From the NCBI GenBank assembly GCA_020853575.1, contig JADYYP010000021.1, positions 62,001 through 126,000 of the forward strand: a DNA stretch of 64,000 nt, given 5' to 3'. The translations under genes were made by a program, and so were the position numbers. The notes under the pieces were generated by a model. It worked only from the letters and a program-made list of their open reading frames with translations. It was not told where the DNA came from and made no database searches. Numbering within the stretch: position 1 is the first letter of the stretch; each line of letters starts with the position of its first letter. Shown in pieces: positions 1 to 64,000 of this stretch. The stretch comes from Planctomycetota bacterium. GTDB lineage: Bacteria > Planctomycetota > UBA1135 > GCA-002686595.

Positions 1-2744
1 CAGCAGACTTGGCCGTGCACGGCGTTGGTCAGGTTCGTTCCCGAGGGACTGCCTGGGTCGCGGCTCCAGACTTGGCACGCGAAATACTGCCCGGGGATCT
101 GCAGCAGGGGGTCGGCACCGCTCGCGATGAAGGCGTTGAGATCGAAGCTCAGTTGCCCATCGCAGGGATTGGCGGAACCCGCCGCGCCGGTGTTCTGCAG
201 GTGCGTGCGCAGACGTGGCGCTGCGATGCACAGTGTCCCGCCATGGAAGGGGACCGCCGCGGCCCCGTGGCCCACGAGCACCAAGCCGTTGACGTCGTCG
301 AGCAAGCTCGTGGCCGAGACGACGCTGCTGCCCAGACCCGTCGCACTCGGGGGTCCGCTGATCGCAATCGACGGCGTGCACTGTTGCGAGTTGACCATCG
401 CCGTGCAGAACGTCGAGGGCTGCGGGCAGCCGTCGGTCACGTCGCGCACGCCGATGCGGTAGGCCGCGAACGGAACTTCCGGGTGCAACACCGCGCAGGC
501 CACGACCGAGCGAGCGCCACCGAGTCCCGCGACGTCGGGCTGGCCCTCCGAACGCGCGGACGACTCGATCGCGAAGCCCGCGGGATCGCGCACGTTTCCG
601 GCGCTGTCGATGCGCGCCGCGCGCACGTTGCTTTCGATCCACTGGCTCGGACTCGCCGTTCCGCGCTCCTGGTACGCGCAGATCCACTGCGATCCATCCC
701 ACGCGACGTCGGGGAACGACTGTTCGTTGGTCGGCGAGGGTGCGACTGCGAGCGGTGTGGCATCCAACGCAGCGCCAGCCAGGTCGAAGCGCCGCGCGAG
801 GACGATGTTCCCGTGGAGCCCCGTCGCGGCCTCGTCCCAGGCGACCAGCAGTCCGCTGCTCGAGCACGCGATGCTGGTGGACTGCACGTCGTGGGCTGGA
901 CCACCTTCTTGGAAGAACGGCGCGGAGACCGTGCCCGTGGAGCTGACCAGGGCCGCTTGGACGCGGCCGCGGGAGCCCAGCCGGCGCCTCCAGGCCACCG
1001 CGAAGCCGCTCGGTGTGGCGCACGCGGCAACGCGCATGTCGACTCCGGCGTGGACCGACGTCGGCCCGCTCAGGATGGCTCCGTCGCTGCCCCGGATGCG
1101 CCACACGGCCGCTTCACCCACGCGCGCACCGATCACGAGGAACTCGCCATTCGAGCCCGCAACCGCGGTCGACGCGCCAATGCCCGCGGCCGCTTCGCTC
1201 AGGCGGAAGCCCTCCGGATCCAGCAGCGTTCCGTCGAGCGCAATACGCCGTGCGCGGATCGACCCGCTGGGTGCGCCGGACGCCGGAGCTTGGGACCACA
1301 CGGCGAGGTAGGTCGAGCCGTCGAAGGCCAAGGCCGGTTCCCAGATGTCGACCGCGCTCGCGAGCTGCAGCGGTTGCGCGTCGAGCGCGACTCCCTGCGC
1401 GCTTTGCCGCGCGAGCATCAAGCGCACCTCGCCGGAGATTTCGCTGCGATAGAGCACGGCACTGCCGCTGGCGTGAACGGCCAGGGCCGGTGACGTCTGT
1501 GCTGGCGCGCTCGTCGCGGGGAACACATCGCTGCCGGTGTTCGCCGGCGACACGACTCGCGAGCTCACCACTTGGTAGACCAGGTCACCGTTCATGCTCG
1601 GCGTCGCTCGCTGCTCGGTCCAGGCGGCGCACACGCCACCCGTGCTCGCGCCGGCTGCGACCAATGCCGTTCGATCAGGGCCGCCCCACGGCCGAACCGT
1701 GAACCCACTGGGATCGAGGGCGACGCCCGCGGCCGAAATGCGGTATGCGAGTTGGCCGAACAGAGTCACGAACCACTGTGTTCCGTCCCAAGTCACGCTC
1801 TGCGGCGCAACAGGCGCGACCCAGTTGCTCAGAAGCGTGCCGGTTCCCAGGACGGTGCCGCTGGGCGAAACGCGCGCGAAGCGCACGCTGCCGACCCATG
1901 CGAGCGGATCGAAGCTCGACCAGCACAGCAAGACCTCGCTGCCATTCGAGGCCATCAGGGGATCCGAATCGGAGAGGCCCGTGACACCGAGCGAGAGGGG
2001 CGCCGGGCCGACCGGTGCCAGCGCGGAGTCGAAGCGTGCACCGAGGATGTCGGCGTTGTTCGCGCCACCCCAGCCATCCCACGCCAACAGGTAGCCGCTC
2101 TGCAGCGCGGTGATTGCGCCGGTCGAGACGAAACTCGGATTCAGAGTGGTGATCGGTCCGAGCGGGTTGACCGGGGCGGTGCTCACCGTCCGTGCGTGGA
2201 TGCCGTCGGCTTGTGTCCCAACGCTCACTGCCCAGTTCTGCCCGTTGCTCGCGGCTGAGTGCCAGCGGAACGAGCTCGAGAACAGCGTCATGGGTTGTGC
2301 GTCGAGCACGGTGCCGTTCGAGTCGACGCGCACCGCGAGGAGCTTGGTGTACGAGCCCGTGAACGTCAGCGGGTAAACGGACCACACCACCAGCCATTGC
2401 GAACCGTTCCAGGTCACCGTCGGCTCCGTGTCGAACTCGTCGGACGCGGCCACGCGGGTGGGCGTCGGACTCAGCGGCACGCCTTGGCCGTCCGTGCGCT
2501 GGATCCAGATGTCGTCCGAGGACTCGCGCGCGAAGTCACCGCCCGTGAGCTCTCCGCGACTGTCGGACCACGCAATCAAGAACCCGCCCCCACCGGCCGC
2601 GAGCGCGGGTGCCGCGCGGCTGCTTCCGGCGGGCCCGATCTGCTCGTCGCCGCGCAAGACGCGCTGCGAAGAGACCAGAGGCGCTTGCGCCAACCCCAGA
2701 GCTGTCAATCCTGCCAGCACCAAAGCCGTGTGAACGAGTTGCAT
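1..2744 (-). CDS. Large exported repeat protein, 3' end beyond window
   Basis: The reading frame is open from ATG 2744 to the window edge (about 914 residues, C-terminus missing). The ATG follows a GGGAGA ribosome site. Residues 1-20 form a signal peptide (MQLVHTALVLAG...LAQA). The body is built from about ten repeats of roughly 50-90 residues, each carrying a variant of W-D/N-G-S-Q-W followed by L-V-x-W (for example TWNGSQWLVVWS and AFDGSTYLAVWS), as expected of a beta-propeller surface protein. The last visible part has several cysteines and a segment resembling GQYFACQVWSRDPGSPSGTN, a C-terminal module I associate with secreted proteins of some planctomycetes. No enzymatic motif is seen. 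Function unknown; probably extracellular or cell-surface. Confidence 0.75.
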   Translation of the reverse strand, partial: MQLVHTALVLAGLTALGLAQAPLVSSQRVLRGDEQIGPAGSSRAAPALAAGGGGFLIAWSDSRGELTGGDFARESSDDIWIQRTDGQGVPLSPTPTRVAASDEFDTEPTVTWNGSQWLVVWSVYPLTFTGSYTKLLAVRVDSNGTVLDAQPMTLFSSSFRWHSAASNGQNWAVSVGTQADGIHARTVSTAPVNPLGPITTLNPSFVSTGAITALQSGYLLAWDGWGGANNADILGARFDSALAPVGPAPLSLGVTGLSDSDPLMASNGSEVLLCWSSFDPLAWVGSVRFARVSPSGTVLGTGTLLSNWVAPVAPQSVTWDGTQWFVTLFGQLAYRISAAGVALDPSGFTVRPWGGPDRTALVAAGASTGGVCAAWTEQRATPSMNGDLVYQVVSSRVVSPANTGSDVFPATSAPAQTSPALAVHASGSAVLYRSEISGEVRLMLARQSAQGVALDAQPLQLASAVDIWEPALAFDGSTYLAVWSQAPASGAPSGSIRARRIALDGTLLDPEGFRLSEAAAGIGASTAVAGSNGEFLVIGARVGEAAVWRIRGSDGAILSGPTSVHAGVDMRVAACATPSGFAVAWRRRLGSRGRVQAALVSSTGTVSAPFFQEGGPAHDVQSTSIACSSSGLLVAWDEAATGLHGNIVLARRFDLAGAALDATPLAVAPSPTNEQSFPDVAWDGSQWICAYQERGTASPSQWIESNVRAARIDSAGNVRDPAGFAIESSARSEGQPDVAGLGGARSVVACAVLHPEVPFAAYRIGVRDVTDGCPQPSTFCTAMVNSQQCTPSIAISGPPSATGLGSSVVSATSLLDDVNGLVLVGHGAAAVPFHGGTLCIAAPRLRTHLQNTGAAGSANPCDGQLSFDLNAFIASGADPLLQIPGQYFACQVWSRDPGSPSGTNLTNAVHGQVC

Positions 2745-2924
2745 TCGAAGTCTCCCAAACCTCTCCGGTCCGCCACCGTGCCGAGCACTCGACTCTGCCG
2801 AGCGCATCGTAGCCCGAACCGTGCAAATCAAGTGGCGCTTCCGGCTTTCGTGTGGGTAGCGGGGCTTTCGGGGTGCGTTGACGCGGGGGCGGCGCATACC
2901 GTGCGCGCCGGAGGCCCGCACACC

Positions 2925-3383
2925 ATGAGCCCGTCCACTCACACCATTCGACTCCACCGAGTCCTGCGCGCTCCACCCGAGCGCGTCTACCGCGCATTCC
3001 TCGACGGGGACGCGTTGGTCAAGTGGCTCCCGCCACACGGCTTCACCGCCAAGCTGCATCACCTCGACGCGCGCGTCGGCGGTGGCTACCGCATGTCGTT
3101 CACGAACTTCAGCACGGGCCACGCGCACAGTTTCGGTGTCGAGTACGTCGAGCTCGTGCCCAACGAGCGCATCCGCCAGACCGATCGCTTCGAGGACGCG
3201 AATCTGCCCGGTGAGATGACGGTGACGGTCACTCTCGCGGCGCGTTCCTGCGGAACGGAGCTGAGCATCGTGCAAGAGGGTGTTCCCGCGCTGATTCCGG
3301 CCGAGGCCTGCTATCTGGGTTGGCAAGAGTCGCTCGGCTTGCTCGCTCAGCTCGTCGAACCCGCGATCCCCGACGGAGGCTGA
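2925..3383 (+). CDS. SRPBCC/AHSA1-family protein
   Basis: This encodes 152 residues spanning a complete START/Bet v 1-like fold of the AHSA1 type. It opens with HTIRLHRVLRAPPERVYRAF, the usual first strand and helix, continues through a WLPPHGFTA segment and a GGGYRMSF strand, and ends with a long C-terminal helix (CYLGWQESLGLLAQLVE). Members bind hydrophobic ligands or act as stress-related or regulatory proteins; no specific ligand can be inferred. The frame is open further upstream, but ATG 2925 matches where the domain begins. It diverges from the large exported protein and is followed 27 bp later by the next plus-strand gene. Confidence 0.85.
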   Translation: MSPSTHTIRLHRVLRAPPERVYRAFLDGDALVKWLPPHGFTAKLHHLDARVGGGYRMSFTNFSTGHAHSFGVEYVELVPNERIRQTDRFEDANLPGEMTVTVTLAARSCGTELSIVQEGVPALIPAEACYLGWQESLGLLAQLVEPAIPDGG

Positions 3384-3410
3384 GGCGCGCGAGCGCTCGG
3401 AGCGAATGCC

Positions 3411-3932
3411 ATGCACCGCCGAAAAGCGGCCGCGCTGCGCGTGTTCGTCAGCCGCCCGACGACGATCGAGCCGCCCTTCGAGCGCGAGTATTCAGCCTTC
3501 GAGCGCCATCTCGTCGCGAGTGGGCTCGAGTCGCAACGACTGGGGCGCGCGAACTACTCCAAGAAGGCGCCGCTGCTCGCGGTGCGCGAGATCCTCGCCG
3601 AGTGCGCGGGTGCGATCGTGCTCGGCTACCCGCACACGCGCCACGTGCACCGCGTGGTGCGCGGCGTGACGACCACGAGCGAGTTCGGTCTCGACTCACC
3701 GACGCCCTGGAACCAGATCGAGGGCGCGCTCGCCTACGGCCAGGGTTTGCCGCTGCTGGTCGTCGCGCATTCCTCGATTTCGGGCGGGATCTTCGACCAC
3801 GGCGTCACGGGCGAAATGGTGCTGACCATCGATCTCGCCGCGCGAGGATGGTTCAAGACTCCGGCTTTCCGCCAGCCTTTCGAGGAGTTCTTGGTCGAGC
3901 TGCGAGCGCGTGCCGCAGCGCGCTCGCGCTAA
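3411..3932 (+). CDS. TIR/nucleoside deoxyribosyltransferase-like protein
   Basis: The product has 173 residues and is predicted cytoplasmic. The N-terminus (LRVFVSRPTTIEPPF) reads as a first Rossmann-like strand and loop. A central hydrophobic strand (GAIVLGYPH) follows, then PTPWNQIEGALAYGQGLPLL, where the conserved glutamate after a tryptophan resembles the catalytic glutamate of the nucleoside deoxyribosyltransferase/TIR/SLOG superfamily. Such proteins cleave N-glycosidic bonds or bind nucleotides and are often found near stress or defence genes. The fold assignment is inference from pattern only. No partner defence gene is adjacent; the neighbours are an SRPBCC gene upstream and a convergent short exported protein whose stop overlaps this one. 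Confidence 0.6.
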   Translation: MHRRKAAALRVFVSRPTTIEPPFEREYSAFERHLVASGLESQRLGRANYSKKAPLLAVREILAECAGAIVLGYPHTRHVHRVVRGVTTTSEFGLDSPTPWNQIEGALAYGQGLPLLVVAHSSISGGIFDHGVTGEMVLTIDLAARGWFKTPAFRQPFEEFLVELRARAAARSR

Positions 3933-4324
3933 CCCGAGACGTCGTTCGAAGCACGCACTGCGACCGAGCGCGACGTCCGCGGTCGGACCCGCGCAGCTTG
4001 CGTCCCGAGTCGTCCGCACTCCGCGGCCAGTCGCGCCGCCAAGCGCGCACCGTTGGATGCGACGCGGACGAGCTCGAACGCGCCGGTCACGAGGTCGCGC
4101 AGGTAGATGTCCGACTTGGTGAGGTTGTCGTACCACTGGAACGCGACGAAACGGCCGTCGGTCGAGAGCACGGGATCGTAGGCGTCGTCGTTGGGCAACT
4201 GCCCACTTCCGTCGAAGCTCACCAGAGTCGTCGATTGAGCGGAGAGCGGACCGCTGGTCAGCAGGACGAGCAGCGCGCGCGACGGGCGAGCTCTCGGCGG
4301 ACGCGAGAACGGCCTGGAGTTCAT
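3929..4324 (-). CDS. Short exported protein with one PD40/TolB-like repeat, probably truncated
   Basis: The product has 131 residues. ATG 4324 gives a signal peptide (ALLVLLTSGPLSAQS), which is why I prefer it to the longer in-frame start at 4450. Next comes one clear PD40-type propeller blade: DAYDPVLSTDGRFVAFQ followed by SDIYLRDLVTGAFELVRVAS. Relatives normally carry many such blades. Here the sequence turns into low-complexity Arg/Ala text after the first blade and stops, so it looks like a decayed or truncated copy. I did not find a convincing continuation in another frame. The stop overlaps that of the convergent gene at 3932. Confidence 0.4.
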   Translation of the reverse strand: MNSRPFSRPPRARPSRALLVLLTSGPLSAQSTTLVSFDGSGQLPNDDAYDPVLSTDGRFVAFQWYDNLTKSDIYLRDLVTGAFELVRVASNGARLAARLAAECGRLGTQAARVRPRTSRSVAVRASNDVSG

Positions 4325-4507
4325 GGCCTGCGTTGAACCTCGGGCCGAGGGCCCAGCGGTGGACGGAATCAGCTCGCACGGAAGCCACGCGAAGTCGCGC
4401 GCTCCGCATGGAACCGTGGCCACCGGCGAGGAGCTTGAGCGCCTGTGCAAAGGCTTGATCGCGCTCGTCGCGCAGCCAGCGCGATCCTGGCCGAACCGAC
4501 GCGCTCG

Positions 4508-5962
4508 CTATGGGCGGCCGAGCACCAACTCGACCGCGCGCTCGAGCACGACATCGCGCGTGGACCCCAGAGGCACTTCGACGGCCACGTCCGGCTCGAC
4601 GCCGCCGCGCCGCGTCGCGTCGCCCGATCCACGCACGAAGCGTGCGCTCGAGACTTGTGCGCGCAACTGCGTGCGCGGCAAGCGGAACGCGAGCACCTCT
4701 CCGAAGCCATTGGGCGAGCCGCCGCTGGTTGCGCCGACCAGCACGGCCAGCTTGAAGTCCGCCACGGCGCCGGCGAGCGAGGCCGCGCTCGAAAAGGTGC
4801 GCGGACCGATCAGGAACGCGACCGGCCCGCGGAAGCGCAGCGGTTCGTCGCGCGGCTCCGAGTGCTCGAACTCGAGCACCACGCATTCACCCTCTGGCGC
4901 GCCCCAGAGCTTGCGTCCCAACGGGTGCAGGTACTGCACGGGCAGCCAACGCAACCAGGCCGCGAGGAAGCCCTTCAGATAGTCGCGATAGCGCGCGCTC
5001 ATCTTCCATTCCTTGCGCGCTTGCTGGCGCCATGGCTTGGTGGCGACGTACTGCAAGAGCTCGTCGCCGAGGCTCGAGTTGCCGCCGCCGTTCTGGCGCA
5101 GATCGATCACCAGCCCGAGAGCTGGCGCATCGTGCAGCGAGCCAAACGTCGTGCGCAGGAACTCCTCGAACTCGTCGAGGGGACGTCCGAGCGTGTCGAT
5201 CGTCAGCACCGCGACTCCGTCGGGGCGGCGCGCGAGCTTCCAGCCGTCGTCTCCCGCGCCGCCGCGTCCGCGCTGGAGCGCGTCCCATGGCACGCCGTCG
5301 AGCGTGGCGCGTGCGAGCGAGCCGTCGGCGCGGCGCCACTCGACGTCGAACGGCGCGACGAGGCCTTCGGTCCACAGGTGCAGCGAAAACGTGCGCTCGG
5401 CGGCCTCGACGCGACTCGCATCGCTGTCGCTCGAATGGCGCGCAAGGAACGCACGGAAGAGCTCGCTCGCCGGTCGTCCGGCCACGGAGACGAGCGTCGC
5501 GCCCGGCTCGAGCTCCGCCAGATTCGCTGCGACGCGCCGCACGCGCAGCTCGCCGCCGATCCAGGCGACATCGAAGGGCAGGCTGCGCGTGGCCGCGTCG
5601 CGCCACCACTCCTCCTGGGGAAAGTACACGGCCGTGTGGCCGTCGCCGAGCGCCGCGACGAGCTCGGCGACGAGCGGAAAGTACTCGCGTCGCGTCAGCG
5701 GTCGATCGAGGCGCTCGACGAGCTCGTCGCGCCGCCGCCGGACCTCGTCCTCCGAGAGCGTTGCGTACAGATCGGGGTGCACCTCCTCGAGCACCGCGAA
5801 CAGCTCGTCGAGCTCTCGCGCGAGCTCCAGCGGCTCGAAGCGTCGATCGAGCAGCTCGCTCGGCACCGGCGCCAGCTCGGCCGGGTCGCTCAGGAACAGA
5901 CCACACGACGCCAGCGATGCGAGCCACGGGACGAGCACTGCAAGGAGACGTCGAGGGTGCAT
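4508..5962 (-). CDS. S41-family serine peptidase, lipoprotein
   Basis: The product has 484 residues. ATG 5962 gives a lipoprotein signal ending LASLASCG, so the enzyme is probably membrane-anchored in the periplasm. An N-terminal helical segment leads to ALGDGHTAVYFP, carrying the histidine typical of the tricorn/IRBP-like branch of family S41. A PDZ-like stretch follows, then the S41 core with DLRQNGGGNS and GPRTFSSAASLAGAV, which contains the nucleophilic serine. The CtpA-type lysine motif (G-K-G) is replaced by GATSGGSPN, again arguing for the Ser/His subtype. The frame is open up to 6166, but that extension is low-complexity Arg/Pro and lacks a signal. Confidence 0.85.
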   Translation of the reverse strand: MHPRRLLAVLVPWLASLASCGLFLSDPAELAPVPSELLDRRFEPLELARELDELFAVLEEVHPDLYATLSEDEVRRRRDELVERLDRPLTRREYFPLVAELVAALGDGHTAVYFPQEEWWRDAATRSLPFDVAWIGGELRVRRVAANLAELEPGATLVSVAGRPASELFRAFLARHSSDSDASRVEAAERTFSLHLWTEGLVAPFDVEWRRADGSLARATLDGVPWDALQRGRGGAGDDGWKLARRPDGVAVLTIDTLGRPLDEFEEFLRTTFGSLHDAPALGLVIDLRQNGGGNSSLGDELLQYVATKPWRQQARKEWKMSARYRDYLKGFLAAWLRWLPVQYLHPLGRKLWGAPEGECVVLEFEHSEPRDEPLRFRGPVAFLIGPRTFSSAASLAGAVADFKLAVLVGATSGGSPNGFGEVLAFRLPRTQLRAQVSSARFVRGSGDATRRGGVEPDVAVEVPLGSTRDVVLERAVELVLGRP

Positions 5963-6285
5963 GGGGTGGCGCAAGGAACTCCCGGCGGCCGGTGCTGGCC
6001 GAGGCGATTCGCGAGGACGCCGCGCGGATCCTCGCGGGGACTCGAGCTTCCGTCCAGGGCCTCGATGGGCCGCCGCCGCGGTCGCCGTACGGGCAGCGTG
6101 CTCGAGTGCTTCGTCGACGCGGTCCGCGAAGGGGACTGCAGCGAGTGAGCTGCGACGGCGCGACACCCGGAGCCGGTCGCGCGCGCGCTAGGATGGGCCG
6201 CCTGGCAGGCGCGCGTTGCGTGGCTCGCGGTCGCCGCAGCGCAAGTGCGCCATCCTCCGACTCGCATTTCGAAAGGGAATTCCGC
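5963..6285. other. Intergenic region between divergent genes
   Basis: This 323-bp stretch lies between the S41 peptidase and the DUF6265-like gene and must hold promoters for both. I see no convincing -10/-35 pair, RNA gene or long inverted repeat. The only clear signal is a GAAAGGGAA ribosome site just before ATG 6286. Confidence 0.5.
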
Positions 6286-7200
6286 ATGCACCTGAGCACT
6301 TGGCCGGCAGCAGCGCTCGTACTCCTCGCAGCCCTGGGAGCTCTCTCGCGGTCGTTGGCCTCGAATGCGCGCTCGGCGCAAGCCGAAGGCGTGCGCGCGT
6401 TGGACGGCGTGTGGATCTACGTCGAGGACCGCACCGAGGGTCGCGCCCTCGAAGACCAGCAATCCAGCATGGGCGCGAAGGTGACGCTGCGCGTCGATGA
6501 AGCCGCGGTCACTCTGGTGCGCAGCGACGGCGAGATCCGCATGGCGCTCGACGGCTCGCCCATCGACATCACGAGAGAAGGCTCGATCTCCCGCTACAGC
6601 GGCGCATGGAAAGACGGCGCGTTCCACTACCAGAGCGAGCCGCAGGGCCAGCCGGGTAGTCCTTCCGGCGGTGGGATTCGATGGGTGCTTCGTCCGACGG
6701 CCGACGGACTGCTCGCCAGCGTCGAGACCGCTTCGGGATGGAAGTCGTCGGCGCTGTATCGTCACCCGCAGGACATCGCGTTGCCCGCGCCGGCCAAGGC
6801 CGCGATCGGCGACCTCGCGTGGTTGTCCGGCGCGTGGGTCGGCACCAGGGGCACGGGCGGAAGCACCTCGATGGAGGAGCGCTGGTGCCCGCCGCTCGGC
6901 GGTGCGATGCTCGCCGTGTCGCGCACCGTCTCGCGCGACAAGATGACCGCGTTCGAGTACTTGCGCGTCGTCGAGCGCGACGGCGGGCTGGTGTACGTCG
7001 CGCAGCCGGGTGGTCGCCCGCCGACCGAGTTCGCGCTCACCGAGCTGAGCGCGACGCGCGCCGTGTTCGAGAACCCGCGCCACGACTCTCCGCAGCGCAT
7101 CGTTTACGAGCTCTCGGCCGACGGTGGATTGAGCGCCTCGATCGGCTACACCAAGGGCGGGCGCCCCAAGCGCTTCGATTTCAAGCGCGAGGGCGGTTGA
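6286..7200 (+). CDS. Exported protein with C-terminal DUF6265-like domain
   Basis: The product has 304 residues with an N-terminal signal/anchor (ALVLLAALGALSRSLA). The first half (about residues 35-150) is a beta-rich segment of lipocalin-like appearance around RALDGVWIYVEDRT. The second half starts at IGDLAWLSGAWVGTRGTGG and includes MEERWCPPLGGAMLAVSR, FEYLRVVERDGGLVYVAQP and FENPRHDSPQRIVYEL. These are the hallmarks of DUF6265 proteins (start WLxGxW, then a conserved ENPxHDxPQ segment). The function of the family is unknown; a periplasmic small-molecule-binding barrel is plausible. The next gene starts two bases after the stop. Confidence 0.85.
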   Translation: MHLSTWPAAALVLLAALGALSRSLASNARSAQAEGVRALDGVWIYVEDRTEGRALEDQQSSMGAKVTLRVDEAAVTLVRSDGEIRMALDGSPIDITREGSISRYSGAWKDGAFHYQSEPQGQPGSPSGGGIRWVLRPTADGLLASVETASGWKSSALYRHPQDIALPAPAKAAIGDLAWLSGAWVGTRGTGGSTSMEERWCPPLGGAMLAVSRTVSRDKMTAFEYLRVVERDGGLVYVAQPGGRPPTEFALTELSATRAVFENPRHDSPQRIVYELSADGGLSASIGYTKGGRPKRFDFKREGG

Positions 7201-7202
7201 AA

Positions 7203-7703
7203 GTGCGCTTGGGATTGGATTTCGGCGGTGTGATCGTGGCGGCGGTGGAGGCGGCTCCCAGCGGCGAGGACACGGCCCTGGGCGGCTCGCGCTTCGAACC
7301 CAGCGACGCTCGGCAGATGCCCGGGGCCTTCGCGGCCATCGCCGAGTTGAACGAGCTCCTGTCGGGTGAGCTGTGGATCGTCTCGAAGGCCGGTCCGCGG
7401 ATGCAGCGCATCTCGCGCGAGTGGTTCGCCGCGCAGCGCTTCTTCGAAACCACCGCCGTCGACCCCGCGCATCTGCACTTTTGCATCGAGCGCGCCGACA
7501 AGCGGCCGATCTGCGAAGCGCTCGCATTGACGCACTTCGTCGACGACCGCGTCGCGCTGATGCACGTGCTGCGCGGCGCCGTGGCCAACCTGTACCAGAT
7601 GTCGACGGGCGGCGAGCGCGCGCGTGCGGAGCCTTGGTATCGAAGGGTCACGTCTTGGAGCGAGCTCCTGCCTCTGCTGCGGGCGGAGTGCGCCCGCGAT
7701 TGA
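7203..7703 (+). CDS. HAD-superfamily-like hydrolase
   Basis: The product has 166 residues. The GTG start at 7203 is chosen because it begins immediately before the first HAD strand (VRLGLDFGGVIVAAV) and lies two bases after the upstream stop, implying translational coupling. LDFGGVI is a reduced motif I with only the first aspartate. LWIVSKAGPRMQ resembles motif II with its Ser, and a lysine in DKRPICEAL followed by THFVDDRVALM resembles motifs III and IV. Loss of the second motif-I aspartate makes classical phosphatase activity uncertain. Substrate unknown. Confidence 0.7.
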   Translation: MRLGLDFGGVIVAAVEAAPSGEDTALGGSRFEPSDARQMPGAFAAIAELNELLSGELWIVSKAGPRMQRISREWFAAQRFFETTAVDPAHLHFCIERADKRPICEALALTHFVDDRVALMHVLRGAVANLYQMSTGGERARAEPWYRRVTSWSELLPLLRAECARD

Positions 7704-7759
7704 CTCCCGAGCGCTCGCGCTCCGAGCAACGCCGCCTGCGCGCGACGCGGGATTCCTTT

Positions 7760-8671
7760 TCAGCGCGGCGCGGCGGGGGGGCGAGGTGCCGGCCCCGAAA
7801 TGCGCGCCTGCGCTCCGGTCCGCAGCCAGCGCTCGAACAACGGGTCGCGCAGCGGGACCCAGATGCGGCCTTCGCGACGCTCGACGGCGCTGCGCCGAGC
7901 GCGCGCGAGGCGCGCGAAGTCCCGAGCGAAACGCTGCATGCTCACCGCGGACACCGCAGCGTCGAACGCGTCCTCACACGAGGCTGCCTGCTCCAGCAGC
8001 GCCCGCGGTTCACTCGCGAGATGGGCCTCGAGGTACAGGGCGCGCGCCGCTCCGTTGGACTTGTCCACGGCTCCGCTGAGGTAGCGCGGGTAGATCTCGA
8101 CGACCAGCGGTAGTCGCGGGCGATCGAAGGGCCAGATCGCGAAGCCGGCGTCCTGCAGTCTCGCGAGCTGTGGCATGCCGCGCAGCGAACCCGTCCCGAC
8201 CGAGCCCGCGCCACCGATCTGGAACACCGACTTCGGGCCGATGCCGCCGACCGGAGGATGCTCGCTTTCGGTTGCGCGCCACTCGCTGTGGTGCGCGGGG
8301 AAGTGCGGCTTGCGGAACAGTGGGCGTCCCCAGAACGGCGCCGGACACCGCGCCAGCCAGTCCTCGCCCTCGCGCGCGACGTGCAACCACTGCTCGCGCG
8401 CAGTGCGCAGACCGAGTTGCTCCTGGAACCACAGCGGGAATGCGAACGCGAAGCCCAGACCGACGACGAGTCGCGGATCGCGGCGCGCGCACTCGATCAA
8501 CTCGTCGACCAGCTCCTTACGCGTGTAGCCGCACTCCACGCGGACCAAGCCGTTGGTGCGCGCTTCGGCGAGCCACAGCCGCGCGCGCACCGTGGTGAGC
8601 GCGCCCGACCAATCGACGGCGACGCACGCGGCCGGCGTGAGCGCGTTCGCACGGTGCTGTGTGCCGACCAT
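7760..8671 (-). CDS. RNase H-like fold protein (DUF429-like)
   Basis: The product has 303 residues. ATG 8671 is picked because the conserved core begins at once with ACVAVDWSGALTTVRARLWL, the first strand and acidic residue of DUF429-type proteins. Other conserved-looking blocks are LVVGLGFAFAFPLWF, RCPAPFWGRPLFRKP, GIGPKSVFQIGGAGSVGTGS and LPLVVEIYPRYLSG. The acidic residues in the first and IEIYP-like strands could form a metal site. The family is described as predicted RNase H-like nucleases, without a firmly known substrate. It converges with the HAD-like gene and lies 50 bp downstream of the GH15 gene on the same strand. Confidence 0.7.
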   Translation of the reverse strand: MVGTQHRANALTPAACVAVDWSGALTTVRARLWLAEARTNGLVRVECGYTRKELVDELIECARRDPRLVVGLGFAFAFPLWFQEQLGLRTAREQWLHVAREGEDWLARCPAPFWGRPLFRKPHFPAHHSEWRATESEHPPVGGIGPKSVFQIGGAGSVGTGSLRGMPQLARLQDAGFAIWPFDRPRLPLVVEIYPRYLSGAVDKSNGAARALYLEAHLASEPRALLEQAASCEDAFDAAVSAVSMQRFARDFARLARARRSAVERREGRIWVPLRDPLFERWLRTGAQARISGPAPRPPAAPR

Positions 8672-8721
8672 GCCGCGATCGTAGCGCGGTGCCGCGCTCG
8701 TGCTCGATCCGCGGCGCTCCC

Positions 8722-10488
8722 TCAGAGCACGTCGCTCCAGCGTGGTGAGGCGGCGAACGCGGCACGGATCAAGCCCACGTGCGAGTAGGCCTGGGGGAAG
8801 TTGCCCCACATGCGGCGCGCCACCGGATCGAAGTCCTCGGCCAGCAGCCCCAGTCGCGGGAGTTGCGCGTGGATGCTCTCCATCGCCGCGCGCGCCTCGT
8901 CGTCGCGGCCGGTCGCGGCCAGCGCCTCCACCATCCAGAACGAGCACAGCACGAAGGCCACGGTGGGTCGACCGAAACCGTCGTCGAGGTCGTAGCGCTG
9001 CAGCCAACCGTCCCGCGTGAGGTGCGTGCGGACCGCTTCGATCGTGTCGTGCAAGCGGCGGTCGTCGCGGGGCAGGAAACGCAAGCTGGCCATCTGCAGC
9101 AGCGAGGCGTCGAGCTCGCGTCCGTCGTACTGACCCACGAAGCTGTGCAGCTGCGAATTCCAGGCGCGCGCCAGGATCTCGTCGCGGATGCGCGCCGCGG
9201 CGTCCTCGAACTCGCGCACCAGCACCGGCGCGTGCACGCGGGCAATCGACGCCACCCGATCGCTCGCCGCCCAACACATCAAGCTCGAGAACGTCTGCGG
9301 GGTCCACTCGGTGCGGTACTCCCAGATGCCGGCGTCGGGACGGCCCGCGACCTCGATCGCCTTGCGCGCCAGGCGCACCAGAAGATCGAGCGTGGTGCTC
9401 GAACGCTCGGCGCTGAAGCGGTCGTCCTGGAACACCGGCGCCAGCGCCAGCACCATCTCACCGAAGATGTCGAGCTGCGTGTGGCCGGCGGCGGCGTTGC
9501 CGACGCGCACCGGTCTCTCGCCCGCGAAGCCGGGCCACTCCGCGAGGACGCGCTCGTCGAGATCGCAGCGGCCGTTGACGCAGTACAGGGGCGACAGCGC
9601 CAGCTCGCGAGAGCGCGTGGCGATGTCGAGCAGGTAGTGGACGAATTGCTCGCGCTCCTCGAACTGCCCGAGCAGACGAAACGCTCCCAGCGCGTAGTAG
9701 GCATCGCGCAGCCAACAGTAGCGGTAGTCCCAGGTGCGGCCGCTGCCCGGCGCCTCGGGGATCGAGGTCGTCATCGAGGCCACGATCGCGCCCGTGTCCT
9801 CGAAGCAGTGGAGCTTGAGCGCGAGCGCCGAGCGGATCACCTCGCGTTGGTAGCGCGGCGGGATGTTGCACTGCTTCACCCAGCGCTGCCAGTAGCGCAC
9901 GGTCTCGCTCAGGAAGCGCTCGCACACGGGTCGCAATGGCTCCTCGAGCGGGGCACCCCAGGTCAACGCCAGGTGACGACGCTCCGTGAGCGCGAAGGCC
10001 GGGCCACCGAGGTAGGAGAGCGGAATGTCGGTGGTCAGGCGCAGGCGACTGGCGAAGCCCTCGAACTCGACGTGGTGCGAGCCCTGCAGGGCGGCCGGTC
10101 GGGCTCGCGACCAACCCAAGTGCGGATCGCACAGCACGCGCACGCGCGGCGTCCCGCGCAGCGGTTCGACGATGCGGTAGATCTGCGCCGGCCGGAACGT
10201 GCGGTCGTGGAGCGAGAAACGCGGAGCGAAGTCGAGCACGCGAAACGCACCGGCATCGTCCTCGAAGGTGGTCTCGACGACGTTGGTGTTCTCGAGGTAG
10301 CGCTGGACTCCCAGGCGTCCATCGGCCGCCCCGACCGCGAAGCGACCGCCCTGCTCGGAGTCGAGCAGCGAGGCGAACACCGGCTCGGAGTCGAAGCGCG
10401 GCAAGCAGCACCACACCAGCTCGCCTCCGCGCGAGATCAGCGCCGAGCACTGACAGTTGCCGATCAAGGCCAGGTCTTCGAGGTTCAC
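8722..10488 (-). CDS. GH15 family glucoamylase/trehalase-like glycoside hydrolase
   Basis: The product has 588 residues, about full length for bacterial GH15 enzymes, with no signal peptide, so it is cytoplasmic. It starts with the family's typical NLEDLALIGNCQCSALI. The N-terminal beta-sandwich spans about residues 1-200. The (alpha/alpha)6 catalytic domain includes SGRTWDYRYCWLRDAYYALG and, near the end, LAEDFDPVARRMWGNFPQAYSHVGLI, where the acidic residue before the GNFPQA motif is the usual catalytic base. Several characterised bacterial members of this subgroup hydrolyse trehalose, and the divergent otsA-otsB pair next door supports a role in trehalose turnover. Substrate specificity is inferred from context. 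Confidence 0.9.
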   Translation of the reverse strand: MNLEDLALIGNCQCSALISRGGELVWCCLPRFDSEPVFASLLDSEQGGRFAVGAADGRLGVQRYLENTNVVETTFEDDAGAFRVLDFAPRFSLHDRTFRPAQIYRIVEPLRGTPRVRVLCDPHLGWSRARPAALQGSHHVEFEGFASRLRLTTDIPLSYLGGPAFALTERRHLALTWGAPLEEPLRPVCERFLSETVRYWQRWVKQCNIPPRYQREVIRSALALKLHCFEDTGAIVASMTTSIPEAPGSGRTWDYRYCWLRDAYYALGAFRLLGQFEEREQFVHYLLDIATRSRELALSPLYCVNGRCDLDERVLAEWPGFAGERPVRVGNAAAGHTQLDIFGEMVLALAPVFQDDRFSAERSSTTLDLLVRLARKAIEVAGRPDAGIWEYRTEWTPQTFSSLMCWAASDRVASIARVHAPVLVREFEDAAARIRDEILARAWNSQLHSFVGQYDGRELDASLLQMASLRFLPRDDRRLHDTIEAVRTHLTRDGWLQRYDLDDGFGRPTVAFVLCSFWMVEALAATGRDDEARAAMESIHAQLPRLGLLAEDFDPVARRMWGNFPQAYSHVGLIRAAFAASPRWSDVL

Positions 10489-10612
10489 CGGTCGTGCTCC
10501 CGAGATGGACGCGCGCTCGACACCCGCGGCCTCGCGGCGCTCGGGCTGTCCGCATGAATGCGAAGCGTGTCGCCGCGAGCCCGCGCTCTTGCGACGCGCC
10601 AGCGCAGAGTAC

Positions 10613-10641
10613 TTGACATTCGTTTGGACTCAAACGATATG
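10613..10641 (+). promoter_or_regulatory. Candidate sigma-70-type promoter of otsA
   Basis: A perfect TTGACA (10613-10618) is followed after 17 bp by GATATG (10636-10641), matching the -10 consensus at its three inner positions. It lies just upstream of the GTG start of otsA at 10659, so the transcript leader would be very short. This is the best-looking housekeeping promoter in the window; the weak -10 fits a regulated promoter. Confidence 0.5.
10620..10637. repeat. Perfect 7+4+7 palindrome within otsA promoter spacer (candidate operator)
   Basis: TCGTTTG and CAAACGA are separated by GACT. The palindrome occupies the spacer between the candidate -35 and -10 and overlaps the first bases of the -10, the usual place for a repressor site. 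Size and symmetry would suit a dimeric TetR- or LacI-type regulator, but no regulator gene of that kind is in the window. Confidence 0.5.
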
Positions 10642-10658
10642 CGGAGCCAGGCCGAACC

Positions 10659-12911
10659 GTGGACCGCGCACTCCGATTCGTATTCGCACTGCTCGTCGGA
10701 CTGGCCCTGATCACGTTGGGTGCATCCGTCGTAGTCCAACGCACCGCGCGCGAGTGGTTCGAGAAGGACGTGCGCCTGCGAGCGCAGCTGGCCGTCAACG
10801 GCGCACGGCACGGGCTGCTCGCTCGTTGGTCGCCCGAGCGCGCGCTCGAACTCCGCGCGCTGCTCGAGGAGCTGACCGCGGACGAGCGCATCCGGGCCGC
10901 GGCGGCCTTCGGACCGGAGTGCGAGCTCCGCGCGCGTACCCCCGAATTCCCCGAGGCACTCAGCGGCGAGCGGCTGCGACCGCACTTGCTCGCGAACGCC
11001 GAGTCGACGGCCGCCGCGCCGCGCGAATGGCACGCCGTGGAGGACTTGCCCGGAGGCCGCGTGCACGTCAGCGCGCTGCCACTCAGCGGCGAGTCCGCGG
11101 TGCTCGGGAGCATCGTGCTCGTGCAGGACTTCGGCTTCGTCGAGCGCCGCGAGGCAGAGGCGCTGCGCTTCCTGCTGTATGCCTTCGCGTTCCTCGCGCT
11201 CGCGGCCTCGGCCGTGACCGTCATCGCGGCGCGTGTCTCCTGGCGTGGATGGAGCAACGAATTGCGGCGCATCTTGCGCGGTGGACAGAGTCGGCCCGAG
11301 TTCCAGCCGATCCTGGGCGACGTGCGCGAGCTCGTCGAACGCATCTCGGCCGAAGGCGCGGCCGAGAGCGAAGGAGGCGCGTGGACTCCCGCACGGCTCA
11401 AGCAGACGTTGCAGCGGCACTTGCACGGCGAAAAAGTCGTGATCGTCGCCAACCGCGAGCCTTACGTGCACCAGCGGCGCGCGGACGGCACGATCGAGGT
11501 GATGCACCCGGCGAGCGGGTTGGTGACCGCGCTCGAGCCGGTGATGCGCGCGTGCTCGGGCACTTGGATCGCCCACGGGAGCGGCTCGGCCGACCGCGAG
11601 ACGGTCGATGCTCGGGCGCGCGTGCGCGTGCCGCCCGGCGAGGAGGCCTATTCCCTGCGCCGTGTATGGCTCGATGCCGACGAAGAGCGCGGCTACTACT
11701 ACGGATTCTCCAACGAGGGCTTGTGGCCGCTGTGCCACATCGCGCACACGCGTCCGATGTTCCGCACGGAGGACTGGAGACACTACTGCGAGGTCAATCG
11801 CAAGTTCGCCGACGCGGCGTGCGCCGAGGTCGACACCGACGACCCGATCGTGCTCGTGCAGGACTACCACTTCGCGCTCGCGCCGCGGTTGATCCGCGAG
11901 CGCCTGCCACGCGCGACGATCATCGCTTTCTGGCACATTCCCTGGCCCAACGCGCAGCGCTTCGCGATCTGTCCCTGGCGCCGCGAGCTGCTCGAAGGCC
12001 TGCTCGGCGCGAGCATCGTTGGCTTCCACACTCAGGCCGATTGCAACCACTTCGTCGAGTCGGTCGAGCGCTTCCTGGAGACGCGCACCGATCCCGAGTT
12101 GAACGCGATCGTGCGCAACGGCCGCAGCACGTTGGTGCGGCCCTATCCGATCTCGCTCGAGTGGCCGGCGCGCTGGCTGGCGGACGCGCCCAGCGTGCGA
12201 GAGTGCCGCGCGAGCGTGGTGCGCGAGCTCGAGCTCGCCCCGGACGCGCTGATCGGCATCGGAGTCGACCGCCTCGACTACACCAAGGGCATCGAGGAGC
12301 GCCTGCTGGCGGTGGAGCGGGCGCTGGAGCTGCACCCCGAACTGCGCGGGCGCTTCACCTTCGTGCAGCTCGCGGCGCCGAGCCGCTCGATCATCGAGGC
12401 CTACCGCCGACTCGACGAGCGCGTGGTCGAGCTCGCCGAGCGCATCAACCAGCGCTTCGGAGCGGGCCGCTATCGACCGATCGTCGTGCGCCGTGCGCAC
12501 CACGAACCCCCGGCCGTGTTCCGCTTCTATCGCGCGGCGGACGTGTGCTACGTCAGCAGCTTGCACGACGGGATGAACCTGGTGGCGAAGGAGTTCGTCG
12601 CGGCGCGCGAGGACGAGCTGGGCGTGTTGGTCCTCAGCCAGTTCACGGGCGCGGCGCGCGAGCTGACCGAGGCCCTGATCGTGAACCCCTACGACGTCGA
12701 CGAGGCCGGCGCGGCGCTCGCGGCGGCGCTGACGATGTCGCGCGAGGAGCAGCGCGATCGCATGCGGGCGATGCGGGCCTTCGTCGCGGAGTTCAACGTC
12801 TACCGCTGGGCCGGACGGATGTTGGTCGACGCATCGCGCCTGCGCAGCCGCGATCGCTTGGCGGGGCGCTTGACCAATTACTTGGTCTCCGCGGCGCGCA
12901 TGGAGCGATGA
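10659..12911 (+). CDS. otsA: Trehalose-6-phosphate synthase with N-terminal membrane-sensor region
   Basis: The product has 750 residues and a GTG start. Residues about 258-740 form a GT20 domain that makes trehalose 6-phosphate from UDP-glucose (or another NDP-glucose) and glucose 6-phosphate. Visible motifs are [50 protein letters not shown] (about 536) and [15 protein letters not shown] (about 637). Ordinary OtsA is a soluble enzyme of about 450-500 residues. Here it follows a transmembrane helix (about 6-24), a periplasmic segment of about 145 residues and a second helix (about 172-192), the topology of a sensor receptor. The stop overlaps the otsB start (ATGA), so the two are translationally coupled. 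Confidence 0.93.
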
Positions 12912-13699
12912 AGTCGATCCTCGCGGGCCGCCAGCGCGCGCTGCTCGAGCGCTTCGCTCGTCCTGGAGTGCTCGTCGCGCTCGATTTCGACGGCACGCTC
13001 GCTCCGATCGTCGCGCATCGTCGGCGAGCGCGCATGCGAGTCGGGACTCGACGCGCGCTCGCCAGACTGGCGCGGTTGTGTCCGGTCGTCGTGATCTCGG
13101 GTCGTGCGCGCGCCGATGCGGCGCGGCGCGTGGCCGGACTGGGAGTGCGCGCGGTGATCGGCAACCACGGCGCCGAGCCCGCGCCTCGCGCAGCGGCGTT
13201 GCGCGCTCGAGTGCGGCGCTGGAGCGAGCTCCTGCGCGGGCGCCTCGCGGGTCTCGCGGGCGTGACGCTCGAGGACAAGCGCTACTCGCTGACCGTGCAC
13301 TACCGCCAGGCGCACGATCCGCGCGCCGCGCGGCGAGCGATCCTGGCTGCGCTCGAGGGCCTGCGCGGGGTGCGCCTCATCGGCGGCAAGTTCGTCTTCA
13401 ACCTCGTTGCGCGAACGGCGCCCGACAAAGGGCGCGCCGTGGAGCGCGAGCGTCGCCGGCTGCGCTGCGGGCGCGTGATCTACGTGGGCGACGACGACAC
13501 GGACGAGGACGTGTTCGCGCTGGCGACGCGGCGAACCGTGCTCGCGGTGCGCGTCGGGGCTTCACGCACTTCGCGGGCCGAATACTGCGTGCGCGAGCAA
13601 CTCGAGATCGACGAGCTCCTGGCGGCGATCGCGCGCGCGTTGGCCTGCTCGACGCGGCCACGCGGAGCGGAGAACGGTCGAAAGCCGCGCTCCCGATAG
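12908..13699 (+). CDS. otsB: Trehalose-6-phosphate phosphatase
   Basis: The product has 263 residues, typical for OtsB, and removes phosphate from trehalose 6-phosphate. HAD motifs are all present: VALDFDGTLAPIV (motif I, both aspartates), VVVISGRARAD (motif II), a lysine in TAPDKGRAVE (motif III) and GDDDTDEDVFAL (motif IV). IGNHGAEPAP corresponds to the substrate-cap loop. Translation is coupled to otsA by a 4-base overlap. The N-terminus is unusually rich in Arg and Ala, in keeping with local composition. Confidence 0.93.
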   Translation: MKSILAGRQRALLERFARPGVLVALDFDGTLAPIVAHRRRARMRVGTRRALARLARLCPVVVISGRARADAARRVAGLGVRAVIGNHGAEPAPRAAALRARVRRWSELLRGRLAGLAGVTLEDKRYSLTVHYRQAHDPRAARRAILAALEGLRGVRLIGGKFVFNLVARTAPDKGRAVERERRRLRCGRVIYVGDDDTDEDVFALATRRTVLAVRVGASRTSRAEYCVREQLEIDELLAAIARALACSTRPRGAENGRKPRSR

Positions 13700-13870
13700 C
13701 CGAGCGTTGGACGCGTGCCGGCCGATCCGCCCGCGACACAAAGCGAACCCACGCGGGCCGAAGTTCTTCACCTGAGCACCGGCAAGACGAGCTCGCGACG
13801 CGCGCGCGTCGGATAGGCTGGGGGCGACGGTCGGTTCTCGCCGTCGTGGAATCACGCCTCGGAGAAGTGC

Positions 13871-15022
13871 ATGCAACGCATCGTTCGCTGGTTGGTCTTC
13901 TCGTTCCTGCTGGTCGCGCCCGCGCTCGCGCGGCAGACCAAGGACGTCACCACGCTCAATCGCGAGGCGCTCGAGGCGATCACCGCCAAGAAGTACGACG
14001 AGGGGATCGCGCTCCTGCAGAAGATCCTGGAGCTCACGCCCAAGGACAAAGGCACGGCCTACAACCTCGCGTGCGTGTGCTCGCTCAAGGGCGACGTCGA
14101 AAAGGCCCACGAGTGGCTCTCGACGGCGGCCGACTGGGGCTGGGGCGGAGGGCGCGGCTCGATCGCGGGCTCGAACAAGCAGATGAGCGAGCTCGACATG
14201 TGCCGCAACGACGCCGATCTGGCCAACCTGCGCAAGGACCCGCGCTTCGAGGCCTTGATGGCGAAGATGGCGCTCAATGTCGAGAAGCGCGCCGCGCTGC
14301 AGAAGCAAGTCGACGAGTACGCCAAGACCGCGGCGGTGTACGTGCCCGAGGCGGTCAAGGGCTTGGCGGAGATGCCGCTCTTGGTCGTGCTGCACGACGC
14401 GGGCTCGAACAAGGACGCGGTCGTCGCCGGTCGTTGGAAGGCGATCGCGGACGAGCTCGGTTTCGCGCTGGTCGCGCCCTCGGCCACCGTGCCGGTCGGA
14501 AGCGAGCTGGCGCAGGGCCTGGAGTGGTTCGACGACATCGCCGCGTACGCGGCCAAGACCTGGGTCGCGGAGAAGCCGATCACCGACGCCACCTCGGCCT
14601 TCATGAAGGAACACACCGTCGACAAGCGCCGGGTGTTGATCGCCGGCGAGGGCCGCGGCGGGATCGTGGCCTCGAGCGTGGCCTTCACCAATCCCGGGCT
14701 CTACAAGGGCGTGCTCATGCTCGACAGCTTGTTCCTGCCGCAGCTCGTGCAAGCGCGCGCGGCGAACGCCAGCAAGATCGGGCTCAAGGTGCGCATTCTC
14801 GTCGACGGTCCGTCGCTGCGCGACGTGCCGGAAGGGGACGACCTGAAGAAGCGCGTCGAGGAGTGGAATCGCGCTCTGGCGACGATGGTGGTGCAGGGCG
14901 GGGCGGAGCTGTACGTCGCCGATCGGGCGGACGCCGCCAAGACCCAGGCGCTCGTCGTCGCCGCACTGCGCGGCCTGTTGCCGTCCGCTCCGGTGCCCGC
15001 GGACGCGCCCAGCGGCAAGTAG
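13871..15022 (+). CDS. Exported TPR plus degenerate alpha/beta-hydrolase protein
   Basis: The product has 383 residues with a signal peptide (IVRWLVFSFLLVAPALARQ). Residues about 27-75 form a TPR-like helical pair (NREALEAITAKKYDEGIALL, then GTAYNLACVCSLKGDVEKAHEWL). From about residue 165 an alpha/beta-hydrolase/PHB-depolymerase-like fold follows: MPLLVVLHDAGSNKDAV, ADELGFALVAPSATV, and VDKRRVLIAGEGRGGIVAS. The last is the nucleophile elbow, but the expected G-x-S-x-G reads G-E-G-R-G, so the catalytic serine is absent. Also, no clear late catalytic histidine is seen. It may be a non-catalytic binding protein. It stands alone on the plus strand, converging with the hutD-like gene. Confidence 0.75.
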   Translation: MQRIVRWLVFSFLLVAPALARQTKDVTTLNREALEAITAKKYDEGIALLQKILELTPKDKGTAYNLACVCSLKGDVEKAHEWLSTAADWGWGGGRGSIAGSNKQMSELDMCRNDADLANLRKDPRFEALMAKMALNVEKRAALQKQVDEYAKTAAVYVPEAVKGLAEMPLLVVLHDAGSNKDAVVAGRWKAIADELGFALVAPSATVPVGSELAQGLEWFDDIAAYAAKTWVAEKPITDATSAFMKEHTVDKRRVLIAGEGRGGIVASSVAFTNPGLYKGVLMLDSLFLPQLVQARAANASKIGLKVRILVDGPSLRDVPEGDDLKKRVEEWNRALATMVVQGGAELYVADRADAAKTQALVVAALRGLLPSAPVPADAPSGK

Positions 15023-15031
15023 ACGCGGGCT

Positions 15032-15646
15032 TCAGCCCTCGTTGCGCACGCGCACGATCAACAGCGACGCGTCGGAGCTCGCGCCAGCGATGTCGAGCTC
15101 GTCGCTCGGTCGCGCGCCGCGTATCCACAGGCTCTCCGCCTCGAGCAGCTCGAAGGGAGCGTCTTCCCCCGAGATTCGAACGCTCAGCGCTCCGGAGAGC
15201 ACGTGCACGAAGACCTGCGCGGCCTCCGCGGTCTCGCGTGCGCGACGCTGCGCGAGCGCCAGCGCTTGCACGTCGGCGCTGCACCGGCCGCGGCGCGTGA
15301 GCACGTTGAAGTCGCCGATCGCGCCGCGCGGGAGCTCCGCGGTCGTGGGCCAGTCGCCGGAGAAGCGATGAGGTTCGAGCCGCCGCAGGCGCGCCCGTGG
15401 TGCGTGCGTGCCATGCAAGAGCACCAGCGCCTCGCCGTGGACCACCACCAGCACGCGGTCGAAGCCCGGAAAGGCCGAGAACGGGCCGGGCTCGTCGACC
15501 GTGGCGCGCGAGATGCGCAAGTCGAAGTCACCGCGCTCGAAGCTCGCGCCCGCGGGCGCCAGCGCGAGCTCGTCGGTGAAGCCGCGGCCGTTCTTCCAAG
15601 GCACGCGGCGCGCGTCTCGCGATCGCAGATGGAGCACTTCGGTCAT
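15032..15646 (-). CDS. HutD/Ves-family cupin-like protein
   Basis: The product has 204 residues. Start ATG 15646 overlaps the YfhO-like stop (ATGA), so translation is coupled. The sequence begins with the hallmark VPWKNGRGFTDELALAP of HutD/Ves proteins, continues with FDLRISRATVDEPGPFSAFPG and RVLVVVHGEALVLLHG, and ends with a second cupin-like strand set. HutD members are linked to histidine utilisation or to regulation, with no firmly assigned reaction. No other hut gene is visible here. A longer in-frame start at 15691 would overlap the upstream gene more and lacks family support. Confidence 0.85.
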   Translation of the reverse strand: MTEVLHLRSRDARRVPWKNGRGFTDELALAPAGASFERGDFDLRISRATVDEPGPFSAFPGFDRVLVVVHGEALVLLHGTHAPRARLRRLEPHRFSGDWPTTAELPRGAIGDFNVLTRRGRCSADVQALALAQRRARETAEAAQVFVHVLSGALSVRISGEDAPFELLEAESLWIRGARPSDELDIAGASSDASLLIVRVRNEG

Positions 15647-18183
15647 CGATGGGCCGTTCGGGCCGCGGTTGGCTCGCGGCGGATGCACCAAGCTAGCGCG
15701 CTGGCGAGCCCGAGCGCAGCCGACACCAGAGCGACGGACCAGCCGCGCGGACGGTAGGTGAGCTCGACCAGGTGTTCACCCTCGGGCACGTCGAGCGCCA
15801 TGAACGCGCTGTTGGCCTGGAGCAACGGCGCCGGGTGGCCGTCGAGCGTCGCGCTCCAGCCCGCATCGCGCGTGGTCGCGAGCACGAGGTACTGCGCGCT
15901 GGATTGGCGCACGCGGAGCCTGAGGAAGCCAGGATGCTCGAGCTCGCTGTCCACGCTCCCGAGGACCGCCGCGCGCTCGAGCGCGAGTTGCTCGCGCGTG
16001 CGCGGACCAGGGGGATGCGTCCAAGCCGCGCGCGCCGCGAAACCGCTGGGAAGATCGGGCCCGAGCACGACCGCGGTGTAGGGATCGAAGGCCGCGGCGG
16101 CGGCGTAGCGCAGAGCCCCTTCGGCGTCGTGCTGCACGAATCCGTTGGGCACGAGCCACGCGCGTCCACGGGTGCTTTTCAAGCGATAGAGCACGGCCGA
16201 GTCGAGCTGCGCGGCCTCTTCGAGCTCGTCCGGCGTACCCATCCAGTGCGCGCGTGGAGTGCCGCTCGGCGTTCTCGGCGGCGCGCTCGCCCCCGGTGAG
16301 TCGATCGCGACGAACTCGACGCCGAGCAGCTCGAGCGCGCGCGCGTCGGCCGTCAGCGTCGCTTGCCACGCGCGACTGGGATCCAGGACGGCGTGGAGCA
16401 GGCGCTCGTACTCGAACACCCCGAGCGCGTCGTAGGTCGTCACCAGGTGCAATCCGTAGCGCATGTTGACGTGCGGCGGCACTCCGACTGGGCTGAGGAT
16501 CAACACGCGTGCATCGCCGACCTCGCGCGCGAGCGTGTCGAGCGCGGCGGTGCGCGGCGCGACGAAACGATCCTCGCAGGCCACGTGGTAGCGAGACTGC
16601 GTCAGCGGACCCTGCACGAACAGCACGGCCAACGCCAGCGCCACGCCGAGACGCCGCGCAGCGAGCCTGTTCGCGGCGAGAGCGAGGCCGACGGCGAAGC
16701 ACCCGACGACCAGCGCGGATCCGAGGGTCCCGACGTGGGCTCGGGCGGCCGCGACGAGCTCGGCGGGAACCGAGTGGCGCACGGCACGTTGCGCGACCAA
16801 CTCCAGCGCGCCTCGGAACGTGATGGCGGTGGCCGCGCCGGAGAGCGCGAGAAACACTGCCGCGCGGGCTCGCGACGCGACGTGCTCACTCGACAGCACT
16901 CGATCGAGCGCCGCGGCGGACAAGACGGCGATCGCCAGCGCCCACGGGGCTTGGCCGACGTAGTGGGGGATCCAGGCAACGCCCGGAATCAGCCCCAAAA
17001 CGCGCGAAAAGCCGCCCAGATCATGCGCCCACGGGAGCCACACCACGGCGATGACCGCGAAGGGCAGCGTCGCCGCGCGTGCCACTCCACGGCGCAGCCC
17101 GAGGGCGGCGAGCAGCATCGCGAGCGCGCCGACGTAGGCCAAGTTCGCGGTCTCGTAGTTGGGCGGCGGCTCGCGCGGCGCGAAGAGCGCGCCATCGATC
17201 GGACGCCCGAGGACATCGGGGAACGCGTAGCGCGGCCACGTCGTCGAATCGAGCGCCTCGTGACCGCTGGCGGCGATGGCTTGTGCACGCGTGCTGCGCA
17301 GCACGTAGTCCAGCGTCGGGACCAACATCGGGGCGGCGCACGCCAGCGCGACCGACGCCACGAACGCGAAGCGCACTGCGAGCGGCACCGCGATCGAGCT
17401 CGCGCTCCGCCCGCGCCACTCGGCCCAGCCCAGCGCGGCCAAACGACTCGCGACGAACGCCGCCAGCGTCGCACTCGCGAAGAACAGCGACTCCGGATGC
17501 CCGCCGTAGGCCATGGCGAGCACCGTCGCCAGCAACGCGAGCGTCCAGCGCCGCGCGCGCCGCGGGCCGCGACGCTCGAAGGTCTGCACCAGCGACTCGG
17601 CGCAGTAGAGCGCGCTGGGGAGGAACGCGATCACTCCGGTGTGCGGATACGCGAGCAGGAGCGAGTTGTGGCCGCACGAGAGGAACACGATCGCGCCCCC
17701 GAGCGCGGCCCAGGCGTGCAGCGCGAGGCGCCGCAGGAACAAGAACGTGAACAGGCCGATCCACCAGCTCTCGAAGAAGGCGCTGGCGAGCAAGGCGGGC
17801 TTGGTGTCGAACAGGCAGTGCCACAGCGTCGATGGGGCGAGCACCGCGCACTGGCCATTGGCCCAGAAGGGCACGCCGCAACCATTGAGCGGATTCCATG
17901 CTGGAAAACGGCCCTGCTCGAGCTCGCCGCGCGCGAACTCGATCCACGGCAGGAACTCGAGCACGGGGTCACACAGCAGCGCGTTGCGCGGCACGTGGTC
18001 GGGCTCGATCCGAAAGTACGGATAGCGCTGCAGCAGGTCGGCGGTGGTGAACGTCCGCTCGCGCCAGTGCGTCAACGGCTCCCACAGCAGCACTGTGACG
18101 CACGCGGCGAGCGCGAGCGCGGCCCACAAGAGCTCGCGCCGCGTCGGCGAGGTTCGCGCATCGCTCACGGCCGCGTCGTGCAC
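15643..18183 (-). CDS. YfhO-like polytopic membrane protein (GT-C-type)
   Basis: The product has 846 residues with about a dozen hydrophobic helices, a long first periplasmic loop and a soluble C-terminal beta-rich domain. TTADLLQRYPYFRIEP, PRNALLCDPVLEFLPW and FPAWNPLNGCGVPFWANGQC mark the N-terminal loop of YfhO-like proteins, which are believed to transfer sugars from polyprenyl-phosphate donors. The C-terminal part (DAGWSATLDGHPAPLLQANSA then GEHLVELTYRPRGW) is the usual YfhO end. It lies 15 bp after the dehydrogenase gene and overlaps hutD. A paralogue begins at 63557. Confidence 0.88.
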   Translation of the reverse strand: MHDAAVSDARTSPTRRELLWAALALAACVTVLLWEPLTHWRERTFTTADLLQRYPYFRIEPDHVPRNALLCDPVLEFLPWIEFARGELEQGRFPAWNPLNGCGVPFWANGQCAVLAPSTLWHCLFDTKPALLASAFFESWWIGLFTFLFLRRLALHAWAALGGAIVFLSCGHNSLLLAYPHTGVIAFLPSALYCAESLVQTFERRGPRRARRWTLALLATVLAMAYGGHPESLFFASATLAAFVASRLAALGWAEWRGRSASSIAVPLAVRFAFVASVALACAAPMLVPTLDYVLRSTRAQAIAASGHEALDSTTWPRYAFPDVLGRPIDGALFAPREPPPNYETANLAYVGALAMLLAALGLRRGVARAATLPFAVIAVVWLPWAHDLGGFSRVLGLIPGVAWIPHYVGQAPWALAIAVLSAAALDRVLSSEHVASRARAAVFLALSGAATAITFRGALELVAQRAVRHSVPAELVAAARAHVGTLGSALVVGCFAVGLALAANRLAARRLGVALALAVLFVQGPLTQSRYHVACEDRFVAPRTAALDTLAREVGDARVLILSPVGVPPHVNMRYGLHLVTTYDALGVFEYERLLHAVLDPSRAWQATLTADARALELLGVEFVAIDSPGASAPPRTPSGTPRAHWMGTPDELEEAAQLDSAVLYRLKSTRGRAWLVPNGFVQHDAEGALRYAAAAAFDPYTAVVLGPDLPSGFAARAAWTHPPGPRTREQLALERAAVLGSVDSELEHPGFLRLRVRQSSAQYLVLATTRDAGWSATLDGHPAPLLQANSAFMALDVPEGEHLVELTYRPRGWSVALVSAALGLASALAWCIRREPTAARTAHR

Positions 18184-18198
18184 TCGAGAGATCGGAGC

Positions 18199-19302
18199 TC
18201 AGTAACCCGCGCGCTTGTCGACGACGTTGAGCAATGGCTCGCCGCTGGCGAAGCGCCGGAGGTTCTCGACCAACACCGCCGATCCGCGCTCGTCGGTGAG
18301 CTCGGCGTTCGCGGCCACGTGCGGCGTGATCACGACATTGGGGAAGGTCCACAGGACGTGGTCGCTCGGCAGCGGCTCGGGCTCGGTGACGTCGAGGCAC
18401 GCGCCAGCGAGCTTGCCCGAGCGCAGTGCAGCGACGAGCGCGCCGGTGTCGACGACCTTGCCGCGGGCGATGTTGACCAGGAAGGCCCCGGGCTTCAGCG
18501 CGTCGAAGGCGCGCGCGTCGAACAGGTTCTCGGTCTCGGGCGTCAGCGGGACGCACAGCACGACCACGTCGCTCTCGCGCAGGAACGCGAGCAGGTCCTC
18601 GGGCTTTCCGACGCGCTCGACGAACTCCGGAGCGCGGTCGTCGCTGCGGCGCGTCGCGAGCACGCGCATCCCGAAGCCATGGGCGCGCCGCGCGACCTCG
18701 CTGCCGATGCCACCCAGGCCGACGACGAGCAGCGTGCGGTCCTGGAGCGCGATTCCACGCAGCTCGCCGGAGCCTTCCCGCCGCCAGGCGCCGCTGGCGC
18801 GACCCGCGAGATGCACCGGCAGGTCGCGCGTGAGCGCCAGCAGCATCGCGAACACGTGATCGGCGATGGCGGGCCCGTGCACGCCGCGCAAGTTGGTCAG
18901 CACGATGCGCTCGTTCTCGATCAGCTCGCGCGTCGACAGGTAGCGATCGACGCCGGCGCTGCGGGCTTGCACCCAGCACAGCCGGCTCGCGGCGCGCAGG
19001 AACTCCGGAGTTGCATAGGATCCGTCGACACCGTGGGCCTCGCCCGCTCGCGCCAAGGCCTGTTCGCGCGTCAAACCCTCGACGATGCGCAGATTCGGCG
19101 CCTGGGTCGCGAGCTCGCGGCGTTCGGCGTCGTCCAGCGCTTGCGCGAAATAGGTCAGCGGCGCACCGGCGAGCTCGCCCGGGGTGGCGACGACGGAGTT
19201 GCGGGTGGAGCCGATCGCCTCGGCGCTCACCGACGACGCCGGCGGAGCCGTGGGAGCGACATGGCAAGCCGTGAGGAGCAGGGCCAGGGCACAGAAGCGC
19301 AT
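18199..19302 (-). CDS. Lipoprotein-signal-bearing D-2-hydroxyacid dehydrogenase
   Basis: The product has 367 residues. Residues about 45-360 form a D-isomer 2-hydroxyacid dehydrogenase. The NAD-binding glycine motif is LLVVGLGGIGSEVARR, the substrate arginine lies in VNIARGKVVDTGALV, the glutamate in VTEPEPLPSDHVLW and the catalytic histidine in NVVITPHVAAN. It is preceded by MRFCALALLLTACH, a textbook lipobox (L-T-A-C), so the enzyme would be exported and lipid-anchored. That is odd for a family that uses cytosolic NAD(H). The next possible start would delete the signal, but the signal is continuous with the frame and too regular to be chance. It is first in an operon with the YfhO-like and HutD-like genes. 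Confidence 0.88.
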   Translation of the reverse strand: MRFCALALLLTACHVAPTAPPASSVSAEAIGSTRNSVVATPGELAGAPLTYFAQALDDAERRELATQAPNLRIVEGLTREQALARAGEAHGVDGSYATPEFLRAASRLCWVQARSAGVDRYLSTRELIENERIVLTNLRGVHGPAIADHVFAMLLALTRDLPVHLAGRASGAWRREGSGELRGIALQDRTLLVVGLGGIGSEVARRAHGFGMRVLATRRSDDRAPEFVERVGKPEDLLAFLRESDVVVLCVPLTPETENLFDARAFDALKPGAFLVNIARGKVVDTGALVAALRSGKLAGACLDVTEPEPLPSDHVLWTFPNVVITPHVAANAELTDERGSAVLVENLRRFASGEPLLNVVDKRAGY

Positions 19303-19418
19303 GCGCGCATCCTACGCGAGCGTCGGCGGCGATCCGGCAGCTCGGTCGCCTTGGTTTTCGCGAGTTGCACGTAGCGCTGGACCGCCCGGTGGCGTCTTGC
19401 GGCCATGGAACGCACTCT

Positions 19419-19423
19419 GGAGG
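19419..19423 (+). promoter_or_regulatory. Ribosome-binding site deciding a GTG start
   Basis: GGAGG six bases before GTG 19430. The frame is open far upstream (to 19184), so this site fixes the start of the sigma-factor fusion at its region-2 boundary. Confidence 0.7.
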
Positions 19424-19429
19424 ACGTCC

Positions 19430-22234
19430 GTGAGCAATCCTGACCTCGATCTCAGCGCCGAGCTGTTCCTCGAGCACGAGCAGTTCGTGCACCAGGTCGC
19501 GCGTGGGCTGCTGCGCGACGATGCGGCGGCGCACGATGCCGTGCAGGACACCTGGCTCGTTGCGTTGCGCGCCGGACCGCGCGCGCTGGGCTCGCTGCGT
19601 GGCTGGCTCGGGCGCGTGACCACGAATCGCGCGCGACAAATGCAACGCGCGGATTCGCGCCGCGCCGCGCGCGAGCGACGGGCCGCGCGACCGGAAGCGC
19701 TCGAGTCCGTCGCCGACGCCAGCGCGCGCCTGTCGGTGCAGCGCGACGTCGTGGCCAAGGTGCTCGAGCTCCGCGAGCCGTACCGATCGGTGGTCATCCT
19801 GCGCTACTACCACGAGCTGTCGGCGGACGAGATCGCAACTCGACTGGGGTCCAAGCCCGCGACCGTGCGCACGCAGCTCGTGCGCGCACACGAGCTGCTG
19901 CGGGCGAGGCTCGACGCCGAGTACAGGGACCGGGCGGCATGGGCGGCACTGCTCGTGACGGAGAGCAACTCCGCGGGCGTCGGCGCGGCCGTGCTCGTCG
20001 CCGCGGCGCTGCTGGTCTCGATCGGCGCGCTCGCCTGGATCGTCGCGCCCGAAGAGCGCTCGCAGCCGGCCTCGGAGTCGCTCGCCGCGTCCTCGGGAGA
20101 GGAGCAGCACGCACTCGAGGGCACTGCCTCGACGACTTCAGCGGCCCCCGCTGCGAGAGATGACGACGCAACCCAGCGCTCGCGCATCGATCCCGCACCG
20201 AGTGACGAGATCGTGTACGACGTCGCGGAGCTCTTCGATCGCTCGAACTACCACGACTACGAGCTGGCCACGTTCAGCTTCGAGCGCGGGTTGCGCGACG
20301 ATGTGCACGGTGTCTTGCGCAACGACTGGGACCTGGAGTTCAGCGCCGGCTGGTTCGATGCGATCACGGTCGTCAGCGACCACAGCGTGTTGGTCGACTT
20401 GGGCGTGAGTCGCTTGGACGAGCTGGCGAGCGCGGACCTGGTGTCGCTCGAAGCGCTGGTCGTGGCTGCCGCCCGCGTCCAACAGGCCGATGTGGGGCAC
20501 ACCTCCGAGCGCGACGTGCGCTCGCCCGTCCGCCAAGGCCACAGCTACTTCCTGTGGACGCTGGACGATGATTCCGACGTCGCGAGCGCGTTCGAGGTGC
20601 TGCACCACGAGCCAGGACGGCGCTGCGTGCTCGAGTGGTACTCGACGAACGATGGCCGAAACGCGCGCTGCTCGAGGCGCGACGTGTCCACGGGTCGTTC
20701 GCTGATGGCCACTCTGATGCGCTTGCGCGAAGTCGCTCGAGAGCAGCACCCGCTGCGCGCGCCGCGGGTCGTGATGAGCGTCCGCGCCGCATTCGGCGGT
20801 GGCAATCCGCATCGCATCGACCTGGCCGGGCAGCCAACCCGCTACGTCGACGTCCTCACCGATCGAGCGCTCGACGTGTTGGCGCCGTTCGAACCCGGAG
20901 AGCCCTCGAAAGCCTATTCGTCCGGCGGCTTCTTGCGCGCGGACCAGATTTTCGTGGTGACGCGCGCGAGCCTGTATGCGAGCGCTGCGGGAAACACGAA
21001 CGGCCATGGGGAAGCGCGGGTCGAGCTCAGCGGCGAACGCATCTACCACGCGCGAGACCGTGCCGAAGCCGAGCGTTTCGAGTGGAACGGACGAGCCGAG
21101 ATCCGACCGGGCGAGGAGCACCGCACTTACCTCGAGGTCGCCAACTCGAGCCTCGCCGAGCTGGTCCTCGAAGGCCACTTCGAGAGTTGTCCCGCGCCAA
21201 CGCTCGCCGAGCGCGAGGTCATCGGCCGAAACGAGCCGCGCGCCTGGGATCCCGCTCGCGGCCCACGTTGCGCCTGGCATCACATGCAACGCCTGCGCTT
21301 GGTCGATGGTGCGCGATCGAGCGGCGAACCTCCTTCGCCGCAGCGCCTCAGTTCGGCTCCCGTGCGGTCGATCGACCTGGCGCTCGCTAATGGTCTGCTG
21401 AGCGTGGACGGAGCCGACAGCGGCGAGCGCGCGCTCACCGACCTCGGAACGCACTCGCTGGCGCGGCTGCGCGGCGCGAGTCGTGAGGAGCGCAGCGCTT
21501 TCATCGAGTCCGTGGCCGCACACTGGAGCGACGGGTGGCCTGCCAGCACCAGCGCTCCGGCGGTCGTGGGACATCTCTACGCCGTGCTGTCGCGCGAGGG
21601 CGAGCGGATCACCGTGGCAATGTGCGAGGTGCTCGCGATCGACGCCGAAGGAACCTGCGAGCTGGAATGGCTCGCGCTACGCAATGAGTTCAGCGTGCTG
21701 AGCTCGATCGAGATCGCCGCGGGCGAGCGCTCGCTGGCCGATGTGCTGCTCGAGCTGCAGCGCCGCGCCCTGTTGGCCGAAGCGTTGCGCGAGCCGCGCG
21801 TCGTCCTGCAACTCCGAGCGGGCGCGGTCGGCGGCAATCCCGTCGGAATCGACATGCTGGGCCAAGTCGGGACTTACGTCGACGAGCTCTCGTCCAGCGC
21901 GCTCGACACGACCTCCGCGGTCGGAATCCACGAGCCGGCACGCGCCTACTTCGAGGGTGGGCCGCTGGCCGCGGGCCAGGTGTTCGTGATCACGCGCATC
22001 CGGTGCCGTGGCTCTGCCCATGGCGATAGCAACGGCGGAGGCCAGGTGAGCGTCGTGCTGGGGTCCGAAGCCGTGGTCGACATCGGAACCACCGACGAGC
22101 CGATCGACGTGGAGTGGAGGGGACGCTTCGAGGTGCGCGCTGGCGAGGAGCGCGGCGTCCGACTCTCGATCTCCAACTCCAGCGCGGCCCAGGCCGTGTT
22201 CGAGGGTCACTTCGAGGATCCCGAGCGCCGCTGA
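19430..22234 (+). CDS. ECF-like sigma factor fused to transmembrane helix and duplicated extracytoplasmic domain
   Basis: The product has 934 residues. Residues about 12-85 are sigma region 2 (FLEHEQFVHQVARGLL, DAVQDTWLVAL, LRGWLGRVTTNRARQ). Residues about 110-160 are region 4 (EPYRSVVILRYYHELSADE, then a helix-turn-helix SKPATVRTQLVRAHELL). A hydrophobic helix at about 186-205 follows, then an Ala/Ser/Glu linker and about 700 residues I do not recognise. Within these, two copies of a 216-residue unit lie at 370-585 and 714-929. The architecture suggests a sigma factor held at the membrane and controlled by its own outside domain, as proposed for ECF groups with C-terminal extensions. No anti-sigma gene is adjacent. 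The pentaheme cytochrome gene starts 60 bp downstream in the same direction. Confidence 0.85.
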   Translation: MSNPDLDLSAELFLEHEQFVHQVARGLLRDDAAAHDAVQDTWLVALRAGPRALGSLRGWLGRVTTNRARQMQRADSRRAARERRAARPEALESVADASARLSVQRDVVAKVLELREPYRSVVILRYYHELSADEIATRLGSKPATVRTQLVRAHELLRARLDAEYRDRAAWAALLVTESNSAGVGAAVLVAAALLVSIGALAWIVAPEERSQPASESLAASSGEEQHALEGTASTTSAAPAARDDDATQRSRIDPAPSDEIVYDVAELFDRSNYHDYELATFSFERGLRDDVHGVLRNDWDLEFSAGWFDAITVVSDHSVLVDLGVSRLDELASADLVSLEALVVAAARVQQADVGHTSERDVRSPVRQGHSYFLWTLDDDSDVASAFEVLHHEPGRRCVLEWYSTNDGRNARCSRRDVSTGRSLMATLMRLREVAREQHPLRAPRVVMSVRAAFGGGNPHRIDLAGQPTRYVDVLTDRALDVLAPFEPGEPSKAYSSGGFLRADQIFVVTRASLYASAAGNTNGHGEARVELSGERIYHARDRAEAERFEWNGRAEIRPGEEHRTYLEVANSSLAELVLEGHFESCPAPTLAEREVIGRNEPRAWDPARGPRCAWHHMQRLRLVDGARSSGEPPSPQRLSSAPVRSIDLALANGLLSVDGADSGERALTDLGTHSLARLRGASREERSAFIESVAAHWSDGWPASTSAPAVVGHLYAVLSREGERITVAMCEVLAIDAEGTCELEWLALRNEFSVLSSIEIAAGERSLADVLLELQRRALLAEALREPRVVLQLRAGAVGGNPVGIDMLGQVGTYVDELSSSALDTTSAVGIHEPARAYFEGGPLAAGQVFVITRIRCRGSAHGDSNGGGQVSVVLGSEAVVDIGTTDEPIDVEWRGRFEVRAGEERGVRLSISNSSAAQAVFEGHFEDPERR
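20537..21184 (+). repeat. Domain repeat copy 1 in the sigma-factor fusion
   Basis: This is 216 codons, from GHSY to EGHFE. Shared landmarks with copy 2 are a CVLEW/CELEW strand, PRVVMSVRA/PRVVLQLRA, GGGNPHRIDLAGQ/VGGNPVGIDMLGQ, YVDVLTDRALD/YVDELSSSALD, a Q-I/V-FVVTR/FVITR strand, and a final ANSSLAELVLEGHFE/SNSSAAQAVFEGHFE. No known domain recognised; beta-rich. Confidence 0.8.
21569..22216 (+). repeat. Domain repeat copy 2 in the sigma-factor fusion
   Basis: This is exactly 216 codons again, from GHLY to EGHFE, ending six residues before the protein's C-terminus. The equal length and collinear landmarks imply a tandem duplication that has since diverged strongly at sequence level. Confidence 0.8.
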
Positions 22235-22293
22235 AAACGCGCGCGCCCGGCACGAAGGACGTCCTCGGCGCGTGCGCTTGCTAGGTTGGGCGC

Positions 22294-23268
22294 ATGCGGA
22301 TCCTCGGAGCCTTGGCCGTCGCGTCGATCGTCGCCGTCGCTCTCGTGCAGGAGCCGGCGCGCGGCCCATTCGGACTGTCGCGGGTCGCGACCGCGAGCGG
22401 CAAGCCCGTCGCCGCCGAAGCCTTCGGCACGGTCGACGATTGCAGCGTGTGCCACGCGCGCCAGGCCGAGGAGTTCGAGGGCTCGCTGCACTCGGTTTCG
22501 CACCACGACACGCTCTACCGCGCCTTCGCGGACCTGGCGCGGCGCGAGGCCGGCGAGGAGGTCTACGCCTATTGCTCGGGCTGTCACGCTCCGGCGTCGG
22601 TCGTCTCAGGCCTCGTGCCTGGCACCAAGGAAGGCGAGTTGCCGGACAACGTGAAGGCCGGCGTGCAGTGCGACATCTGCCACCAGGTTTCCGCGCTGGG
22701 CCACGCCGCGAGCCCTTTCGGCGAGCCGGGCAACGGCTCGCTGGTGTTCGATCCGGGCCGCGCCAAGGCCTCGATCCGCGCCGCGCTCAAGGCCAATCCG
22801 GCGCATGAGGGACGCCACGCTCCGTTCCTGGAGTCGGCCGAGTTCTGCGCCGCGTGCCACACCGTGATCCATCCGCTCAACGGGCTGCGCATCGAGCACA
22901 CCTACGACGAATGGAAGCGCAGCGTGTACGCGGAGAAGGGCATCGTCTGCCAGGACTGTCACATGCGCTCGGTCGAGGACGCGACGACGGTCGCGCGCAC
23001 CCTCAAGCGAGTCGAGGTCATCGGCCGCACGTCCGAGATGAGCTCCGAGGAGCGCGCGATCCATCCGCACCGATTCGTGGGCGGCAACGTCGACGCGGAG
23101 CGCGTCGGCGGCGGAGCGCAGCACGCGGCCGAGGCCGAGGCGCGCCTCAAGAGCGCTGCGGAGCTCGCCATCGAAGTCGGGCCGCGCACGAGCGCGGACG
23201 TGCTCGAGTTCGAGGTCGCGGTCACCAACATCGGTGCAGGGCACGCTCTTCCGACGAGCTTGACCTAG
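22294..23268 (+). CDS. Exported pentaheme cytochrome c, ended early by an in-frame TAG
   Basis: The product has 324 residues with an N-terminal signal (LGALAVASIVAVALVQEPA). Five CXXCH haem sites are visible: CSVCH, CSGCH, CDICH, CAACH and CQDCH, arranged like cytochrome c554-type multihaem proteins, which pass electrons in the periplasm. The frame stops at TAG 23266-23268 in the middle of a conserved-looking segment (GHALPTSLT then LREMW) and continues open in the same frame to 23652. All haem motifs lie before the stop, so a short product might still be haem-loaded, but the C-terminal beta domain would be lost. It lies 60 bp after the sigma-factor fusion. Confidence 0.85.
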   Translation: MRILGALAVASIVAVALVQEPARGPFGLSRVATASGKPVAAEAFGTVDDCSVCHARQAEEFEGSLHSVSHHDTLYRAFADLARREAGEEVYAYCSGCHAPASVVSGLVPGTKEGELPDNVKAGVQCDICHQVSALGHAASPFGEPGNGSLVFDPGRAKASIRAALKANPAHEGRHAPFLESAEFCAACHTVIHPLNGLRIEHTYDEWKRSVYAEKGIVCQDCHMRSVEDATTVARTLKRVEVIGRTSEMSSEERAIHPHRFVGGNVDAERVGGGAQHAAEAEARLKSAAELAIEVGPRTSADVLEFEVAVTNIGAGHALPTSLT

Positions 23269-23652
23269 CTGCGCGAGATGTGGGTGCACGTGCGCGTCGT
23301 CGACGAGCAAGGCGCCGTGATGTTCGAGAGCGGCGCGCTCGACGAGCACGGCGAGCTCGCGCGCGATGCGTTTCGTTTCGGCGCACGTTTGCTCGACGCG
23401 CAAGGTCGCGAGACCTACAAGCCGTGGGAGGCACACTCGTTCGGTTGGCGGCGCACCATTGCTCCCAAGGGCACCGAGCGTGAGCGCTTCCGCGTCGATT
23501 GGAAGTCGGCGAAGCGCGCCAACATCGAAGTCGAGCTCGCGTACCGCATCGCCCCTCCGCACGTCGTGCGCGAAGTGATGGGCGAGGCCGCGTTCGTCCC
23601 GCGCAGCGTCGCGATGGCCAAGTCGAGCGCTCGCGTGGAGCGCGTGCCCTGA
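23269..23652 (+). pseudogene. Detached C-terminal part of the pentaheme cytochrome
   Basis: This is the same frame as the preceding gene, open for 127 codons after the amber codon. It reads LREMWVHVRVVDEQGAVMF, then FRFGARLLDAQG and PHVVREVMGEAAFVP, clearly the normal C-terminal domain of this cytochrome family. An ATG at 23278 could restart translation, but it has no good ribosome site. A single G-to-T change (GAG to TAG) would explain the break. Confidence 0.7.
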
Positions 23653-24009
23653 GCGCGACCGAAGCCCACGCCCTTGGTAGAAGAAGAGGCTTGGCACACT
23701 GCGCAAGCGCGCCTTCAGTGCTCCCGCGAGTGGTGAAATTCCGCGCGGCGCGCGCGATTGTCCCCGCGCTTTTCCGCGGGAACCGAAGGAGTTCGCTTTG
23801 CTTCTACCGTGCGTTGCGTATGGGCGGCGAGCTGGGGGTGCTGGTCCAATTTGTGCAGTTCGGAAGTTGTCCCCGATGCGCACATCCAGCCCGTCCTCGC
23901 TCGTCCAGCGCGCTCGACGCGGCGGCCCCACGCGGGCGCGCGGTAGCCGGTCAGCTCCTCGGATGTCGCACCTCGAGACGCATCAAACGATCCTCTGGAG
24001 GTTTCAATC
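23653..24009. other. Intergenic leader before the first hexaheme cytochrome
   Basis: This 357-bp gap has no supported gene. It contains a GC hairpin at 23763-23780 (CCCGCG / CGCGGG with a six-base loop CTTTTC) and a lower-GC stretch at about 23800-23870. It ends in a strong GGAGG site seven bases before ATG 24010. A long 5' leader or a promoter for the cytochrome is likely; no known riboswitch is recognised. Confidence 0.45.
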
Positions 24010-25098
24010 ATGACACGCATCTCCCTGGCTTTGGCGGCAGCGGCTTCGGTCCTTTTCGCGGGCTCGGCGATGGCGGGTGACTATCACAAGGACGGGACGC
24101 TGCTCTGCTCCCAATGCCACGTGATGCACTTCAGCCAGTCGCACGGCTACAACCCGAATGGCTCCGGCTTCGTGTTCACGCCGATCGGCAGCACCCCGCA
24201 CCACTACCTGTTGCGCGGTGAAGTGAACGACCTGTGCCTGGCTTGCCACGACAACAGTGGCTTCGCGCCCGACGTGTACGGCTCGGCCAACACCGGCAAC
24301 AGCTCGACCGACGTGCGCCTCGGTGGCTATCTCAATCGCGTCGGCGACCCCAACGAGGCCGCGGGCCACACGCTCGACTCGACGGACACCGCTCCGGGTT
24401 CCACCGGCGCCGGCTGGTCGAATCCCAACGGTCTGAACTGCGTCGACTGCCACCACCAACACGGCGGCAGCGTCAGCGGCTCCACTTCAGGCCAAGCGGG
24501 TTACAGCCTGTACCGCAACCTGCGCGTCACCCCGGGCCAAGCAGCCTCGAACTCGGGCGCGATCACCTACAACTACACCGCCCACGGCACGAACGACCTG
24601 ACCCGCGACGTGTTCGAGCGCCAAGCGGCCGAGTACGACGAAGCGGACGTCGATTGGAACGAACCGAGCGCCACGGACTCGGCGGTCGGTAAGTTCTGCG
24701 CAGGCTGCCACGGCGAATTCCACGGCCAAGTCGGCAGCGCGCAAGTGGGCGGCGTGGCCTTCGGCGCCGGCTTCGAAGAGTTCGTTCGCCACCCCACCGC
24801 GGGCGTGAACATTGGCGCCGTCGGCGGCGGCCACTCGAGCCTGACGCTGTTCAATGCGCACACCAACAAGGTCAAGGTCATGAGCCCGACCGGTGTGTGG
24901 GGCGCCACTCACCCGGCCGACGTGACCCCGACCTGCATCAGCTGCCACAAGGCCCACGGCAACGGCAACGGCTTCGGTCTGATCTATCGCCAAGGCACCG
25001 GCACGATCACCGAGAACGGCGACACCGCCGGCAACCAGCTCGAAGACTTGTGCGGTCAGTGCCACGTCCAAGGCCGCTGGTTCTTCAACAACCCGTGA
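24010..25098 (+). CDS. Exported hexaheme cytochrome c (copy A)
   Basis: The product has 362 residues with a clean signal peptide (LALAAAASVLFAGSAMAG). Six haem sites are CSQCH, CLACH, CVDCH, CAGCH, CISCH and CGQCH; several are followed by extra histidines (for example CVDCHHQH and CISCHKAH) that could serve as distal ligands. It starts with GDYHKDGTLLCSQCHVMHF, a layout shared with the next gene. It is probably a periplasmic electron carrier feeding the large cytochromes encoded on the opposite strand. The reading frame is well expressed-looking: strong GGAGG, and phenylalanine, asparagine and glycine use less GC-driven than its neighbours. Confidence 0.92.
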   Translation: MTRISLALAAAASVLFAGSAMAGDYHKDGTLLCSQCHVMHFSQSHGYNPNGSGFVFTPIGSTPHHYLLRGEVNDLCLACHDNSGFAPDVYGSANTGNSSTDVRLGGYLNRVGDPNEAAGHTLDSTDTAPGSTGAGWSNPNGLNCVDCHHQHGGSVSGSTSGQAGYSLYRNLRVTPGQAASNSGAITYNYTAHGTNDLTRDVFERQAAEYDEADVDWNEPSATDSAVGKFCAGCHGEFHGQVGSAQVGGVAFGAGFEEFVRHPTAGVNIGAVGGGHSSLTLFNAHTNKVKVMSPTGVWGATHPADVTPTCISCHKAHGNGNGFGLIYRQGTGTITENGDTAGNQLEDLCGQCHVQGRWFFNNP

Positions 25099-25143
25099 TG
25101 CCCTGAGCCAGCAACTCGCGCGAGCGAGTCGCGACCAACGACA

Positions 25144-25178
25144 CGAGCGAGGCGGTCCCGCGTGGGCCGCCTCGCTCG
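25144..25178 (+). terminator. Strong hairpin after hexaheme cytochrome A
   Basis: A perfect 12-bp stem (CGAGCGAGGCGG with CCGCCTCGCTCG) encloses an 11-base loop, 46 bp after the stop. It is followed by CTTCC rather than a T-run. It could terminate or attenuate transcription between the two hexaheme genes, giving copy A more message than copy B. Confidence 0.6.
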
Positions 25179-25307
25179 CTTCCATGATCGAGCCCGCGCT
25201 CGGCGGGCGCGCCCTGGGCTGCTCGAGCTACGCACGCTCTGATTGCGACTTCCTTCAAGACCGGCGCGGCACCGCGCCGATCAACGGGACCTCTCCACGG
25301 GGGTCTC

Positions 25308-26372
25308 ATGAGGGTCGGAAGTCGTTTCCAGCGTTCCCTGCTGGCCGTGTCGCTGCTCGGGTGGCTGATGTTCCAGCGCGGCGCGAGCGTGCGGGCCGGC
25401 GACTATCACGTCGGTGCGACGCTCGATTGCGCCGAGTGCCACAAGATGCACTTCAAGCCCGGGCTCGAGGGCCCGACGGGCAAACCCGAGGTCGGTCGCC
25501 TGCTCAAGCGCGACGTCAACGAGCTGTGCCTTTCGTGCCACGACGGCTCACAGCGCGCGGTCGATGTCCTCGGACGAAACCAGGGCCACGGCGCGAGCGC
25601 CGTGCGGCAGGCGGGCTTCCTCAATCACCTCGGGCGCTCGGGCAATCCCGCGACGGGCCACACGCTCGGTGCACTCGACATCGCACCGGGCTCGAATCCA
25701 CCCTGGCGCGCGGAGGACGAGAACGGCTCCGGCGTGGGCCTCAACTGCATCAACTGCCACGCGCCGCACGCCGAGCAGGCCGAGCGCGCCTACCGCAACC
25801 TGCGCGGCGACGCCGGCAACAACGCGCCCGGCGCGGGGCTGGTGACCTACAACCACGAGCGCATCGGAGTCAACGATCTGTCGCGCGACGTGTTCGTGCG
25901 CCGCTCGCTGGAGTACGACGAGGCCCAAGTCGACTTCAACGAGCCCGACCGCACCGACTCTGGGATGGCGCGCTTTTGCGCTGGGTGCCACAACGTGTTC
26001 CACGGCCAGCCGGGCTCGGACGCGAACATCGGCGGCGTTGCCCGCGGAAAGTCGTTCGCGCAGTTCGTTCGGCACCCGACGGCGGGCGTCGACATCGGCG
26101 GTGCCGGCGGAGGCGCGCGTTCAGGGCTGACGACCTTCGCGAGCAAGACCAACCGCGTCAAGGTGATGAGCGAGCTCGGGGTGTGGTCGACGCCCGGCGC
26201 CGACGTCACTCCGACCTGCATTTCGTGCCACAAGGCACACGGCAACGACAATCCCTTCGGGCTGATCTTCCGTTCGGGTCGCGGCACGCCGACGGAGAAC
26301 GGAGACACGGAAGGGCGCGCGGTCGAGGACCTGTGCCGTCAATGCCACGACGACTCCTGGATCACCTTCTGA
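25308..26372 (+). CDS. Exported hexaheme cytochrome c (copy B)
   Basis: The product has 354 residues and is a paralogue of the preceding gene. It shares GDYHVGATLDCAECHKMHF at the mature N-terminus, six haem sites in the same order (CAECH, CLSCH, CINCH, CAGCH, CISCH, CRQCH), the segment DLSRDVFVRRSLEYDEAQVD against DLTRDVFERQAAEYDEADVD, and ADVTPTCISCHKAHGN in both. The signal peptide is RSLLAVSLLGWLMFQRGASVRA. Its stop is only 12 bp from the end of the convergent beta-barrel gene, so the two cytochromes meet the large operon tail to tail. Confidence 0.92.
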   Translation: MRVGSRFQRSLLAVSLLGWLMFQRGASVRAGDYHVGATLDCAECHKMHFKPGLEGPTGKPEVGRLLKRDVNELCLSCHDGSQRAVDVLGRNQGHGASAVRQAGFLNHLGRSGNPATGHTLGALDIAPGSNPPWRAEDENGSGVGLNCINCHAPHAEQAERAYRNLRGDAGNNAPGAGLVTYNHERIGVNDLSRDVFVRRSLEYDEAQVDFNEPDRTDSGMARFCAGCHNVFHGQPGSDANIGGVARGKSFAQFVRHPTAGVDIGGAGGGARSGLTTFASKTNRVKVMSELGVWSTPGADVTPTCISCHKAHGNDNPFGLIFRSGRGTPTENGDTEGRAVEDLCRQCHDDSWITF

Positions 26373-26384
26373 GCCCGAACGCGC

Positions 26385-28553
26385 TCACGCGTTGAAGTGG
26401 AACGAGAGCAGCATGAGCTCGGTCGACGGCCCGGTGTCGGGCTGCTCCTGCGCGTACTGGAACTCCAAGTAGGTGTGCGAGTCGAGCGAGTAGCGCGCGC
26501 GGCCGCGGTAGCGATCGACTTGCGTGTCGCTGAACGACTCGGTGCGCGTGCGGTCGAAGTCGAGCTGCAAATCGATCGCGCCATCGGCGAACGGAATCCA
26601 GTCGAGGCGCAGGCGCTGGTCGAGGCCATCGCCCGCGGAGCCGTCGATCCACTCGAGCTCGTACTCGGCGATGAACTGCTCAGTCGGGCGGTAGAGCAGC
26701 GTTGATTCGTAGCGCTCTTCCGAAGGATCGGGGATACCCGCCGCGCCCAGGCCGGTGACCTCGGCGTCGTCGTTGCGCGCGCGCAGAGTCCACTCGACCT
26801 GTCGGGTCAGCTCGGCGACCAAGGCGGCGGAAGAGATCCAGCGCGAGATGTCGCGGGAGTTGGTGAAGTCCTCGAGCTGGTTGCGCTCGAACACGAGCTC
26901 TCCGCGCAACGTCGGGAGCAACTGTGCGGTCGTCAGGATCTGAGCGACGTGGGTCTGGACGTCGTCGTCACCGTCGACCGAGCGGCTCGTGTCGTTGTAG
27001 CTCAGGTCGATGTCGAGTGTCTCGAGCGGGCGATAGGTGAGCACGCCGATCAGGTTAACCAGTTGCTCGTCGTTCAGGATGTCGTCCTCGACGCGCTGAA
27101 CCGCGGCGCGCAGGTTGGCCGAGAACTCGCGCCGCGGAGTCCAAGCGCCCCACACGCCGTTGTCGAGGCGCGTCTCGTCGCGCGTGGTCGTCCCATCGGA
27201 GTCGGCGTCGGCACTCTGCGCCAATAGGTCGTAGCCCACCGAGAGCGTGTCCGACACGCGCCACGACAGGGTCGCGGTTCCGCTCTGCAGTTGCTCCTCG
27301 CTGCGCGAGCGCGTCGAGCTGCCCGAGCCGGCTGCGCGGAGGATCTCGAGCTCGGTCACCAGAACGGAGGGCGCTGCCGCGGGCGAAGCGGTGTTGACGA
27401 TCTTGAGGTAGCGCGCGGTGACGCGCGGAATCGTCAGGCGGAAATGCTGGTTGACCGTGTCGTACACGAACGCGGCGGAATTCTGCACCGGCGTCCAGAA
27501 GGTGTTGTCGGTCGAGCTCCACACCGAGAACGAGAACTGGTTGACGAAGTTGGCCGGAACCGGCGCCGCGGTCTTGAGCTGCACGAAGTCGACTGCACCG
27601 CCCGGTGGCAGCTCGACGGCCATGTTCCAGAACAACTGACCACCGGTGGCGAATCCGCCGATGTCGACGCCGCTCGGGGCCGCGGTGTTGAAGTCGATCA
27701 GCGCAGGATTCGCCGTCAGGTTCGAGATCTGCGGAGTCAGATCGACATCGCTGAAGCCCTGCACGGGCGTGACTTGCACGCTCGGGCTGCTGCCGGCGGG
27801 GACGTCGAGCAGTGTTTCGCGCTCGGTGACGAAGACGCTCAGCGTGGTCGACAAGCGATCGTCGAAGTGCCGCTCGTCGTAGGTGCCGCGCGCGCGCCGC
27901 TCGGTGCGCGTGCTCTCCACGTCGGTCCCCAAGTCGTCGGTGATTTCGTCGCGCGCACCGAACTCGTAACTGTACGGCTCGATCGTCTGGCTGACTTGGA
28001 GCTGCGACTCCAGGCGCGTCTGCTCGACCGAGTAGCGGTCCTCGACGGTCCTGTAGGCCAGCCACGCGGTGACCTGCGGGAGCTCGTCCGGCAACCAGTC
28101 GACCTTCTGCAGCACGTCCTTGCGAAGCAAGCGATTGTCCGCGCCGCTGTCGATGAGGCTGCGGTCCTCTTGCATGCGATAGGTCTGCGTCCACGTCAGC
28201 GGCCCCGACTCGAGCTCGACGTCCAGCGTCGGTCGGTGCAATGTGGTCTCGTCGCGCGTATCGCCAGCCGTGCCGCCAAACCACTGCGTCGACTGCGCAT
28301 AGGTGTCGTTGAGCCGATACTCGACGTCACTGCCGATGCGCTCCTGGACGCCGAGCTCGACCAGCGTGTTCTGGTTGGTGACGCGCGATCCGCCGCTGTC
28401 GCTGTGCTCGACGCCCGTGCGGAACGTGCGCAACGGTCCGCTGACGCAACTCGAGAGCACGAAGCCCGCGATCGAGCACGCGGCAACGGCGGCCGGCGAG
28501 GTCAACGCGCGCCGGCGAAGACGCGTGTGGTGCTCACTCTGCGAGGACCACAT
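26385..28553 (-). CDS. Putative outer-membrane beta-barrel with embedded discoidin-like domain
   Basis: The product has 722 residues. The N-terminal signal ends FVLSSCVSG, which could be a lipobox. The rest alternates short strands of 9-12 residues with Asp/Arg-rich turns (for example LSWRVSDTLSVGYDLLAQSA and LELDIDLSYNDT-like stretches) and ends with LMLLSFHFNA, fitting the C-terminal strand of a barrel. Size and strand pattern recall MtrB-type porins that hold cytochromes in the outer membrane; homology to MtrB itself is not shown. Residues about 300-420 (FSFSVWSSTDNTFWTPVQ, then TARYLKIVNTASP) look like an F5/8-type C (discoidin) domain. It is last in the operon and overlaps the preceding gene by 20 bp. 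Confidence 0.7.
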   Translation of the reverse strand: MWSSQSEHHTRLRRRALTSPAAVAACSIAGFVLSSCVSGPLRTFRTGVEHSDSGGSRVTNQNTLVELGVQERIGSDVEYRLNDTYAQSTQWFGGTAGDTRDETTLHRPTLDVELESGPLTWTQTYRMQEDRSLIDSGADNRLLRKDVLQKVDWLPDELPQVTAWLAYRTVEDRYSVEQTRLESQLQVSQTIEPYSYEFGARDEITDDLGTDVESTRTERRARGTYDERHFDDRLSTTLSVFVTERETLLDVPAGSSPSVQVTPVQGFSDVDLTPQISNLTANPALIDFNTAAPSGVDIGGFATGGQLFWNMAVELPPGGAVDFVQLKTAAPVPANFVNQFSFSVWSSTDNTFWTPVQNSAAFVYDTVNQHFRLTIPRVTARYLKIVNTASPAAAPSVLVTELEILRAAGSGSSTRSRSEEQLQSGTATLSWRVSDTLSVGYDLLAQSADADSDGTTTRDETRLDNGVWGAWTPRREFSANLRAAVQRVEDDILNDEQLVNLIGVLTYRPLETLDIDLSYNDTSRSVDGDDDVQTHVAQILTTAQLLPTLRGELVFERNQLEDFTNSRDISRWISSAALVAELTRQVEWTLRARNDDAEVTGLGAAGIPDPSEERYESTLLYRPTEQFIAEYELEWIDGSAGDGLDQRLRLDWIPFADGAIDLQLDFDRTRTESFSDTQVDRYRGRARYSLDSHTYLEFQYAQEQPDTGPSTELMLLSFHFNA

Positions 28554-30018
28554 CGCTGGGCCGCGAACCGCAGTGGATCGCGGGCTCCTCCTTGCTCAAG
28601 ACGACGTCGATCACGAGCACGGCTCCGCGCTCGGCCGATGCACCGTAGACGCGCGAACCCTCGCGGGACTGCGCCATCGACTCGATCCGGCCGGAAAGCG
28701 GAAAACGCCGCACGACGGCGCCGATGCGCGTGTCCACGACGACCATCTCGTTGGGCCGGGCGCGTGCGACGTAGACGCGCGCCGTTCGCCGGTCGGCGAG
28801 CACGTCGGTGACATCCGCGCCCACGAACACCGCGCGCTGCTGCGCCAAGCTCTGCGCGTCGTACACGAGCAGGTTGGGCGAGGTCGCATGGCCGACGAAC
28901 AGCTGGTGCTCGTCACGGTCGACATCGAGCGCGCTCGGACGTGATTCGGTGGCGATCGTCGCGACCACGCCTCGCGCGTTCACGTCGATGACACTGATGG
29001 TGTCATCGCCGAAATTGGCGGAATACACGCGACCCAGCCCGGGAGCGCTCGCCAGGCGCAGCGGATCGCGTCCGACGGACACTTGCACGCTCGAACCGCT
29101 GCCCAAGGCGATCAGCGACACCGAGTCGAGCTCGCGATTGGCAGCTGCGAGCCAGCGCTCTGGGTCGGCGAAGACCAGATCGCACGTCCCGGCGCCGAAA
29201 GCGATCGGGAGCGTGGTCTCGATCGTGCCTTGACGCGTGTCGATGGCGAGCACGGAGCCGTCGCCGGCGTTGGCCGCCCACAGCCTGCGCCGATCGCGCG
29301 CCAAGGCCAAGGCTCGCGGCTCGGAGCCGGTCTTGTAGGTGCCGACGACCTGACCCGAGGCGCGGTCGATGGCGAGCACCGAGCTGGTGGCGGCATCGGC
29401 GACGTACAGCAATCCGAGCGCGGTCTGCGGCGTCTCCAACGAGACGCTGAACTGGGGCGCGAAGCTCGCGCCGCCGACCAGCGACGGTCCAGCGCGCCAG
29501 TCGACGAACAGCGAGCTCGCTTGGCGTGCGTCGACGCGGAAGGACGCGGGGATTTCCAGCACCGTGAGCCCGCGCTCGTCGCGCTCGAGCTCCAACGGCA
29601 CCCGACCGTCGGCGCGCTCGAGCCATGCCGCGCCCAATGTCAACTCGAGCGCCGCATAGCCGGTGGGAGGAACGATGGCACCGGCGATGCGCGAGCGACT
29701 CGCGAGCTCCCTCGAGCTCACGTGTTGTCGTGCGAGCTCGAGTGTGCGCACCTGACCGAGCTCATCGCGGACCGCGGCGCCGGCGATGTCGAAGGAGATC
29801 GCGCGCGCCGCGGGGTCGACACAGCGCAGGAACACGTCGACGCGCGCGCTGGTCGCCTCGACCGCGGACGGGCGCTCGCGTTCCCGCTGACGCGCGCCAC
29901 AGGCCGCGAGCAGCGCGACGCCGACGCATGCGGCGGCGATCCGAGCTCGCCAAGGCTGCGTCGAGGAGTCGGGCTTCGCGCGCGAGTCGCGCACGTGCGA
30001 GCGATGGGGGCGCTTCAC
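28534..30018 (-). CDS. YVTN-type beta-propeller lipoprotein
   Basis: The product has 494 residues. The GTG start at 30018 overlaps the upstream stop (GTGA). A lipobox is present at ALLAACG. After an N-terminal beta domain (about 40-170), blades of a surface propeller follow from about residue 190: GLLYVADAATSSVLAIDRAS, RRLWAANAGDGSVLAIDTRQ, RVYSANFGDDTISVIDVNA, HQLFVGHATSPNLLVYDAQ and RVYVARARPNEMVVVDT. Such YncE/YVTN propellers are structural or binding proteins; some (cytochrome cd1-like) carry cofactors, but no haem motif is seen here. Location between cytochromes and the barrel suggests a structural part of the complex. Confidence 0.8.
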   Translation of the reverse strand: MKRPHRSHVRDSRAKPDSSTQPWRARIAAACVGVALLAACGARQRERERPSAVEATSARVDVFLRCVDPAARAISFDIAGAAVRDELGQVRTLELARQHVSSRELASRSRIAGAIVPPTGYAALELTLGAAWLERADGRVPLELERDERGLTVLEIPASFRVDARQASSLFVDWRAGPSLVGGASFAPQFSVSLETPQTALGLLYVADAATSSVLAIDRASGQVVGTYKTGSEPRALALARDRRRLWAANAGDGSVLAIDTRQGTIETTLPIAFGAGTCDLVFADPERWLAAANRELDSVSLIALGSGSSVQVSVGRDPLRLASAPGLGRVYSANFGDDTISVIDVNARGVVATIATESRPSALDVDRDEHQLFVGHATSPNLLVYDAQSLAQQRAVFVGADVTDVLADRRTARVYVARARPNEMVVVDTRIGAVVRRFPLSGRIESMAQSREGSRVYGASAERGAVLVIDVVLSKEEPAIHCGSRPSDVVLAE

Positions 30019-31016
30019 TGTTTGGGGCTCGCTGCGGGCTTGGGCTTGCGCTCGAACACTTGCACGCGTTGGCCGAAGCGCTCGGCGATGAACACCGGGC
30101 CGTCGGGCGCGATCTGGATGTCGGTCGGATACAGCAGCTCGCCCGGAGCGCGCCCGCGGGTTTCCGGGGCGAACCAGCCCCCGAAGTGCAGCAGGAATTT
30201 GCCGGCGGGCGTGAAGACCTTGACGTCGTGGCGCAGCATGTCGACGGCGAACAGGTAGTCGTGCTCGTCGAAGGCCACGGCCGCCGGCGAGGTGAAGTCC
30301 GAGAGACCGATGTCTCGACCGCCGAAGGCGCTGACGAGCAAGTTCTCGGAGGTGAACACGTGGATCGCGGGATTGCCGCGCTGGTCCGCGATGGCCACCA
30401 GTCCGCTGGGGGACACGGCGATGTCGACCGGCGAGTCGTAGGCGCCCTTTTCCTGCGGCGCGGGAATTTCGCGCAGGAATTGGCGCTCCTTGGAGTACAC
30501 GAAGGCGCGGGCGAGCTCGCGATCGATCACATACCAACGGCCCTCGCTGTCGCGCGTGAACGCGCCGACGACCACGGAGCTCGCGGGCTCGCCCTGCTTC
30601 TCCTGCGGGCGCGCGAAGGGCAGCACGGCCTTCAACTCGCCGCGGTAGCTGAACTCACGGATGTCGGCGCGACTGGAGTCGAGCACGAAGATCGTGCCTT
30701 CACGGTCGGCGAACACCGCCTTGGGCTCGATCAGCGTCGCGGCACTGCCGAACGCGAACACCGGTGTGTATTCGGCGTCGAAGATGCCCACCAGTCCGTT
30801 CTTCGAGTCGGCGACGAACAACTCGCGCGAGGCGGGCTCGAAGAACACGCCCACGGGCTCGCGGAAGTTGCCCTCCGAGAGGTGCCCCCAGAGCGCGTCC
30901 TGCGGTTCGACGAGGAACGGATAGCTCGGGGGCGCCGCCACGGGTTTGCCAGCGCCGCCCTGGCCTTGCAGGGCGAGCGTGGCCAACGCGACCCAGTGGC
31001 TAGCGCTGACCACCAC
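30015..31016 (-). CDS. Exported NHL-repeat beta-propeller protein
   Basis: The product has 333 residues with a short hydrophobic N-terminus (WVALATLALQGQGGAG) serving as a signal. Repeats of about 45 residues show the NHL pattern: FREPVGVFFEPASRELFVAD, YDSPVDIAVSPSGLVAIADQ, FTSPAAVAFDEHDYLFAVD and LYPTDIQIAPDGPVFIAER, each followed by a hydrophobic strand with V-x-V-F. It should form a six-bladed propeller. NHL proteins co-occur with multihaem cytochromes in several environmental bacteria, possibly as assembly or docking scaffolds. It overlaps both neighbours, by 17 bp upstream and 4 bp downstream. Confidence 0.85.
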   Translation of the reverse strand: MVVSASHWVALATLALQGQGGAGKPVAAPPSYPFLVEPQDALWGHLSEGNFREPVGVFFEPASRELFVADSKNGLVGIFDAEYTPVFAFGSAATLIEPKAVFADREGTIFVLDSSRADIREFSYRGELKAVLPFARPQEKQGEPASSVVVGAFTRDSEGRWYVIDRELARAFVYSKERQFLREIPAPQEKGAYDSPVDIAVSPSGLVAIADQRGNPAIHVFTSENLLVSAFGGRDIGLSDFTSPAAVAFDEHDYLFAVDMLRHDVKVFTPAGKFLLHFGGWFAPETRGRAPGELLYPTDIQIAPDGPVFIAERFGQRVQVFERKPKPAASPKQ

Positions 31017-32292
31017 GGCTCGAGTCCTTCTTGGTTTCGTGATCGGTGCTGTGGCACTCGATGCACAGGCCGCGCGTTTGATCTCCGCGCAGCTGATACG
31101 CGAACGGCGTCCCGTGGGGATCGTGGCAAGTCACGCAGGTGATCGGCTTGCCCGTGCGCGGGTCGAGCCGGTCGTCTCCCAACGGGTGGCCGTGCTTGGC
31201 CGTCTCGTGGCACTGGATGCAGGTGCGGATCTCGCCGGCCATCAACAAGTGCGGCTCGGTCGAGCTGTGCGGGCTGTGGCAACCCAGGCACGAGCCCTTC
31301 TCGTCCTTGACCGGGTGCGCCGACTTCGATTCAGCGGCGCGCTTGAGCAAGTCTTGGTGGCAGCTCGTGCAGAGCTGGCCCGGAGAGCTGGCCAGGAGTC
31401 CCTTGCGGTCCGAGGCATGGGGCACGTGGCACGATGCGCACAGCCCGTCGGTCACCGGCTTGTGCACGAGCGTGTCGCCGGACTTCGGAACGTCCTTGTG
31501 ACACGTCTGGCACAGCCGCGCGCCCGTCGCGCGCACGACGCGTGGCGTCTCGCTCTCGGTCACGTGGCACATCTCGCAGCTGCCTTCGGCGAACGGGCTG
31601 TGGCCCACGGGCCGCAGCAGTCCCTTGATCTGCGTCGCGTGGGGCTCGTGGCAGCCCAGGCAGTTCGAGCCCTTGATCGGAATGCCGGTGTGCGCATCGA
31701 CCAGCTCCTGCGACTCGACCTGGTGGCACACCGCGCACATGTTGTTGGCGGGTGCGTTGAGCTGCGCCGGGTAGGGCGAGTTGTGCGCCTTGTGGCAATC
31801 GGCGCATTCGCCGCTGCCGAACGGCTCGTGCACGATCGGCAGCTTCGCCTGCTCGGCCTTCTGCGTGTGACAGGTGAAGCACAGGTCGTTGCCCGGCTTG
31901 ACCAGTAACGACTCGTTCGTCGATCCGTGCACTTCGTGGCACGCCGAGCACTGGCCCTGCATCACGGGCGTGTGCACGTTGCCCTTCGTGAACTCGACGA
32001 TCTTGTCTTGGTGGCACGTGGCGCACAGACCGCGTTCGCGCGCGTTGAGCAACTTGGGGAAGCGCGCCGCGTGCGGCGAATGGCACTTGGAGCACTCGCC
32101 GTCGAGCACTGGCTTGTGCGGCACGGGCTGCTGCACGACCTCGCGCATCTTCTCGTGACAGCGCAGGCAATCGACCTTGGTCGTCGCTCCGGCGCCGTGC
32201 ACACCGTCCTGCGGTTGCTCCGCGCGCGCCGAGCCGAGCCCGAGCGCGAGCAGGGCCGCACCCACGAAGAGGAACTCACTTCTTCGCGCCAT
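31000..32292 (-). CDS. Exported 16-heme cytochrome c of doubled-CXXCH type
   Basis: The product has 430 residues with a signal peptide (FLFVGAALLALGLGSARA). I count 16 CXXCH sites, from CLRCH near residue 42 to CIECH near the end, about one per 25 residues. Many are in the doubled-CXXCH pattern, with a pair of haem sites and an intervening H-x-P-V or SPH element (for example CSKCHSPHAARFPKLLNA and CASCHVPHASDRKGLL) whose second histidine is a likely distal ligand. The protein should fold as a haem wire. It overlaps the 26-heme gene by 17 bp, which implies tight co-expression. Confidence 0.93.
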   Translation of the reverse strand: MARRSEFLFVGAALLALGLGSARAEQPQDGVHGAGATTKVDCLRCHEKMREVVQQPVPHKPVLDGECSKCHSPHAARFPKLLNARERGLCATCHQDKIVEFTKGNVHTPVMQGQCSACHEVHGSTNESLLVKPGNDLCFTCHTQKAEQAKLPIVHEPFGSGECADCHKAHNSPYPAQLNAPANNMCAVCHQVESQELVDAHTGIPIKGSNCLGCHEPHATQIKGLLRPVGHSPFAEGSCEMCHVTESETPRVVRATGARLCQTCHKDVPKSGDTLVHKPVTDGLCASCHVPHASDRKGLLASSPGQLCTSCHQDLLKRAAESKSAHPVKDEKGSCLGCHSPHSSTEPHLLMAGEIRTCIQCHETAKHGHPLGDDRLDPRTGKPITCVTCHDPHGTPFAYQLRGDQTRGLCIECHSTDHETKKDSSRGGQR

Positions 32293-34387
32293 GGCACTCC
32301 TCGCACTTCTGTTCGGAGAACGGGACGTGTCGGTTGGGCCAGAACAGTCCGGCTCCAGGCGCCGCGTGCGGCGAGTGACAACTGGTGCAATCGGTCTGCG
32401 GCGTCACTTGTCCCAAGTGCGCCGCGCTGAACTTCGGCTCGTTGAGGTCGTGGCAACCCTTGCACAGCTCCTGGCCGCCGACTTTGGCGAGGCCGGGGTG
32501 CTTCGACGCGTGGGGCAGGTGGCAACCCAAGCACTCGCCGTCGCGCGCGGGCGGGTGTGACGAGTAGCCAGGCTGCGTGGTTTCCGCGAGCACGTCGGCG
32601 TGGCACGCGCGACATGTTTCCTTGACCGACTGAGTCAACAGGCTCTTGTTCACCGAGCTATGCGGCGAGTGGCACGCCGAGCAAGCACCGGCCGCGGCCG
32701 GCGCGTGCTTGAATTCGGCCGACTCGATCGCCTGCTGCGTGATGCCGTGGCAGCTCGCGCACAGGTCCTGCTCTTCCTTCTTGAGCAGCCCCTTCTGCGG
32801 CGCCGAGTGCGGATCGTGGCACGTCAGGCATTCGCCCTTCTTGACCGGCGCGTGGAAGCTGCCACCGGCGCGCTCCTCGAGCACCTTGGCGTGGCACGAG
32901 GTGCACAGCGAGGTGGCTTCCGCGTGCAACAGGCCCTTGGTGTCCGAGGCGTGCGGGTTGTGGCAGTCGAGGCAGCGTCCCAGCGCGACCGGCTGGTGCA
33001 GCGACTCGGACTTCATGCGCTCCGCGTGCTCCTTGTGGCACTTGAGGCACAGGTCGACGGCCGACGTCTTGAGCAGGCCCGGCGTGGGCGAGGAGTGACC
33101 GACGTGACACGTCGAGCACATCTCGAGCGGCGCGTGCACGACCGCGCGACCGAGCTCGGCTTCCATGCCCGTGTGGCACGTCATGCACAGCTCGTCGCCC
33201 GGAGCTTTCAGGAGGCGCTTGTCCTCTCCTCCGTGCGCGTCGTGGCACTCGAGGCACTTGCCGTCGGTCACGGGCAAGTGCGCGGTGTGCGCCTTGGCGG
33301 ACAGGCCCTTGAGCTTGGTATCGACGTCGTGGCATTGCTTGCACGACTCCGAGGGCTCCGCGTTCAAGAGCTTGGCGTGATCGGAGGCGTGCGGCGCGTG
33401 GCAGCTGGTGCACTTGCCGTCCTTGACCGGCGCGTGCGGCCCCGTGCGCGCCGCGAAGTCCTGGATCTTCTCCGCGTGACACACCTTGCAGAGCTTCTCC
33501 TCGGGCATCATCAGCGCCGGCTTCTGGCCGGGAGTCGCCGACTCCGCGTCGACATGGCACATGGTGCAGTCGCCGTCGCCGACGGGTGAGTGCACGTTGC
33601 CCTTGACCAGTCCCTTCGCCTTCGAGACGTGCGGCGAGTGGCACGAGCCGCAGTTGGCCGAGGCCACGTCGTACTCGCCGTGCGCGCTCTTGAACTTCGC
33701 CTGCGTGGCGTCGTGGCACTTCGAGCACAGCGCGGGAATCGGCTGGCTCAGCCCTTCCTTGGTCGCATTGTTGTGCGCGTCGTGGCAGCCCAGGCAACCC
33801 TCGCCGACCGGCTTGTGGATGTTCTCGCCCTCGTAGTGCGAGCGTTCGTGGCACTTGAAGCACAGCGCTTGGCCCGCCTCGACCAGCAACTTGGGCTCGC
33901 GCGACGCGTGCGAGTCGTGGCACGAGCTGCACTTGACGTCGCTCGTCGCCGCGTGCACGTGGTCGCCCTTGACGAACGGCTCCGCGTCCTTGTGGCACGT
34001 CAGGCACAGCTCGGGCTCGGGCTTCTTGAGCCTGTTGACGCCCACCAAGCCATGGCGGTCGTGGCAGTCCTCGCAGCGTTCGCCGAGCGCGTCGAAGTGC
34101 GCCGTCTTACCCTGCAAGGTCGCGACGAAGTCGCTGTGGCACTCGACGCAGGTGCGCCCGCCCTTGGCGGCGCGCGGCGGCGTACTCTTCAGCGGAGCCG
34201 TGGGCTGGGTTGCCGACGGATCCGTCTTCGGCTCGGCGACGTTGGGCGCCGCAACCGGCGTGGTGCGCGCCGGTCGCGCGCGCGGCTTCGACGCTTCACA
34301 GGCCGCACCGATCGCGACCGTCAAGGCGACGGCACCGAGCAGCGCAGCTGCCGCGCGGCGCGCGCGGGATGTTCGTTGCTCGCGCAT
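32276..34387 (-). CDS. Exported 26-heme cytochrome c of doubled-CXXCH type
   Basis: The product has 703 residues with 26 CXXCH sites by my count, from CVECH near residue 78 to CEECH four residues before the C-terminus. The N-terminal hydrophobic segment (ALLGAVALTVAIGAACEAS) is a signal with a weak lipobox, so it may be lipid-anchored. A Pro/Ala/Thr linker (about 35-70) precedes the haem array. The array is a tandem repeat of about 50 residues: H-x-P-V-x-x-G-x-C-x-x-CH-x-P/A-H-A-S followed by GLL and a second CXXCH. It should form a long multihaem wire, the core of the putative electron conduit. Its start shares one base with the isomerase stop (TGATG). Confidence 0.94.
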   Translation of the reverse strand: MREQRTSRARRAAAALLGAVALTVAIGAACEASKPRARPARTTPVAAPNVAEPKTDPSATQPTAPLKSTPPRAAKGGRTCVECHSDFVATLQGKTAHFDALGERCEDCHDRHGLVGVNRLKKPEPELCLTCHKDAEPFVKGDHVHAATSDVKCSSCHDSHASREPKLLVEAGQALCFKCHERSHYEGENIHKPVGEGCLGCHDAHNNATKEGLSQPIPALCSKCHDATQAKFKSAHGEYDVASANCGSCHSPHVSKAKGLVKGNVHSPVGDGDCTMCHVDAESATPGQKPALMMPEEKLCKVCHAEKIQDFAARTGPHAPVKDGKCTSCHAPHASDHAKLLNAEPSESCKQCHDVDTKLKGLSAKAHTAHLPVTDGKCLECHDAHGGEDKRLLKAPGDELCMTCHTGMEAELGRAVVHAPLEMCSTCHVGHSSPTPGLLKTSAVDLCLKCHKEHAERMKSESLHQPVALGRCLDCHNPHASDTKGLLHAEATSLCTSCHAKVLEERAGGSFHAPVKKGECLTCHDPHSAPQKGLLKKEEQDLCASCHGITQQAIESAEFKHAPAAAGACSACHSPHSSVNKSLLTQSVKETCRACHADVLAETTQPGYSSHPPARDGECLGCHLPHASKHPGLAKVGGQELCKGCHDLNEPKFSAAHLGQVTPQTDCTSCHSPHAAPGAGLFWPNRHVPFSEQKCEECHGAKK

Positions 34388-36198
34388 CACGGCTTGTCCT
34401 CGGTCTTCTTGACGCTGGGGATCACGGGCGCCGGACCGTGCCCCGGAGGCGCGTTGGTGAAGTCCTTCTTGGGTGCGGCGGCTTTCTCGGCCTCGCGCTT
34501 CAAGGCTTCTTGCTCGAGCCACTGGACCGCGTCCTGGACGCCTGCTTCGTCGAGCTCGACCGCGGCGCGTTCGCGCAGCGCGATCGCCCACTTGGCGTAG
34601 GCCGCGCCCTGGCGATCCTTGACGATGCGCTTGTAGGCGGTCTCGCGCGCCACGGGATAGGACACGATGCGCGGCTCCTTGCGCTCGAGTGCCTTGACGA
34701 TGAAGAAGCCCACCTCGGTCTCGATCGGACCGTCGACGGCGTTGACGGCGAGCGCGAAGGCGCGCGTCTCGACCTCGGGCAACAGCGTGCCGGGCTTGAC
34801 CCAGCCGATGCGACCGCCGTGCACCGAAGACGCCGAGTCCTTCGAGCGCTCGCGGGCCAGGGCCTCGAACGAATCGCCGGCTGCGATCTGCGCCAGCACT
34901 CCGCGCGCCTCTTCGTCGGTGCTGAGCACCATGTACGCCAAGCGCACCTCGGGCGCGGTCGTGAAGTCCTTCTCCTTGTTCGCCTCGTAGAAGGCGCGCA
35001 CGTCCTCTTCGCTGGGCTCGATGTTGGGCCAGACGTAGCGGTCGCACAGGGTCTTCATCATCACGTCGCGCCGGAACGAGCGGCACTTCGCTTGTACCGC
35101 GGGGGCGTCGGTGAATCCCGTCGTCGCCGCCAGCGCCTTGAGCGCCTCGGCGCGCACCCATTGCTTGACCAACTCGACGCCGATCGTCTTGGTCGACTCC
35201 GGCGGTGCCGCGCGCATGGCGTCGAGCTGCAGCCCGTCGCGCACGTCCTTCAGAGTCAGGCTGTCGTCCGCGGCGCGGGCCACGACGATCGAATCGTCGG
35301 GTCCGTCGAGGATCGCTTCACGCGTGAGCTGTGCTTCGTCGATCCACACGTTGGCCGCGGCGTGGGCGCGGTCCTCGAGCTCGCGCACGAGCTTCTTCTG
35401 CAGGCGCTCCTCGAGGATGCCGCGGATCTGCGGCAGTGCCTTGTCGCGCGGCGGTCGCTCGGGATTGATCGAGCGCTCTTCGAGGCGCAGGAAGGTGTAG
35501 CCCTTCTCGGTCTGCACCACGGGCGTCAAGCTGGCCGGGTTCTCGAGCGCGAATGCAGCGTCCTCGAGCGCGCGCTCGAGCTCGCCGCGTCGCACGTAGG
35601 GCAGCGAGCCATCGAAGGTGCGCGAGGAGTGCGTCGACTCCTTGCGCGCGATCGCGGCCATGTCCTCGCCCGCGAGCACGCGCGCCCGCAACGCCTCGGC
35701 GACCTCGCGCGTCGCTGCCTCGACCAGCGTCAGGCGCAGAGCCACGTCGGTCTTGGAGTAGAAGCTCTCGACGTCCTCGTCGGTGACCTTGACCTTGTCC
35801 TTGATCTCGCTCTGCCACAGCGCGTCGACCGCGACCTCCTTGGCATAGCTCGTCACCAGGTGTTGCACGTCGGCGTCGTCCTGCAGGCCGAGCGACTCGG
35901 CCTCGAGCAGGAACAGCTCGCGCTCGACCAGTCGTCCGGCGAGCTCGCGCACGGCTGGCTCTCCGCGCACCAAGACGCCGTGGCCGGTGTGCGCCGAGAG
36001 AAACGTCTGGATCGCCTCGTCGAGCGTCAGCGAGCGTCCTTCGACGCGCGCGATCACGATCTCGCTCGAAGCGCGCAGCGGCGCGGGAGCGGTGCTCGAC
36101 GGTTCTTGGCGCGCGGACGCGAATGCCGGAACGCACACGGATCCAGCGAGGACCAGCGCGGCGGGAAACAAGATGGAACTTCGATGGTGCAAGCGCAT
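34387..36198 (-). CDS. Exported peptidyl-prolyl isomerase with two PpiC domains
   Basis: The product has 603 residues with a signal peptide (LFPAALVLAGSVCVPAFASA). A SurA-like helical N-domain (RSLTLDEAIQTFL, ERELFLLEAESLG) is followed by a first parvulin domain (about 155-245: STHSSRTFDGSLPYVRRGEL, then TEKGYTFLRLEER). A second helical region leads to a second parvulin domain (about 435-525: RSKDSASSVHGGRIGWVKPG, then ETEVGFFIVKALE). Domain two keeps the canonical GGxIGWV glycine motif; domain one is more divergent. Periplasmic isomerases are recurrent in porin-cytochrome clusters, and here it likely assists folding of the giant cytochromes or barrel. Confidence 0.9.
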   Translation of the reverse strand: MRLHHRSSILFPAALVLAGSVCVPAFASARQEPSSTAPAPLRASSEIVIARVEGRSLTLDEAIQTFLSAHTGHGVLVRGEPAVRELAGRLVERELFLLEAESLGLQDDADVQHLVTSYAKEVAVDALWQSEIKDKVKVTDEDVESFYSKTDVALRLTLVEAATREVAEALRARVLAGEDMAAIARKESTHSSRTFDGSLPYVRRGELERALEDAAFALENPASLTPVVQTEKGYTFLRLEERSINPERPPRDKALPQIRGILEERLQKKLVRELEDRAHAAANVWIDEAQLTREAILDGPDDSIVVARAADDSLTLKDVRDGLQLDAMRAAPPESTKTIGVELVKQWVRAEALKALAATTGFTDAPAVQAKCRSFRRDVMMKTLCDRYVWPNIEPSEEDVRAFYEANKEKDFTTAPEVRLAYMVLSTDEEARGVLAQIAAGDSFEALARERSKDSASSVHGGRIGWVKPGTLLPEVETRAFALAVNAVDGPIETEVGFFIVKALERKEPRIVSYPVARETAYKRIVKDRQGAAYAKWAIALRERAAVELDEAGVQDAVQWLEQEALKREAEKAAAPKKDFTNAPPGHGPAPVIPSVKKTEDKP

Positions 36199-36200
36199 CG

Positions 36201-37298
36201 CTAACCTCCGAGACCGGCGACGATCTCTCGCGCCGTTTGCCGCGCGAGCCCGAGTGGGTCGCGGATGACTCCCAAACCGAGCAGCGACTGGTAGTGATCG
36301 CCGCGGCGGCGCACTCCGGCGGCCGCCATGATTCGCCCGCTCTCGACGTCGATGATCCGCACCGTCGCCTCGACTTCGGGGAAGTGATCGTTGTCGACCG
36401 TGCTCTCCTCGCCGAAGCGCTCGATGCTGCCGAGGGCGAAGTAGCGCGTCCCGAGCTCGCGCCCGAGCTGGGCCAACCCGCGATTGTCGACGAAGCGCAT
36501 CGAGCGAACGCGCAGGCGTTGCAGTGCGGAGCGCACCTCCGCGGGCTCGACCACCTGCACGCCGCTCGAGCGGAACCAGGCGTCACCCAGGAACTCGCTC
36601 CAGGCGACCGTGGCGTCGGGAGCCGACGAGCGGTTGTCGAAGGGCAGGATGGCCACGCGCTCCACCGCCGCAGGCTCAAAATCCTCGAGCATGTAGCCCC
36701 AGCCGGAGTCCGGCGGGTCGCTGCGCTCGCGCTCGCCGGGGCGTGCCGTCTGCTCCAGCGGACGCGCGTTCTCGTCGAACGGTGCGAGCAGCGCGTCCAG
36801 CGCTTCTCCGAGCAACTCGTCGCTTTCGTCGATCTTGCCCAAGCCGAGCAGGCCTTCGAAGTCGGCACCGCGCAACGCGACCGAGGACGAAGCCACGCGC
36901 TCTCCCGAGGAGCCGCGCAGCGCGCGAAGGGTCAGTGCCACGCGCGGCTGCGGCCCGTCGTCGAAGTCGATCACCGTCCCCGCCAGGATGAACTCGACGT
37001 GCAGCGCTTCGGCGAGCGCGCGAGCGTCGCGCACCGACAGCGAGTCGGTGTAGCGCACGCGGCGTTCGAGCAGGCGCGCCTCGAGGTCCTCGGGGTCGAC
37101 GAAGCGCGCACCGCGGGCCGCGAACTCGGCCTCGATCAGCGCACCGATGCGGCTGGCCGCCTCGGGATCGTCGCTCAGGTTGCGAAGTGGCATCATGGCG
37201 TAGTTGACGCCGTTCGAGTGCGAGGTTGGCGCGCCTCCGGCCGCACCCGTTCCAGCCAGCGCGAGGAACAGGGGGCCGAGCATGCGGGGCGTCGCCAT
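36201..37298 (-). CDS. Exported protein with two TolB-N/CsgG-like domains
   Basis: The product has 365 residues. ATG 37298 gives a short signal (MLGPLFLALAGTGAAGG). Two related halves follow. The first starts NYAMMPLRNLSDDPEAASRIG, the second VERVAILPFDNRSSAPDATVA; both are the opening strand of the N-terminal domain of TolB/CsgG-like outer-membrane-complex proteins. Each half continues with a helix-strand pattern ending in a membrane-transport-like FILAGTVIDF or YFALGSIERF strand. The role in such clusters is unknown; envelope assembly is the reasonable guess. It lies 2 bp before the isomerase start and 5 bp after the CsgG-like lipoprotein. Confidence 0.7.
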   Translation of the reverse strand: MATPRMLGPLFLALAGTGAAGGAPTSHSNGVNYAMMPLRNLSDDPEAASRIGALIEAEFAARGARFVDPEDLEARLLERRVRYTDSLSVRDARALAEALHVEFILAGTVIDFDDGPQPRVALTLRALRGSSGERVASSSVALRGADFEGLLGLGKIDESDELLGEALDALLAPFDENARPLEQTARPGERERSDPPDSGWGYMLEDFEPAAVERVAILPFDNRSSAPDATVAWSEFLGDAWFRSSGVQVVEPAEVRSALQRLRVRSMRFVDNRGLAQLGRELGTRYFALGSIERFGEESTVDNDHFPEVEATVRIIDVESGRIMAAAGVRRRGDHYQSLLGLGVIRDPLGLARQTAREIVAGLGG

Positions 37299-37303
37299 GG
37301 TGC

Positions 37304-37894
37304 CTACTCGAAGGTGCTCAAGACCTCGCGCACCAAGCGCAACACGGCGTCGGTCTGGCTCTCTTCGCCGATGCCGAACAGGCGCGTGGTCCACTTCGCG
37401 CCGCTGCGCGCGCCGGTGACGGCCCACACCGTGATGCCGGACTCCGCGTCGAGCATGCGCAGCGAGAGCGCCACCTCGGGCAGGGCCAGCGAACCGGAGC
37501 GCCGCTCCTGGTACTCGACCACGCTGCCCAGCATCAAACCCTGGACGCCCAACTCACGCCCCAGCGCGGAAGTCTGTGCCGCGCCGAGCTCGCTCGTGTT
37601 GCCCACGTTCTGCGTGCGCAGCACGCGATTGACCTCGCCCAGGTCGACCACCTCGAAGAGCGCCTGCGAGCTGAGCTCGACGTTCAGGATCTCGCGCACG
37701 CGCTCGGCCGCGAAGCGCTCCGAGGTCAGGTTCTCGAGCGGCAACACGGCCACGCGCGGATACGTCGCGAGGTCGAGGTTGGGGTGCATGTACAGCGCAC
37801 CCTGCTGCTCCGCGGCGCAGCTCGCGCAAAACGCGAGCAGTGCGCAAACGAGGGACGCGGCGAGCGAACGCAAGACGTGGGGAGCGGTCGACAT
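37304..37894 (-). CDS. CsgG-like lipoprotein
   Basis: The product has 196 residues with a probable lipobox (FCASC). The core begins YPRVAVLPLENLTSERFAAE and contains VVDLGEVNRVLRTQNVGNTS, ALGRELGVQGLMLGSVVEY and SLRMLDAESGITVWAVTGA, the conserved strand-helix order of CsgG/DUF799 (GNA1162)-type lipoproteins. Curli CsgG itself is an outer-membrane export channel; this protein is shorter than CsgG and has no obvious barrel insertion loops. It lies 27 bp downstream of ccsA and 5 bp upstream of the TolB/CsgG-like gene. Confidence 0.75.
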   Translation of the reverse strand: MSTAPHVLRSLAASLVCALLAFCASCAAEQQGALYMHPNLDLATYPRVAVLPLENLTSERFAAERVREILNVELSSQALFEVVDLGEVNRVLRTQNVGNTSELGAAQTSALGRELGVQGLMLGSVVEYQERRSGSLALPEVALSLRMLDAESGITVWAVTGARSGAKWTTRLFGIGEESQTDAVLRLVREVLSTFE

Positions 37895-37921
37895 GGGGCT
37901 TTTCTCGCAGTGTGTTGCGGA

Positions 37922-39931
37922 CTACTCCGCGCGACCCTGCGTGGTGGGAATGGCCGGGCCGCCGCCGCGCGTCGCGAGCGCCTGCTTGACGGCGTCCTCG
38001 CGCGTGCGTTGCACGAGGTAGTGCACGACGCATACCGCGACCAGGCCCCACTGCACTCCGTAGTAGCTCCACAGCGCGGTGTGGATGCCGCTGGTGAAGC
38101 CGTAGCTGTGCAGGCCGACGCCCAGCAGATTGACGCCGAACCACGAGAAGGCGATCACCGTGCCCTGGAAGGCCGTCGCCGCCGCCAACCCGAATTCACG
38201 CAGGTAGCCACCCATGCGCGCGTGCATGATCACGAGCTGCGCCAGGCAGATCATCAGGGCGCCATTCTCCTTGGGATCCCAGCCCCAGAAGCGGCCCCAG
38301 CTCTCGTTGGCCCAGATGCCGCCCAGGATCGTCCCGACGACCGAGAAGATCAGCGCGAAGGCCAGCGAGCCGTAGGTCATGCGCGAGAGCAACTTGGCGA
38401 AGGTCGGGTCGTTCTTCTTGATGCCGAAGAGCCGCGTGACCAAGTACACGTTCGCGATGGCCGCCGCGACCAAGCCGGCGGCGTAGCCGGCGGTGATCGC
38501 GGTGACGTGCGTCGCCAGCCAGAAGTTGGTGTCGAGCACGGCGATCAACTGCGGCATCGTGTCGCGCTTGTCGAGCGTCTCGTAGCCGTTGGCGAGCAGC
38601 AGCAGCACCATGCCGAGCACCGCCGCGACGGACAGCGCCATGCGCTGCTTGTTGATCCACTCGATCACCAGCAGTGTCACGGCGCCGACGCCGGCGACGA
38701 ACAGCAGCGTTTCGTAGAGCGTGCTCACCGGCGGGCGCTCGCGGATCATGCAGCGCACGACGATCGCGCCCACCACCAGGGCCGTCGCGCCGACCACCGA
38801 CAAGGTCGCGCCCCAGTACAGCGCCTTGACGCGCGGCAGGAGCCACATGCCGGCCGCGAACAGGAAGCCGATCAGGAACAGCACCAGCGAATTGGTGATG
38901 AACTGCGCCTTGTAGTAGGAGATCTCGAGCGGGATCTTCTCGTACTCGCCGCGCGCCATGGTCTTGGCCACGCTCTGGTTGTGGACCGTCGCCAGCGCCA
39001 TCTCGAACTGCAGCGGATCGCCGCTGGAGAGCGCCAGCTTCTCGAACGCCGCCAGCATGTCGATGTAGGGCGTCGGCGTGCTCTGCTTCTCGAACGCCGC
39101 CATGAACAGGTCCGCCGGCGAGTGCCAGGCTTCCTCTTCCTTGACCGAGGTGATCGGCGGGATCAGCGCCAGGGTTTCGGTGCCGCTGGTGTACTCCGAG
39201 GCGGTCTGCACGAGTTGCACCAAGCGCTTGGAGTCCTCGCCGCGCGCGGGATCGTTGCGCCAGGCGCCTTGCAGCTCGACCAACTCGGGCAGCTTCGTCA
39301 TCAGCTCGCTGAACGACACGCTGTCCTTGCCGAAGACCGTGACCAGCGCGGGTACGTCCGCGATGCTCTGGGGCTCGCGCGCGAAGTCGAAGTGCGTGCG
39401 CAGGCGGATGTAGTCGTCGATGCTGGTGGCCAGCGTGAACACCTGCTGCTCGACGGTGGAACGGTCGCGCTCCTCCTTTTGGCCGTACTCGCGCGCGCGC
39501 TCGAACAAGGTCGAGATCGCCGGACGGATCTCGTTGAAGGTGTAGCGGTCGCGCTTCTTCTTGCCCTCGAGCTTGAGCCCGATGGCCTCGATGGCCTGGA
39601 TGTCGTCCACCTTGAACACCGGGTACTCGGCGGCTTGCTCGGGGTAGAACAGCACGTCGAGCAGCCAGCTCGTCGCATCCAGCTTGGTGCCGTCGACGGT
39701 CTTGCAGCTCGACTTGCCGTTGAAGCGCAAGAGCGTGAAGCTGGCGTAGGTCGAGAGCGGCTTGACGCGCCCACCGTCTTGCACGGGCAGGCTCTCGGCC
39801 AGTTCGAGCGTGTGCGCCGAATACGGTGCCGAGCGGCTCGGCAGCTGCGTGTGGCTGTGCTGAGCGCGAGCGCCGGCGACGAGCGACAGCGTGGCGAGGA
39901 TCGACGCGAAGAGCTTGATGATGGTGTTCAT
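37922..39931 (-). CDS. ccsA: Cytochrome c biogenesis protein CcsA/ResC
   Basis: The product has 669 residues. The N-terminal half (about 25-320) starts with a signal-like helix and is a large soluble domain found in long CcsA forms of several phyla. The C-terminal half has about eight membrane helices with the haem-handling WWD motif in GGIWANESWGRFWGWDPKEN and conserved histidines in DTNFWLATHVTAITAGY and GVNLLGVGLHSYGF. With ResB it exports haem and ligates it to CXXCH sites outside the membrane (system II). Its start overlaps the resB stop (ATGA). Location inside the cytochrome operon suggests a dedicated maturation system. Confidence 0.93.
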   Translation of the reverse strand: MNTIIKLFASILATLSLVAGARAQHSHTQLPSRSAPYSAHTLELAESLPVQDGGRVKPLSTYASFTLLRFNGKSSCKTVDGTKLDATSWLLDVLFYPEQAAEYPVFKVDDIQAIEAIGLKLEGKKKRDRYTFNEIRPAISTLFERAREYGQKEERDRSTVEQQVFTLATSIDDYIRLRTHFDFAREPQSIADVPALVTVFGKDSVSFSELMTKLPELVELQGAWRNDPARGEDSKRLVQLVQTASEYTSGTETLALIPPITSVKEEEAWHSPADLFMAAFEKQSTPTPYIDMLAAFEKLALSSGDPLQFEMALATVHNQSVAKTMARGEYEKIPLEISYYKAQFITNSLVLFLIGFLFAAGMWLLPRVKALYWGATLSVVGATALVVGAIVVRCMIRERPPVSTLYETLLFVAGVGAVTLLVIEWINKQRMALSVAAVLGMVLLLLANGYETLDKRDTMPQLIAVLDTNFWLATHVTAITAGYAAGLVAAAIANVYLVTRLFGIKKNDPTFAKLLSRMTYGSLAFALIFSVVGTILGGIWANESWGRFWGWDPKENGALMICLAQLVIMHARMGGYLREFGLAAATAFQGTVIAFSWFGVNLLGVGLHSYGFTSGIHTALWSYYGVQWGLVAVCVVHYLVQRTREDAVKQALATRGGGPAIPTTQGRAE

Positions 39932-41091
39932 GACGCGTTCGATTGCTGCGACTTGATGTGCTTGGCGAGCTTGCGCGTGAAGTGCATCACGAGCCCGACG
40001 GCGATCACGATGCAGGCGTACAAGGGGTACTGGTCGGCCGGGTTGTCGACGACGGCGAGCGTCGAGAACAGTGGGTCGCCGGGGCGCGCGTTCGACGGCC
40101 CCCACGAGGCTTGGTAGAGCACCAGGCCGTCCTGGCGCAGCGGCTCGTTCATCGAGATCTTGACCGGGCGCTTGGTCGGGCCTTCGACCACCGTGACGTC
40201 GCTCGAGAAGGACTTCGGCATGTTCATGCGCGGGTGGTCCTCCTTCTTGAAGTCGTCGAGCGCGACGGTGAAGGGCATCAGGAACTGCTCGCGGCGCAGC
40301 TCGATGCCGTACTGCTTGCCCGCGACCGTCACCGTCCAGGGCTGACGCGAAGCGCCCCACAGGATCGCCTCCTGGCGCGCGCCGCCGCTGCGCTCCACGA
40401 CCGTCGCGTAGGCGCCGGCGATGTTCTGCTCGTTCTGCTTCTCGAGCTCGATCGCGTCCAGGAAGTAGCCGTCGACCACCGGCAGCTTGGGCGTGATCAT
40501 CGGGCCCTTGGGCAACACGCGCGCGTTGGGGGAGAAGTGCGCGATCTCCAGCTCGAAGGGCAGGTCGTTCGACTTGAGCTTGACCGGCGTCGCGCCCAGC
40601 GAGAGCTCGAAGTCACCCTGCGGTGCGATGGTCTCGCGCAGCCGGCCGTCGTCGAGTTGCTCGAGGATCGCGATCTCCCAGTGGTGGTAGCTCTCGAAGG
40701 TGTTCGACGCTTGGCCCTCGAACAACGTGACGTGCCCGTCGGCCGAGTGGTTCATCTTCACGTAGCCCGCGAAGATCAGGAAGATGATCCCGATGTGCGT
40801 GATCAGCACGCCCAGCGTGGCCTTGCTCTTGCGCATGCGCACCAAGCCGCCGAGCACGATGTTGACGGCGAGCACCGCGAGCACCAGCGTCGCGCCGGGC
40901 ATGGGGATCGCGATCGGACCGGCGTGGTGGATGAAGAACCAGGACTCGAAGTACTTCTTCTGCACCTCGAACAGCCCCGTGTTGACCTGCTCCAGCGTGC
41001 CCAGCCAGGTCAGGATGCCGAGATCGAACAGCAGGATGCAGCTCAACCACAGCGAAGACAGCGCGTCGTAGCACCACTTCAACAGCTTCAT
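39928..41091 (-). CDS. resB: Cytochrome c biogenesis protein ResB-like
   Basis: The product has 387 residues. Three N-terminal membrane helices (LSSLWLSCILLFDLGILTWLG, ATLVLAVLAVNIVLGGLV, LGVLITHIGIIFLIFAGYV) precede a large periplasmic domain, and a fourth helix (YPLYACIVIAVGLVMHF) closes the protein. NEPLRQDGLVLYQASWGPSN matches the conserved ResB segment before the last helix. ResB forms the system II synthetase with CcsA. It lies 4 bp after the upstream lipoprotein gene and overlaps ccsA by 4 bp. Confidence 0.9.
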   Translation of the reverse strand: MKLLKWCYDALSSLWLSCILLFDLGILTWLGTLEQVNTGLFEVQKKYFESWFFIHHAGPIAIPMPGATLVLAVLAVNIVLGGLVRMRKSKATLGVLITHIGIIFLIFAGYVKMNHSADGHVTLFEGQASNTFESYHHWEIAILEQLDDGRLRETIAPQGDFELSLGATPVKLKSNDLPFELEIAHFSPNARVLPKGPMITPKLPVVDGYFLDAIELEKQNEQNIAGAYATVVERSGGARQEAILWGASRQPWTVTVAGKQYGIELRREQFLMPFTVALDDFKKEDHPRMNMPKSFSSDVTVVEGPTKRPVKISMNEPLRQDGLVLYQASWGPSNARPGDPLFSTLAVVDNPADQYPLYACIVIAVGLVMHFTRKLAKHIKSQQSNAS

Positions 41092-41095
41092 CGAT

Positions 41096-42433
41096 TCACC
41101 TCGCGGCCTTCAGGGACTTGCAGAACTCGACGAAGGCCGCGTGCTGCGCTTCGACGGCGTCTCGCGGACCGGTCATCTTCACGAACAAGGCGCGCTCGGA
41201 GAGCATGCTGACCGCGCCCAGCAGCAGGTCTTGGCCCGCCGCGGCGGTGGCGTCCGCGCCGCGCTCGAGCTTGACGATCACGCCCGCCGCTCCGGCCATC
41301 GGCACTTGCTCGAGCTTGGCCATGTCGGCGTCGGTCAACTGCGCCGCACCCATTTGCGTGCACCAGCGGTTGATGTTGGCCAGCGTGCCGCCGCCGCTTC
41401 CGCCGAGCAGCGTCACGTAGCATTCGACCTGTCCCGCGGCGTCGGCGAGATAGGTCACCTCGCGCATGGTCTTCTCGGGGCCGCGCTTCCAGCCCTGCGG
41501 AGCGCGCCACTCCAGCGACGCGTTGCGCATGGTGTCGACAGCGGGAGCGTCAGCGATGGTCTCGCTCTTCATCTGGCCCGCGCCGCCCTTGGCGGTCGAG
41601 CCCATCGGCGGATGGCCGGCGGGCAACCCCTGCGTCGCTTGGTCCGGCGACAGAGGCGGCGCGGTCTGCGCCGGCGCGCCATCGCCGTGGGCGTGTCCCG
41701 CGCCATCGTGGAACGAGGCCGCGAGCGCGCGGAAGGCCGCGACCTCACGACCGATGACCTCGCTCGGTCCGACCATCTTCAAGAAGCGCGAGCCCGTGGG
41801 TTGCACCAGCAGCAGGCCGACCAATCGCCAGCCCTGCTCGGACTGGTCGCCCGACATGCCGGTCCAGTGTCCCTCGAAGTCGACGTAGGCTGCCTGACCT
41901 CCGAGCCACGGCAGTTTCGGAAGCGCGGCGACCTCAGCCTCGCCCAACGGCGGCAGCGAGACCTGCGTGCGCCAGCGGTTGACGTTGGCCGCGAGTCCGC
42001 CCGCTTCACCCGCCAGCGTGGTCAGGTAGCACTCGGCGCGTTCGTCGCCGGCGACGAAGAAGTTGGCCTCGCGGAACTGTGCCGACGGGCGCTCGACCCA
42101 GCCGCTCGGCAACTCCCAGTGCAGCGCGTTCTCGCCGACGTCGTCGCCGCCCATCGCGCCGCCCATCGCGCCACCCTTCGAGGCGCCGGCGAAGTCCGAG
42201 GACGAGATCCCGAAGCGCTCGGCCGAGGGAGCGTTCCAGCGGATCTTGCGTCCGACGGCCGTGTACTCCTTGGCGGCGGCGAGCTGGCGCTCGCTCGGCG
42301 CTTCACGCTGGCAGGCGATCGAACTCGCGCCGGCGGCCAGAATCAGAGCGGCGCAGCACTGCGCGCGCACTCGATTCCAGGAGTGGTGAAGAGGTCGCGG
42401 TGACCCGACGAGTAGCCCGTGCCGAGTATCCAT
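41096..42433 (-). CDS. Exported lipoprotein-like protein with two copies of an unknown domain
   Basis: The product has 445 residues. ATG 42433 is chosen; a longer frame (to 42586) adds basic sequence without a signal. A hydrophobic segment ends SSIACQRE, a possible lipobox. Two collinear domains follow: LHWELPSGWVERPSAQFREA ... ECYLTTLAGEAGGLAANVNRW at about 95-235, and LEWRAPQGWKRGPEKTMREV ... ECYVTLLGGSGGGTLANINRW at about 310-440. Between them is a Gly/Pro/Ala linker. No known family recognised. It is first in the operon, directly before resB, so a role in cytochrome maturation or haem handling is possible; no CXXCH or metal motif is seen. Confidence 0.75.
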   Translation of the reverse strand: MDTRHGLLVGSPRPLHHSWNRVRAQCCAALILAAGASSIACQREAPSERQLAAAKEYTAVGRKIRWNAPSAERFGISSSDFAGASKGGAMGGAMGGDDVGENALHWELPSGWVERPSAQFREANFFVAGDERAECYLTTLAGEAGGLAANVNRWRTQVSLPPLGEAEVAALPKLPWLGGQAAYVDFEGHWTGMSGDQSEQGWRLVGLLLVQPTGSRFLKMVGPSEVIGREVAAFRALAASFHDGAGHAHGDGAPAQTAPPLSPDQATQGLPAGHPPMGSTAKGGAGQMKSETIADAPAVDTMRNASLEWRAPQGWKRGPEKTMREVTYLADAAGQVECYVTLLGGSGGGTLANINRWCTQMGAAQLTDADMAKLEQVPMAGAAGVIVKLERGADATAAAGQDLLLGAVSMLSERALFVKMTGPRDAVEAQHAAFVEFCKSLKAAR

Positions 42434-42593
42434 GGCGGCCGAGTGTAGGGCGTCTACGCACCCGGTGCTTACGCTGCTCGGCGTACGCCTCCCCCGCACT
42501 CGACGCACAAGATCGAGCGGATCACAGGACAGCCTGAGCGGCGCCTTCGGTTTGGACTCGGTATCGAACGCCTCGGCGATCTCCAATATCGTG

Positions 42594-42622
42594 CGTAAGT
42601 GATTGAATGAACATCACTTACG
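42594..42622. repeat. 10-bp inverted repeat between the two operons
   Basis: CGTAAGTGAT and ATCACTTACG are perfect complements around a 9-base spacer, in a lower-GC patch. It sits about 160 bp upstream of the cytochrome operon start (42433) and 67 bp beyond the end of the oxidoreductase operon, so it could be a transcription-factor site for the first or a weak terminator for the second. No T-run follows on either strand, favouring a protein-binding site. The rest of the 255-bp gap (42434-42688) shows no other clear signal. Confidence 0.5.
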
Positions 42623-42688
42623 ATCACGGACCGGGCTCATCTCCGCGGCCCAAGCGGCACCCTCGCGGAGTTCGCCTGAGGGCTCCGG

Positions 42689-42922
42689 TCAACCCTCTTC
42701 GTCGCGCTCCGACTGCTCGGGAAACCCAAATTGAACCGGATCGCGGCCGCGGATGTAGTCACAGAAGCGACGGTGCAGTCCGCTGCGGACTTCAGCCTCG
42801 CCGCCGAAGCAGTAGGGGCAGCGAGCGTGTTCCTCGGGTGAGAAGAATCGCGCGGTGCGCTGACAGAAGAGCTGCTTCACGCGATAGGCGAGCTCGGTCT
42901 GGGGTTGCGACTCGTTCAACAT
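42689..42922 (-). CDS. Small Cys-containing protein of the oxidoreductase operon
   Basis: The product has 77 residues and no signal. A charged helical N-terminus (ELAYRVKQLFCQRTARFFSP) leads to HARCPYCFGGEAEVRSGLHR and then RFCDYIRGRDPVQFGFP. The CPYC pair with a later cysteine suggests a zinc ribbon-like site. It overlaps the beta-subunit gene by 7 bp, so it is translated with the complex and may be an accessory or stabilising factor. I do not recognise a named family. Confidence 0.75.
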   Translation of the reverse strand: MLNESQPQTELAYRVKQLFCQRTARFFSPEEHARCPYCFGGEAEVRSGLHRRFCDYIRGRDPVQFGFPEQSERDEEG

Positions 42923-43833
42923 GTCGTTTCCTCCAAAGCTCTGCGGCGCAGGCGCGCCCAGTCCTCACGGATCGCCTCCGCTAGTGCTGCGAGGTCGCAG
43001 GCGTCGCTGCGGAAGCGATTCTGCAGCGCGAAGTAGCGCTGCAGTGCATCGAAGGCGAAGTCGGGCTCGACGTTGATGTCCGTGCGCGTGCCGTCGAAGA
43101 CCTCGTAGATCGGGAACAGTCCCGAGCGCACGGCCAGCCGGACGAGCTCGATACCCTCCGCCGGCTCCGACTTCCAACCGGTCGGGCACGGCGAGAGCAC
43201 GTGCAAGAAGCGGAAGCCGTGCATGTCGATCGCCATGCGCATCTTGCGCAGCGCGTCCTCGGGATGCGCGAGCGAGACCGACGCGACATAGGGCACGCGG
43301 TGCGCGGCCAGGATCTCGACGATGTCCTTCTTGCGCAGCGTCTTGCCGCGTGGAGTCGTGGTGGTCACGGCACCGATCGGTGTCGCCGACGAGCGCTGTC
43401 CACCGGTGTTGCCGTAGATCTCGTTGTCGTAGCAGACGTAGAGGATGTCCTCGTCGCGCTCGGCCGCTGCCGAGAGCGTCGCCATGCCGATGTCGAACGT
43501 GCCGCCATCGCCGGCCCAGCACACGACGCGCGTGCTCTCGTTGTTCATGTGGGCCGTACCCGCGAGCCCGGATGCGACCGCCGCTGCCGACGCAAAGGTC
43601 GCGGCGACGACTGGAACGCCGTAGGCCGAGCGCGGGTACTGGCCCGGAGTCACGATCGCGCAGCAGGCCGGGATCACCATCTGGATCGGGCGCTCGCCCA
43701 CGGCTCGCTCGAGCATGTGAAAAGCGATGCCCATGCCGCAGCCGCCGCAGTTCGTGCCACCCGGCCGCAGGATCGAGTCACCGCGCTTCTTCGGGGTGCA
43801 AGACAGCCCACCGAGCAAGGGTTCGTGCGTCAC
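42916..43833 (-). CDS. porB: 2-oxoacid:ferredoxin oxidoreductase beta subunit (TPP-binding)
   Basis: The product has 305 residues. LRPGGTNCGGCGMGIAFHML holds the Cys pair typical of the beta subunit's [4Fe-4S] site, and VVCWAGDGGTFDIGMATLSA followed by YDNEIYGNTGGQRS is the thiamine diphosphate/Mg motif of the pyruvate-type enzymes. It would oxidatively decarboxylate pyruvate (or a related 2-oxoacid) to the acyl-CoA with electrons passed to ferredoxin. The start overlaps the alpha stop by 4 bp. The N-terminus is complete. Confidence 0.92.
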   Translation of the reverse strand: MTHEPLLGGLSCTPKKRGDSILRPGGTNCGGCGMGIAFHMLERAVGERPIQMVIPACCAIVTPGQYPRSAYGVPVVAATFASAAAVASGLAGTAHMNNESTRVVCWAGDGGTFDIGMATLSAAAERDEDILYVCYDNEIYGNTGGQRSSATPIGAVTTTTPRGKTLRKKDIVEILAAHRVPYVASVSLAHPEDALRKMRMAIDMHGFRFLHVLSPCPTGWKSEPAEGIELVRLAVRSGLFPIYEVFDGTRTDINVEPDFAFDALQRYFALQNRFRSDACDLAALAEAIREDWARLRRRALEETTC

Positions 43834-44993
43834 GTGGCCACCTCCATGATCTCGGGCGATTCCGCGTGCACGCGGCGTCCCAGGTCGTCGATGATTCCGA
43901 GGATGTGCTCGGGGCGGATGTCACCGCCGCCCAGGCCGAGCACGTAGTTCTGGACCAGCGCTTCGCGCGGAGCGGCGCCGCGTGCCTCGGTCCACAGGAT
44001 CCCGCCCTGTCCGAGGCTGATGTCGCGGTCGAGGATGGCGATGCGCTGCGCGTGCATCAGGGCCAGCTCGAGCTCGCGCGAGGGGAACGGACGGAACATG
44101 CGCAAGCGCACGGAGCCGACGCGCACGCCACGCTCGCGCGCGCGATCGACCGCCGCACGCACGGTGCTCGCGGTCGTGCCCATCGAGATCAGCAGCAGCT
44201 CGGCGTCGTCGGCGCGGTAGGGCACGATCGGCGCGGCTGGCTTGCGGCCGAACACGCTCTCGAACTCGCGCGCGACCTCGCCGTAGACCGCGGGCACGCG
44301 TCGCATGGCCTGCTCGTGCTGGATGCGGTGAACCTCGGTTTCGTGCGGGAAATCGAGGCCTCCGACGGTCACGGGCGTGTCGCGCAAGCGGTGCGGCAAG
44401 TCCAAGGGCGGCAGGAACTGGTCGACCAGGGCCTGCGAGGGCACGTCGGTCTGCATCATCGTGTGCGAGAGCACGAAGGCGTCCTGGCACACCATCACCG
44501 GCAGGTGCACGCGTCGGTCCTCGGCCAGGCGGTAGGCCAGCAGGATCGTGTCGAGCACCTCCTGGTTGTCCTCGCAGTAGAACTGCAACCAGCCGCTGTC
44601 GCGCAGCGCCAACGTGTCGCCGTGGTCGACCCAGATGTTCCAGGGCGGCCCGAGGGTGCGGTTGACCGCCATCATCACGATCGGCAGGCGGTACATGGCC
44701 GCGGCGAACACGTTCTCGGTCATGTAGGCCAGGCCGTTCGAGGACGACGCGGTGAAGCTGCGCGCTCCGCCGAGCGCGAAACCCATGCACACCGCCATCG
44801 CGCTGTGCTCGCTCTCCACGCGCACGATGCGGCCCTTCTCGAACTCCTGCTTGCACAGGAACTCGATGCACTCGGTCTGCGGCGTGATCGGGTACACGCC
44901 GCCGCCGAAACCGCGCGCGCCGCGGTTGGCGCGGCCGGCGAGCGTCGCGGCCATCGCCGCGGCGTGGTTGGCGCTCAGGAGTTCGATGGTCAT
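43830..44993 (-). CDS. porA: 2-oxoacid:ferredoxin oxidoreductase alpha subunit
   Basis: The product has 387 residues. Landmarks of the pyruvate-type alpha subunit are GGGVYPITPQTECIEFL near the N-terminus, RIVRVESEHSAMAVCMGFAL (the conserved substrate/CoA-side glutamate region), ARSFTASSSNGLAYMTENVF and LISMGTTASTVRAAVDRARE in the C-terminal domain. It forms the catalytic core with the beta subunit. It overlaps both neighbours by 4 bp (ATGA), so the subunits are made in fixed ratio. Confidence 0.92.
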   Translation of the reverse strand: MTIELLSANHAAAMAATLAGRANRGARGFGGGVYPITPQTECIEFLCKQEFEKGRIVRVESEHSAMAVCMGFALGGARSFTASSSNGLAYMTENVFAAAMYRLPIVMMAVNRTLGPPWNIWVDHGDTLALRDSGWLQFYCEDNQEVLDTILLAYRLAEDRRVHLPVMVCQDAFVLSHTMMQTDVPSQALVDQFLPPLDLPHRLRDTPVTVGGLDFPHETEVHRIQHEQAMRRVPAVYGEVAREFESVFGRKPAAPIVPYRADDAELLLISMGTTASTVRAAVDRARERGVRVGSVRLRMFRPFPSRELELALMHAQRIAILDRDISLGQGGILWTEARGAAPREALVQNYVLGLGGGDIRPEHILGIIDDLGRRVHAESPEIMEVAT

Positions 44994-47191
44994 AGCGTCG
45001 TCATCTCCATGCCCTTGCGCGGGCATTCGTGCACACAGATGCCGCAGCCCTTGCAGAAGGTCGTGTCGAGCTCGTAGCCATGGTCCGTGCGGCGCACCAC
45101 GCCTTCCGGGCAGTACACCAGGCACGTGTCGCAGCGCGTGCAGTGTCCACAGGAGAAGCAGCGGCGCGCCTCGCGGCTCGAATCGAGCCCGAGGTTGACC
45201 TCGTCGAAGCCGCGCGTGCGCGTCGGCAGTGGCGCGCAGCGTTCGAGCGCACGTTCCGCGCGCTCGTAGTGGTCGAAGCGGATCTCGGAGCTGGCCACGG
45301 CCAACTCGCGCTGCGGCCGCTCGAACACGCGCGCGTCGACGTCGAAGGCGCGCATCACGCGCCCGGCGGCGCGGCGTCCGCTGCCCACGGCGTGCGCGAC
45401 GGTGCCGTCACCGGTGGCGAAATCACCGGCGGCGAACACGCGCAAGGACTGGCCCTCGCGGCGCACGTGTCCGTCGCACAGCTCCCAATCCGCTGGCAAC
45501 AGCGCGCGGTCGGCCGACTGGCCCAGCGCGAGCAGCGCGAAATCGCAGGGCAGCTCGCTCGTGCGCTCACTGACGATCGGGCGTCGCCGTCCGGTCGCGT
45601 CGGGCTCACCGAGGTCGACCTCGGCCAGCCGCACCGCGGTCAAGCGCTCCCCTCCGGCGAAGCCGACCGGCGCACGCAGCGCGAGCAGCCGCACACCCTC
45701 CAACTCGGCGGCTTCGATCTCCTCGGGAATCGCCGGCATTTCCGCGCGAGTGCGGCGGTAGGCCACGGTGACGCGCTCGGCGCCGCAGCGCAGGGCCGCG
45801 CGCGCGCAGTCCATCGCGGAATTGCCGCCGCCGAGCACCACCACGTGCCCGTGCAAGCGCACCGCGCCGTGCAGATTGACGCGCCGCAGGAAGCCCAGGC
45901 CGTCTTCGACCCCGCGCAGGTTCGATCCCTCGACGACCAAGCTCTGCACCTTCTGCAGGCCGGTGGCGAGGATCAGCGCGTCGTACTCGCGCTCGAGATC
46001 CCGCAAGCGTTGAGCGGTCAGCACCTCGCCGCAACGGACTTCGACTCCGCGCGCCAACAGGCTGGCCACCTCGCGGTGCAGCACCTGGCGCGGCAAGCGG
46101 TAGTTGGGGATGCCCGTGAGCAGCAGTCCGCCGAGCTCGCGCTCGCGCTCGAAGATCACCGCTGTGTGTCCGGCGGCACTCAGCGTGTAGGCGGCGGCCA
46201 GTCCCGCCGGCCCGCCGCCGACGATCGCCACGCGCAGGGGCGTCTCGAGCGCCGGATGATCGAGCGCGACCGCCGGGTTGTGATCGGCGATCCAGCGCTC
46301 GAGCCCACGGATGTCGACTGCACCGTCGTACTCCGCGCGATTGCAACCTTCCATGCACGGTGCGGGGCACACGCGGCCACACACGCCGGGCAGCGGCGTG
46401 CTCGAGCGCAGCACGCGGGCCGCGCCGTCGAGGTCGTCGCGCGCCAGGGCCTGCACGAAGCCAACCACGTCGTTGCCCGCCGGACACCAGGCATTGCACG
46501 GTGCGAGTGCCTCGATGTAGCGCGGCCGTTGGGTGCTCCACGCGCCCGTCTTGAGCCCCGTCGGAGGACTCTCGAAGTGCTCGTCGAGCGCTTGCACCGG
46601 CGCTGCGCGGGTCGTTTGCGGCGCCGCACCGCGTTCGCGCGGCTCGAAGCGCGCCGGACGCTCGCGCACGCTCTCGTAGGCTTCGCGCGCAGCCGCGAAA
46701 TTGCCGGAGAAACCGAGCTTCCTGTAGGTTTCCTCGAGCACGTCGAGCGGGATGCCATCGAGCTTGGCGAAGGCGCCGGCGATGGTGGTGTTGACGATCA
46801 CGACCGAGCGCGTGCCGATGCCGTGGCGGCGCGCGATCTTCGTCGCGTCGACCAAGCCCACACGGTACGTCTCGAGTCCCGCGTCGAAGGCACCGAACTC
46901 CTCGCCGGAGTTGATCAACAGGATGCCGCCGCTCGCCAGTCCGTCGAGCACGTCGCGCCCGAGCAAGTGGCGATCGAGCACGATCACGTGATCGGGCCGG
47001 TAGACCTTGTTGCGGTTGGTGATCGGCTGGTCGTCGACGCGCGTGTAGGCGCGCACCGGCGCACCCGAGCGCTCACCCGCGTAGTCGCCAAACGTCTGGA
47101 CGTGGCGTCCCAACCGCGCGTAGGCCGCAGCCAGGATCTTCGCGCACGTCACGCCACCCTGTCCTCCGCGTCCGTGCAATCGGATTTCCAT
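44990..47191 (-). CDS. Fused oxidoreductase gamma subunit, GltD-like flavoprotein and ferredoxin delta subunit
   Basis: The product has 733 residues in three parts. Residues 1-180 are the gamma subunit (MEIRLHGRGGQGGVTCAKIL). Residues about 215-660 are a GltD-like module with an N-terminal Fe-S domain (PCNAWCPAGNDVVGF, CGRVCPAPCMEGCNR), an FAD site (RVAIVGGGPAGLAAAYTL) and an NAD(P)H site (HVVVLGGGNSAMDCARAAL). Residues about 670-733 are a two-cluster ferredoxin (CTRCDTCLVYCPEG and CKGCGICVHECPRKG). The fusion would let electrons from 2-oxoacid oxidation reach NAD(P) through flavin, or run in reverse. ATG 47191 follows GGAG. It is first of four genes in the operon. Confidence 0.9.
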   Translation of the reverse strand: MEIRLHGRGGQGGVTCAKILAAAYARLGRHVQTFGDYAGERSGAPVRAYTRVDDQPITNRNKVYRPDHVIVLDRHLLGRDVLDGLASGGILLINSGEEFGAFDAGLETYRVGLVDATKIARRHGIGTRSVVIVNTTIAGAFAKLDGIPLDVLEETYRKLGFSGNFAAAREAYESVRERPARFEPRERGAAPQTTRAAPVQALDEHFESPPTGLKTGAWSTQRPRYIEALAPCNAWCPAGNDVVGFVQALARDDLDGAARVLRSSTPLPGVCGRVCPAPCMEGCNRAEYDGAVDIRGLERWIADHNPAVALDHPALETPLRVAIVGGGPAGLAAAYTLSAAGHTAVIFERERELGGLLLTGIPNYRLPRQVLHREVASLLARGVEVRCGEVLTAQRLRDLEREYDALILATGLQKVQSLVVEGSNLRGVEDGLGFLRRVNLHGAVRLHGHVVVLGGGNSAMDCARAALRCGAERVTVAYRRTRAEMPAIPEEIEAAELEGVRLLALRAPVGFAGGERLTAVRLAEVDLGEPDATGRRRPIVSERTSELPCDFALLALGQSADRALLPADWELCDGHVRREGQSLRVFAAGDFATGDGTVAHAVGSGRRAAGRVMRAFDVDARVFERPQRELAVASSEIRFDHYERAERALERCAPLPTRTRGFDEVNLGLDSSREARRCFSCGHCTRCDTCLVYCPEGVVRRTDHGYELDTTFCKGCGICVHECPRKGMEMTTL

Positions 47192-47400
47192 GCACGCAGA
47201 GCTCCGTCGTCGGGCACTCCCTCGCAGCCTGCGCCGCGCGCGGACGAACGACGTCCCGCATCGCGCCGCGCAAGTCCGTGGAAGCGCGTCCGGGCTCAAA
47301 CCTAGGCGTGCGCCGTAGATCGAGCGTCAGCCGATGAGCGCACGCCGCGTTGGAAGTGAGGAGAGTTCGCCGCGCACCAACGTGCGGGGCGCGAGCGCGC

Positions 47401-49164
47401 TCACTGGCGGTCGTAGCGCACGTTGACGCGCCTGCCGCGGATGGTCGTGCCGCGCAGCGCGCGGATGACTTGCTCGGCGGCGTCGGCGGGGACCTCGACC
47501 AGCGAGAAGCGATCGGCGATGCGGATCGGACCGATGGCGTTGCCCGGCAGTCCGGCCTCGTTGGCGATCGCTCCGACCAGGTCGCCCGGGCGCAGCGCAT
47601 CGAAACGGCCGGCGCCGATGAACAGTCGCGCGGTTTCGGGGGTTTCACGGCGCTCGAAACGCTCACGTGCCTCGAAACGCGGCGCGCGTCCGTGCTCGAA
47701 GGGCGGCGCACCGCGTTGGGGAGCTCGCTCGCGTTGGCCCCAGCTCGGGCGCGACTCGTGGCGCGGCCGTTCCTGCGGTTGCGGCGCGTTGGGGATGTCC
47801 TGCTCGTCCTCGCGCGAGCCCGCTTCGGCATGGCTGGCCTGGTGCGCGAGCTTGACCGCGGCGGCGGCCACGTCCATCGGGTCGAACTCGCTCGACAGGG
47901 CCTCGGCGACGGCGCGGAAGCTGTCGAGCTCGCCGGCGACGATCGCCTCGTGCAATGCGGCGCGCGTCAGCTCCAGGCGACGATTGCGCAGATCGGTCAC
48001 GGTCGGGATGGTGGCGACCTCGATCTTCTGCTTGGTGACCTGCTGGATGATGCGCAGCAGGCGGTGCTCGCGCGGCTCGACGAAGGTGATCGCGACACCT
48101 TCGCGGCCAGCGCGTCCCGTGCGACCGATGCGGTGGACGTAGGTCTCGGCCTCGGTCGGAACGTCGTAGTTCACGACGTGGCTGACGTGCTCGATGTCCA
48201 GCCCGCGCGCCGCGACGTCGGTCGCGATCAGCAGATCCGAGGCGCCGCTGCGGAAGCGCTTCATCACGCGATCGCGTTGTTCTTGCTGGAATCCACCGTG
48301 CAGAGCCTCGGCGCGATAGCCGCGCGCGTTCATGGCCTCGGTCAGCTCGTCGACCTCCAGCCGCGTGCGGCAGAAGACGATCGCCGAGGTCGGCGTCTCC
48401 ATGTCGAGCACTCGTCCCAGCGCCTGGTGCTTGTGGGCGCGCGGCACGACGTAGGCGGTCTGCTTGACGCGCGGCGTTTCGCCCGGAGTGGTGCTCTCGC
48501 GCGCGATCGAGATGCGCAGCGGATCCTTCAGGTGCTGCTCGGCGATGCCCAGGATGCGCGGCGACATGGTCGCCGAGAACAGCGCGGTCTGGTGCACGTC
48601 CGGCAAGCGCCCCAGGATCGACTCCAGGTCCTCGGCGAAGCCCATGTCGAGCATCTCGTCGGCCTCGTCGAGCACCACCGTGCCGACCTCGGCCAGATCG
48701 AGCGTGCCGCGCTCCAGGTGATCGAGCGCGCGGCCCGGCGTCGCGACCACGATCTCGACACCGCGCTCCAACGCGCGCAACTGCTGCCAGATCGACTGGC
48801 CGCCGTAGATCGGCAGCACCGAGACGTGTTGCTCGCGCCCGTACTTGTGGACCGCCTCGGCGACTTGCATGGCGAGCTCGCGCGTCGGCACCAGCACCAG
48901 CGCTCGCGGGCGTCCGGGTCGCACGTCGCCGCCGGCCAAGCGTTGCAGGAGCGGCAAGGCAAAAGCCGCGGTCTTGCCGGTCCCAGTGGCTGCTTGTCCG
49001 AGGAGATCGCGACCGGCGAGCAAGGGCGGAATGGCCTCGCGCTGGATCGGCGTCGGCTCCTCGTACCCGAGCGCGGTCAATGTCGAAAGCAACTTCGGGT
49101 CGACCCCCAAGCTCGCGAAGCCCGTCACGGCCTCCGGCGTTTCCAAGACTTGTTCGTTCGTCAT
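47401..49164 (-). CDS. deaD: DEAD-box RNA helicase with C-terminal RNA-binding domain
   Basis: The product has 587 residues. All core motifs are present: Q motif (EEPTPIQREAIPPLL), motif I (AATGTGKTAA), Ia (VPTRELAMQ), Ib (VATPGRALDHL), II (VLDEADEML), III (LFSATM), and in domain two FCRTRLEVDEL, LIATDVAARGLDIEHV and HRIGRTGRAGREG. A charged linker (about 430-505) leads to a DbpA-like RNA-recognition domain (RLFIGAGRFDALRPGDLVGA ... GRRVNVRYD). It unwinds RNA in ribosome assembly or decay, and is often cold-induced. It is preceded by no co-directional partner within 100 bp. Confidence 0.95.
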   Translation of the reverse strand: MTNEQVLETPEAVTGFASLGVDPKLLSTLTALGYEEPTPIQREAIPPLLAGRDLLGQAATGTGKTAAFALPLLQRLAGGDVRPGRPRALVLVPTRELAMQVAEAVHKYGREQHVSVLPIYGGQSIWQQLRALERGVEIVVATPGRALDHLERGTLDLAEVGTVVLDEADEMLDMGFAEDLESILGRLPDVHQTALFSATMSPRILGIAEQHLKDPLRISIARESTTPGETPRVKQTAYVVPRAHKHQALGRVLDMETPTSAIVFCRTRLEVDELTEAMNARGYRAEALHGGFQQEQRDRVMKRFRSGASDLLIATDVAARGLDIEHVSHVVNYDVPTEAETYVHRIGRTGRAGREGVAITFVEPREHRLLRIIQQVTKQKIEVATIPTVTDLRNRRLELTRAALHEAIVAGELDSFRAVAEALSSEFDPMDVAAAAVKLAHQASHAEAGSREDEQDIPNAPQPQERPRHESRPSWGQRERAPQRGAPPFEHGRAPRFEARERFERRETPETARLFIGAGRFDALRPGDLVGAIANEAGLPGNAIGPIRIADRFSLVEVPADAAEQVIRALRGTTIRGRRVNVRYDRQ

Positions 49165-49263
49165 CGAACCGGACAGTCTCGCACGCCGAGCGGTTTCCGG
49201 CCAGTGGTCGCAGCGCCGTGAGCTCGAGCACTTCCCCGGCAGGCTATCCGGGCGTGATGCGGC

Positions 49264-50559
49264 TCACTCGTCGCGCGCGCCAGGTGTGCGCGGCGCAGGC
49301 GGCGGAGCTGCGCCGGGGCGCACGCGCTCGAGTGGCAGTGGCGCGACGCGGGCCAAGACCGGCGCGAGCTCGCGCGCGACCGCCGCGTGCCCCGCTGGCG
49401 CCAGGTGGAAGTCGCTCCGCCAGTACAGCTTGCCTTGGGCCCGGCGCAGCGGCTCGCGCAGGTCGAGCACCTCGACGCCGGTTTGCCGCAGGAACGCAAA
49501 ATAGCTTTGCGCCATGGAGTCGAGCGCCCGGCAATCCTCGCGGCGCAGCTCGAGCACCCGGCACATGTCGGCGAACGTGTCCGCGCGTTCGTCCCATTGC
49601 AGGTCGGTTTGCGCCGGCAGATAGACGAACACCGGCCGGATCGAGCGCCGCAGGCAGGTGACCACGATTTCCGTCGTCACGTCGCGCGCGCTCTGCAGGG
49701 CACAGTCGATTTGCGCTGGATCGAGCGCGAATTGCAGGTGGGCCAGGAATGCTTGCGACATCGCGTCCATCGAGAGCGCGTTGCCGGGCTCGGCGCGCGC
49801 CTCCAACGCCGCGAGATCGCCGCGAGGCGTGCCGTGGAATGCGTGGTGGTAGCCCAGGACCTCGACGAAATCGTTGCCACCGTAGACCGTGATCACGGCG
49901 ACGTCGGGCTCGAGTGTCGCGAAGCGCTCGAGAGCGCCGAGGTAATTCCAAAAGGTGAATCCGGGCACTCCGGAATTGAGCACTTCGATCCGCGCGCCGG
50001 GGTTGGCGGCGCCGAGCGCGAGCTCCAGCAGGTGCGGATAGGCCTCGGCGTTGTTGCAATAGCCTGCGGTGTGCGAGTCTCCGATGACCAGCACGCGCAG
50101 CTCGGGTCGGCCGGCGAGCACCTCGGCATCGTTGCGCAATCCGAGCGCGTTGGTCTTCAGTCGATAGCGGCCGTCGGGATGCTCGGGGAAGTTCTTGTTG
50201 CGATCGAGCGCGCCGCGGAAGGCCGAGCCGGAGAACTCGTTCGGAACCACGGCCGCAGCGCGGTCCGTGCTGCCTTCGTCGCGCCATGGGCCGCGCACGA
50301 ACGTCGACGGCGGGAAGCGCGGATTGAGCGCTTGGAGCGCGGGGATGCCGGACTCGGCGCCGGCGTCCGCACCCCGACTGGGGCACGGCGTCGACGCGGG
50401 ACCGGAACTCGAACCCGCGCGGCTCGGCGCCGGGGTCTCGATCTGCAGATCGATCGAGGTCTCACGCGAACGCCAGCGGAGCGCCAGCGCGCACACGGCA
50501 AGGGCTACCGCCGCCCCATAGAGCGCCGCCAGAGTCCGCGCACTCTTGCTCGAGTTCAT
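49264..50559 (-). CDS. Membrane-anchored SGNH/GDSL hydrolase
   Basis: The product has 431 residues. An N-terminal helix (ALYGAAVALAVCALALRW) anchors it facing the periplasm; a Pro/Ser-rich linker follows. The SGNH blocks are LRVLVIGDSHTAGYCNN (block I, nucleophile Ser), a conserved Gly in VLNSGVPGF, VITVYGGNDF (block III, Asn) and SDFHLAPAGHAAVARE (block V, Asp and His). Such enzymes de-esterify or acetylate polysaccharides or lipids; the AlgX/AlgJ-like layout favours a cell-envelope polysaccharide substrate, but that is a guess. The tRNA-Leu gene lies just upstream. Confidence 0.88.
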   Translation of the reverse strand: MNSSKSARTLAALYGAAVALAVCALALRWRSRETSIDLQIETPAPSRAGSSSGPASTPCPSRGADAGAESGIPALQALNPRFPPSTFVRGPWRDEGSTDRAAAVVPNEFSGSAFRGALDRNKNFPEHPDGRYRLKTNALGLRNDAEVLAGRPELRVLVIGDSHTAGYCNNAEAYPHLLELALGAANPGARIEVLNSGVPGFTFWNYLGALERFATLEPDVAVITVYGGNDFVEVLGYHHAFHGTPRGDLAALEARAEPGNALSMDAMSQAFLAHLQFALDPAQIDCALQSARDVTTEIVVTCLRRSIRPVFVYLPAQTDLQWDERADTFADMCRVLELRREDCRALDSMAQSYFAFLRQTGVEVLDLREPLRRAQGKLYWRSDFHLAPAGHAAVARELAPVLARVAPLPLERVRPGAAPPPAPRTPGARDE

Positions 50560-50621
50560 TGCTTCACTCCGGGCATTCGGATGAGCCTACTCGAACTCGA
50601 CTGCACGCCGCGTTGGCGCGC

Positions 50622-50706
50622 TGGTGCGGAAGAGGGGACTCGAACCCCTACGCCTTGCGGCACAAGATCCTAAGTCTTGCGCGTCTGCCAATTTCGCCAC
50701 TTCCGC
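50622..50706 (-). tRNA. tRNA-Leu, anticodon UAG
   Basis: This is 85 nt with the 3' CCA encoded. The acceptor stem pairs GCGGAAG with CTTCCGC. The D arm contains GGC...TTGGCAGA, the anticodon stem CAAGA/TCTTG encloses loop CTTAGGA (anticodon UAG, reading CUA and related Leu codons), a long variable arm is formed by TGCCGCAAGGCG and the T arm is GGGGTTCGAGTCCCC. The discriminator base is A, as for leucine tRNAs. It lies alone between the SGNH hydrolase and DUF1579 genes. Confidence 0.96.
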
Positions 50707-50734
50707 GTCGTGCGTCACAGCGGCGCGCTCGCCG

Positions 50735-51319
50735 CTATTTCTTCTTCTTGAACTTGTACTGGATCTCCATCCAGGGCGTGCGCTTGCCGTCGTCCTCGAG
50801 GATCGTCACCGTCGTCGTGCGCTCGTTCTTCTTGCCGAATGTCCACACGTATTCGAACTTCGAGCGTTTGTCGACATAACGCATGTCCGGCCCGTCGCCG
50901 ACGAACGTCACGGTCTTCGAGTCCTTGTTGAAGGCGGCTTCGAGCTTGCTCCAGGACGCGCCGCTCTTGTCGGCGAAGACCGCGTTGTATTTCGACATCT
51001 TCGGGTCGAACCCGATCAGCGCGCGGCTCGAGTAGCCGTTTTCCTTGTCGCCTGCGTCGAGCTCGAACGTCGTGAACAGCCCGCCGCACGAGCTGCGCAC
51101 GATCTCCTGGCCCGAGTAGCTGAAGGCCGGCTGGTCCGCGCTGCGTGTCAGCTTGATGTCCGCGTCCCAGATGCCCTCGAGCGACTTCAAGAACTCGTGT
51201 TGCTCGACCGGCTTGGCCCAGTTCATCACCGGGATCGAGAGGTTGTTGCCCTGCAGGGCGAAGGCTCCAACGGCCAGTGCACCGGTGGCGACGAGGGCGA
51301 AAGCGACAGCGCGTTGCAT
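50735..51319 (-). CDS. Exported DUF1579-like protein
   Basis: The product has 194 residues with a signal peptide (AFALVATGALAVGAFA). The mature part begins with VEQHEFLKSLEGIWDADIKL, then RSSCGGLFTTFELDAGDKEN, FDPKMSKYNAVFADKSGASW and a Lys-rich C-terminus. The early G-x-W-D strand, the central W and the beta-rich layout fit DUF1579, a lipocalin-like family without known function. It is likely periplasmic. ATG 51319 is the only start giving a signal peptide. Confidence 0.8.
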   Translation of the reverse strand: MQRAVAFALVATGALAVGAFALQGNNLSIPVMNWAKPVEQHEFLKSLEGIWDADIKLTRSADQPAFSYSGQEIVRSSCGGLFTTFELDAGDKENGYSSRALIGFDPKMSKYNAVFADKSGASWSKLEAAFNKDSKTVTFVGDGPDMRYVDKRSKFEYVWTFGKKNERTTTVTILEDDGKRTPWMEIQYKFKKKK

Positions 51320-51375
51320 CGTGAGCAGCTCCGATTCCGAATCCGTGCGAGCACCGCTCCGGTCGCCCGCGGCCC

Positions 51376-51807
51376 TCAACCTAGCAGGCGCGCCGCCGCT
51401 GTGCGCCGGGCCCGAGTGACTTCGGTGTTGAGGGCCTCCAGTCCGCGCTCGAACTCCGCGCGCTCGGCGCTCGAGTACGCGTTGCGGTCGAAACCGTGTG
51501 CGCGCCGGAAGGCCTTGAGGAAGTGATTGCGGTCGCGGTCGAGCGCGTCCTGGAGCTCGACCCATTCGCGCAGCGTGTCGCGGATCCGCGCGCGGTTGGC
51601 GTCGGGCCCAAATAACTCGCCGTAGAGCTCGGCGCCGCGCGGCGAAAGCTCGAGTACCACGGCGGCGCCTGCCCCCAAGCCGCAGCTACCCACGGACCCC
51701 GCGGCCGGCTGGCGCAGGGCGACACCGGCGGCCTGGGCGGCGCGCGACTGGTACACCGCCTCCTGGAGCAGTTCTTCCGCTCGGCGCAGCCGCAGGCTGG
51801 GCTCCAT
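51376..51807 (-). CDS. Hypothetical small protein downstream of bacilliredoxin
   Basis: The product has 143 residues, soluble and mostly helical (LRLRRAEELLQEAVYQSRAA, ANRARIRDTLREWVELQDAL, DRNHFLKAFRRAHGFDRNAY), with a central glycine- and alanine-rich stretch. It starts 6 bp after the bacilliredoxin stop, so the two are probably cotranslated. I do not recognise a family; two isolated cysteines-near-glycine (SVGSCGLGAG) is the only notable local pattern. Confidence 0.65.
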   Translation of the reverse strand: MEPSLRLRRAEELLQEAVYQSRAAQAAGVALRQPAAGSVGSCGLGAGAAVVLELSPRGAELYGELFGPDANRARIRDTLREWVELQDALDRDRNHFLKAFRRAHGFDRNAYSSAERAEFERGLEALNTEVTRARRTAAARLLG

Positions 51808-51813
51808 CGCCGC

Positions 51814-52227
51814 CTAGCAGTGCTGCTCGAAAGCCGTCGAGAGCAGCTTGGCGAGGTTGGCCGGGTCCTGGCCTTCGATGTCGTGGCGCTGGATCATCGT
51901 CACCAGCTTGCCGTCCTTCATCAGCGCGATCTGCGGCGAGCTCGGCCGGTACGGCGCCCAGTAGGAGCGCGCCTTCTCGGTCGCCTCGCGCTCCATGCCT
52001 GCGAACACGGTGTACAGGTTGGCGGGCTTCTTCTGGGCGAGTTGCAGCGCCATGCGCAGCCCCGGTCGCGCACCGCCGGCGGCGCAGCCGCAAACCGAGT
52101 TGACGAACACCAGCGCGGTGCCCGGCTGCTTCATCGCCGCCTCGACGTCGGCGGGCGTCTTGAGCTCCTTGACACCCAGGCGGGTCACCTCATCGCGCAT
52201 CGGTTGGACGAGTTCGGGATCGTACAT
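51814..52227 (-). CDS. BrxA/BrxB-family bacilliredoxin-like protein
   Basis: The product has 137 residues. The start at 52227 gives MYDPELVQPMRDEVTRLGV, the standard beginning of the YphP/YqiW (BrxA/BrxB) family; a longer in-frame start at 52317 adds unrelated residues. The core is a thioredoxin-like fold with the family's CGC active site in VFVNSVCGCAAGGARPGLR. Family members remove bacillithiol or similar adducts from oxidised proteins. The last residues are QHC, an extra C-terminal cysteine. The real redox partner in this organism is unknown. Confidence 0.9.
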   Translation of the reverse strand: MYDPELVQPMRDEVTRLGVKELKTPADVEAAMKQPGTALVFVNSVCGCAAGGARPGLRMALQLAQKKPANLYTVFAGMEREATEKARSYWAPYRPSSPQIALMKDGKLVTMIQRHDIEGQDPANLAKLLSTAFEQHC

Positions 52228-52359
52228 GGCAGGCTTGTCTCGCGGGTTCGCTGGAACGGTGGGGATCTGGACCGCCGAGGAGTCTACCGCGCGCGGGAGG
52301 TTTTGCTCCAGTGGCACCGAGAGCGCGCTCGCGGCCGCCCGCCGCGCACGCTCGGGCCC

Positions 52360-52707
52360 TCACTCCGCGCTCTCGCCTTGGGGCCAGAGCTCGTCGCGGC
52401 GCAGCTCGACCTCGTCGAGGACGCGCCGCAACGTGGCCTGCTCGCCGGAGAGGAAGATCGAGTCGAAGTTGAGTTGGCACACCGCGCACACCGGGCGCGC
52501 GCCGCGGTAGCTCATCACGTCGACGCGCGGCGCCAGGACCACGTCCTCGAGGCCGTAGCGCGCGGCGTCGATCGGCGTCCCGTCCTCGTTGAACCCGAAG
52601 AAGCGCTTGACCTCGGCCGCGGTCCGGCGGCACAGGTAGCAGCGGTCCTCCTGACCCGAACGGTCGAGGGCCTCGAAGTACTCCTGGAAGCGTTGCTCGA
52701 TGGCCAT
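52360..52707 (-). CDS. Small protein with two CxxC pairs, next to AAA ATPase
   Basis: The product has 115 residues. ATG 52707 lies 4 bp after the ATPase stop; the alternative ATG at 52737 would overlap that gene. QEDRCYLCRRTAAEVKRFFG and GARPVCAVCQLNFDS provide two CxxC pairs about 50 residues apart, which together could bind one zinc. Between them is a loop VVLAPRVDVMSY; the C-terminus is helical and acidic. No family recognised. Cotranslation with the ATPase suggests a shared function. Confidence 0.65.
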   Translation of the reverse strand: MAIEQRFQEYFEALDRSGQEDRCYLCRRTAAEVKRFFGFNEDGTPIDAARYGLEDVVLAPRVDVMSYRGARPVCAVCQLNFDSIFLSGEQATLRRVLDEVELRRDELWPQGESAE

Positions 52708-52711
52708 GCGT

Positions 52712-54109
52712 TCAGATGAGTTCGTCTTCCGGGACACGTTCGACCTCCAGAGGCCGCTCGGGGCGCTCGGTCAACCCATAGGTGAGCTTGATCAACCGGT
52801 TTCCCAAGGTCGAGCGCAAGGCCTCGAGCTCCTTCTCGAGCGTTGCCGTCGAAAGTGGGCCGTCGGGCAGGACGATCGCGGCCACGCCATCGCCGCCAGC
52901 GGTGCGGGCCACGGCGCGCACCAAGCGGCCGGGGTGACGCGCGACCTCGGGTAGCTCGTCACCGACCAACTCGGCCGCCTCGCGCCGCAGATGGTCGAGC
53001 ACGAAGTCGACGCGCGCCTCGTCGTACAGGCGCGGCAAGTCGGGCTCGATGAACTGCTCCATCACCTTCACGCCGCGGCCTGCGTGGATCAGCGAGAGAT
53101 GCGGCTGGAGGTGACGGAAATGGAACTGCAGGAAGCGATCGGCGATGCGGTAGGTGCCGCGGCGTGAGCGCAGCGGATCGGGATCGGTCAGCGGCACCTC
53201 GCGCTCGACCAGGCGCAGCTCGCGCAGCGTGTGCAGGTACTTGTTGGCGGTGGTCGAGTCGACGCCGACCTCGAGCGCGATGTCGTTGAGCTTCTGCGCG
53301 CCCCGGGCGACGGCCGCGAGCAGCGAGTTGTAGGTCGCCGGGTTGGAGAGCTCGGAACGCAGCAGGAACTGCACTTCGTCGAACAGGAAGCCCTCCGGCC
53401 GCAGCACGTCGCGCAGCAGGTTCTCGCGCAGTGTGCGCGCGTCGTCGAAGCGCTGCAGATAGGCCGGCATGCCGCCGAGGATCGCGTAGGCGAGCACGCG
53501 CTCGTGCAGCGACCAGCGCGCGAAGAACGACAGCGTCTCCCGCGGAGCGATCTGCTCGAGCCTGCGCTGCGCGGTGCGCCGCCCGAACAGCGGCGAGCGC
53601 TCGGCGAGCACTTCCTTCTCCATGAACGAGACCTGGCTGCCGCACAGCACGAGCATCAGCGAGCTGTGCTTGCCGCGCGTGTCCCAGAAGCGCTGGAGCT
53701 GCGACGGCACGCTGGAGTTGGCCTCGCACAGGTAGGGGAATTCATCGAGCACCACCACCAGGCGCTCCGAGCCGGCGCGCTCGGCGAGGAAGCCCAGCGC
53801 GGCGCACCAGTCGGGGAACTCGATATCGCCCGCCAGGCTGTCGCCGAGCTCTTCCGCGATCGAGTGCCGAAAGCTCTTCAGGTTGTCGCGGTCGCGCACC
53901 TGCGCGGCGAGGAAATAGACCGCCTTGCGCCCCGAGCAGAACTGCTGCAGGAGCTCGGTCTTGCCCACCCGGCGGCGGCCGTAGAGCACGAACATCTCGG
54001 GGCGCCCGGACTCGGCCAGCTCCTGGAGAAACGCGAGCTCGCGAGCCCGCCCCAGGAAGCGCCCAGGGGTGGAAACGGCCTTGCTGACCTTGGGAGAGGG
54101 GGTGGACAT
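52712..54109 (-). CDS. Archaeal-type AAA ATPase with winged-helix domain
   Basis: The product has 465 residues. FLGRARELAFLQELAESG opens the ATPase; Walker A is MFVLYGRRRVGKTELLQQF, Walker B is VVVLDEFPYLCEA, and LMLVLCGSQVSFMEKEVL is the sensor segment with the following ERSPLFGRRTAQ. From about residue 295 a winged helix (KLNDIALEVGVDSTTANKYL) is followed by a DUF234-like C-terminus. Proteins of this STAND-like class are common in archaea and often act in regulation or defence, frequently as mobile genes. Start ATG 54109 is chosen over a longer frame (54259) because the domain begins right after it. The upstream region is unusually AT-rich. Confidence 0.85.
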   Translation of the reverse strand: MSTPSPKVSKAVSTPGRFLGRARELAFLQELAESGRPEMFVLYGRRRVGKTELLQQFCSGRKAVYFLAAQVRDRDNLKSFRHSIAEELGDSLAGDIEFPDWCAALGFLAERAGSERLVVVLDEFPYLCEANSSVPSQLQRFWDTRGKHSSLMLVLCGSQVSFMEKEVLAERSPLFGRRTAQRRLEQIAPRETLSFFARWSLHERVLAYAILGGMPAYLQRFDDARTLRENLLRDVLRPEGFLFDEVQFLLRSELSNPATYNSLLAAVARGAQKLNDIALEVGVDSTTANKYLHTLRELRLVEREVPLTDPDPLRSRRGTYRIADRFLQFHFRHLQPHLSLIHAGRGVKVMEQFIEPDLPRLYDEARVDFVLDHLRREAAELVGDELPEVARHPGRLVRAVARTAGGDGVAAIVLPDGPLSTATLEKELEALRSTLGNRLIKLTYGLTERPERPLEVERVPEDELI

Positions 54110-54126
54110 GCTTGGATGATATCTCG

Positions 54127-54139
54127 CAGTATTATACTG
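54127..54139 (-). promoter_or_regulatory. 13-bp palindrome containing a consensus -10 box for the AAA ATPase gene
   Basis: On the minus strand the sequence CAGTATAATACTG is a perfect palindrome (central base apart) and contains TATAAT, 18 bp before the ATG. It lies in an AT-rich island (about 54112-54152) unlike the surrounding GC-rich DNA. No good -35 is seen at the proper distance. It may be an autoregulated promoter. Confidence 0.45.
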
Positions 54140-54317
54140 TCGAGTATATATCGGCGGATCGGGGGCCAAAGGCAAGGCCGACGGAGTGGGCGACCGAGTG
54201 GCTGTCTGACTCCGAACCGTGATGGATGCGGGGAGCTGAGGCTGGCGAGCGGCGCTCACCGCCGCTGGAGCTGCGCGTCGGAGCCCCTTGGCTCGTCAGG
54301 TAGCTTTTCCGAGGTCC

Positions 54318-54803
54318 GTGCAGCGGCCTCCCACACTCTCGACGGCGCGCTTGCGCATGGTCGCGTTGCACTCGCGGCAGGGCGCCGAGCTCGTGAACGC
54401 CGGAGGGGGTGCGACCTCGGTCGGGGCGTCGCCGGAGTGCGCGTGGGCGACGGCCGCGACGCCCGCGCTCGAACCCGAGGCATATGCGTGGGACATGCTG
54501 CTCTGCGATTCCTCGACCCCACCGACCTCGATCGGCCGCGTGCGCTTGGCTCCGACGGGGCGCGGCGGTGAGCTCGAGCTGTGGTGCTCGGTGCTCGCCT
54601 CGCACCAACGCCGCGGATTGGCCTCGGAGGCCTGTCGCGCGGTCATCGTGTGGGCCAGCCGCGATGCGCGCCTCGACCGGATCGTCGCCCGCCTTCCCGA
54701 GGGACCCGAGCTCCCGACGAAGGGCCTCGAGCGGCTGGGGTTTTCGCCTGGTGGGGCCCCGGGTGCCGACGGAGGAATTCGTTTCGCGCTCGAGCTGGGG
54801 TGA
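54318..54803 (+). CDS. GNAT-family N-acetyltransferase
   Basis: The product has about 161 residues from GTG 54318; TTG 54288 is a possible earlier start. PPTLSTARLRMVAL is the usual first strand of RimJ/RimL-like acetyltransferases. SIGRVRLAPTGRGGELELWC and HQRRGLASEACRAVIVWASR hold the acetyl-CoA-binding Q/R-x-x-G-x-A/G motif and the following helix, and PTKGLERLGFSPGG is the typical final motif. Substrate unknown. It reads divergently from the AAA ATPase and converges with the RlmL-like gene. Confidence 0.8.
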   Translation: MQRPPTLSTARLRMVALHSRQGAELVNAGGGATSVGASPECAWATAATPALEPEAYAWDMLLCDSSTPPTSIGRVRLAPTGRGGELELWCSVLASHQRRGLASEACRAVIVWASRDARLDRIVARLPEGPELPTKGLERLGFSPGGAPGADGGIRFALELG

Positions 54804-54848
54804 GCCGCGAGGTTGAGCGGTGCGCCGAGCTCACGCGCGGCCGGCGCG

Positions 54849-54867
54849 CGAAAAACTCGATTTTTCG
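54849..54867. terminator. A/T-tract hairpin between convergent genes
   Basis: CGAAAAA and TTTTTCG pair around a 5-base loop, in the 206-bp gap between the convergent acetyltransferase and RlmL-like genes. Such a symmetrical stem with T-runs on both strands could act as a weak bidirectional terminator. The rest of the gap shows nothing else. Confidence 0.45.
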
Positions 54868-55009
54868 GCCACGAATCGACGCCCGCGACATCAATCGATG
54901 CACTGAGGGATCGCTCCGGCCGGCCGCAGCTCTCGAGGCGGTCGGTCGGGGCCTCTTCCTTCCGCAACCGGACGTCCGCGCGGACGACAGCGAATCGGCG
55001 ACAAGGCAG

Positions 55010-56152
55010 TCAGGGCTGCGCCACCTCGCTCAGCAGGAACTCGCACTCCAGGCCACCATTCAGGATCGGGTGGTGGACGGGGTTCGAGAGAGCGAGTGTG
55101 GCGGACAGCTTGCCGCGTTCGACGAGCAGTCCGACGTGGAACCCGGCGCAGTGCTCGCGCAGCCAGCGACCGAAGCGCCGGTACAGCTCGGTGACTTCGC
55201 GCTGGTCTCCGATGCGCCCGCCGTAGGGCAGGTTCGAGAGCAGCCAGGCGTTCCAGCCCTTGCGCGGCTCGAGCTCGAGCGCCTCGCCGACGTCCAAGGC
55301 GATGCGGCCCGCGAGCCCGGCGGCGTCCACGTTTTCCATGGCTCCCTGGATCGTCTTGGGATCGCGGTCGCGGCCGACCAGAAGCGCCTTCGAAGGCCGC
55401 TGCGCGGCGCGCGCCTCACTGCGCAAGCGCGCGGCGAGCGCGGCCTCCGACTCGCTCCAGCGCTCCAGGCCGAACGAGGCTCGCAGCAGCCCCGGAGCAC
55501 GGTTCTCGGCGATCCAGGCGGCCTCGACCAGCAGTGTGCCCGAGCCGCAGAAGGGATCGATCAGCGGCGCGCGGCCATTCCATTTCGAGAGCAGCACCAG
55601 CGCCGCGGCGAAGGTCTCGGCCAGCGGCGCACGACCCTGGAATGCGCGCCAGCCGCGCTTGTGCAGCGACTCGCCCGAGGTGTCGACCAGCAAGGTGCAG
55701 CGATCGCGGAACAGGTGCGCGTACACGCCGAGGTCGGCGTTCTCCTTCGCGACCGAGGGGCGCGTGCCGTGCTTGGCGCGCACCGCGTCGACGATGGCGT
55801 CCTTGACGCGTTGCTCGATGAACAGGGTGTGGTCGAGCGCCGACTCCTTCGAGTGCGCGTCGACGATCAACGTGCCCTCCGGCCGCACGAAGCGGTTCCA
55901 ATCGACTTCGCGCGCACGTTCGTAGAGCGCGTCCGCGTCCTTGGCCTCGAAGCGCGCCACGCGCATCAACACCCGGATCGCGGTGCGCAACCACAGATTC
56001 GCGCGCAGCGCGTCGGCCAGCGAACCCTCGAAGTACACGCCACCGGTCTGGCGCTCGACCTTGGACAGGCCGAGCGTCTTGAGCTCCTCGTGCAGCACCG
56101 GCTCGAGGCCCGGCGCACACGTGGCGAAGAAGCGCTCTCGTCGTTGTGACAT
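55010..56152 (-). CDS. THUMP-domain RlmL-like rRNA/RNA methyltransferase
   Basis: The product has 380 residues. An N-terminal ferredoxin-like plus THUMP region (RFFATCAPGLEPVLHEELKT, TGGVYFEGSLADALRANLWL, then KENADLGVYAHLFRDRCTLL) precedes a class I methyltransferase with APLIDPFCGSGTLLVEAAWI as the SAM motif and LLSNLPYGGRIGDQRE as the catalytic N-L-P-Y motif. The layout equals the N-terminal methyltransferase half of RlmL, which makes m2G in 23S rRNA; the second (RlmK) half is absent, as in many bacteria. It lies 15 bp downstream of the exonuclease-like gene. Confidence 0.9.
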   Translation of the reverse strand: MSQRRERFFATCAPGLEPVLHEELKTLGLSKVERQTGGVYFEGSLADALRANLWLRTAIRVLMRVARFEAKDADALYERAREVDWNRFVRPEGTLIVDAHSKESALDHTLFIEQRVKDAIVDAVRAKHGTRPSVAKENADLGVYAHLFRDRCTLLVDTSGESLHKRGWRAFQGRAPLAETFAAALVLLSKWNGRAPLIDPFCGSGTLLVEAAWIAENRAPGLLRASFGLERWSESEAALAARLRSEARAAQRPSKALLVGRDRDPKTIQGAMENVDAAGLAGRIALDVGEALELEPRKGWNAWLLSNLPYGGRIGDQREVTELYRRFGRWLREHCAGFHVGLLVERGKLSATLALSNPVHHPILNGGLECEFLLSEVAQP

Positions 56153-56167
56153 GGTCGTCCCGCGCGC

Positions 56168-56926
56168 TCAGCGCACGTCGCCGCACCAGGCGTAGAACTT
56201 CTCGCGACGCAGCGGCTCGCGCATCCAGGAGGTGTCCGGAAGCGGGATCGCCAGCGCCTGCCGCACGCTGCGCAGCACTGGCATGGGCTCGCTCGAGAAC
56301 GTCCCCTTCTTCGTTTTCCAGCGGATTTCGCGCTGGGTGACGATGCGGGCGACGACCGCCTCCGTCAACCGGCAGTCGCCGGCGACGTAGTCGAGCACGA
56401 GCTGGCGATTTCCCCGCGCCCACTCGATCGGGGCTTGCTCGCCGCTCATCAGCTTCTTCTCCGTGAGGCCCAGTCCTTCGGCCACGTTGGCCAGGGAGAC
56501 CGGGAAGCCGCGCTGGCAGACGAACTGGAACATCGGGTCGTAGAGCTCGAGCGCGATCTCCTTGGCGAGCTGCATGTCCTCGGCGACGTGCCCCAACCAG
56601 CGCACATCGAACGACAGACCGTTCCAGGCGCACACCTTCACGCCGGCCAGCTGTTGCTCGCGCAACCACAGGAGCATCTCGCGCGCTCCGCTGGCGCTGA
56701 GCTTTGGGCCGGGCTCGCCATGCTCGTCCTTCGTGTACCAATGGCGCGTCTTGCCGCGGTCGTCGACTGCTGCGGCGCAGGAGATGTCGAACGGCCCATG
56801 GGCCTCGAGGTCTTCACCGGGCGCGAGCTCGATCACATTCGCGATCTCGATGTCGAACGCGACGCGCGTGGGCGGCGCGGCGTCGTCGCGCGAGTCGAAC
56901 AAGCCCGGGGTGTGGATCTTGGTCAT
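56168..56926 (-). CDS. Predicted DEDD 3'-5' exonuclease
   Basis: The product has 252 residues. ATG 56926 is chosen because the fold starts soon after, with RVAFDIEIANVIEL (first D and E of the DEDD set). VCAWNGLSFDVRWLGHVAED provides the second aspartate and LVLDYVAGDCRLTEAVVA the last, giving a complete metal site of an RNase H-like exonuclease related to the DnaQ/PolB-type predicted exonucleases. The C-terminus (SWMREPLRREKFYAWC) is Trp-rich. Its substrate is unknown; it precedes and probably shares a transcript with the methyltransferase. Confidence 0.8.
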   Translation of the reverse strand: MTKIHTPGLFDSRDDAAPPTRVAFDIEIANVIELAPGEDLEAHGPFDISCAAAVDDRGKTRHWYTKDEHGEPGPKLSASGAREMLLWLREQQLAGVKVCAWNGLSFDVRWLGHVAEDMQLAKEIALELYDPMFQFVCQRGFPVSLANVAEGLGLTEKKLMSGEQAPIEWARGNRQLVLDYVAGDCRLTEAVVARIVTQREIRWKTKKGTFSSEPMPVLRSVRQALAIPLPDTSWMREPLRREKFYAWCGDVR

Positions 56927-57128
56927 CCGCGGATGATGCACGCTGCGCAGCGCAGCCGCTATCGCCGCTGAGGAGATCCACGGGCGGTTGCGCACCGGCA
57001 TGAAGTTCGGCATAGATTCCCGAGCCGCCGGAGGCTTGGCGGACGCTGCGAACCTAGAGTGCTGTGCAGTGATTCCACGGTGGTCCGGAGTACGGTGGGA
57101 GCGCGCCGTACTCAGACGGAGCCTCAGC

Positions 57129-60100
57129 GTGCCCGATTCCATCTCCCAGATCGCCACAGCCAGCTCTCCGGGCCAGAGACCTGACCTCGCGAACTCGTGG
57201 CTGCAGCGCATCGGAGTGCGCGCGCTGCTGTTCGCGTCGTTGGTGGCCTCCGCGCTCGTGCGCGAGAGCGGCACGGGCTCGCTGATCGAGGCCGTGATCT
57301 GGTTGCCCAGCGGCGTCGCGATCGCGGGCTTGTGGTTGCTCGGTTTGGGCTCGTGGTGGATCGTCGCGCTGGCGGCGATCGCCGTCCGCGTTTCGATCGG
57401 CTACCCGGCGTCCGTGATCGTCGCCGGAGGGCTCGGCAGTGCCTGCGAAGCGGCGTGCGGCGCGTGGCTCCCGCGGCGCATGAACGTCGACGCGGCCTTC
57501 GCGCGCTTGCGCGACGTGGTCGCGCTGTGCGTGGTGGCGAGTGTCGCACCGCTCGCGAGCATCCTGGTGTCGTGGATTGGGCGCGCATGCACGCAGCCGG
57601 TGTTCCGTCCTCCGTTCTACTCGGGCTGGGACGGTTGGTGGCGCATGAACGCGCTGGGCGTGCTGGTCGTGCTGCCGTTCATCAGCACCTGGTTCGTGCA
57701 GCGGCCGAGCAACTGGTCGCGGCGCGCCAGCATCGAGGCCTTGGCCACCGTCCTGGGGCTGCTGGCCGTGGTCTGGTTGGTCATGACGCGCGTCGAGCCC
57801 GACCCACTGGCGACCAGTGTGCTGTACTCGTTGCTGCCGATCGCGTTGTTCGCGTCCGTGCGCTTCGGCCCGCGCGGAGCGATCTCGATCGGAGCCCTGA
57901 CGGCGCTCTCGGTCGCGCTCGGCACCAACTTCGGCATCGGACCGTTCATGTCGGTGCCGCTCGAATCGCGCCACGTCGCCGTGCAGGTCTTCGACCTGTC
58001 CTTGGTCGGGGTGCCGCTGGTGCTCGGAGCGCTGCTCGCCGAGCGCGAAGCGGCGATCGCCAGCCAGGCGCGCGCGTCGGCCTCGCGCCGCGCGTTCCAG
58101 CAGCTCTTGTTGGACGTGACCTACCGCATCAAGGGCGACGGCACGGTGCTCGACATGTACGTGCCCGAGGGCCTGCGCGCCACCAAGGAGCACGAGCGTT
58201 GGATCGGCAGGCGCTTGGCCGAGGTGGTCGCGCCCGAACTCGCGCGCAAGCTCGAGGCGAGCATCGAGGAGACGCTGCGCGGCGCGCCGACCGAGCCGCA
58301 CGAGTTCCAGTTCGTGCTCGCGGGCTCGACGCGCATCCACGAGGTGCGCTTCGTGCGCATCGCGACCGACGAGGTGCTCAGCCTGGTGCGCGACATCACC
58401 GAGCGCAAGCGCGACGAACTGCTCCTGGGTTGGCAGGCGCACGTGCTGGAGGCCATCGCCACCGGGCGTCCCACCGTCGACGTGATGTCGATGCTGCTCC
58501 ACGGCATCGAGAGCATGACCGAAGGCGGCTTGGCCTCGCTGCTCACGCTCGAAGGCCAGCGGCTCAAGAACGGCATCGCTCCGTCGCTGCCAACGAGCTA
58601 CACGGCGGCCCTGGAGGGGCTGGTGATCGGGCCCGCGGTCGGTTCGTGCGGTACCGCGGCCTTCACCGGCCAGACCACCGTCGTCAGCGACATCGAGAAC
58701 GACCCGCTGTGGACCGGGTTCGCGGCGCTGGCGCTGTCCCACGGCCTGCGATCGTGTTGGTCCGTTCCCGTGCGTGCCGCCGCCGGCCGCGTGCTCGGGA
58801 CATTCGCCGTGTATTACCGCGAGCGCCGAGCTCCGAGCGCCTCGGAGCTCAAGCTGGTCGAGCGTGCCGCCGCGCTCGCTGGCATCACGCTCGAACGCGA
58901 GCAGCGCGAGAGCTTGTTGGCGTCGATCAATCACAATGTCAACGAGGGCATCCTGCGCACGACGCCCGATCGCGGACTGTTGTACGTGAACGACGCCATG
59001 GCGCGCATGTTCGGCTTCGACAGCGCCGAGGAGCTCGTGCGCACCGACCCAAAGCAGCTCTTCGTCGACCCCGAACGACGCGTGGAGCTGTTCCGCGTAC
59101 TGCGCGAGCGCGGTCGGATCGACAACGAGGAAGTGCTGTGTCGGCGCCGCGACGGCTCGACGTTCTGGGGCATGGTGCAAGGTCGGGCCGTGTTCACCGC
59201 GGACGGCAGCGTCGACCACTGCGATGGCGCGATCGCCGACATCACCGAGCGCAAGGGTCTCGAGGACAAGCTGCGTCAAGCGCAGAAGATGGAAGCCGTC
59301 GGCCGACTCGCCGGCGGTGTTGCTCACGACTTCAACAACCTCCTCACGGCCATCAGCGGCTATGCGGAGTCGTTGGTGGACTCGCTTCCGGGCGCGAGCC
59401 GCGAGCTGCGGGACGCGCAGGAAATCCTGCGCGCGGCGGGGCGCGCGGCCGGATTGACGCGCCAGCTGCTCGCCTACAGCCGCCAACAGGTGCTCGCGCC
59501 TCGCGTGCTCGACCTGACCGCCATCGTCGACGAGCTCGGGGACATGCTGCGACGCTTGATCGGCGAGCACATCCGCTTGTCGATCCCGCTCGCGGCTCAA
59601 GCGGCGCATGCGCGCGTCGATCGCGGTCAGATCGAGCAGGTGGTGCTCAACTTGGTGCTCAACGCTCGCGATGCGATGCCCGCGGGCGGCACGCTGACGA
59701 TTGAGACGACGCTGGTCGAGCTCGACGCGAACTTCTTGCGCGGCCACGCGGAACGCGCGCCCGGTCCGTACGTGTGCATGAGCGTGTCCGACACCGGCTG
59801 CGGGATGGACGAGGCCACGCGCTCGCGTGCCTTCGATCCGTTCTTCACGACGAAAGTGCAGGGCAAGGGCACTGGGCTGGGGCTCTCGACGGTCTACGGC
59901 ATCGTCCACCAGAGCGGGGGACTGGTCACGTTGGCGAGCACGCTGGGCGTTGGGACGACGGTGAGCGTGTACCTGCCGCGGCTGGCGAACGCCGCGCCAA
60001 CGACCGACGAGGCGCGACCGGCGCCGGTTTCCACGCGCAAGGGCGGCACGGTGCTGGTCGTCGAGGACGAGCCCATGGTGCGCGAGATCGTGACCACGAC

Positions 60101-60413
60101 GCTGCGCGCCGCCGGTTTTCTGGTGCTCGAGGCGGAGAACGGCGAGCGCGCGCTCGACGTCGCTCGCGCCGCGTCACGACCACCGGACTTGGTGGTCACC
60201 GATTTGGTGATGCCTCGCACCGGCGGCTTCGAGCTCGCGCGCGAGCTGCGGCGCCAGAGCCCACGGCTTCCGGTGTTGTTCGTTTCCGGCTACACGGCCG
60301 AGGCGCCGCTCCTCCCGTCGGACCCGTCGACCTCGCGGCTCCAGAAGCCCTTCACGCGCAAGGAACTCCTGGCGCGTGTGAGCGCGCTGCTCGAGGACGC
60401 GTCGAGCGGCTGA
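57129..60413 (+). CDS. MASE1 hybrid sensor histidine kinase with receiver domain
   Basis: The product has 1094 residues. GTG 57129, seven bases after GGAG, is preferred to longer starts. Residues about 25-300 are a MASE1-like eight-helix membrane sensor (EAVIWLPSGVAIAGLWLLG is typical). PAS (about 325-430), GAF (about 440-590) and a second PAS (about 600-720) follow. The kinase has His733 in GGVAHDFNNLLTAISGY, an N box LNLVLNARDAMPAGG, and G boxes VSDTGCGMDE and GKGTGLGLSTVYG. A C-terminal receiver has phospho-acceptor Asp1025 in VVTDLVMPRTGG. No separate response regulator is adjacent, so the partner of this phosphorelay is elsewhere. Confidence 0.93.
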   Translation: MPDSISQIATASSPGQRPDLANSWLQRIGVRALLFASLVASALVRESGTGSLIEAVIWLPSGVAIAGLWLLGLGSWWIVALAAIAVRVSIGYPASVIVAGGLGSACEAACGAWLPRRMNVDAAFARLRDVVALCVVASVAPLASILVSWIGRACTQPVFRPPFYSGWDGWWRMNALGVLVVLPFISTWFVQRPSNWSRRASIEALATVLGLLAVVWLVMTRVEPDPLATSVLYSLLPIALFASVRFGPRGAISIGALTALSVALGTNFGIGPFMSVPLESRHVAVQVFDLSLVGVPLVLGALLAEREAAIASQARASASRRAFQQLLLDVTYRIKGDGTVLDMYVPEGLRATKEHERWIGRRLAEVVAPELARKLEASIEETLRGAPTEPHEFQFVLAGSTRIHEVRFVRIATDEVLSLVRDITERKRDELLLGWQAHVLEAIATGRPTVDVMSMLLHGIESMTEGGLASLLTLEGQRLKNGIAPSLPTSYTAALEGLVIGPAVGSCGTAAFTGQTTVVSDIENDPLWTGFAALALSHGLRSCWSVPVRAAAGRVLGTFAVYYRERRAPSASELKLVERAAALAGITLEREQRESLLASINHNVNEGILRTTPDRGLLYVNDAMARMFGFDSAEELVRTDPKQLFVDPERRVELFRVLRERGRIDNEEVLCRRRDGSTFWGMVQGRAVFTADGSVDHCDGAIADITERKGLEDKLRQAQKMEAVGRLAGGVAHDFNNLLTAISGYAESLVDSLPGASRELRDAQEILRAAGRAAGLTRQLLAYSRQQVLAPRVLDLTAIVDELGDMLRRLIGEHIRLSIPLAAQAAHARVDRGQIEQVVLNLVLNARDAMPAGGTLTIETTLVELDANFLRGHAERAPGPYVCMSVSDTGCGMDEATRSRAFDPFFTTKVQGKGTGLGLSTVYGIVHQSGGLVTLASTLGVGTTVSVYLPRLANAAPTTDEARPAPVSTRKGGTVLVVEDEPMVREIVTTTLRAAGFLVLEAENGERALDVARAASRPPDLVVTDLVMPRTGGFELARELRRQSPRLPVLFVSGYTAEAPLLPSDPSTSRLQKPFTRKELLARVSALLEDASSG

Positions 60414-60438
60414 CGTCGGCGCTCGCCAACGCGAGTGC

Positions 60439-61089
60439 TCACGCGCCTGGGGCGTGAACGGCGCTCGACGGCGGGCGCTTGCGGGTCCACAGCGTGCGCT
60501 CGACCTTGCGCGCGAGCACTTCCTCGAGCGCGCGTTGCACAGCTTCTCCCTCGAGGATTCCCAGGGCGCGCGCGATGGCCTCGAAGGTCGCGAGATAGCG
60601 CGGCTCGGGATGGGTCCGCAGCGCGTAGCTCGACGGCGGACCGTCGGGCAAGTGGACGTGCGGCAAGCGAGCGAGCGCCTGTTCCTTGTTCGCGATCTTG
60701 AACGCTTGGCGCCAATTCCCATCGGGCACCAGCAAGGTCACGGGACCGGCGAGCGCGAGCTCGCGCGTCAATGGCCGTGAGTCCGGCGTGGGGTACAGCA
60801 CCAGCGCGCATGAATGCGGCGCGGCGTGCTGTTCGTAGGCGCGCCGATCCTCGTCGCGGCCGACGACGCGGACTTCCGCGTTGGACAGTGCGAGCGGCAC
60901 CAGGCGCGCGGTGTTGGTCGTCTTGTGGACCTCGCGCCGGTGGGCGAACACCACGACGCGCGTTTCCAACGCGAGCGCGGTGGTTTCGCGGCACATGCAC
61001 AGATCCGGCGGCAAGGCGCAGCGCTCACAGCGCGGCGAGCCGCGCTTGCCACGGTGCGGTCCCAGGCGCGTGGGGAGCGAGGAGTCCAC
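60439..61089 (-). CDS. DTW-domain tRNA-uridine aminocarboxypropyltransferase
   Basis: The product has 216 residues. CERCALPPDLCMCRE is the N-terminal Cys-rich (metal-binding) motif and VTLLVPDGNWRQAFKIANKE the D-G-x-W signature of DTW proteins, which transfer the 3-amino-3-carboxypropyl group from SAM to uridine in tRNA (TapT/TuaA in E. coli, Tsr3-related in eukaryotes). HKTTNTARLVPLAL and SSYALRTHPEPRYLATFEAI complete the family pattern. It converges with the histidine kinase gene, 25 bp apart. Confidence 0.9.
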   Translation of the reverse strand: MDSSLPTRLGPHRGKRGSPRCERCALPPDLCMCRETTALALETRVVVFAHRREVHKTTNTARLVPLALSNAEVRVVGRDEDRRAYEQHAAPHSCALVLYPTPDSRPLTRELALAGPVTLLVPDGNWRQAFKIANKEQALARLPHVHLPDGPPSSYALRTHPEPRYLATFEAIARALGILEGEAVQRALEEVLARKVERTLWTRKRPPSSAVHAPGA

Positions 61090-61308
61090 GCGCGCAGCCT
61101 ACGCGATCGGTCGCGCGTCCGTGTGCCAGCCGTCCGAGCGCGGGACCGCGGAGCGCGGCGCGTCCAGGTTGTGGATGAAGGCCACGCGGGTGTGCTCCGC
61201 GCGCCGCCAGGACGAGGGGCGGAGGGTCCCACGAGCGCTGGAACGGCTCTTGGAATCGAGGGACCGCGCTCGACTTCTCGACTCCAGCCCACGCTCGACT
61301 CCACACCC

Positions 61309-63495
61309 ATGCACCGCCGCTCGTCGACTCTCGTTCTGCTCCTTGGCTCCGCGCCACTCGCCGCTCAGGTACAGCTCCCCACTGCGATCGACGCGCGCGA
61401 GGCGCTGCGCCGGCCGCCTCCGGTGGCGAACCCGCTGTTCCGCGCCGACTACCTGGCGCACGACGTCCGAGCCAATCAGGACGGCATCGCAAGCGTGGAC
61501 TTCGACGGCGATGGCGACCTCGACGTGCTGTTCGCTAGCTCGTCGCCGCCGGAGCTGCGCGCGCTGGTCAACAACGGGCGCGGCATGCTCTTCGATCATT
61601 GGCGCGCGTCGATCCCGCAGCAGGCGCACGGTCTCGCGCTGGGCGACGTCGACGGGGACGGGATCGCCGATGTGGCCTTCGCGTCGTGGCTCGGCGCGGA
61701 CGTGAGCGTGTGCCGTGGCCTCGGTGACGGCACCTTCGAGACGGGCGTCGTGGTGCCGTGCGCGAGCTTTCCCGACGGCTTGGAGCTCCGCGATCTCGAC
61801 GGCGACGGGCTCGACGAGCTGCTGACGGTGAGCTCCTTCACCAACGTGCTCGGCGTGCATCGCGCGCTGGGCAATGGCCTGTTCGCGGGCGAGGTCGCCT
61901 ATCCGACGGGGAACGCGCCCTACGCTGTGACTTGCGGTGATTTCGACGCCGATGGGCGCGTCGACGTTGCCGTGTGCAATCTCGCGGACGACACGCTCTC
62001 GGTGTACCGCGGCCTCGCCGGAGGTGTGCTTTCGAGCGCGGCGACCTACGACTGCGGCACAGCTCCCTGGGATGTGATCGCGGTCGATCTGGACAACGAT
62101 GGGCGGCTCGACTTGGCGACGGCCAACGCCGGGTCCGACGACACGAGTGTGTTGCTGGCGCTCCCCAATGGCACGTTCGCACCATCGCAGGAGTACAACA
62201 CCGCGGATCAGCCGCTGAGCCTCGCCAGCGCCGACTTCGACGCCGACGGCGACGCCGACTTGCTCGTCGCGGGTTACTCGAACAGCAAGGTCTCGCTGCT
62301 GCGCAACCGCGGCGATGGCGACTTCCACGGCAAGCTCGACGCGTTGACACCGAACGGTCCGTTGGCGCTCGCCGTGGGTGACTTCGACCTCGACGGCAAG
62401 CTCGACTACGTGTCCGCGGACACCTTCGCCAGCTCGGTCACGGTGCACTTGGGCAACGGCAACGGGAGCTTCGGGCGCGCGCCCGAATTCACGACCGGGG
62501 CCGCACCGATCGGGCTCGCGACGGCGGACCTCGATCTCGACGGTGCCGCGGACGTCGTCACCGCCAACTCTGGTGCGAACAGCGTGAGCGTCTTGCGCGG
62601 CTCGGGGCAGGGCACGCTGGCGCCGCAGTCGACGCTCGTTTGCGGCGCGGCGCCCGGGCACGTGGCCATCGGTCACCTCGACGGCGACGCCTTCCCCGAC
62701 ATCGTCGTCACCAACTCCGGAGCCGCGAGCATCTCGGTGTTCCTCTCGCTGGGCGGCGCGAGCTTCGCGCCGGCCCACAGCCACGCGACCGGAAGCCAGC
62801 CGCAAGGACTGGCGATCGCGGACTACGACGGCGACGGTTGGAACGACGTCGTGGTCGCCAATCAACTCTCGCATTCGGTCAGCTTTCTCCGCGGAAACGG
62901 CTCGGGCGCGCTCGCGCCGCGCGTCGACCGCGCGTGCGGCGCCGAGCCGTTCGACGTCGCGGTGGTCGACGTCAGCGGAGACGCGCTCGCCGACTTGATC
63001 GTCGTCGAGAACTTCGCCAACACCGTGTCCGTCTCCCTCGGGCTCGGTGGCGGGGGCTTCGGGGCGCGCAGCGCGTACCCGTTGCTCCTGCGTCCGACCT
63101 CGCTCGCCGTCGGCGACGTCACGCACGACGGGGTGCCCGATCTGGTGGTGTGCGAGTTCGGGGAGATCGTCGGTCGCAGCTTGGCGCTGCTTCCGGGCCT
63201 CGGTGGGGGAGCGTTCGGCGCGCGCGTGGAGCTGCAGACGGGCTACGACCCCTACGACGTCGTGCTCGCCGACTTCGACGGCGACGCGCGCCTCGACCTC
63301 GCCACCAGCTGCAACTTCTCGCCGTACGTCGACGTGCGCCGCGGAGCGCGCTTCGCGCCCTTCGGTGGTCGCGCGTCCTTCGGCGCCGGTGATCACCCCT
63401 CGGGACTGGGCGTCGCGGACTTCAACGGCGACGGCAAGCTCGACCTGGCGGTGGCCAACACGGGATCGAGCAACGTGAGCCTGCTGCTGCAGTGA
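61309..63495 (+). CDS. Exported FG-GAP/VCBS-repeat protein
   Basis: The product has 728 residues. ATG 61309 gives a signal peptide (STLVLLLGSAPLAAQ); longer open frame to 60814 is antisense to the DTW gene and rejected. About a dozen FG-GAP-like blades of 45-60 residues follow, each with a calcium-loop variant of D-x-D-G-D-G-x-x-D (for example SVDFDGDGDLDVLFASS, GDFDLDGKLDYVSADT, IADYDGDGWNDVVVANQ). The protein ends on the last blade without an anchor. It should be a calcium-stabilised surface propeller; binding target unknown. It lies 61 bp before the second YfhO-like gene. Confidence 0.88.
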   Translation: MHRRSSTLVLLLGSAPLAAQVQLPTAIDAREALRRPPPVANPLFRADYLAHDVRANQDGIASVDFDGDGDLDVLFASSSPPELRALVNNGRGMLFDHWRASIPQQAHGLALGDVDGDGIADVAFASWLGADVSVCRGLGDGTFETGVVVPCASFPDGLELRDLDGDGLDELLTVSSFTNVLGVHRALGNGLFAGEVAYPTGNAPYAVTCGDFDADGRVDVAVCNLADDTLSVYRGLAGGVLSSAATYDCGTAPWDVIAVDLDNDGRLDLATANAGSDDTSVLLALPNGTFAPSQEYNTADQPLSLASADFDADGDADLLVAGYSNSKVSLLRNRGDGDFHGKLDALTPNGPLALAVGDFDLDGKLDYVSADTFASSVTVHLGNGNGSFGRAPEFTTGAAPIGLATADLDLDGAADVVTANSGANSVSVLRGSGQGTLAPQSTLVCGAAPGHVAIGHLDGDAFPDIVVTNSGAASISVFLSLGGASFAPAHSHATGSQPQGLAIADYDGDGWNDVVVANQLSHSVSFLRGNGSGALAPRVDRACGAEPFDVAVVDVSGDALADLIVVENFANTVSVSLGLGGGGFGARSAYPLLLRPTSLAVGDVTHDGVPDLVVCEFGEIVGRSLALLPGLGGGAFGARVELQTGYDPYDVVLADFDGDARLDLATSCNFSPYVDVRRGARFAPFGGRASFGAGDHPSGLGVADFNGDGKLDLAVANTGSSNVSLLLQ

Positions 63496-63556
63496 GCGAG
63501 CGAGCGGGCGCGCCGCGCTCGACGCTCCGGCGGCGCACGAGTACGTTGGGAGCCCG

Positions 63557-64000
63557 ATGGGCTCGCTCGCACCGGAGACTCGCGTCGAGCTGCGCCTGCG
63601 AGAGCTCGCAGTTGCCGCGCTGCTGCTCGGGGCGCTCGTCGCATGGATCTTCCACGAGCCGTTGATGGGCCTGCGCAGCGCGGCGTTCTCCACCGCGGAT
63701 CTGCTGCAGAACGTGCCGCTCTTGCAGCTCGAGTCGGGCATCCGTCCGCGCAATGCGCTGCTCTCCGACCCGGTCGTCCAGTTCCTGCCCTGGCACGACT
63801 TCGCGCAGCGCGAGCTCTCCGCGGGTCGCTGGCCGCTGTGGAACCCGCAGAACGGTTGCGGCACGCCGCTGTGGGCCAATTTCCAGTCCGCCATCGCGTC
63901 GCCCGCTTCGCTGCCGTTCCGCGTGCTCGAGCCCAAGTTGGCGTTGCTCGCCAGCGCGCTCGCCAAGGCGTGGTTCGCGGGGATGGCGCTGTTCGTGTTC
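63557..64000 (+). CDS. YfhO-like membrane protein, N-terminal part only
   Basis: The frame is open from ATG 63557 to the window edge (148 residues; C-terminus beyond). STADLLQNVPLLQLES, IRPRNALLSDPVVQFLPW and WPLWNPQNGCGTPLWANFQS line up block by block with the YfhO-like protein encoded at 15643-18183, so the two are paralogues. A first membrane helix (AVAALLLGALVAWIFHEPL) and the beginning of a second are visible. Likely a polyprenyl-phosphate-sugar-dependent transferase of GT-C type. Confidence 0.88.
   Translation, partial: MGSLAPETRVELRLRELAVAALLLGALVAWIFHEPLMGLRSAAFSTADLLQNVPLLQLESGIRPRNALLSDPVVQFLPWHDFAQRELSAGRWPLWNPQNGCGTPLWANFQSAIASPASLPFRVLEPKLALLASALAKAWFAGMALFVF

What the first reader, a model, noticed from the sequence alone, without database searches (positions are those of the whole stretch)
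26385..42433. An 11-gene operon that looks like a self-contained multihaem electron conduit with its own maturation system
From 42433 down to 26385 every gene is on the minus strand, with spacings of 27 bp or less and overlaps of 1, 4, 4, 17, 17 and 20 bp. It combines two giant cytochromes (26 and 16 CXXCH), a putative beta-barrel, two propeller proteins, a double parvulin isomerase, CsgG/TolB-like lipoproteins and ResB/CcsA haem ligation. Known porin-cytochrome clusters (Geobacter PCC, Shewanella Mtr) share barrel, cytochrome and sometimes isomerase, but dedicated ResB/CcsA plus propellers and CsgG-like proteins in one operon is a distinct composition. I infer a surface electron-transfer or metal-respiration module.
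Basis: partly seen in the sequence, partly recalled or inferred. Interest (0 to 1): 0.93.

Follow-up and report, generated by a model that had tools for sequence, protein, structure and literature searches.

The report
Planctomycete version of Geobacter nanowire cluster
A planctomycete genome carries a relative of the Geobacter gene block linked to the nanowire protein OmcS, with two genes beside it whose proteins resemble OmcS, so this bacterium would likely pass electrons to targets outside its cell.

Summary
In detail: eleven tightly packed minus-strand genes (26385-42433) with 26- and 16-haem cytochromes. Eight of the eleven genes are the known eight-gene block of the osc/oet (omcS-companion) cluster, CsgG-like lipoproteins and propellers included. 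HMMs built only from planctomycete proteins find the whole set in 9 of 9 Geobacterales and Anaeromyxobacter loci (chosen for a 16-haem hit). They are OmcS relatives: OmcS is the only significant PDB hit of their profile (E 1.1e-13) and the only Foldseek match of the template-free model. ResB/CcsA is not dedicated: one copy in this genome, CcsA in 66 of 81 family genomes, and the unit stands alone in same-genus genomes without the cluster's propeller. So an electron-export block sits behind the lineage's ordinary haem-attachment genes. Two by-products matter. The 'CsgG-like' proteins are PelC-like (E ~1e-12), suggesting a Pel-type outer-membrane portal. Five loci from other bacteria carry a 42-haem gene that looks like a fusion of the 26- and 16-haem cytochromes, suggesting that the pair shares a compartment. 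Nanowire formation, export route and acceptor are untested.

The parts
41096..42433 (-). 445-aa predicted lipoprotein, first gene of the lipoprotein-ResB-CcsA unit; no Pfam family
   Evidence: same unit in genomes without the propeller
39928..41091 (-). ResB-like cytochrome c maturation protein (only copy detected in the genome)
   Evidence: PF05140
37922..39931 (-). CcsA-like haem ligation protein (only copy detected in the genome)
   Evidence: PF01578; 66 of 81 family genomes
37304..37894 (-). PelC-like outer-membrane lipoprotein, single domain (LpoB/CsgG Pfam hits); position of OscF by gene order (inferred)
   Evidence: Cys23 and Trp157 in 25 of 25 aligned
36201..37298 (-). PelC-like protein with two repeated domains (FlgO Pfam hit just under cut-off); position of OscG by gene order (inferred)
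34387..36198 (-). Predicted periplasmic chaperone with two parvulin-type prolyl isomerase domains; OscH-like
   Evidence: PF00639 two stretches
32276..34387 (-). 26-haem cytochrome (OscI position)
   Evidence: 26 CXXCH; DmsE family 281.6 bits; GSU2495 (oscI) has 26 haems, PMC12977616 passage
31000..32292 (-). 16-haem cytochrome (OscJ position)
   Evidence: 16 CXXCH; profile's best PDB hit is chain A of the Mtr complex 6r2q, E 1.9e-22
30015..31016 (-). NHL-repeat propeller protein
   Evidence: PF01436
28534..30018 (-). YncE-type propeller, predicted lipoprotein (OscD position)
   Evidence: PF21783
26385..28553 (-). 722-aa predicted outer-membrane barrel with an F5/8 C-like insert (about residues 259-406); OetI/OscE position
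   Evidence: homologues in 9 of 9 loci
24010..25098 (+). Hexahaem cytochrome 1, OmcS-like nanowire subunit candidate
25308..26372 (+). Hexahaem cytochrome 2, OmcS-like paralogue (53% identical to hexahaem 1)

Best explanation
The eleven genes are an eight-gene relative of the Geobacter osc/oet (OmcS-companion) block behind a three-gene haem-attachment unit, and with the two OmcS-like hexahaem genes facing them they are predicted to make, export and electrically feed cytochrome nanowires. Proposed order of events, all inferred from homology: the hexahaem proteins and the 26- and 16-haem cytochromes cross the inner membrane by Sec and receive haem from ResB/CcsA, the only such pair detected in the genome. 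The double parvulin (OscH-like) helps the hexahaem subunits fold in the periplasm. Two PelC-like proteins form a ring or funnel under the large barrel and guide the subunits out. Outside, the hexahaem proteins polymerise as OmcS does, a histidine of one subunit ligating a haem of the next. The 26- and 16-haem cytochromes form a long periplasmic haem chain that delivers electrons to the barrel and filament. The propellers act on filament shape or attachment. Shown here: homology, gene order, haem counts, conserved histidines, single detected ResB/CcsA. Inferred: localisation, polymerisation, export path, direction of electron flow.
Against: Neither hexahaem protein finds OmcS by single-sequence search; the link needs a profile. 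The Foldseek match has TM about 0.3 and E above 0.001, and residues 20-68 of the model are mostly low confidence. The barrel model is middling (pLDDT 71.6, pTM 0.51) and Foldseek's top rows are TonB receptors at TM about 0.25. The hexahaem genes face the operon on the other strand. The propeller is missing from 4 of 7 same-genus genomes. L018 shows no barrel or YncE gene in its 20 kb, and L023, fetched for a weak propeller hit, holds no such cluster. The inner-membrane electron donor is unknown: NapC-type hits elsewhere are one 208-aa frame and one inside a 17-haem frame. Whether OmcS filaments serve electron transfer at all is disputed (PMC11077965, start of abstract; PMC13194489, passage).
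Confidence: 0.75

Rival explanations
1. Fixed porin-cytochrome conduit (Mtr/Pcc-like): the barrel sheathes the 16- or 26-haem cytochrome and passes electrons across the outer membrane; the hexahaem proteins are ordinary surface or periplasmic cytochromes and no filament forms.
Against: It leaves the isomerase, two PelC-like proteins and hexahaem genes unexplained, and those travel with the cluster across phyla. It is not exclusive: conduit and filament may work together.
Confidence: 0.3
2. Secretion without wires: the eight-gene block exports and matures hexahaem cytochromes that act as single surface proteins, the older function from which Geobacter nanowires arose.
For: PMC12977616 raises this for the GSU2501-type hexahaem gene, which always accompanies the block, while omcS does not (passages).
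Against: Template-free fold and histidine pattern match OmcS, but these do not prove polymerisation.
Confidence: 0.3
3. Self-contained module with its own dedicated haem maturation.
For: CcsA lies directly before the PelC-like gene on the same strand in 7 of the 9 family genomes with a strong propeller hit, this one included.
Against: ResB and CcsA are single copy in the genome; CcsA is in 66 of 81 family genomes; the unit exists alone in four same-genus genomes without a strong propeller hit; in G088 it is convergent with the block.
Confidence: 0.05
4. Inward electron flow: the module takes electrons from minerals or partner cells, as proposed for ANME-partner sulfate reducers.
For: The same cluster is proposed to accept electrons in syntrophic sulfate reducers (PMC5539420, PMC10553843, passages).
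Against: Sequence cannot tell direction; no sulfate-reduction or carbon-fixation genes were looked for here.
Confidence: 0.25

Closest known systems
osc (omcS-companion) cluster of Geobacter sulfurreducens, eight-gene block GSU2500-GSU2493 plus hexahaem genes
   Same: Hexahaem OmcS-like genes, YncE/YVTN propeller, barrel, two LpoB/FlgO-type proteins, double prolyl isomerase, 26- and 16-haem cytochromes, NHL propeller; HMMs match in 7 Geobacterales loci; eight genes in both.
   Different: In the window the YncE propeller and barrel genes come after the NHL gene, the hexahaem genes are on the facing strand, and a lipoprotein-ResB-CcsA unit precedes the block. The G. sulfurreducens locus itself was not fetched; letter-by-letter matching of OscD-OscJ is inferred from order.
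oet operon (OetABI) of ANME-partner sulfate reducers and Desulfuromonadales
   Same: Core of propeller, 16-haem, 26-haem and isomerase, plus porin and OmcS/OmcX-like cytochromes (passages); Desulfobacterales and Desulfobulbaceae-type loci L043, L044, L078 match.
   Different: Separate branch: planctomycete 26+16-haem sequences split from the rest with bootstrap 100. OetB is called an extracellular lipoprotein there; which cytochrome that is was not stated in the passages.
OmcS nanowire (PDB 6ef8, 6nef)
   Same: Six haems, matching motif order, N-terminal CxxCHxMH, six invariant extra histidines.
   Different: About 24% identity over the structural alignment; filament formation not shown.
PelC, lipoprotein of Pel polysaccharide export (PDB 9h80, 12 chains)
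   Same: Profiles of both CsgG-like proteins hit it at E 2.8e-11 and 1.7e-12, with a shared Trp; the single-domain protein has an invariant lipid-type Cys.
   Different: Linked to cytochromes, not polysaccharide genes; second protein has two domains; PelB was not compared with the barrel by name.
MtrCAB / Pcc porin-cytochrome conduits
   Same: Large barrel plus DmsE/MtrA-type multihaem cytochromes. Pcc-type genes have been reported in other Planctomycetota MAGs (PMC13264449, PMC10732223, passages).
   Different: More haems, and added isomerase, propellers and PelC-like proteins.

Membership tests
osc/oet cluster | Adjacent propeller, 16-haem, 26-haem and prolyl isomerase genes (PMC5539420) | tested here: met
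   six blades as such not counted
osc/oet cluster | Homologous outer-membrane barrel in the cluster | tested here: met
   barrel HMM hits in 9 of 9 loci, 50-179 bits, in 13 of 18 further cluster loci and 0 of 52 others
osc/oet cluster | OmcS-like hexahaem gene in or beside the cluster | tested here: met
osc/oet cluster | Collinear run LpoB-type, FlgO-type, isomerase, 26-haem, 16-haem, NHL | tested here: met
   note that YncE, barrel and hexahaem genes are placed differently in the window, and order also varies among other loci
osc/oet cluster | Needed for OmcS nanowire formation | not testable with these tools
   needs genetics
OmcS filament cytochromes | Specific sequence and fold similarity to OmcS | tested here: met
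   profile and model only, not single sequence
OmcS filament cytochromes | Six c-haems, each with a second histidine available | tested here: met
   six CXXCH and six invariant extra His in 59 of 59
OmcS filament cytochromes | Inter-subunit haem ligation and polymerisation (PMC9473688) | not testable with these tools
   passage; candidate residue His40 of hexahaem 1 rests on the alignment and on a recalled OmcS residue
PelC-like ring lipoproteins | Sequence similarity and lipidation Cys | tested here: met
   for the single-domain protein; the window copy of the two-domain protein has no such Cys
PelC-like ring lipoproteins | Ring oligomer under a barrel | not testable with these tools
   no complex prediction offered
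Mtr/Pcc conduit | MtrB-type barrel | tested here: inconclusive
Dedicated ResB/CcsA maturation | A pair additional to the housekeeping system | tested here: not met

The most novel reading that the evidence does not exclude
Cytochrome nanowires leave the cell through a portal of the Pel-polysaccharide type: PelC-like lipoprotein rings seated under a giant MtrB-like barrel. In the same machine the 26- and 16-haem cytochromes are two halves of one periplasm-spanning 42-haem wire, an arrangement that some bacteria have made permanent by fusing the genes. A lineage of Planctomycetota runs this machine, joined to its only haem-attachment genes.
Probability: 0.3. Interest if true: 0.8.

Novelty: new member of a known kind. 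Interest (0 to 1): 0.5.

Why it matters
It places an OmcS-type export block in Planctomycetota. My ten paper searches (listings, plus passages of ten papers) showed no report of this cluster there, though Pcc-type genes and iron-reduction potential in Planctomycetota MAGs are in print (PMC13264449, PMC10732223, passages), and the primary osc paper (Shen et al. 2025, titled 'widespread and ancient', reference seen) is not held, so it may already list the phylum. The case separates a patchily distributed electron block from ordinary haem maturation, which corrects a tempting 'self-contained' reading. The PelC similarity gives a concrete, testable idea for how nanowire subunits cross the outer membrane, and the 42-haem genes suggest that the two giant cytochromes share a compartment.

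Tried and rejected
Single-sequence PDB searches with the hexahaem proteins found nothing relevant; profiles were needed. A genome-contig scan with one hexahaem protein confirmed no relative; a second, with the 16-haem alignment, kept the best 80 of 174 loci. 'Dedicated maturation' was rejected. 'CsgG-like' was refined to PelC-like: CsgG is a weak Pfam hit for the window protein (21.4 bits, cut-off 20.8) while PelC-type chains lead in the PDB. A clean empty site was sought in same-genus genomes: upstream neighbours agree, but the downstream match (a gene cut by the window edge at about 6-428, 46% over 141 aa, other orientation) is too weak to call an insertion. Selenocysteine for the in-frame stop at 23266-23268 was dropped: the codon is TAG. 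An Rfam scan of 20000-46000 gave nothing and the tRNA scan of the window only a tRNA-Leu at 50622. The PelC paper and the osc paper are not held; that PelC is a dodecameric funnel under PelB, and that 5t10, 5t11 and 5t0z are PelC structures, is recalled; the calls show 12 chains in 5t11 and 9h80 and the name PelC for 9h80 only. Not in the tree: L021 (26-haem gene cut) was dropped and L019 (contig starts inside the 16-haem gene) was not entered.
Full report
What is there. The window is part of contig C21 of a 6.17-Mb genome (92.5% complete). Named homologues come from Planctomycetes or Planctomycetota MAGs, two of them on contigs of the same length as same-genus genomes here. Eleven minus-strand genes run from 42433 to 26385 with gaps of 27 bp or less and overlaps of 1, 4, 4, 17, 17 and 20 bp. 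Pfam and NCBIfam give ResB, CcsA, LpoB/CsgG-like, FlgO-like, two parvulin stretches, doubled-CXXCH cytochromes with 26 and 16 motifs, NHL and YncE propellers, and for the 722-aa protein only a sub-threshold F5/8 C hit. Facing them on the + strand are two hexahaem genes, 24010-25098 and 25308-26372.

It is the osc/oet cluster. PMC5539420 (passages) describes a core of six-bladed propeller, 16-haem and 26-haem cytochromes and prolyl isomerase. PMC10553843 (passages) names the porin conduit OetABI with OmcS/OmcX-like companions. PMC13194489 (passages) reports the proposed roles of the osc genes and labels GSU2495 oscI and GSU2494 oscJ, both periplasmic. PMC12977616 (passages) gives GSU2495 26 haems and describes the eight-gene block GSU2500-GSU2493, linked to nanowire maturation and secretion. 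I built HMMs from the window and its planctomycete relatives and scanned the 70 loci L037-L106 (recounted). Eighteen hold a 26- or 41/42-motif gene scoring over 400 bits. Of these 18, 16 have an LpoB-type hit, 16 FlgO-type, 17 NHL, 13 isomerase, 13 barrel, 5 YncE, and 14 a hexahaem hit of 40 bits or more. Of the other 52, none has an LpoB, FlgO or barrel hit; two have isomerase, 31 NHL and nine YncE hits, so the last two are not specific. In 9 loci picked for a 16-haem hit from genomes of the order of Geomonas diazotrophica (Geobacterales; 7 of the 19 of 58 genomes with a hit) and from Anaeromyxobacter oryzae (2), every family is present in 9 of 9, and neither ResB nor CcsA in any. The usual order there is hexahaem, YncE, barrel, LpoB-type, FlgO-type, isomerase, 26-haem, 15/16-haem, NHL. 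One hexahaem protein there (L111) matches OmcS at 8.9e-129. So the composition is the known one; that OscE, F and G are barrel, single-domain and two-domain PelC-like protein is my inference from order.

ResB/CcsA. One ResB and one CcsA are detected in the genome. CcsA is found in 66 of 81 family genomes, including 7 of 7 of the same genus, while the cluster's NHL propeller is found at E 1e-80 or better in 3 of those 7 and 9 of 151 genomes of the order. Absence of the cluster in the other four rests on that propeller search and on the fetched CcsA surroundings. There, and in G101 and G103, the lipoprotein-ResB-CcsA unit carries no cluster gene (6 of 6 fetched; in L119 the contig ends 233 bp after CcsA). 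In 7 of the 9 genomes with the strong propeller hit CcsA sits directly before the PelC-like gene; in G088 it is convergent with the block; in G134 the contig starts too late to tell. The eleven-gene run is thus two joined blocks, three and eight genes.

The PelC lead. Profiles of the two lipoprotein families (25 and 22 sequences) have PelC-type chains as best PDB hits: 5t11 at 1.8e-12 and 3.2e-13, 9h80 (named PelC) at 2.8e-11 and 1.7e-12; GNA1162 and LpoB chains follow. By Pfam, LpoB is the commonest hit (21 of 25; CsgG 15 of 25) in the first family and 5 of 22 in the second. The Cys at 23 and Trp157 are invariant in 25 of 25, and the Trp aligns with a Trp in the PelC-type chains shown. With a large barrel next door this suggests a PelB/PelC-like portal for the reported OscE-G secretion role; inferred.

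The giant cytochromes. Both match the DmsE family above its cut-off; the 16-haem profile's best PDB hit is chain A of the Mtr complex. In L038, L045, L047, L052 and L054 one gene carries 42 CXXCH. The 26-haem protein aligns best with its first part in 5 of 5; the 16-haem protein aligns best with its last part in 3 of 5 (in L054 two places tie, in L052 the last part is second). Signal-like N-termini precede the first haem, judged by eye. This supports a shared compartment, as do the periplasmic labels for oscI and oscJ. Against too strong a reading: four of the five loci have no barrel or isomerase hit, and in L047 those hits are weak (39 and 20 bits). A paper search for 42-haem cytochromes listed none.

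History. A tree of joined 26- and 16-haem sequences (30 taxa) separates the planctomycete clusters from the rest with bootstrap 100 and puts the window with its genus at 98. Presence is patchy: 6 of 392 genomes across the phylum have a 16-haem profile hit above 250 bits. This fits old residence with repeated loss; gain is not excluded.

Verdict. A new member, in Planctomycetota, of a known kind of system.

Noticed in passing
window 22294-23652 (+): Pentahaem cytochrome gene with weak ExtKL similarity is interrupted by an in-frame TAG at 23266-23268; the relative in L016 (5229-6725) reads through. Real pseudogene or assembly error not decided.
   Followed up: partly
L038:2-3505; L045:8672-11839; L047:7856-11149; L052:8645-11827; L054:8639-11791: Single genes with 42 haem motifs that look like 26-haem plus 16-haem fusions. 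L048 has a 41-motif copy cut by its contig end.
   Followed up: partly
window 42916-45125 (-): Two-subunit 2-oxoacid:acceptor oxidoreductase genes just upstream; the beta gene is also upstream in L013.
   Followed up: no
L024:10253-11491 (G000 C16): Third OmcS-like hexahaem gene elsewhere in the genome, with no other cluster gene found in the 20 kb fetched.
   Followed up: partly
L026 (G000 C10:9001-29000): Second cytochrome-rich region with frames of 21, 17, 9, 5, 4 and 4 haem motifs.
   Followed up: no
window 26385-28553 (-): The barrel protein starts with a lipobox-like LSSC (Cys36) and carries an F5/8 C-like domain between strands, possibly a surface binding domain.
   Followed up: no
L108, L109 (Anaeromyxobacter oryzae): Two copies of the cluster, each with every family, about 30 kb apart in one named strain.
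   Followed up: no
L058:3902 (+): 1896-residue open frame with 41 haem motifs in an Actinomycetota MAG, beside other multihaem genes and only weakly like the 26-haem family.
   Followed up: no
G303:C148:11976-20377: Another planctomycete family with five 16-haem-profile matches in one place, probably a further cluster.
   Followed up: no
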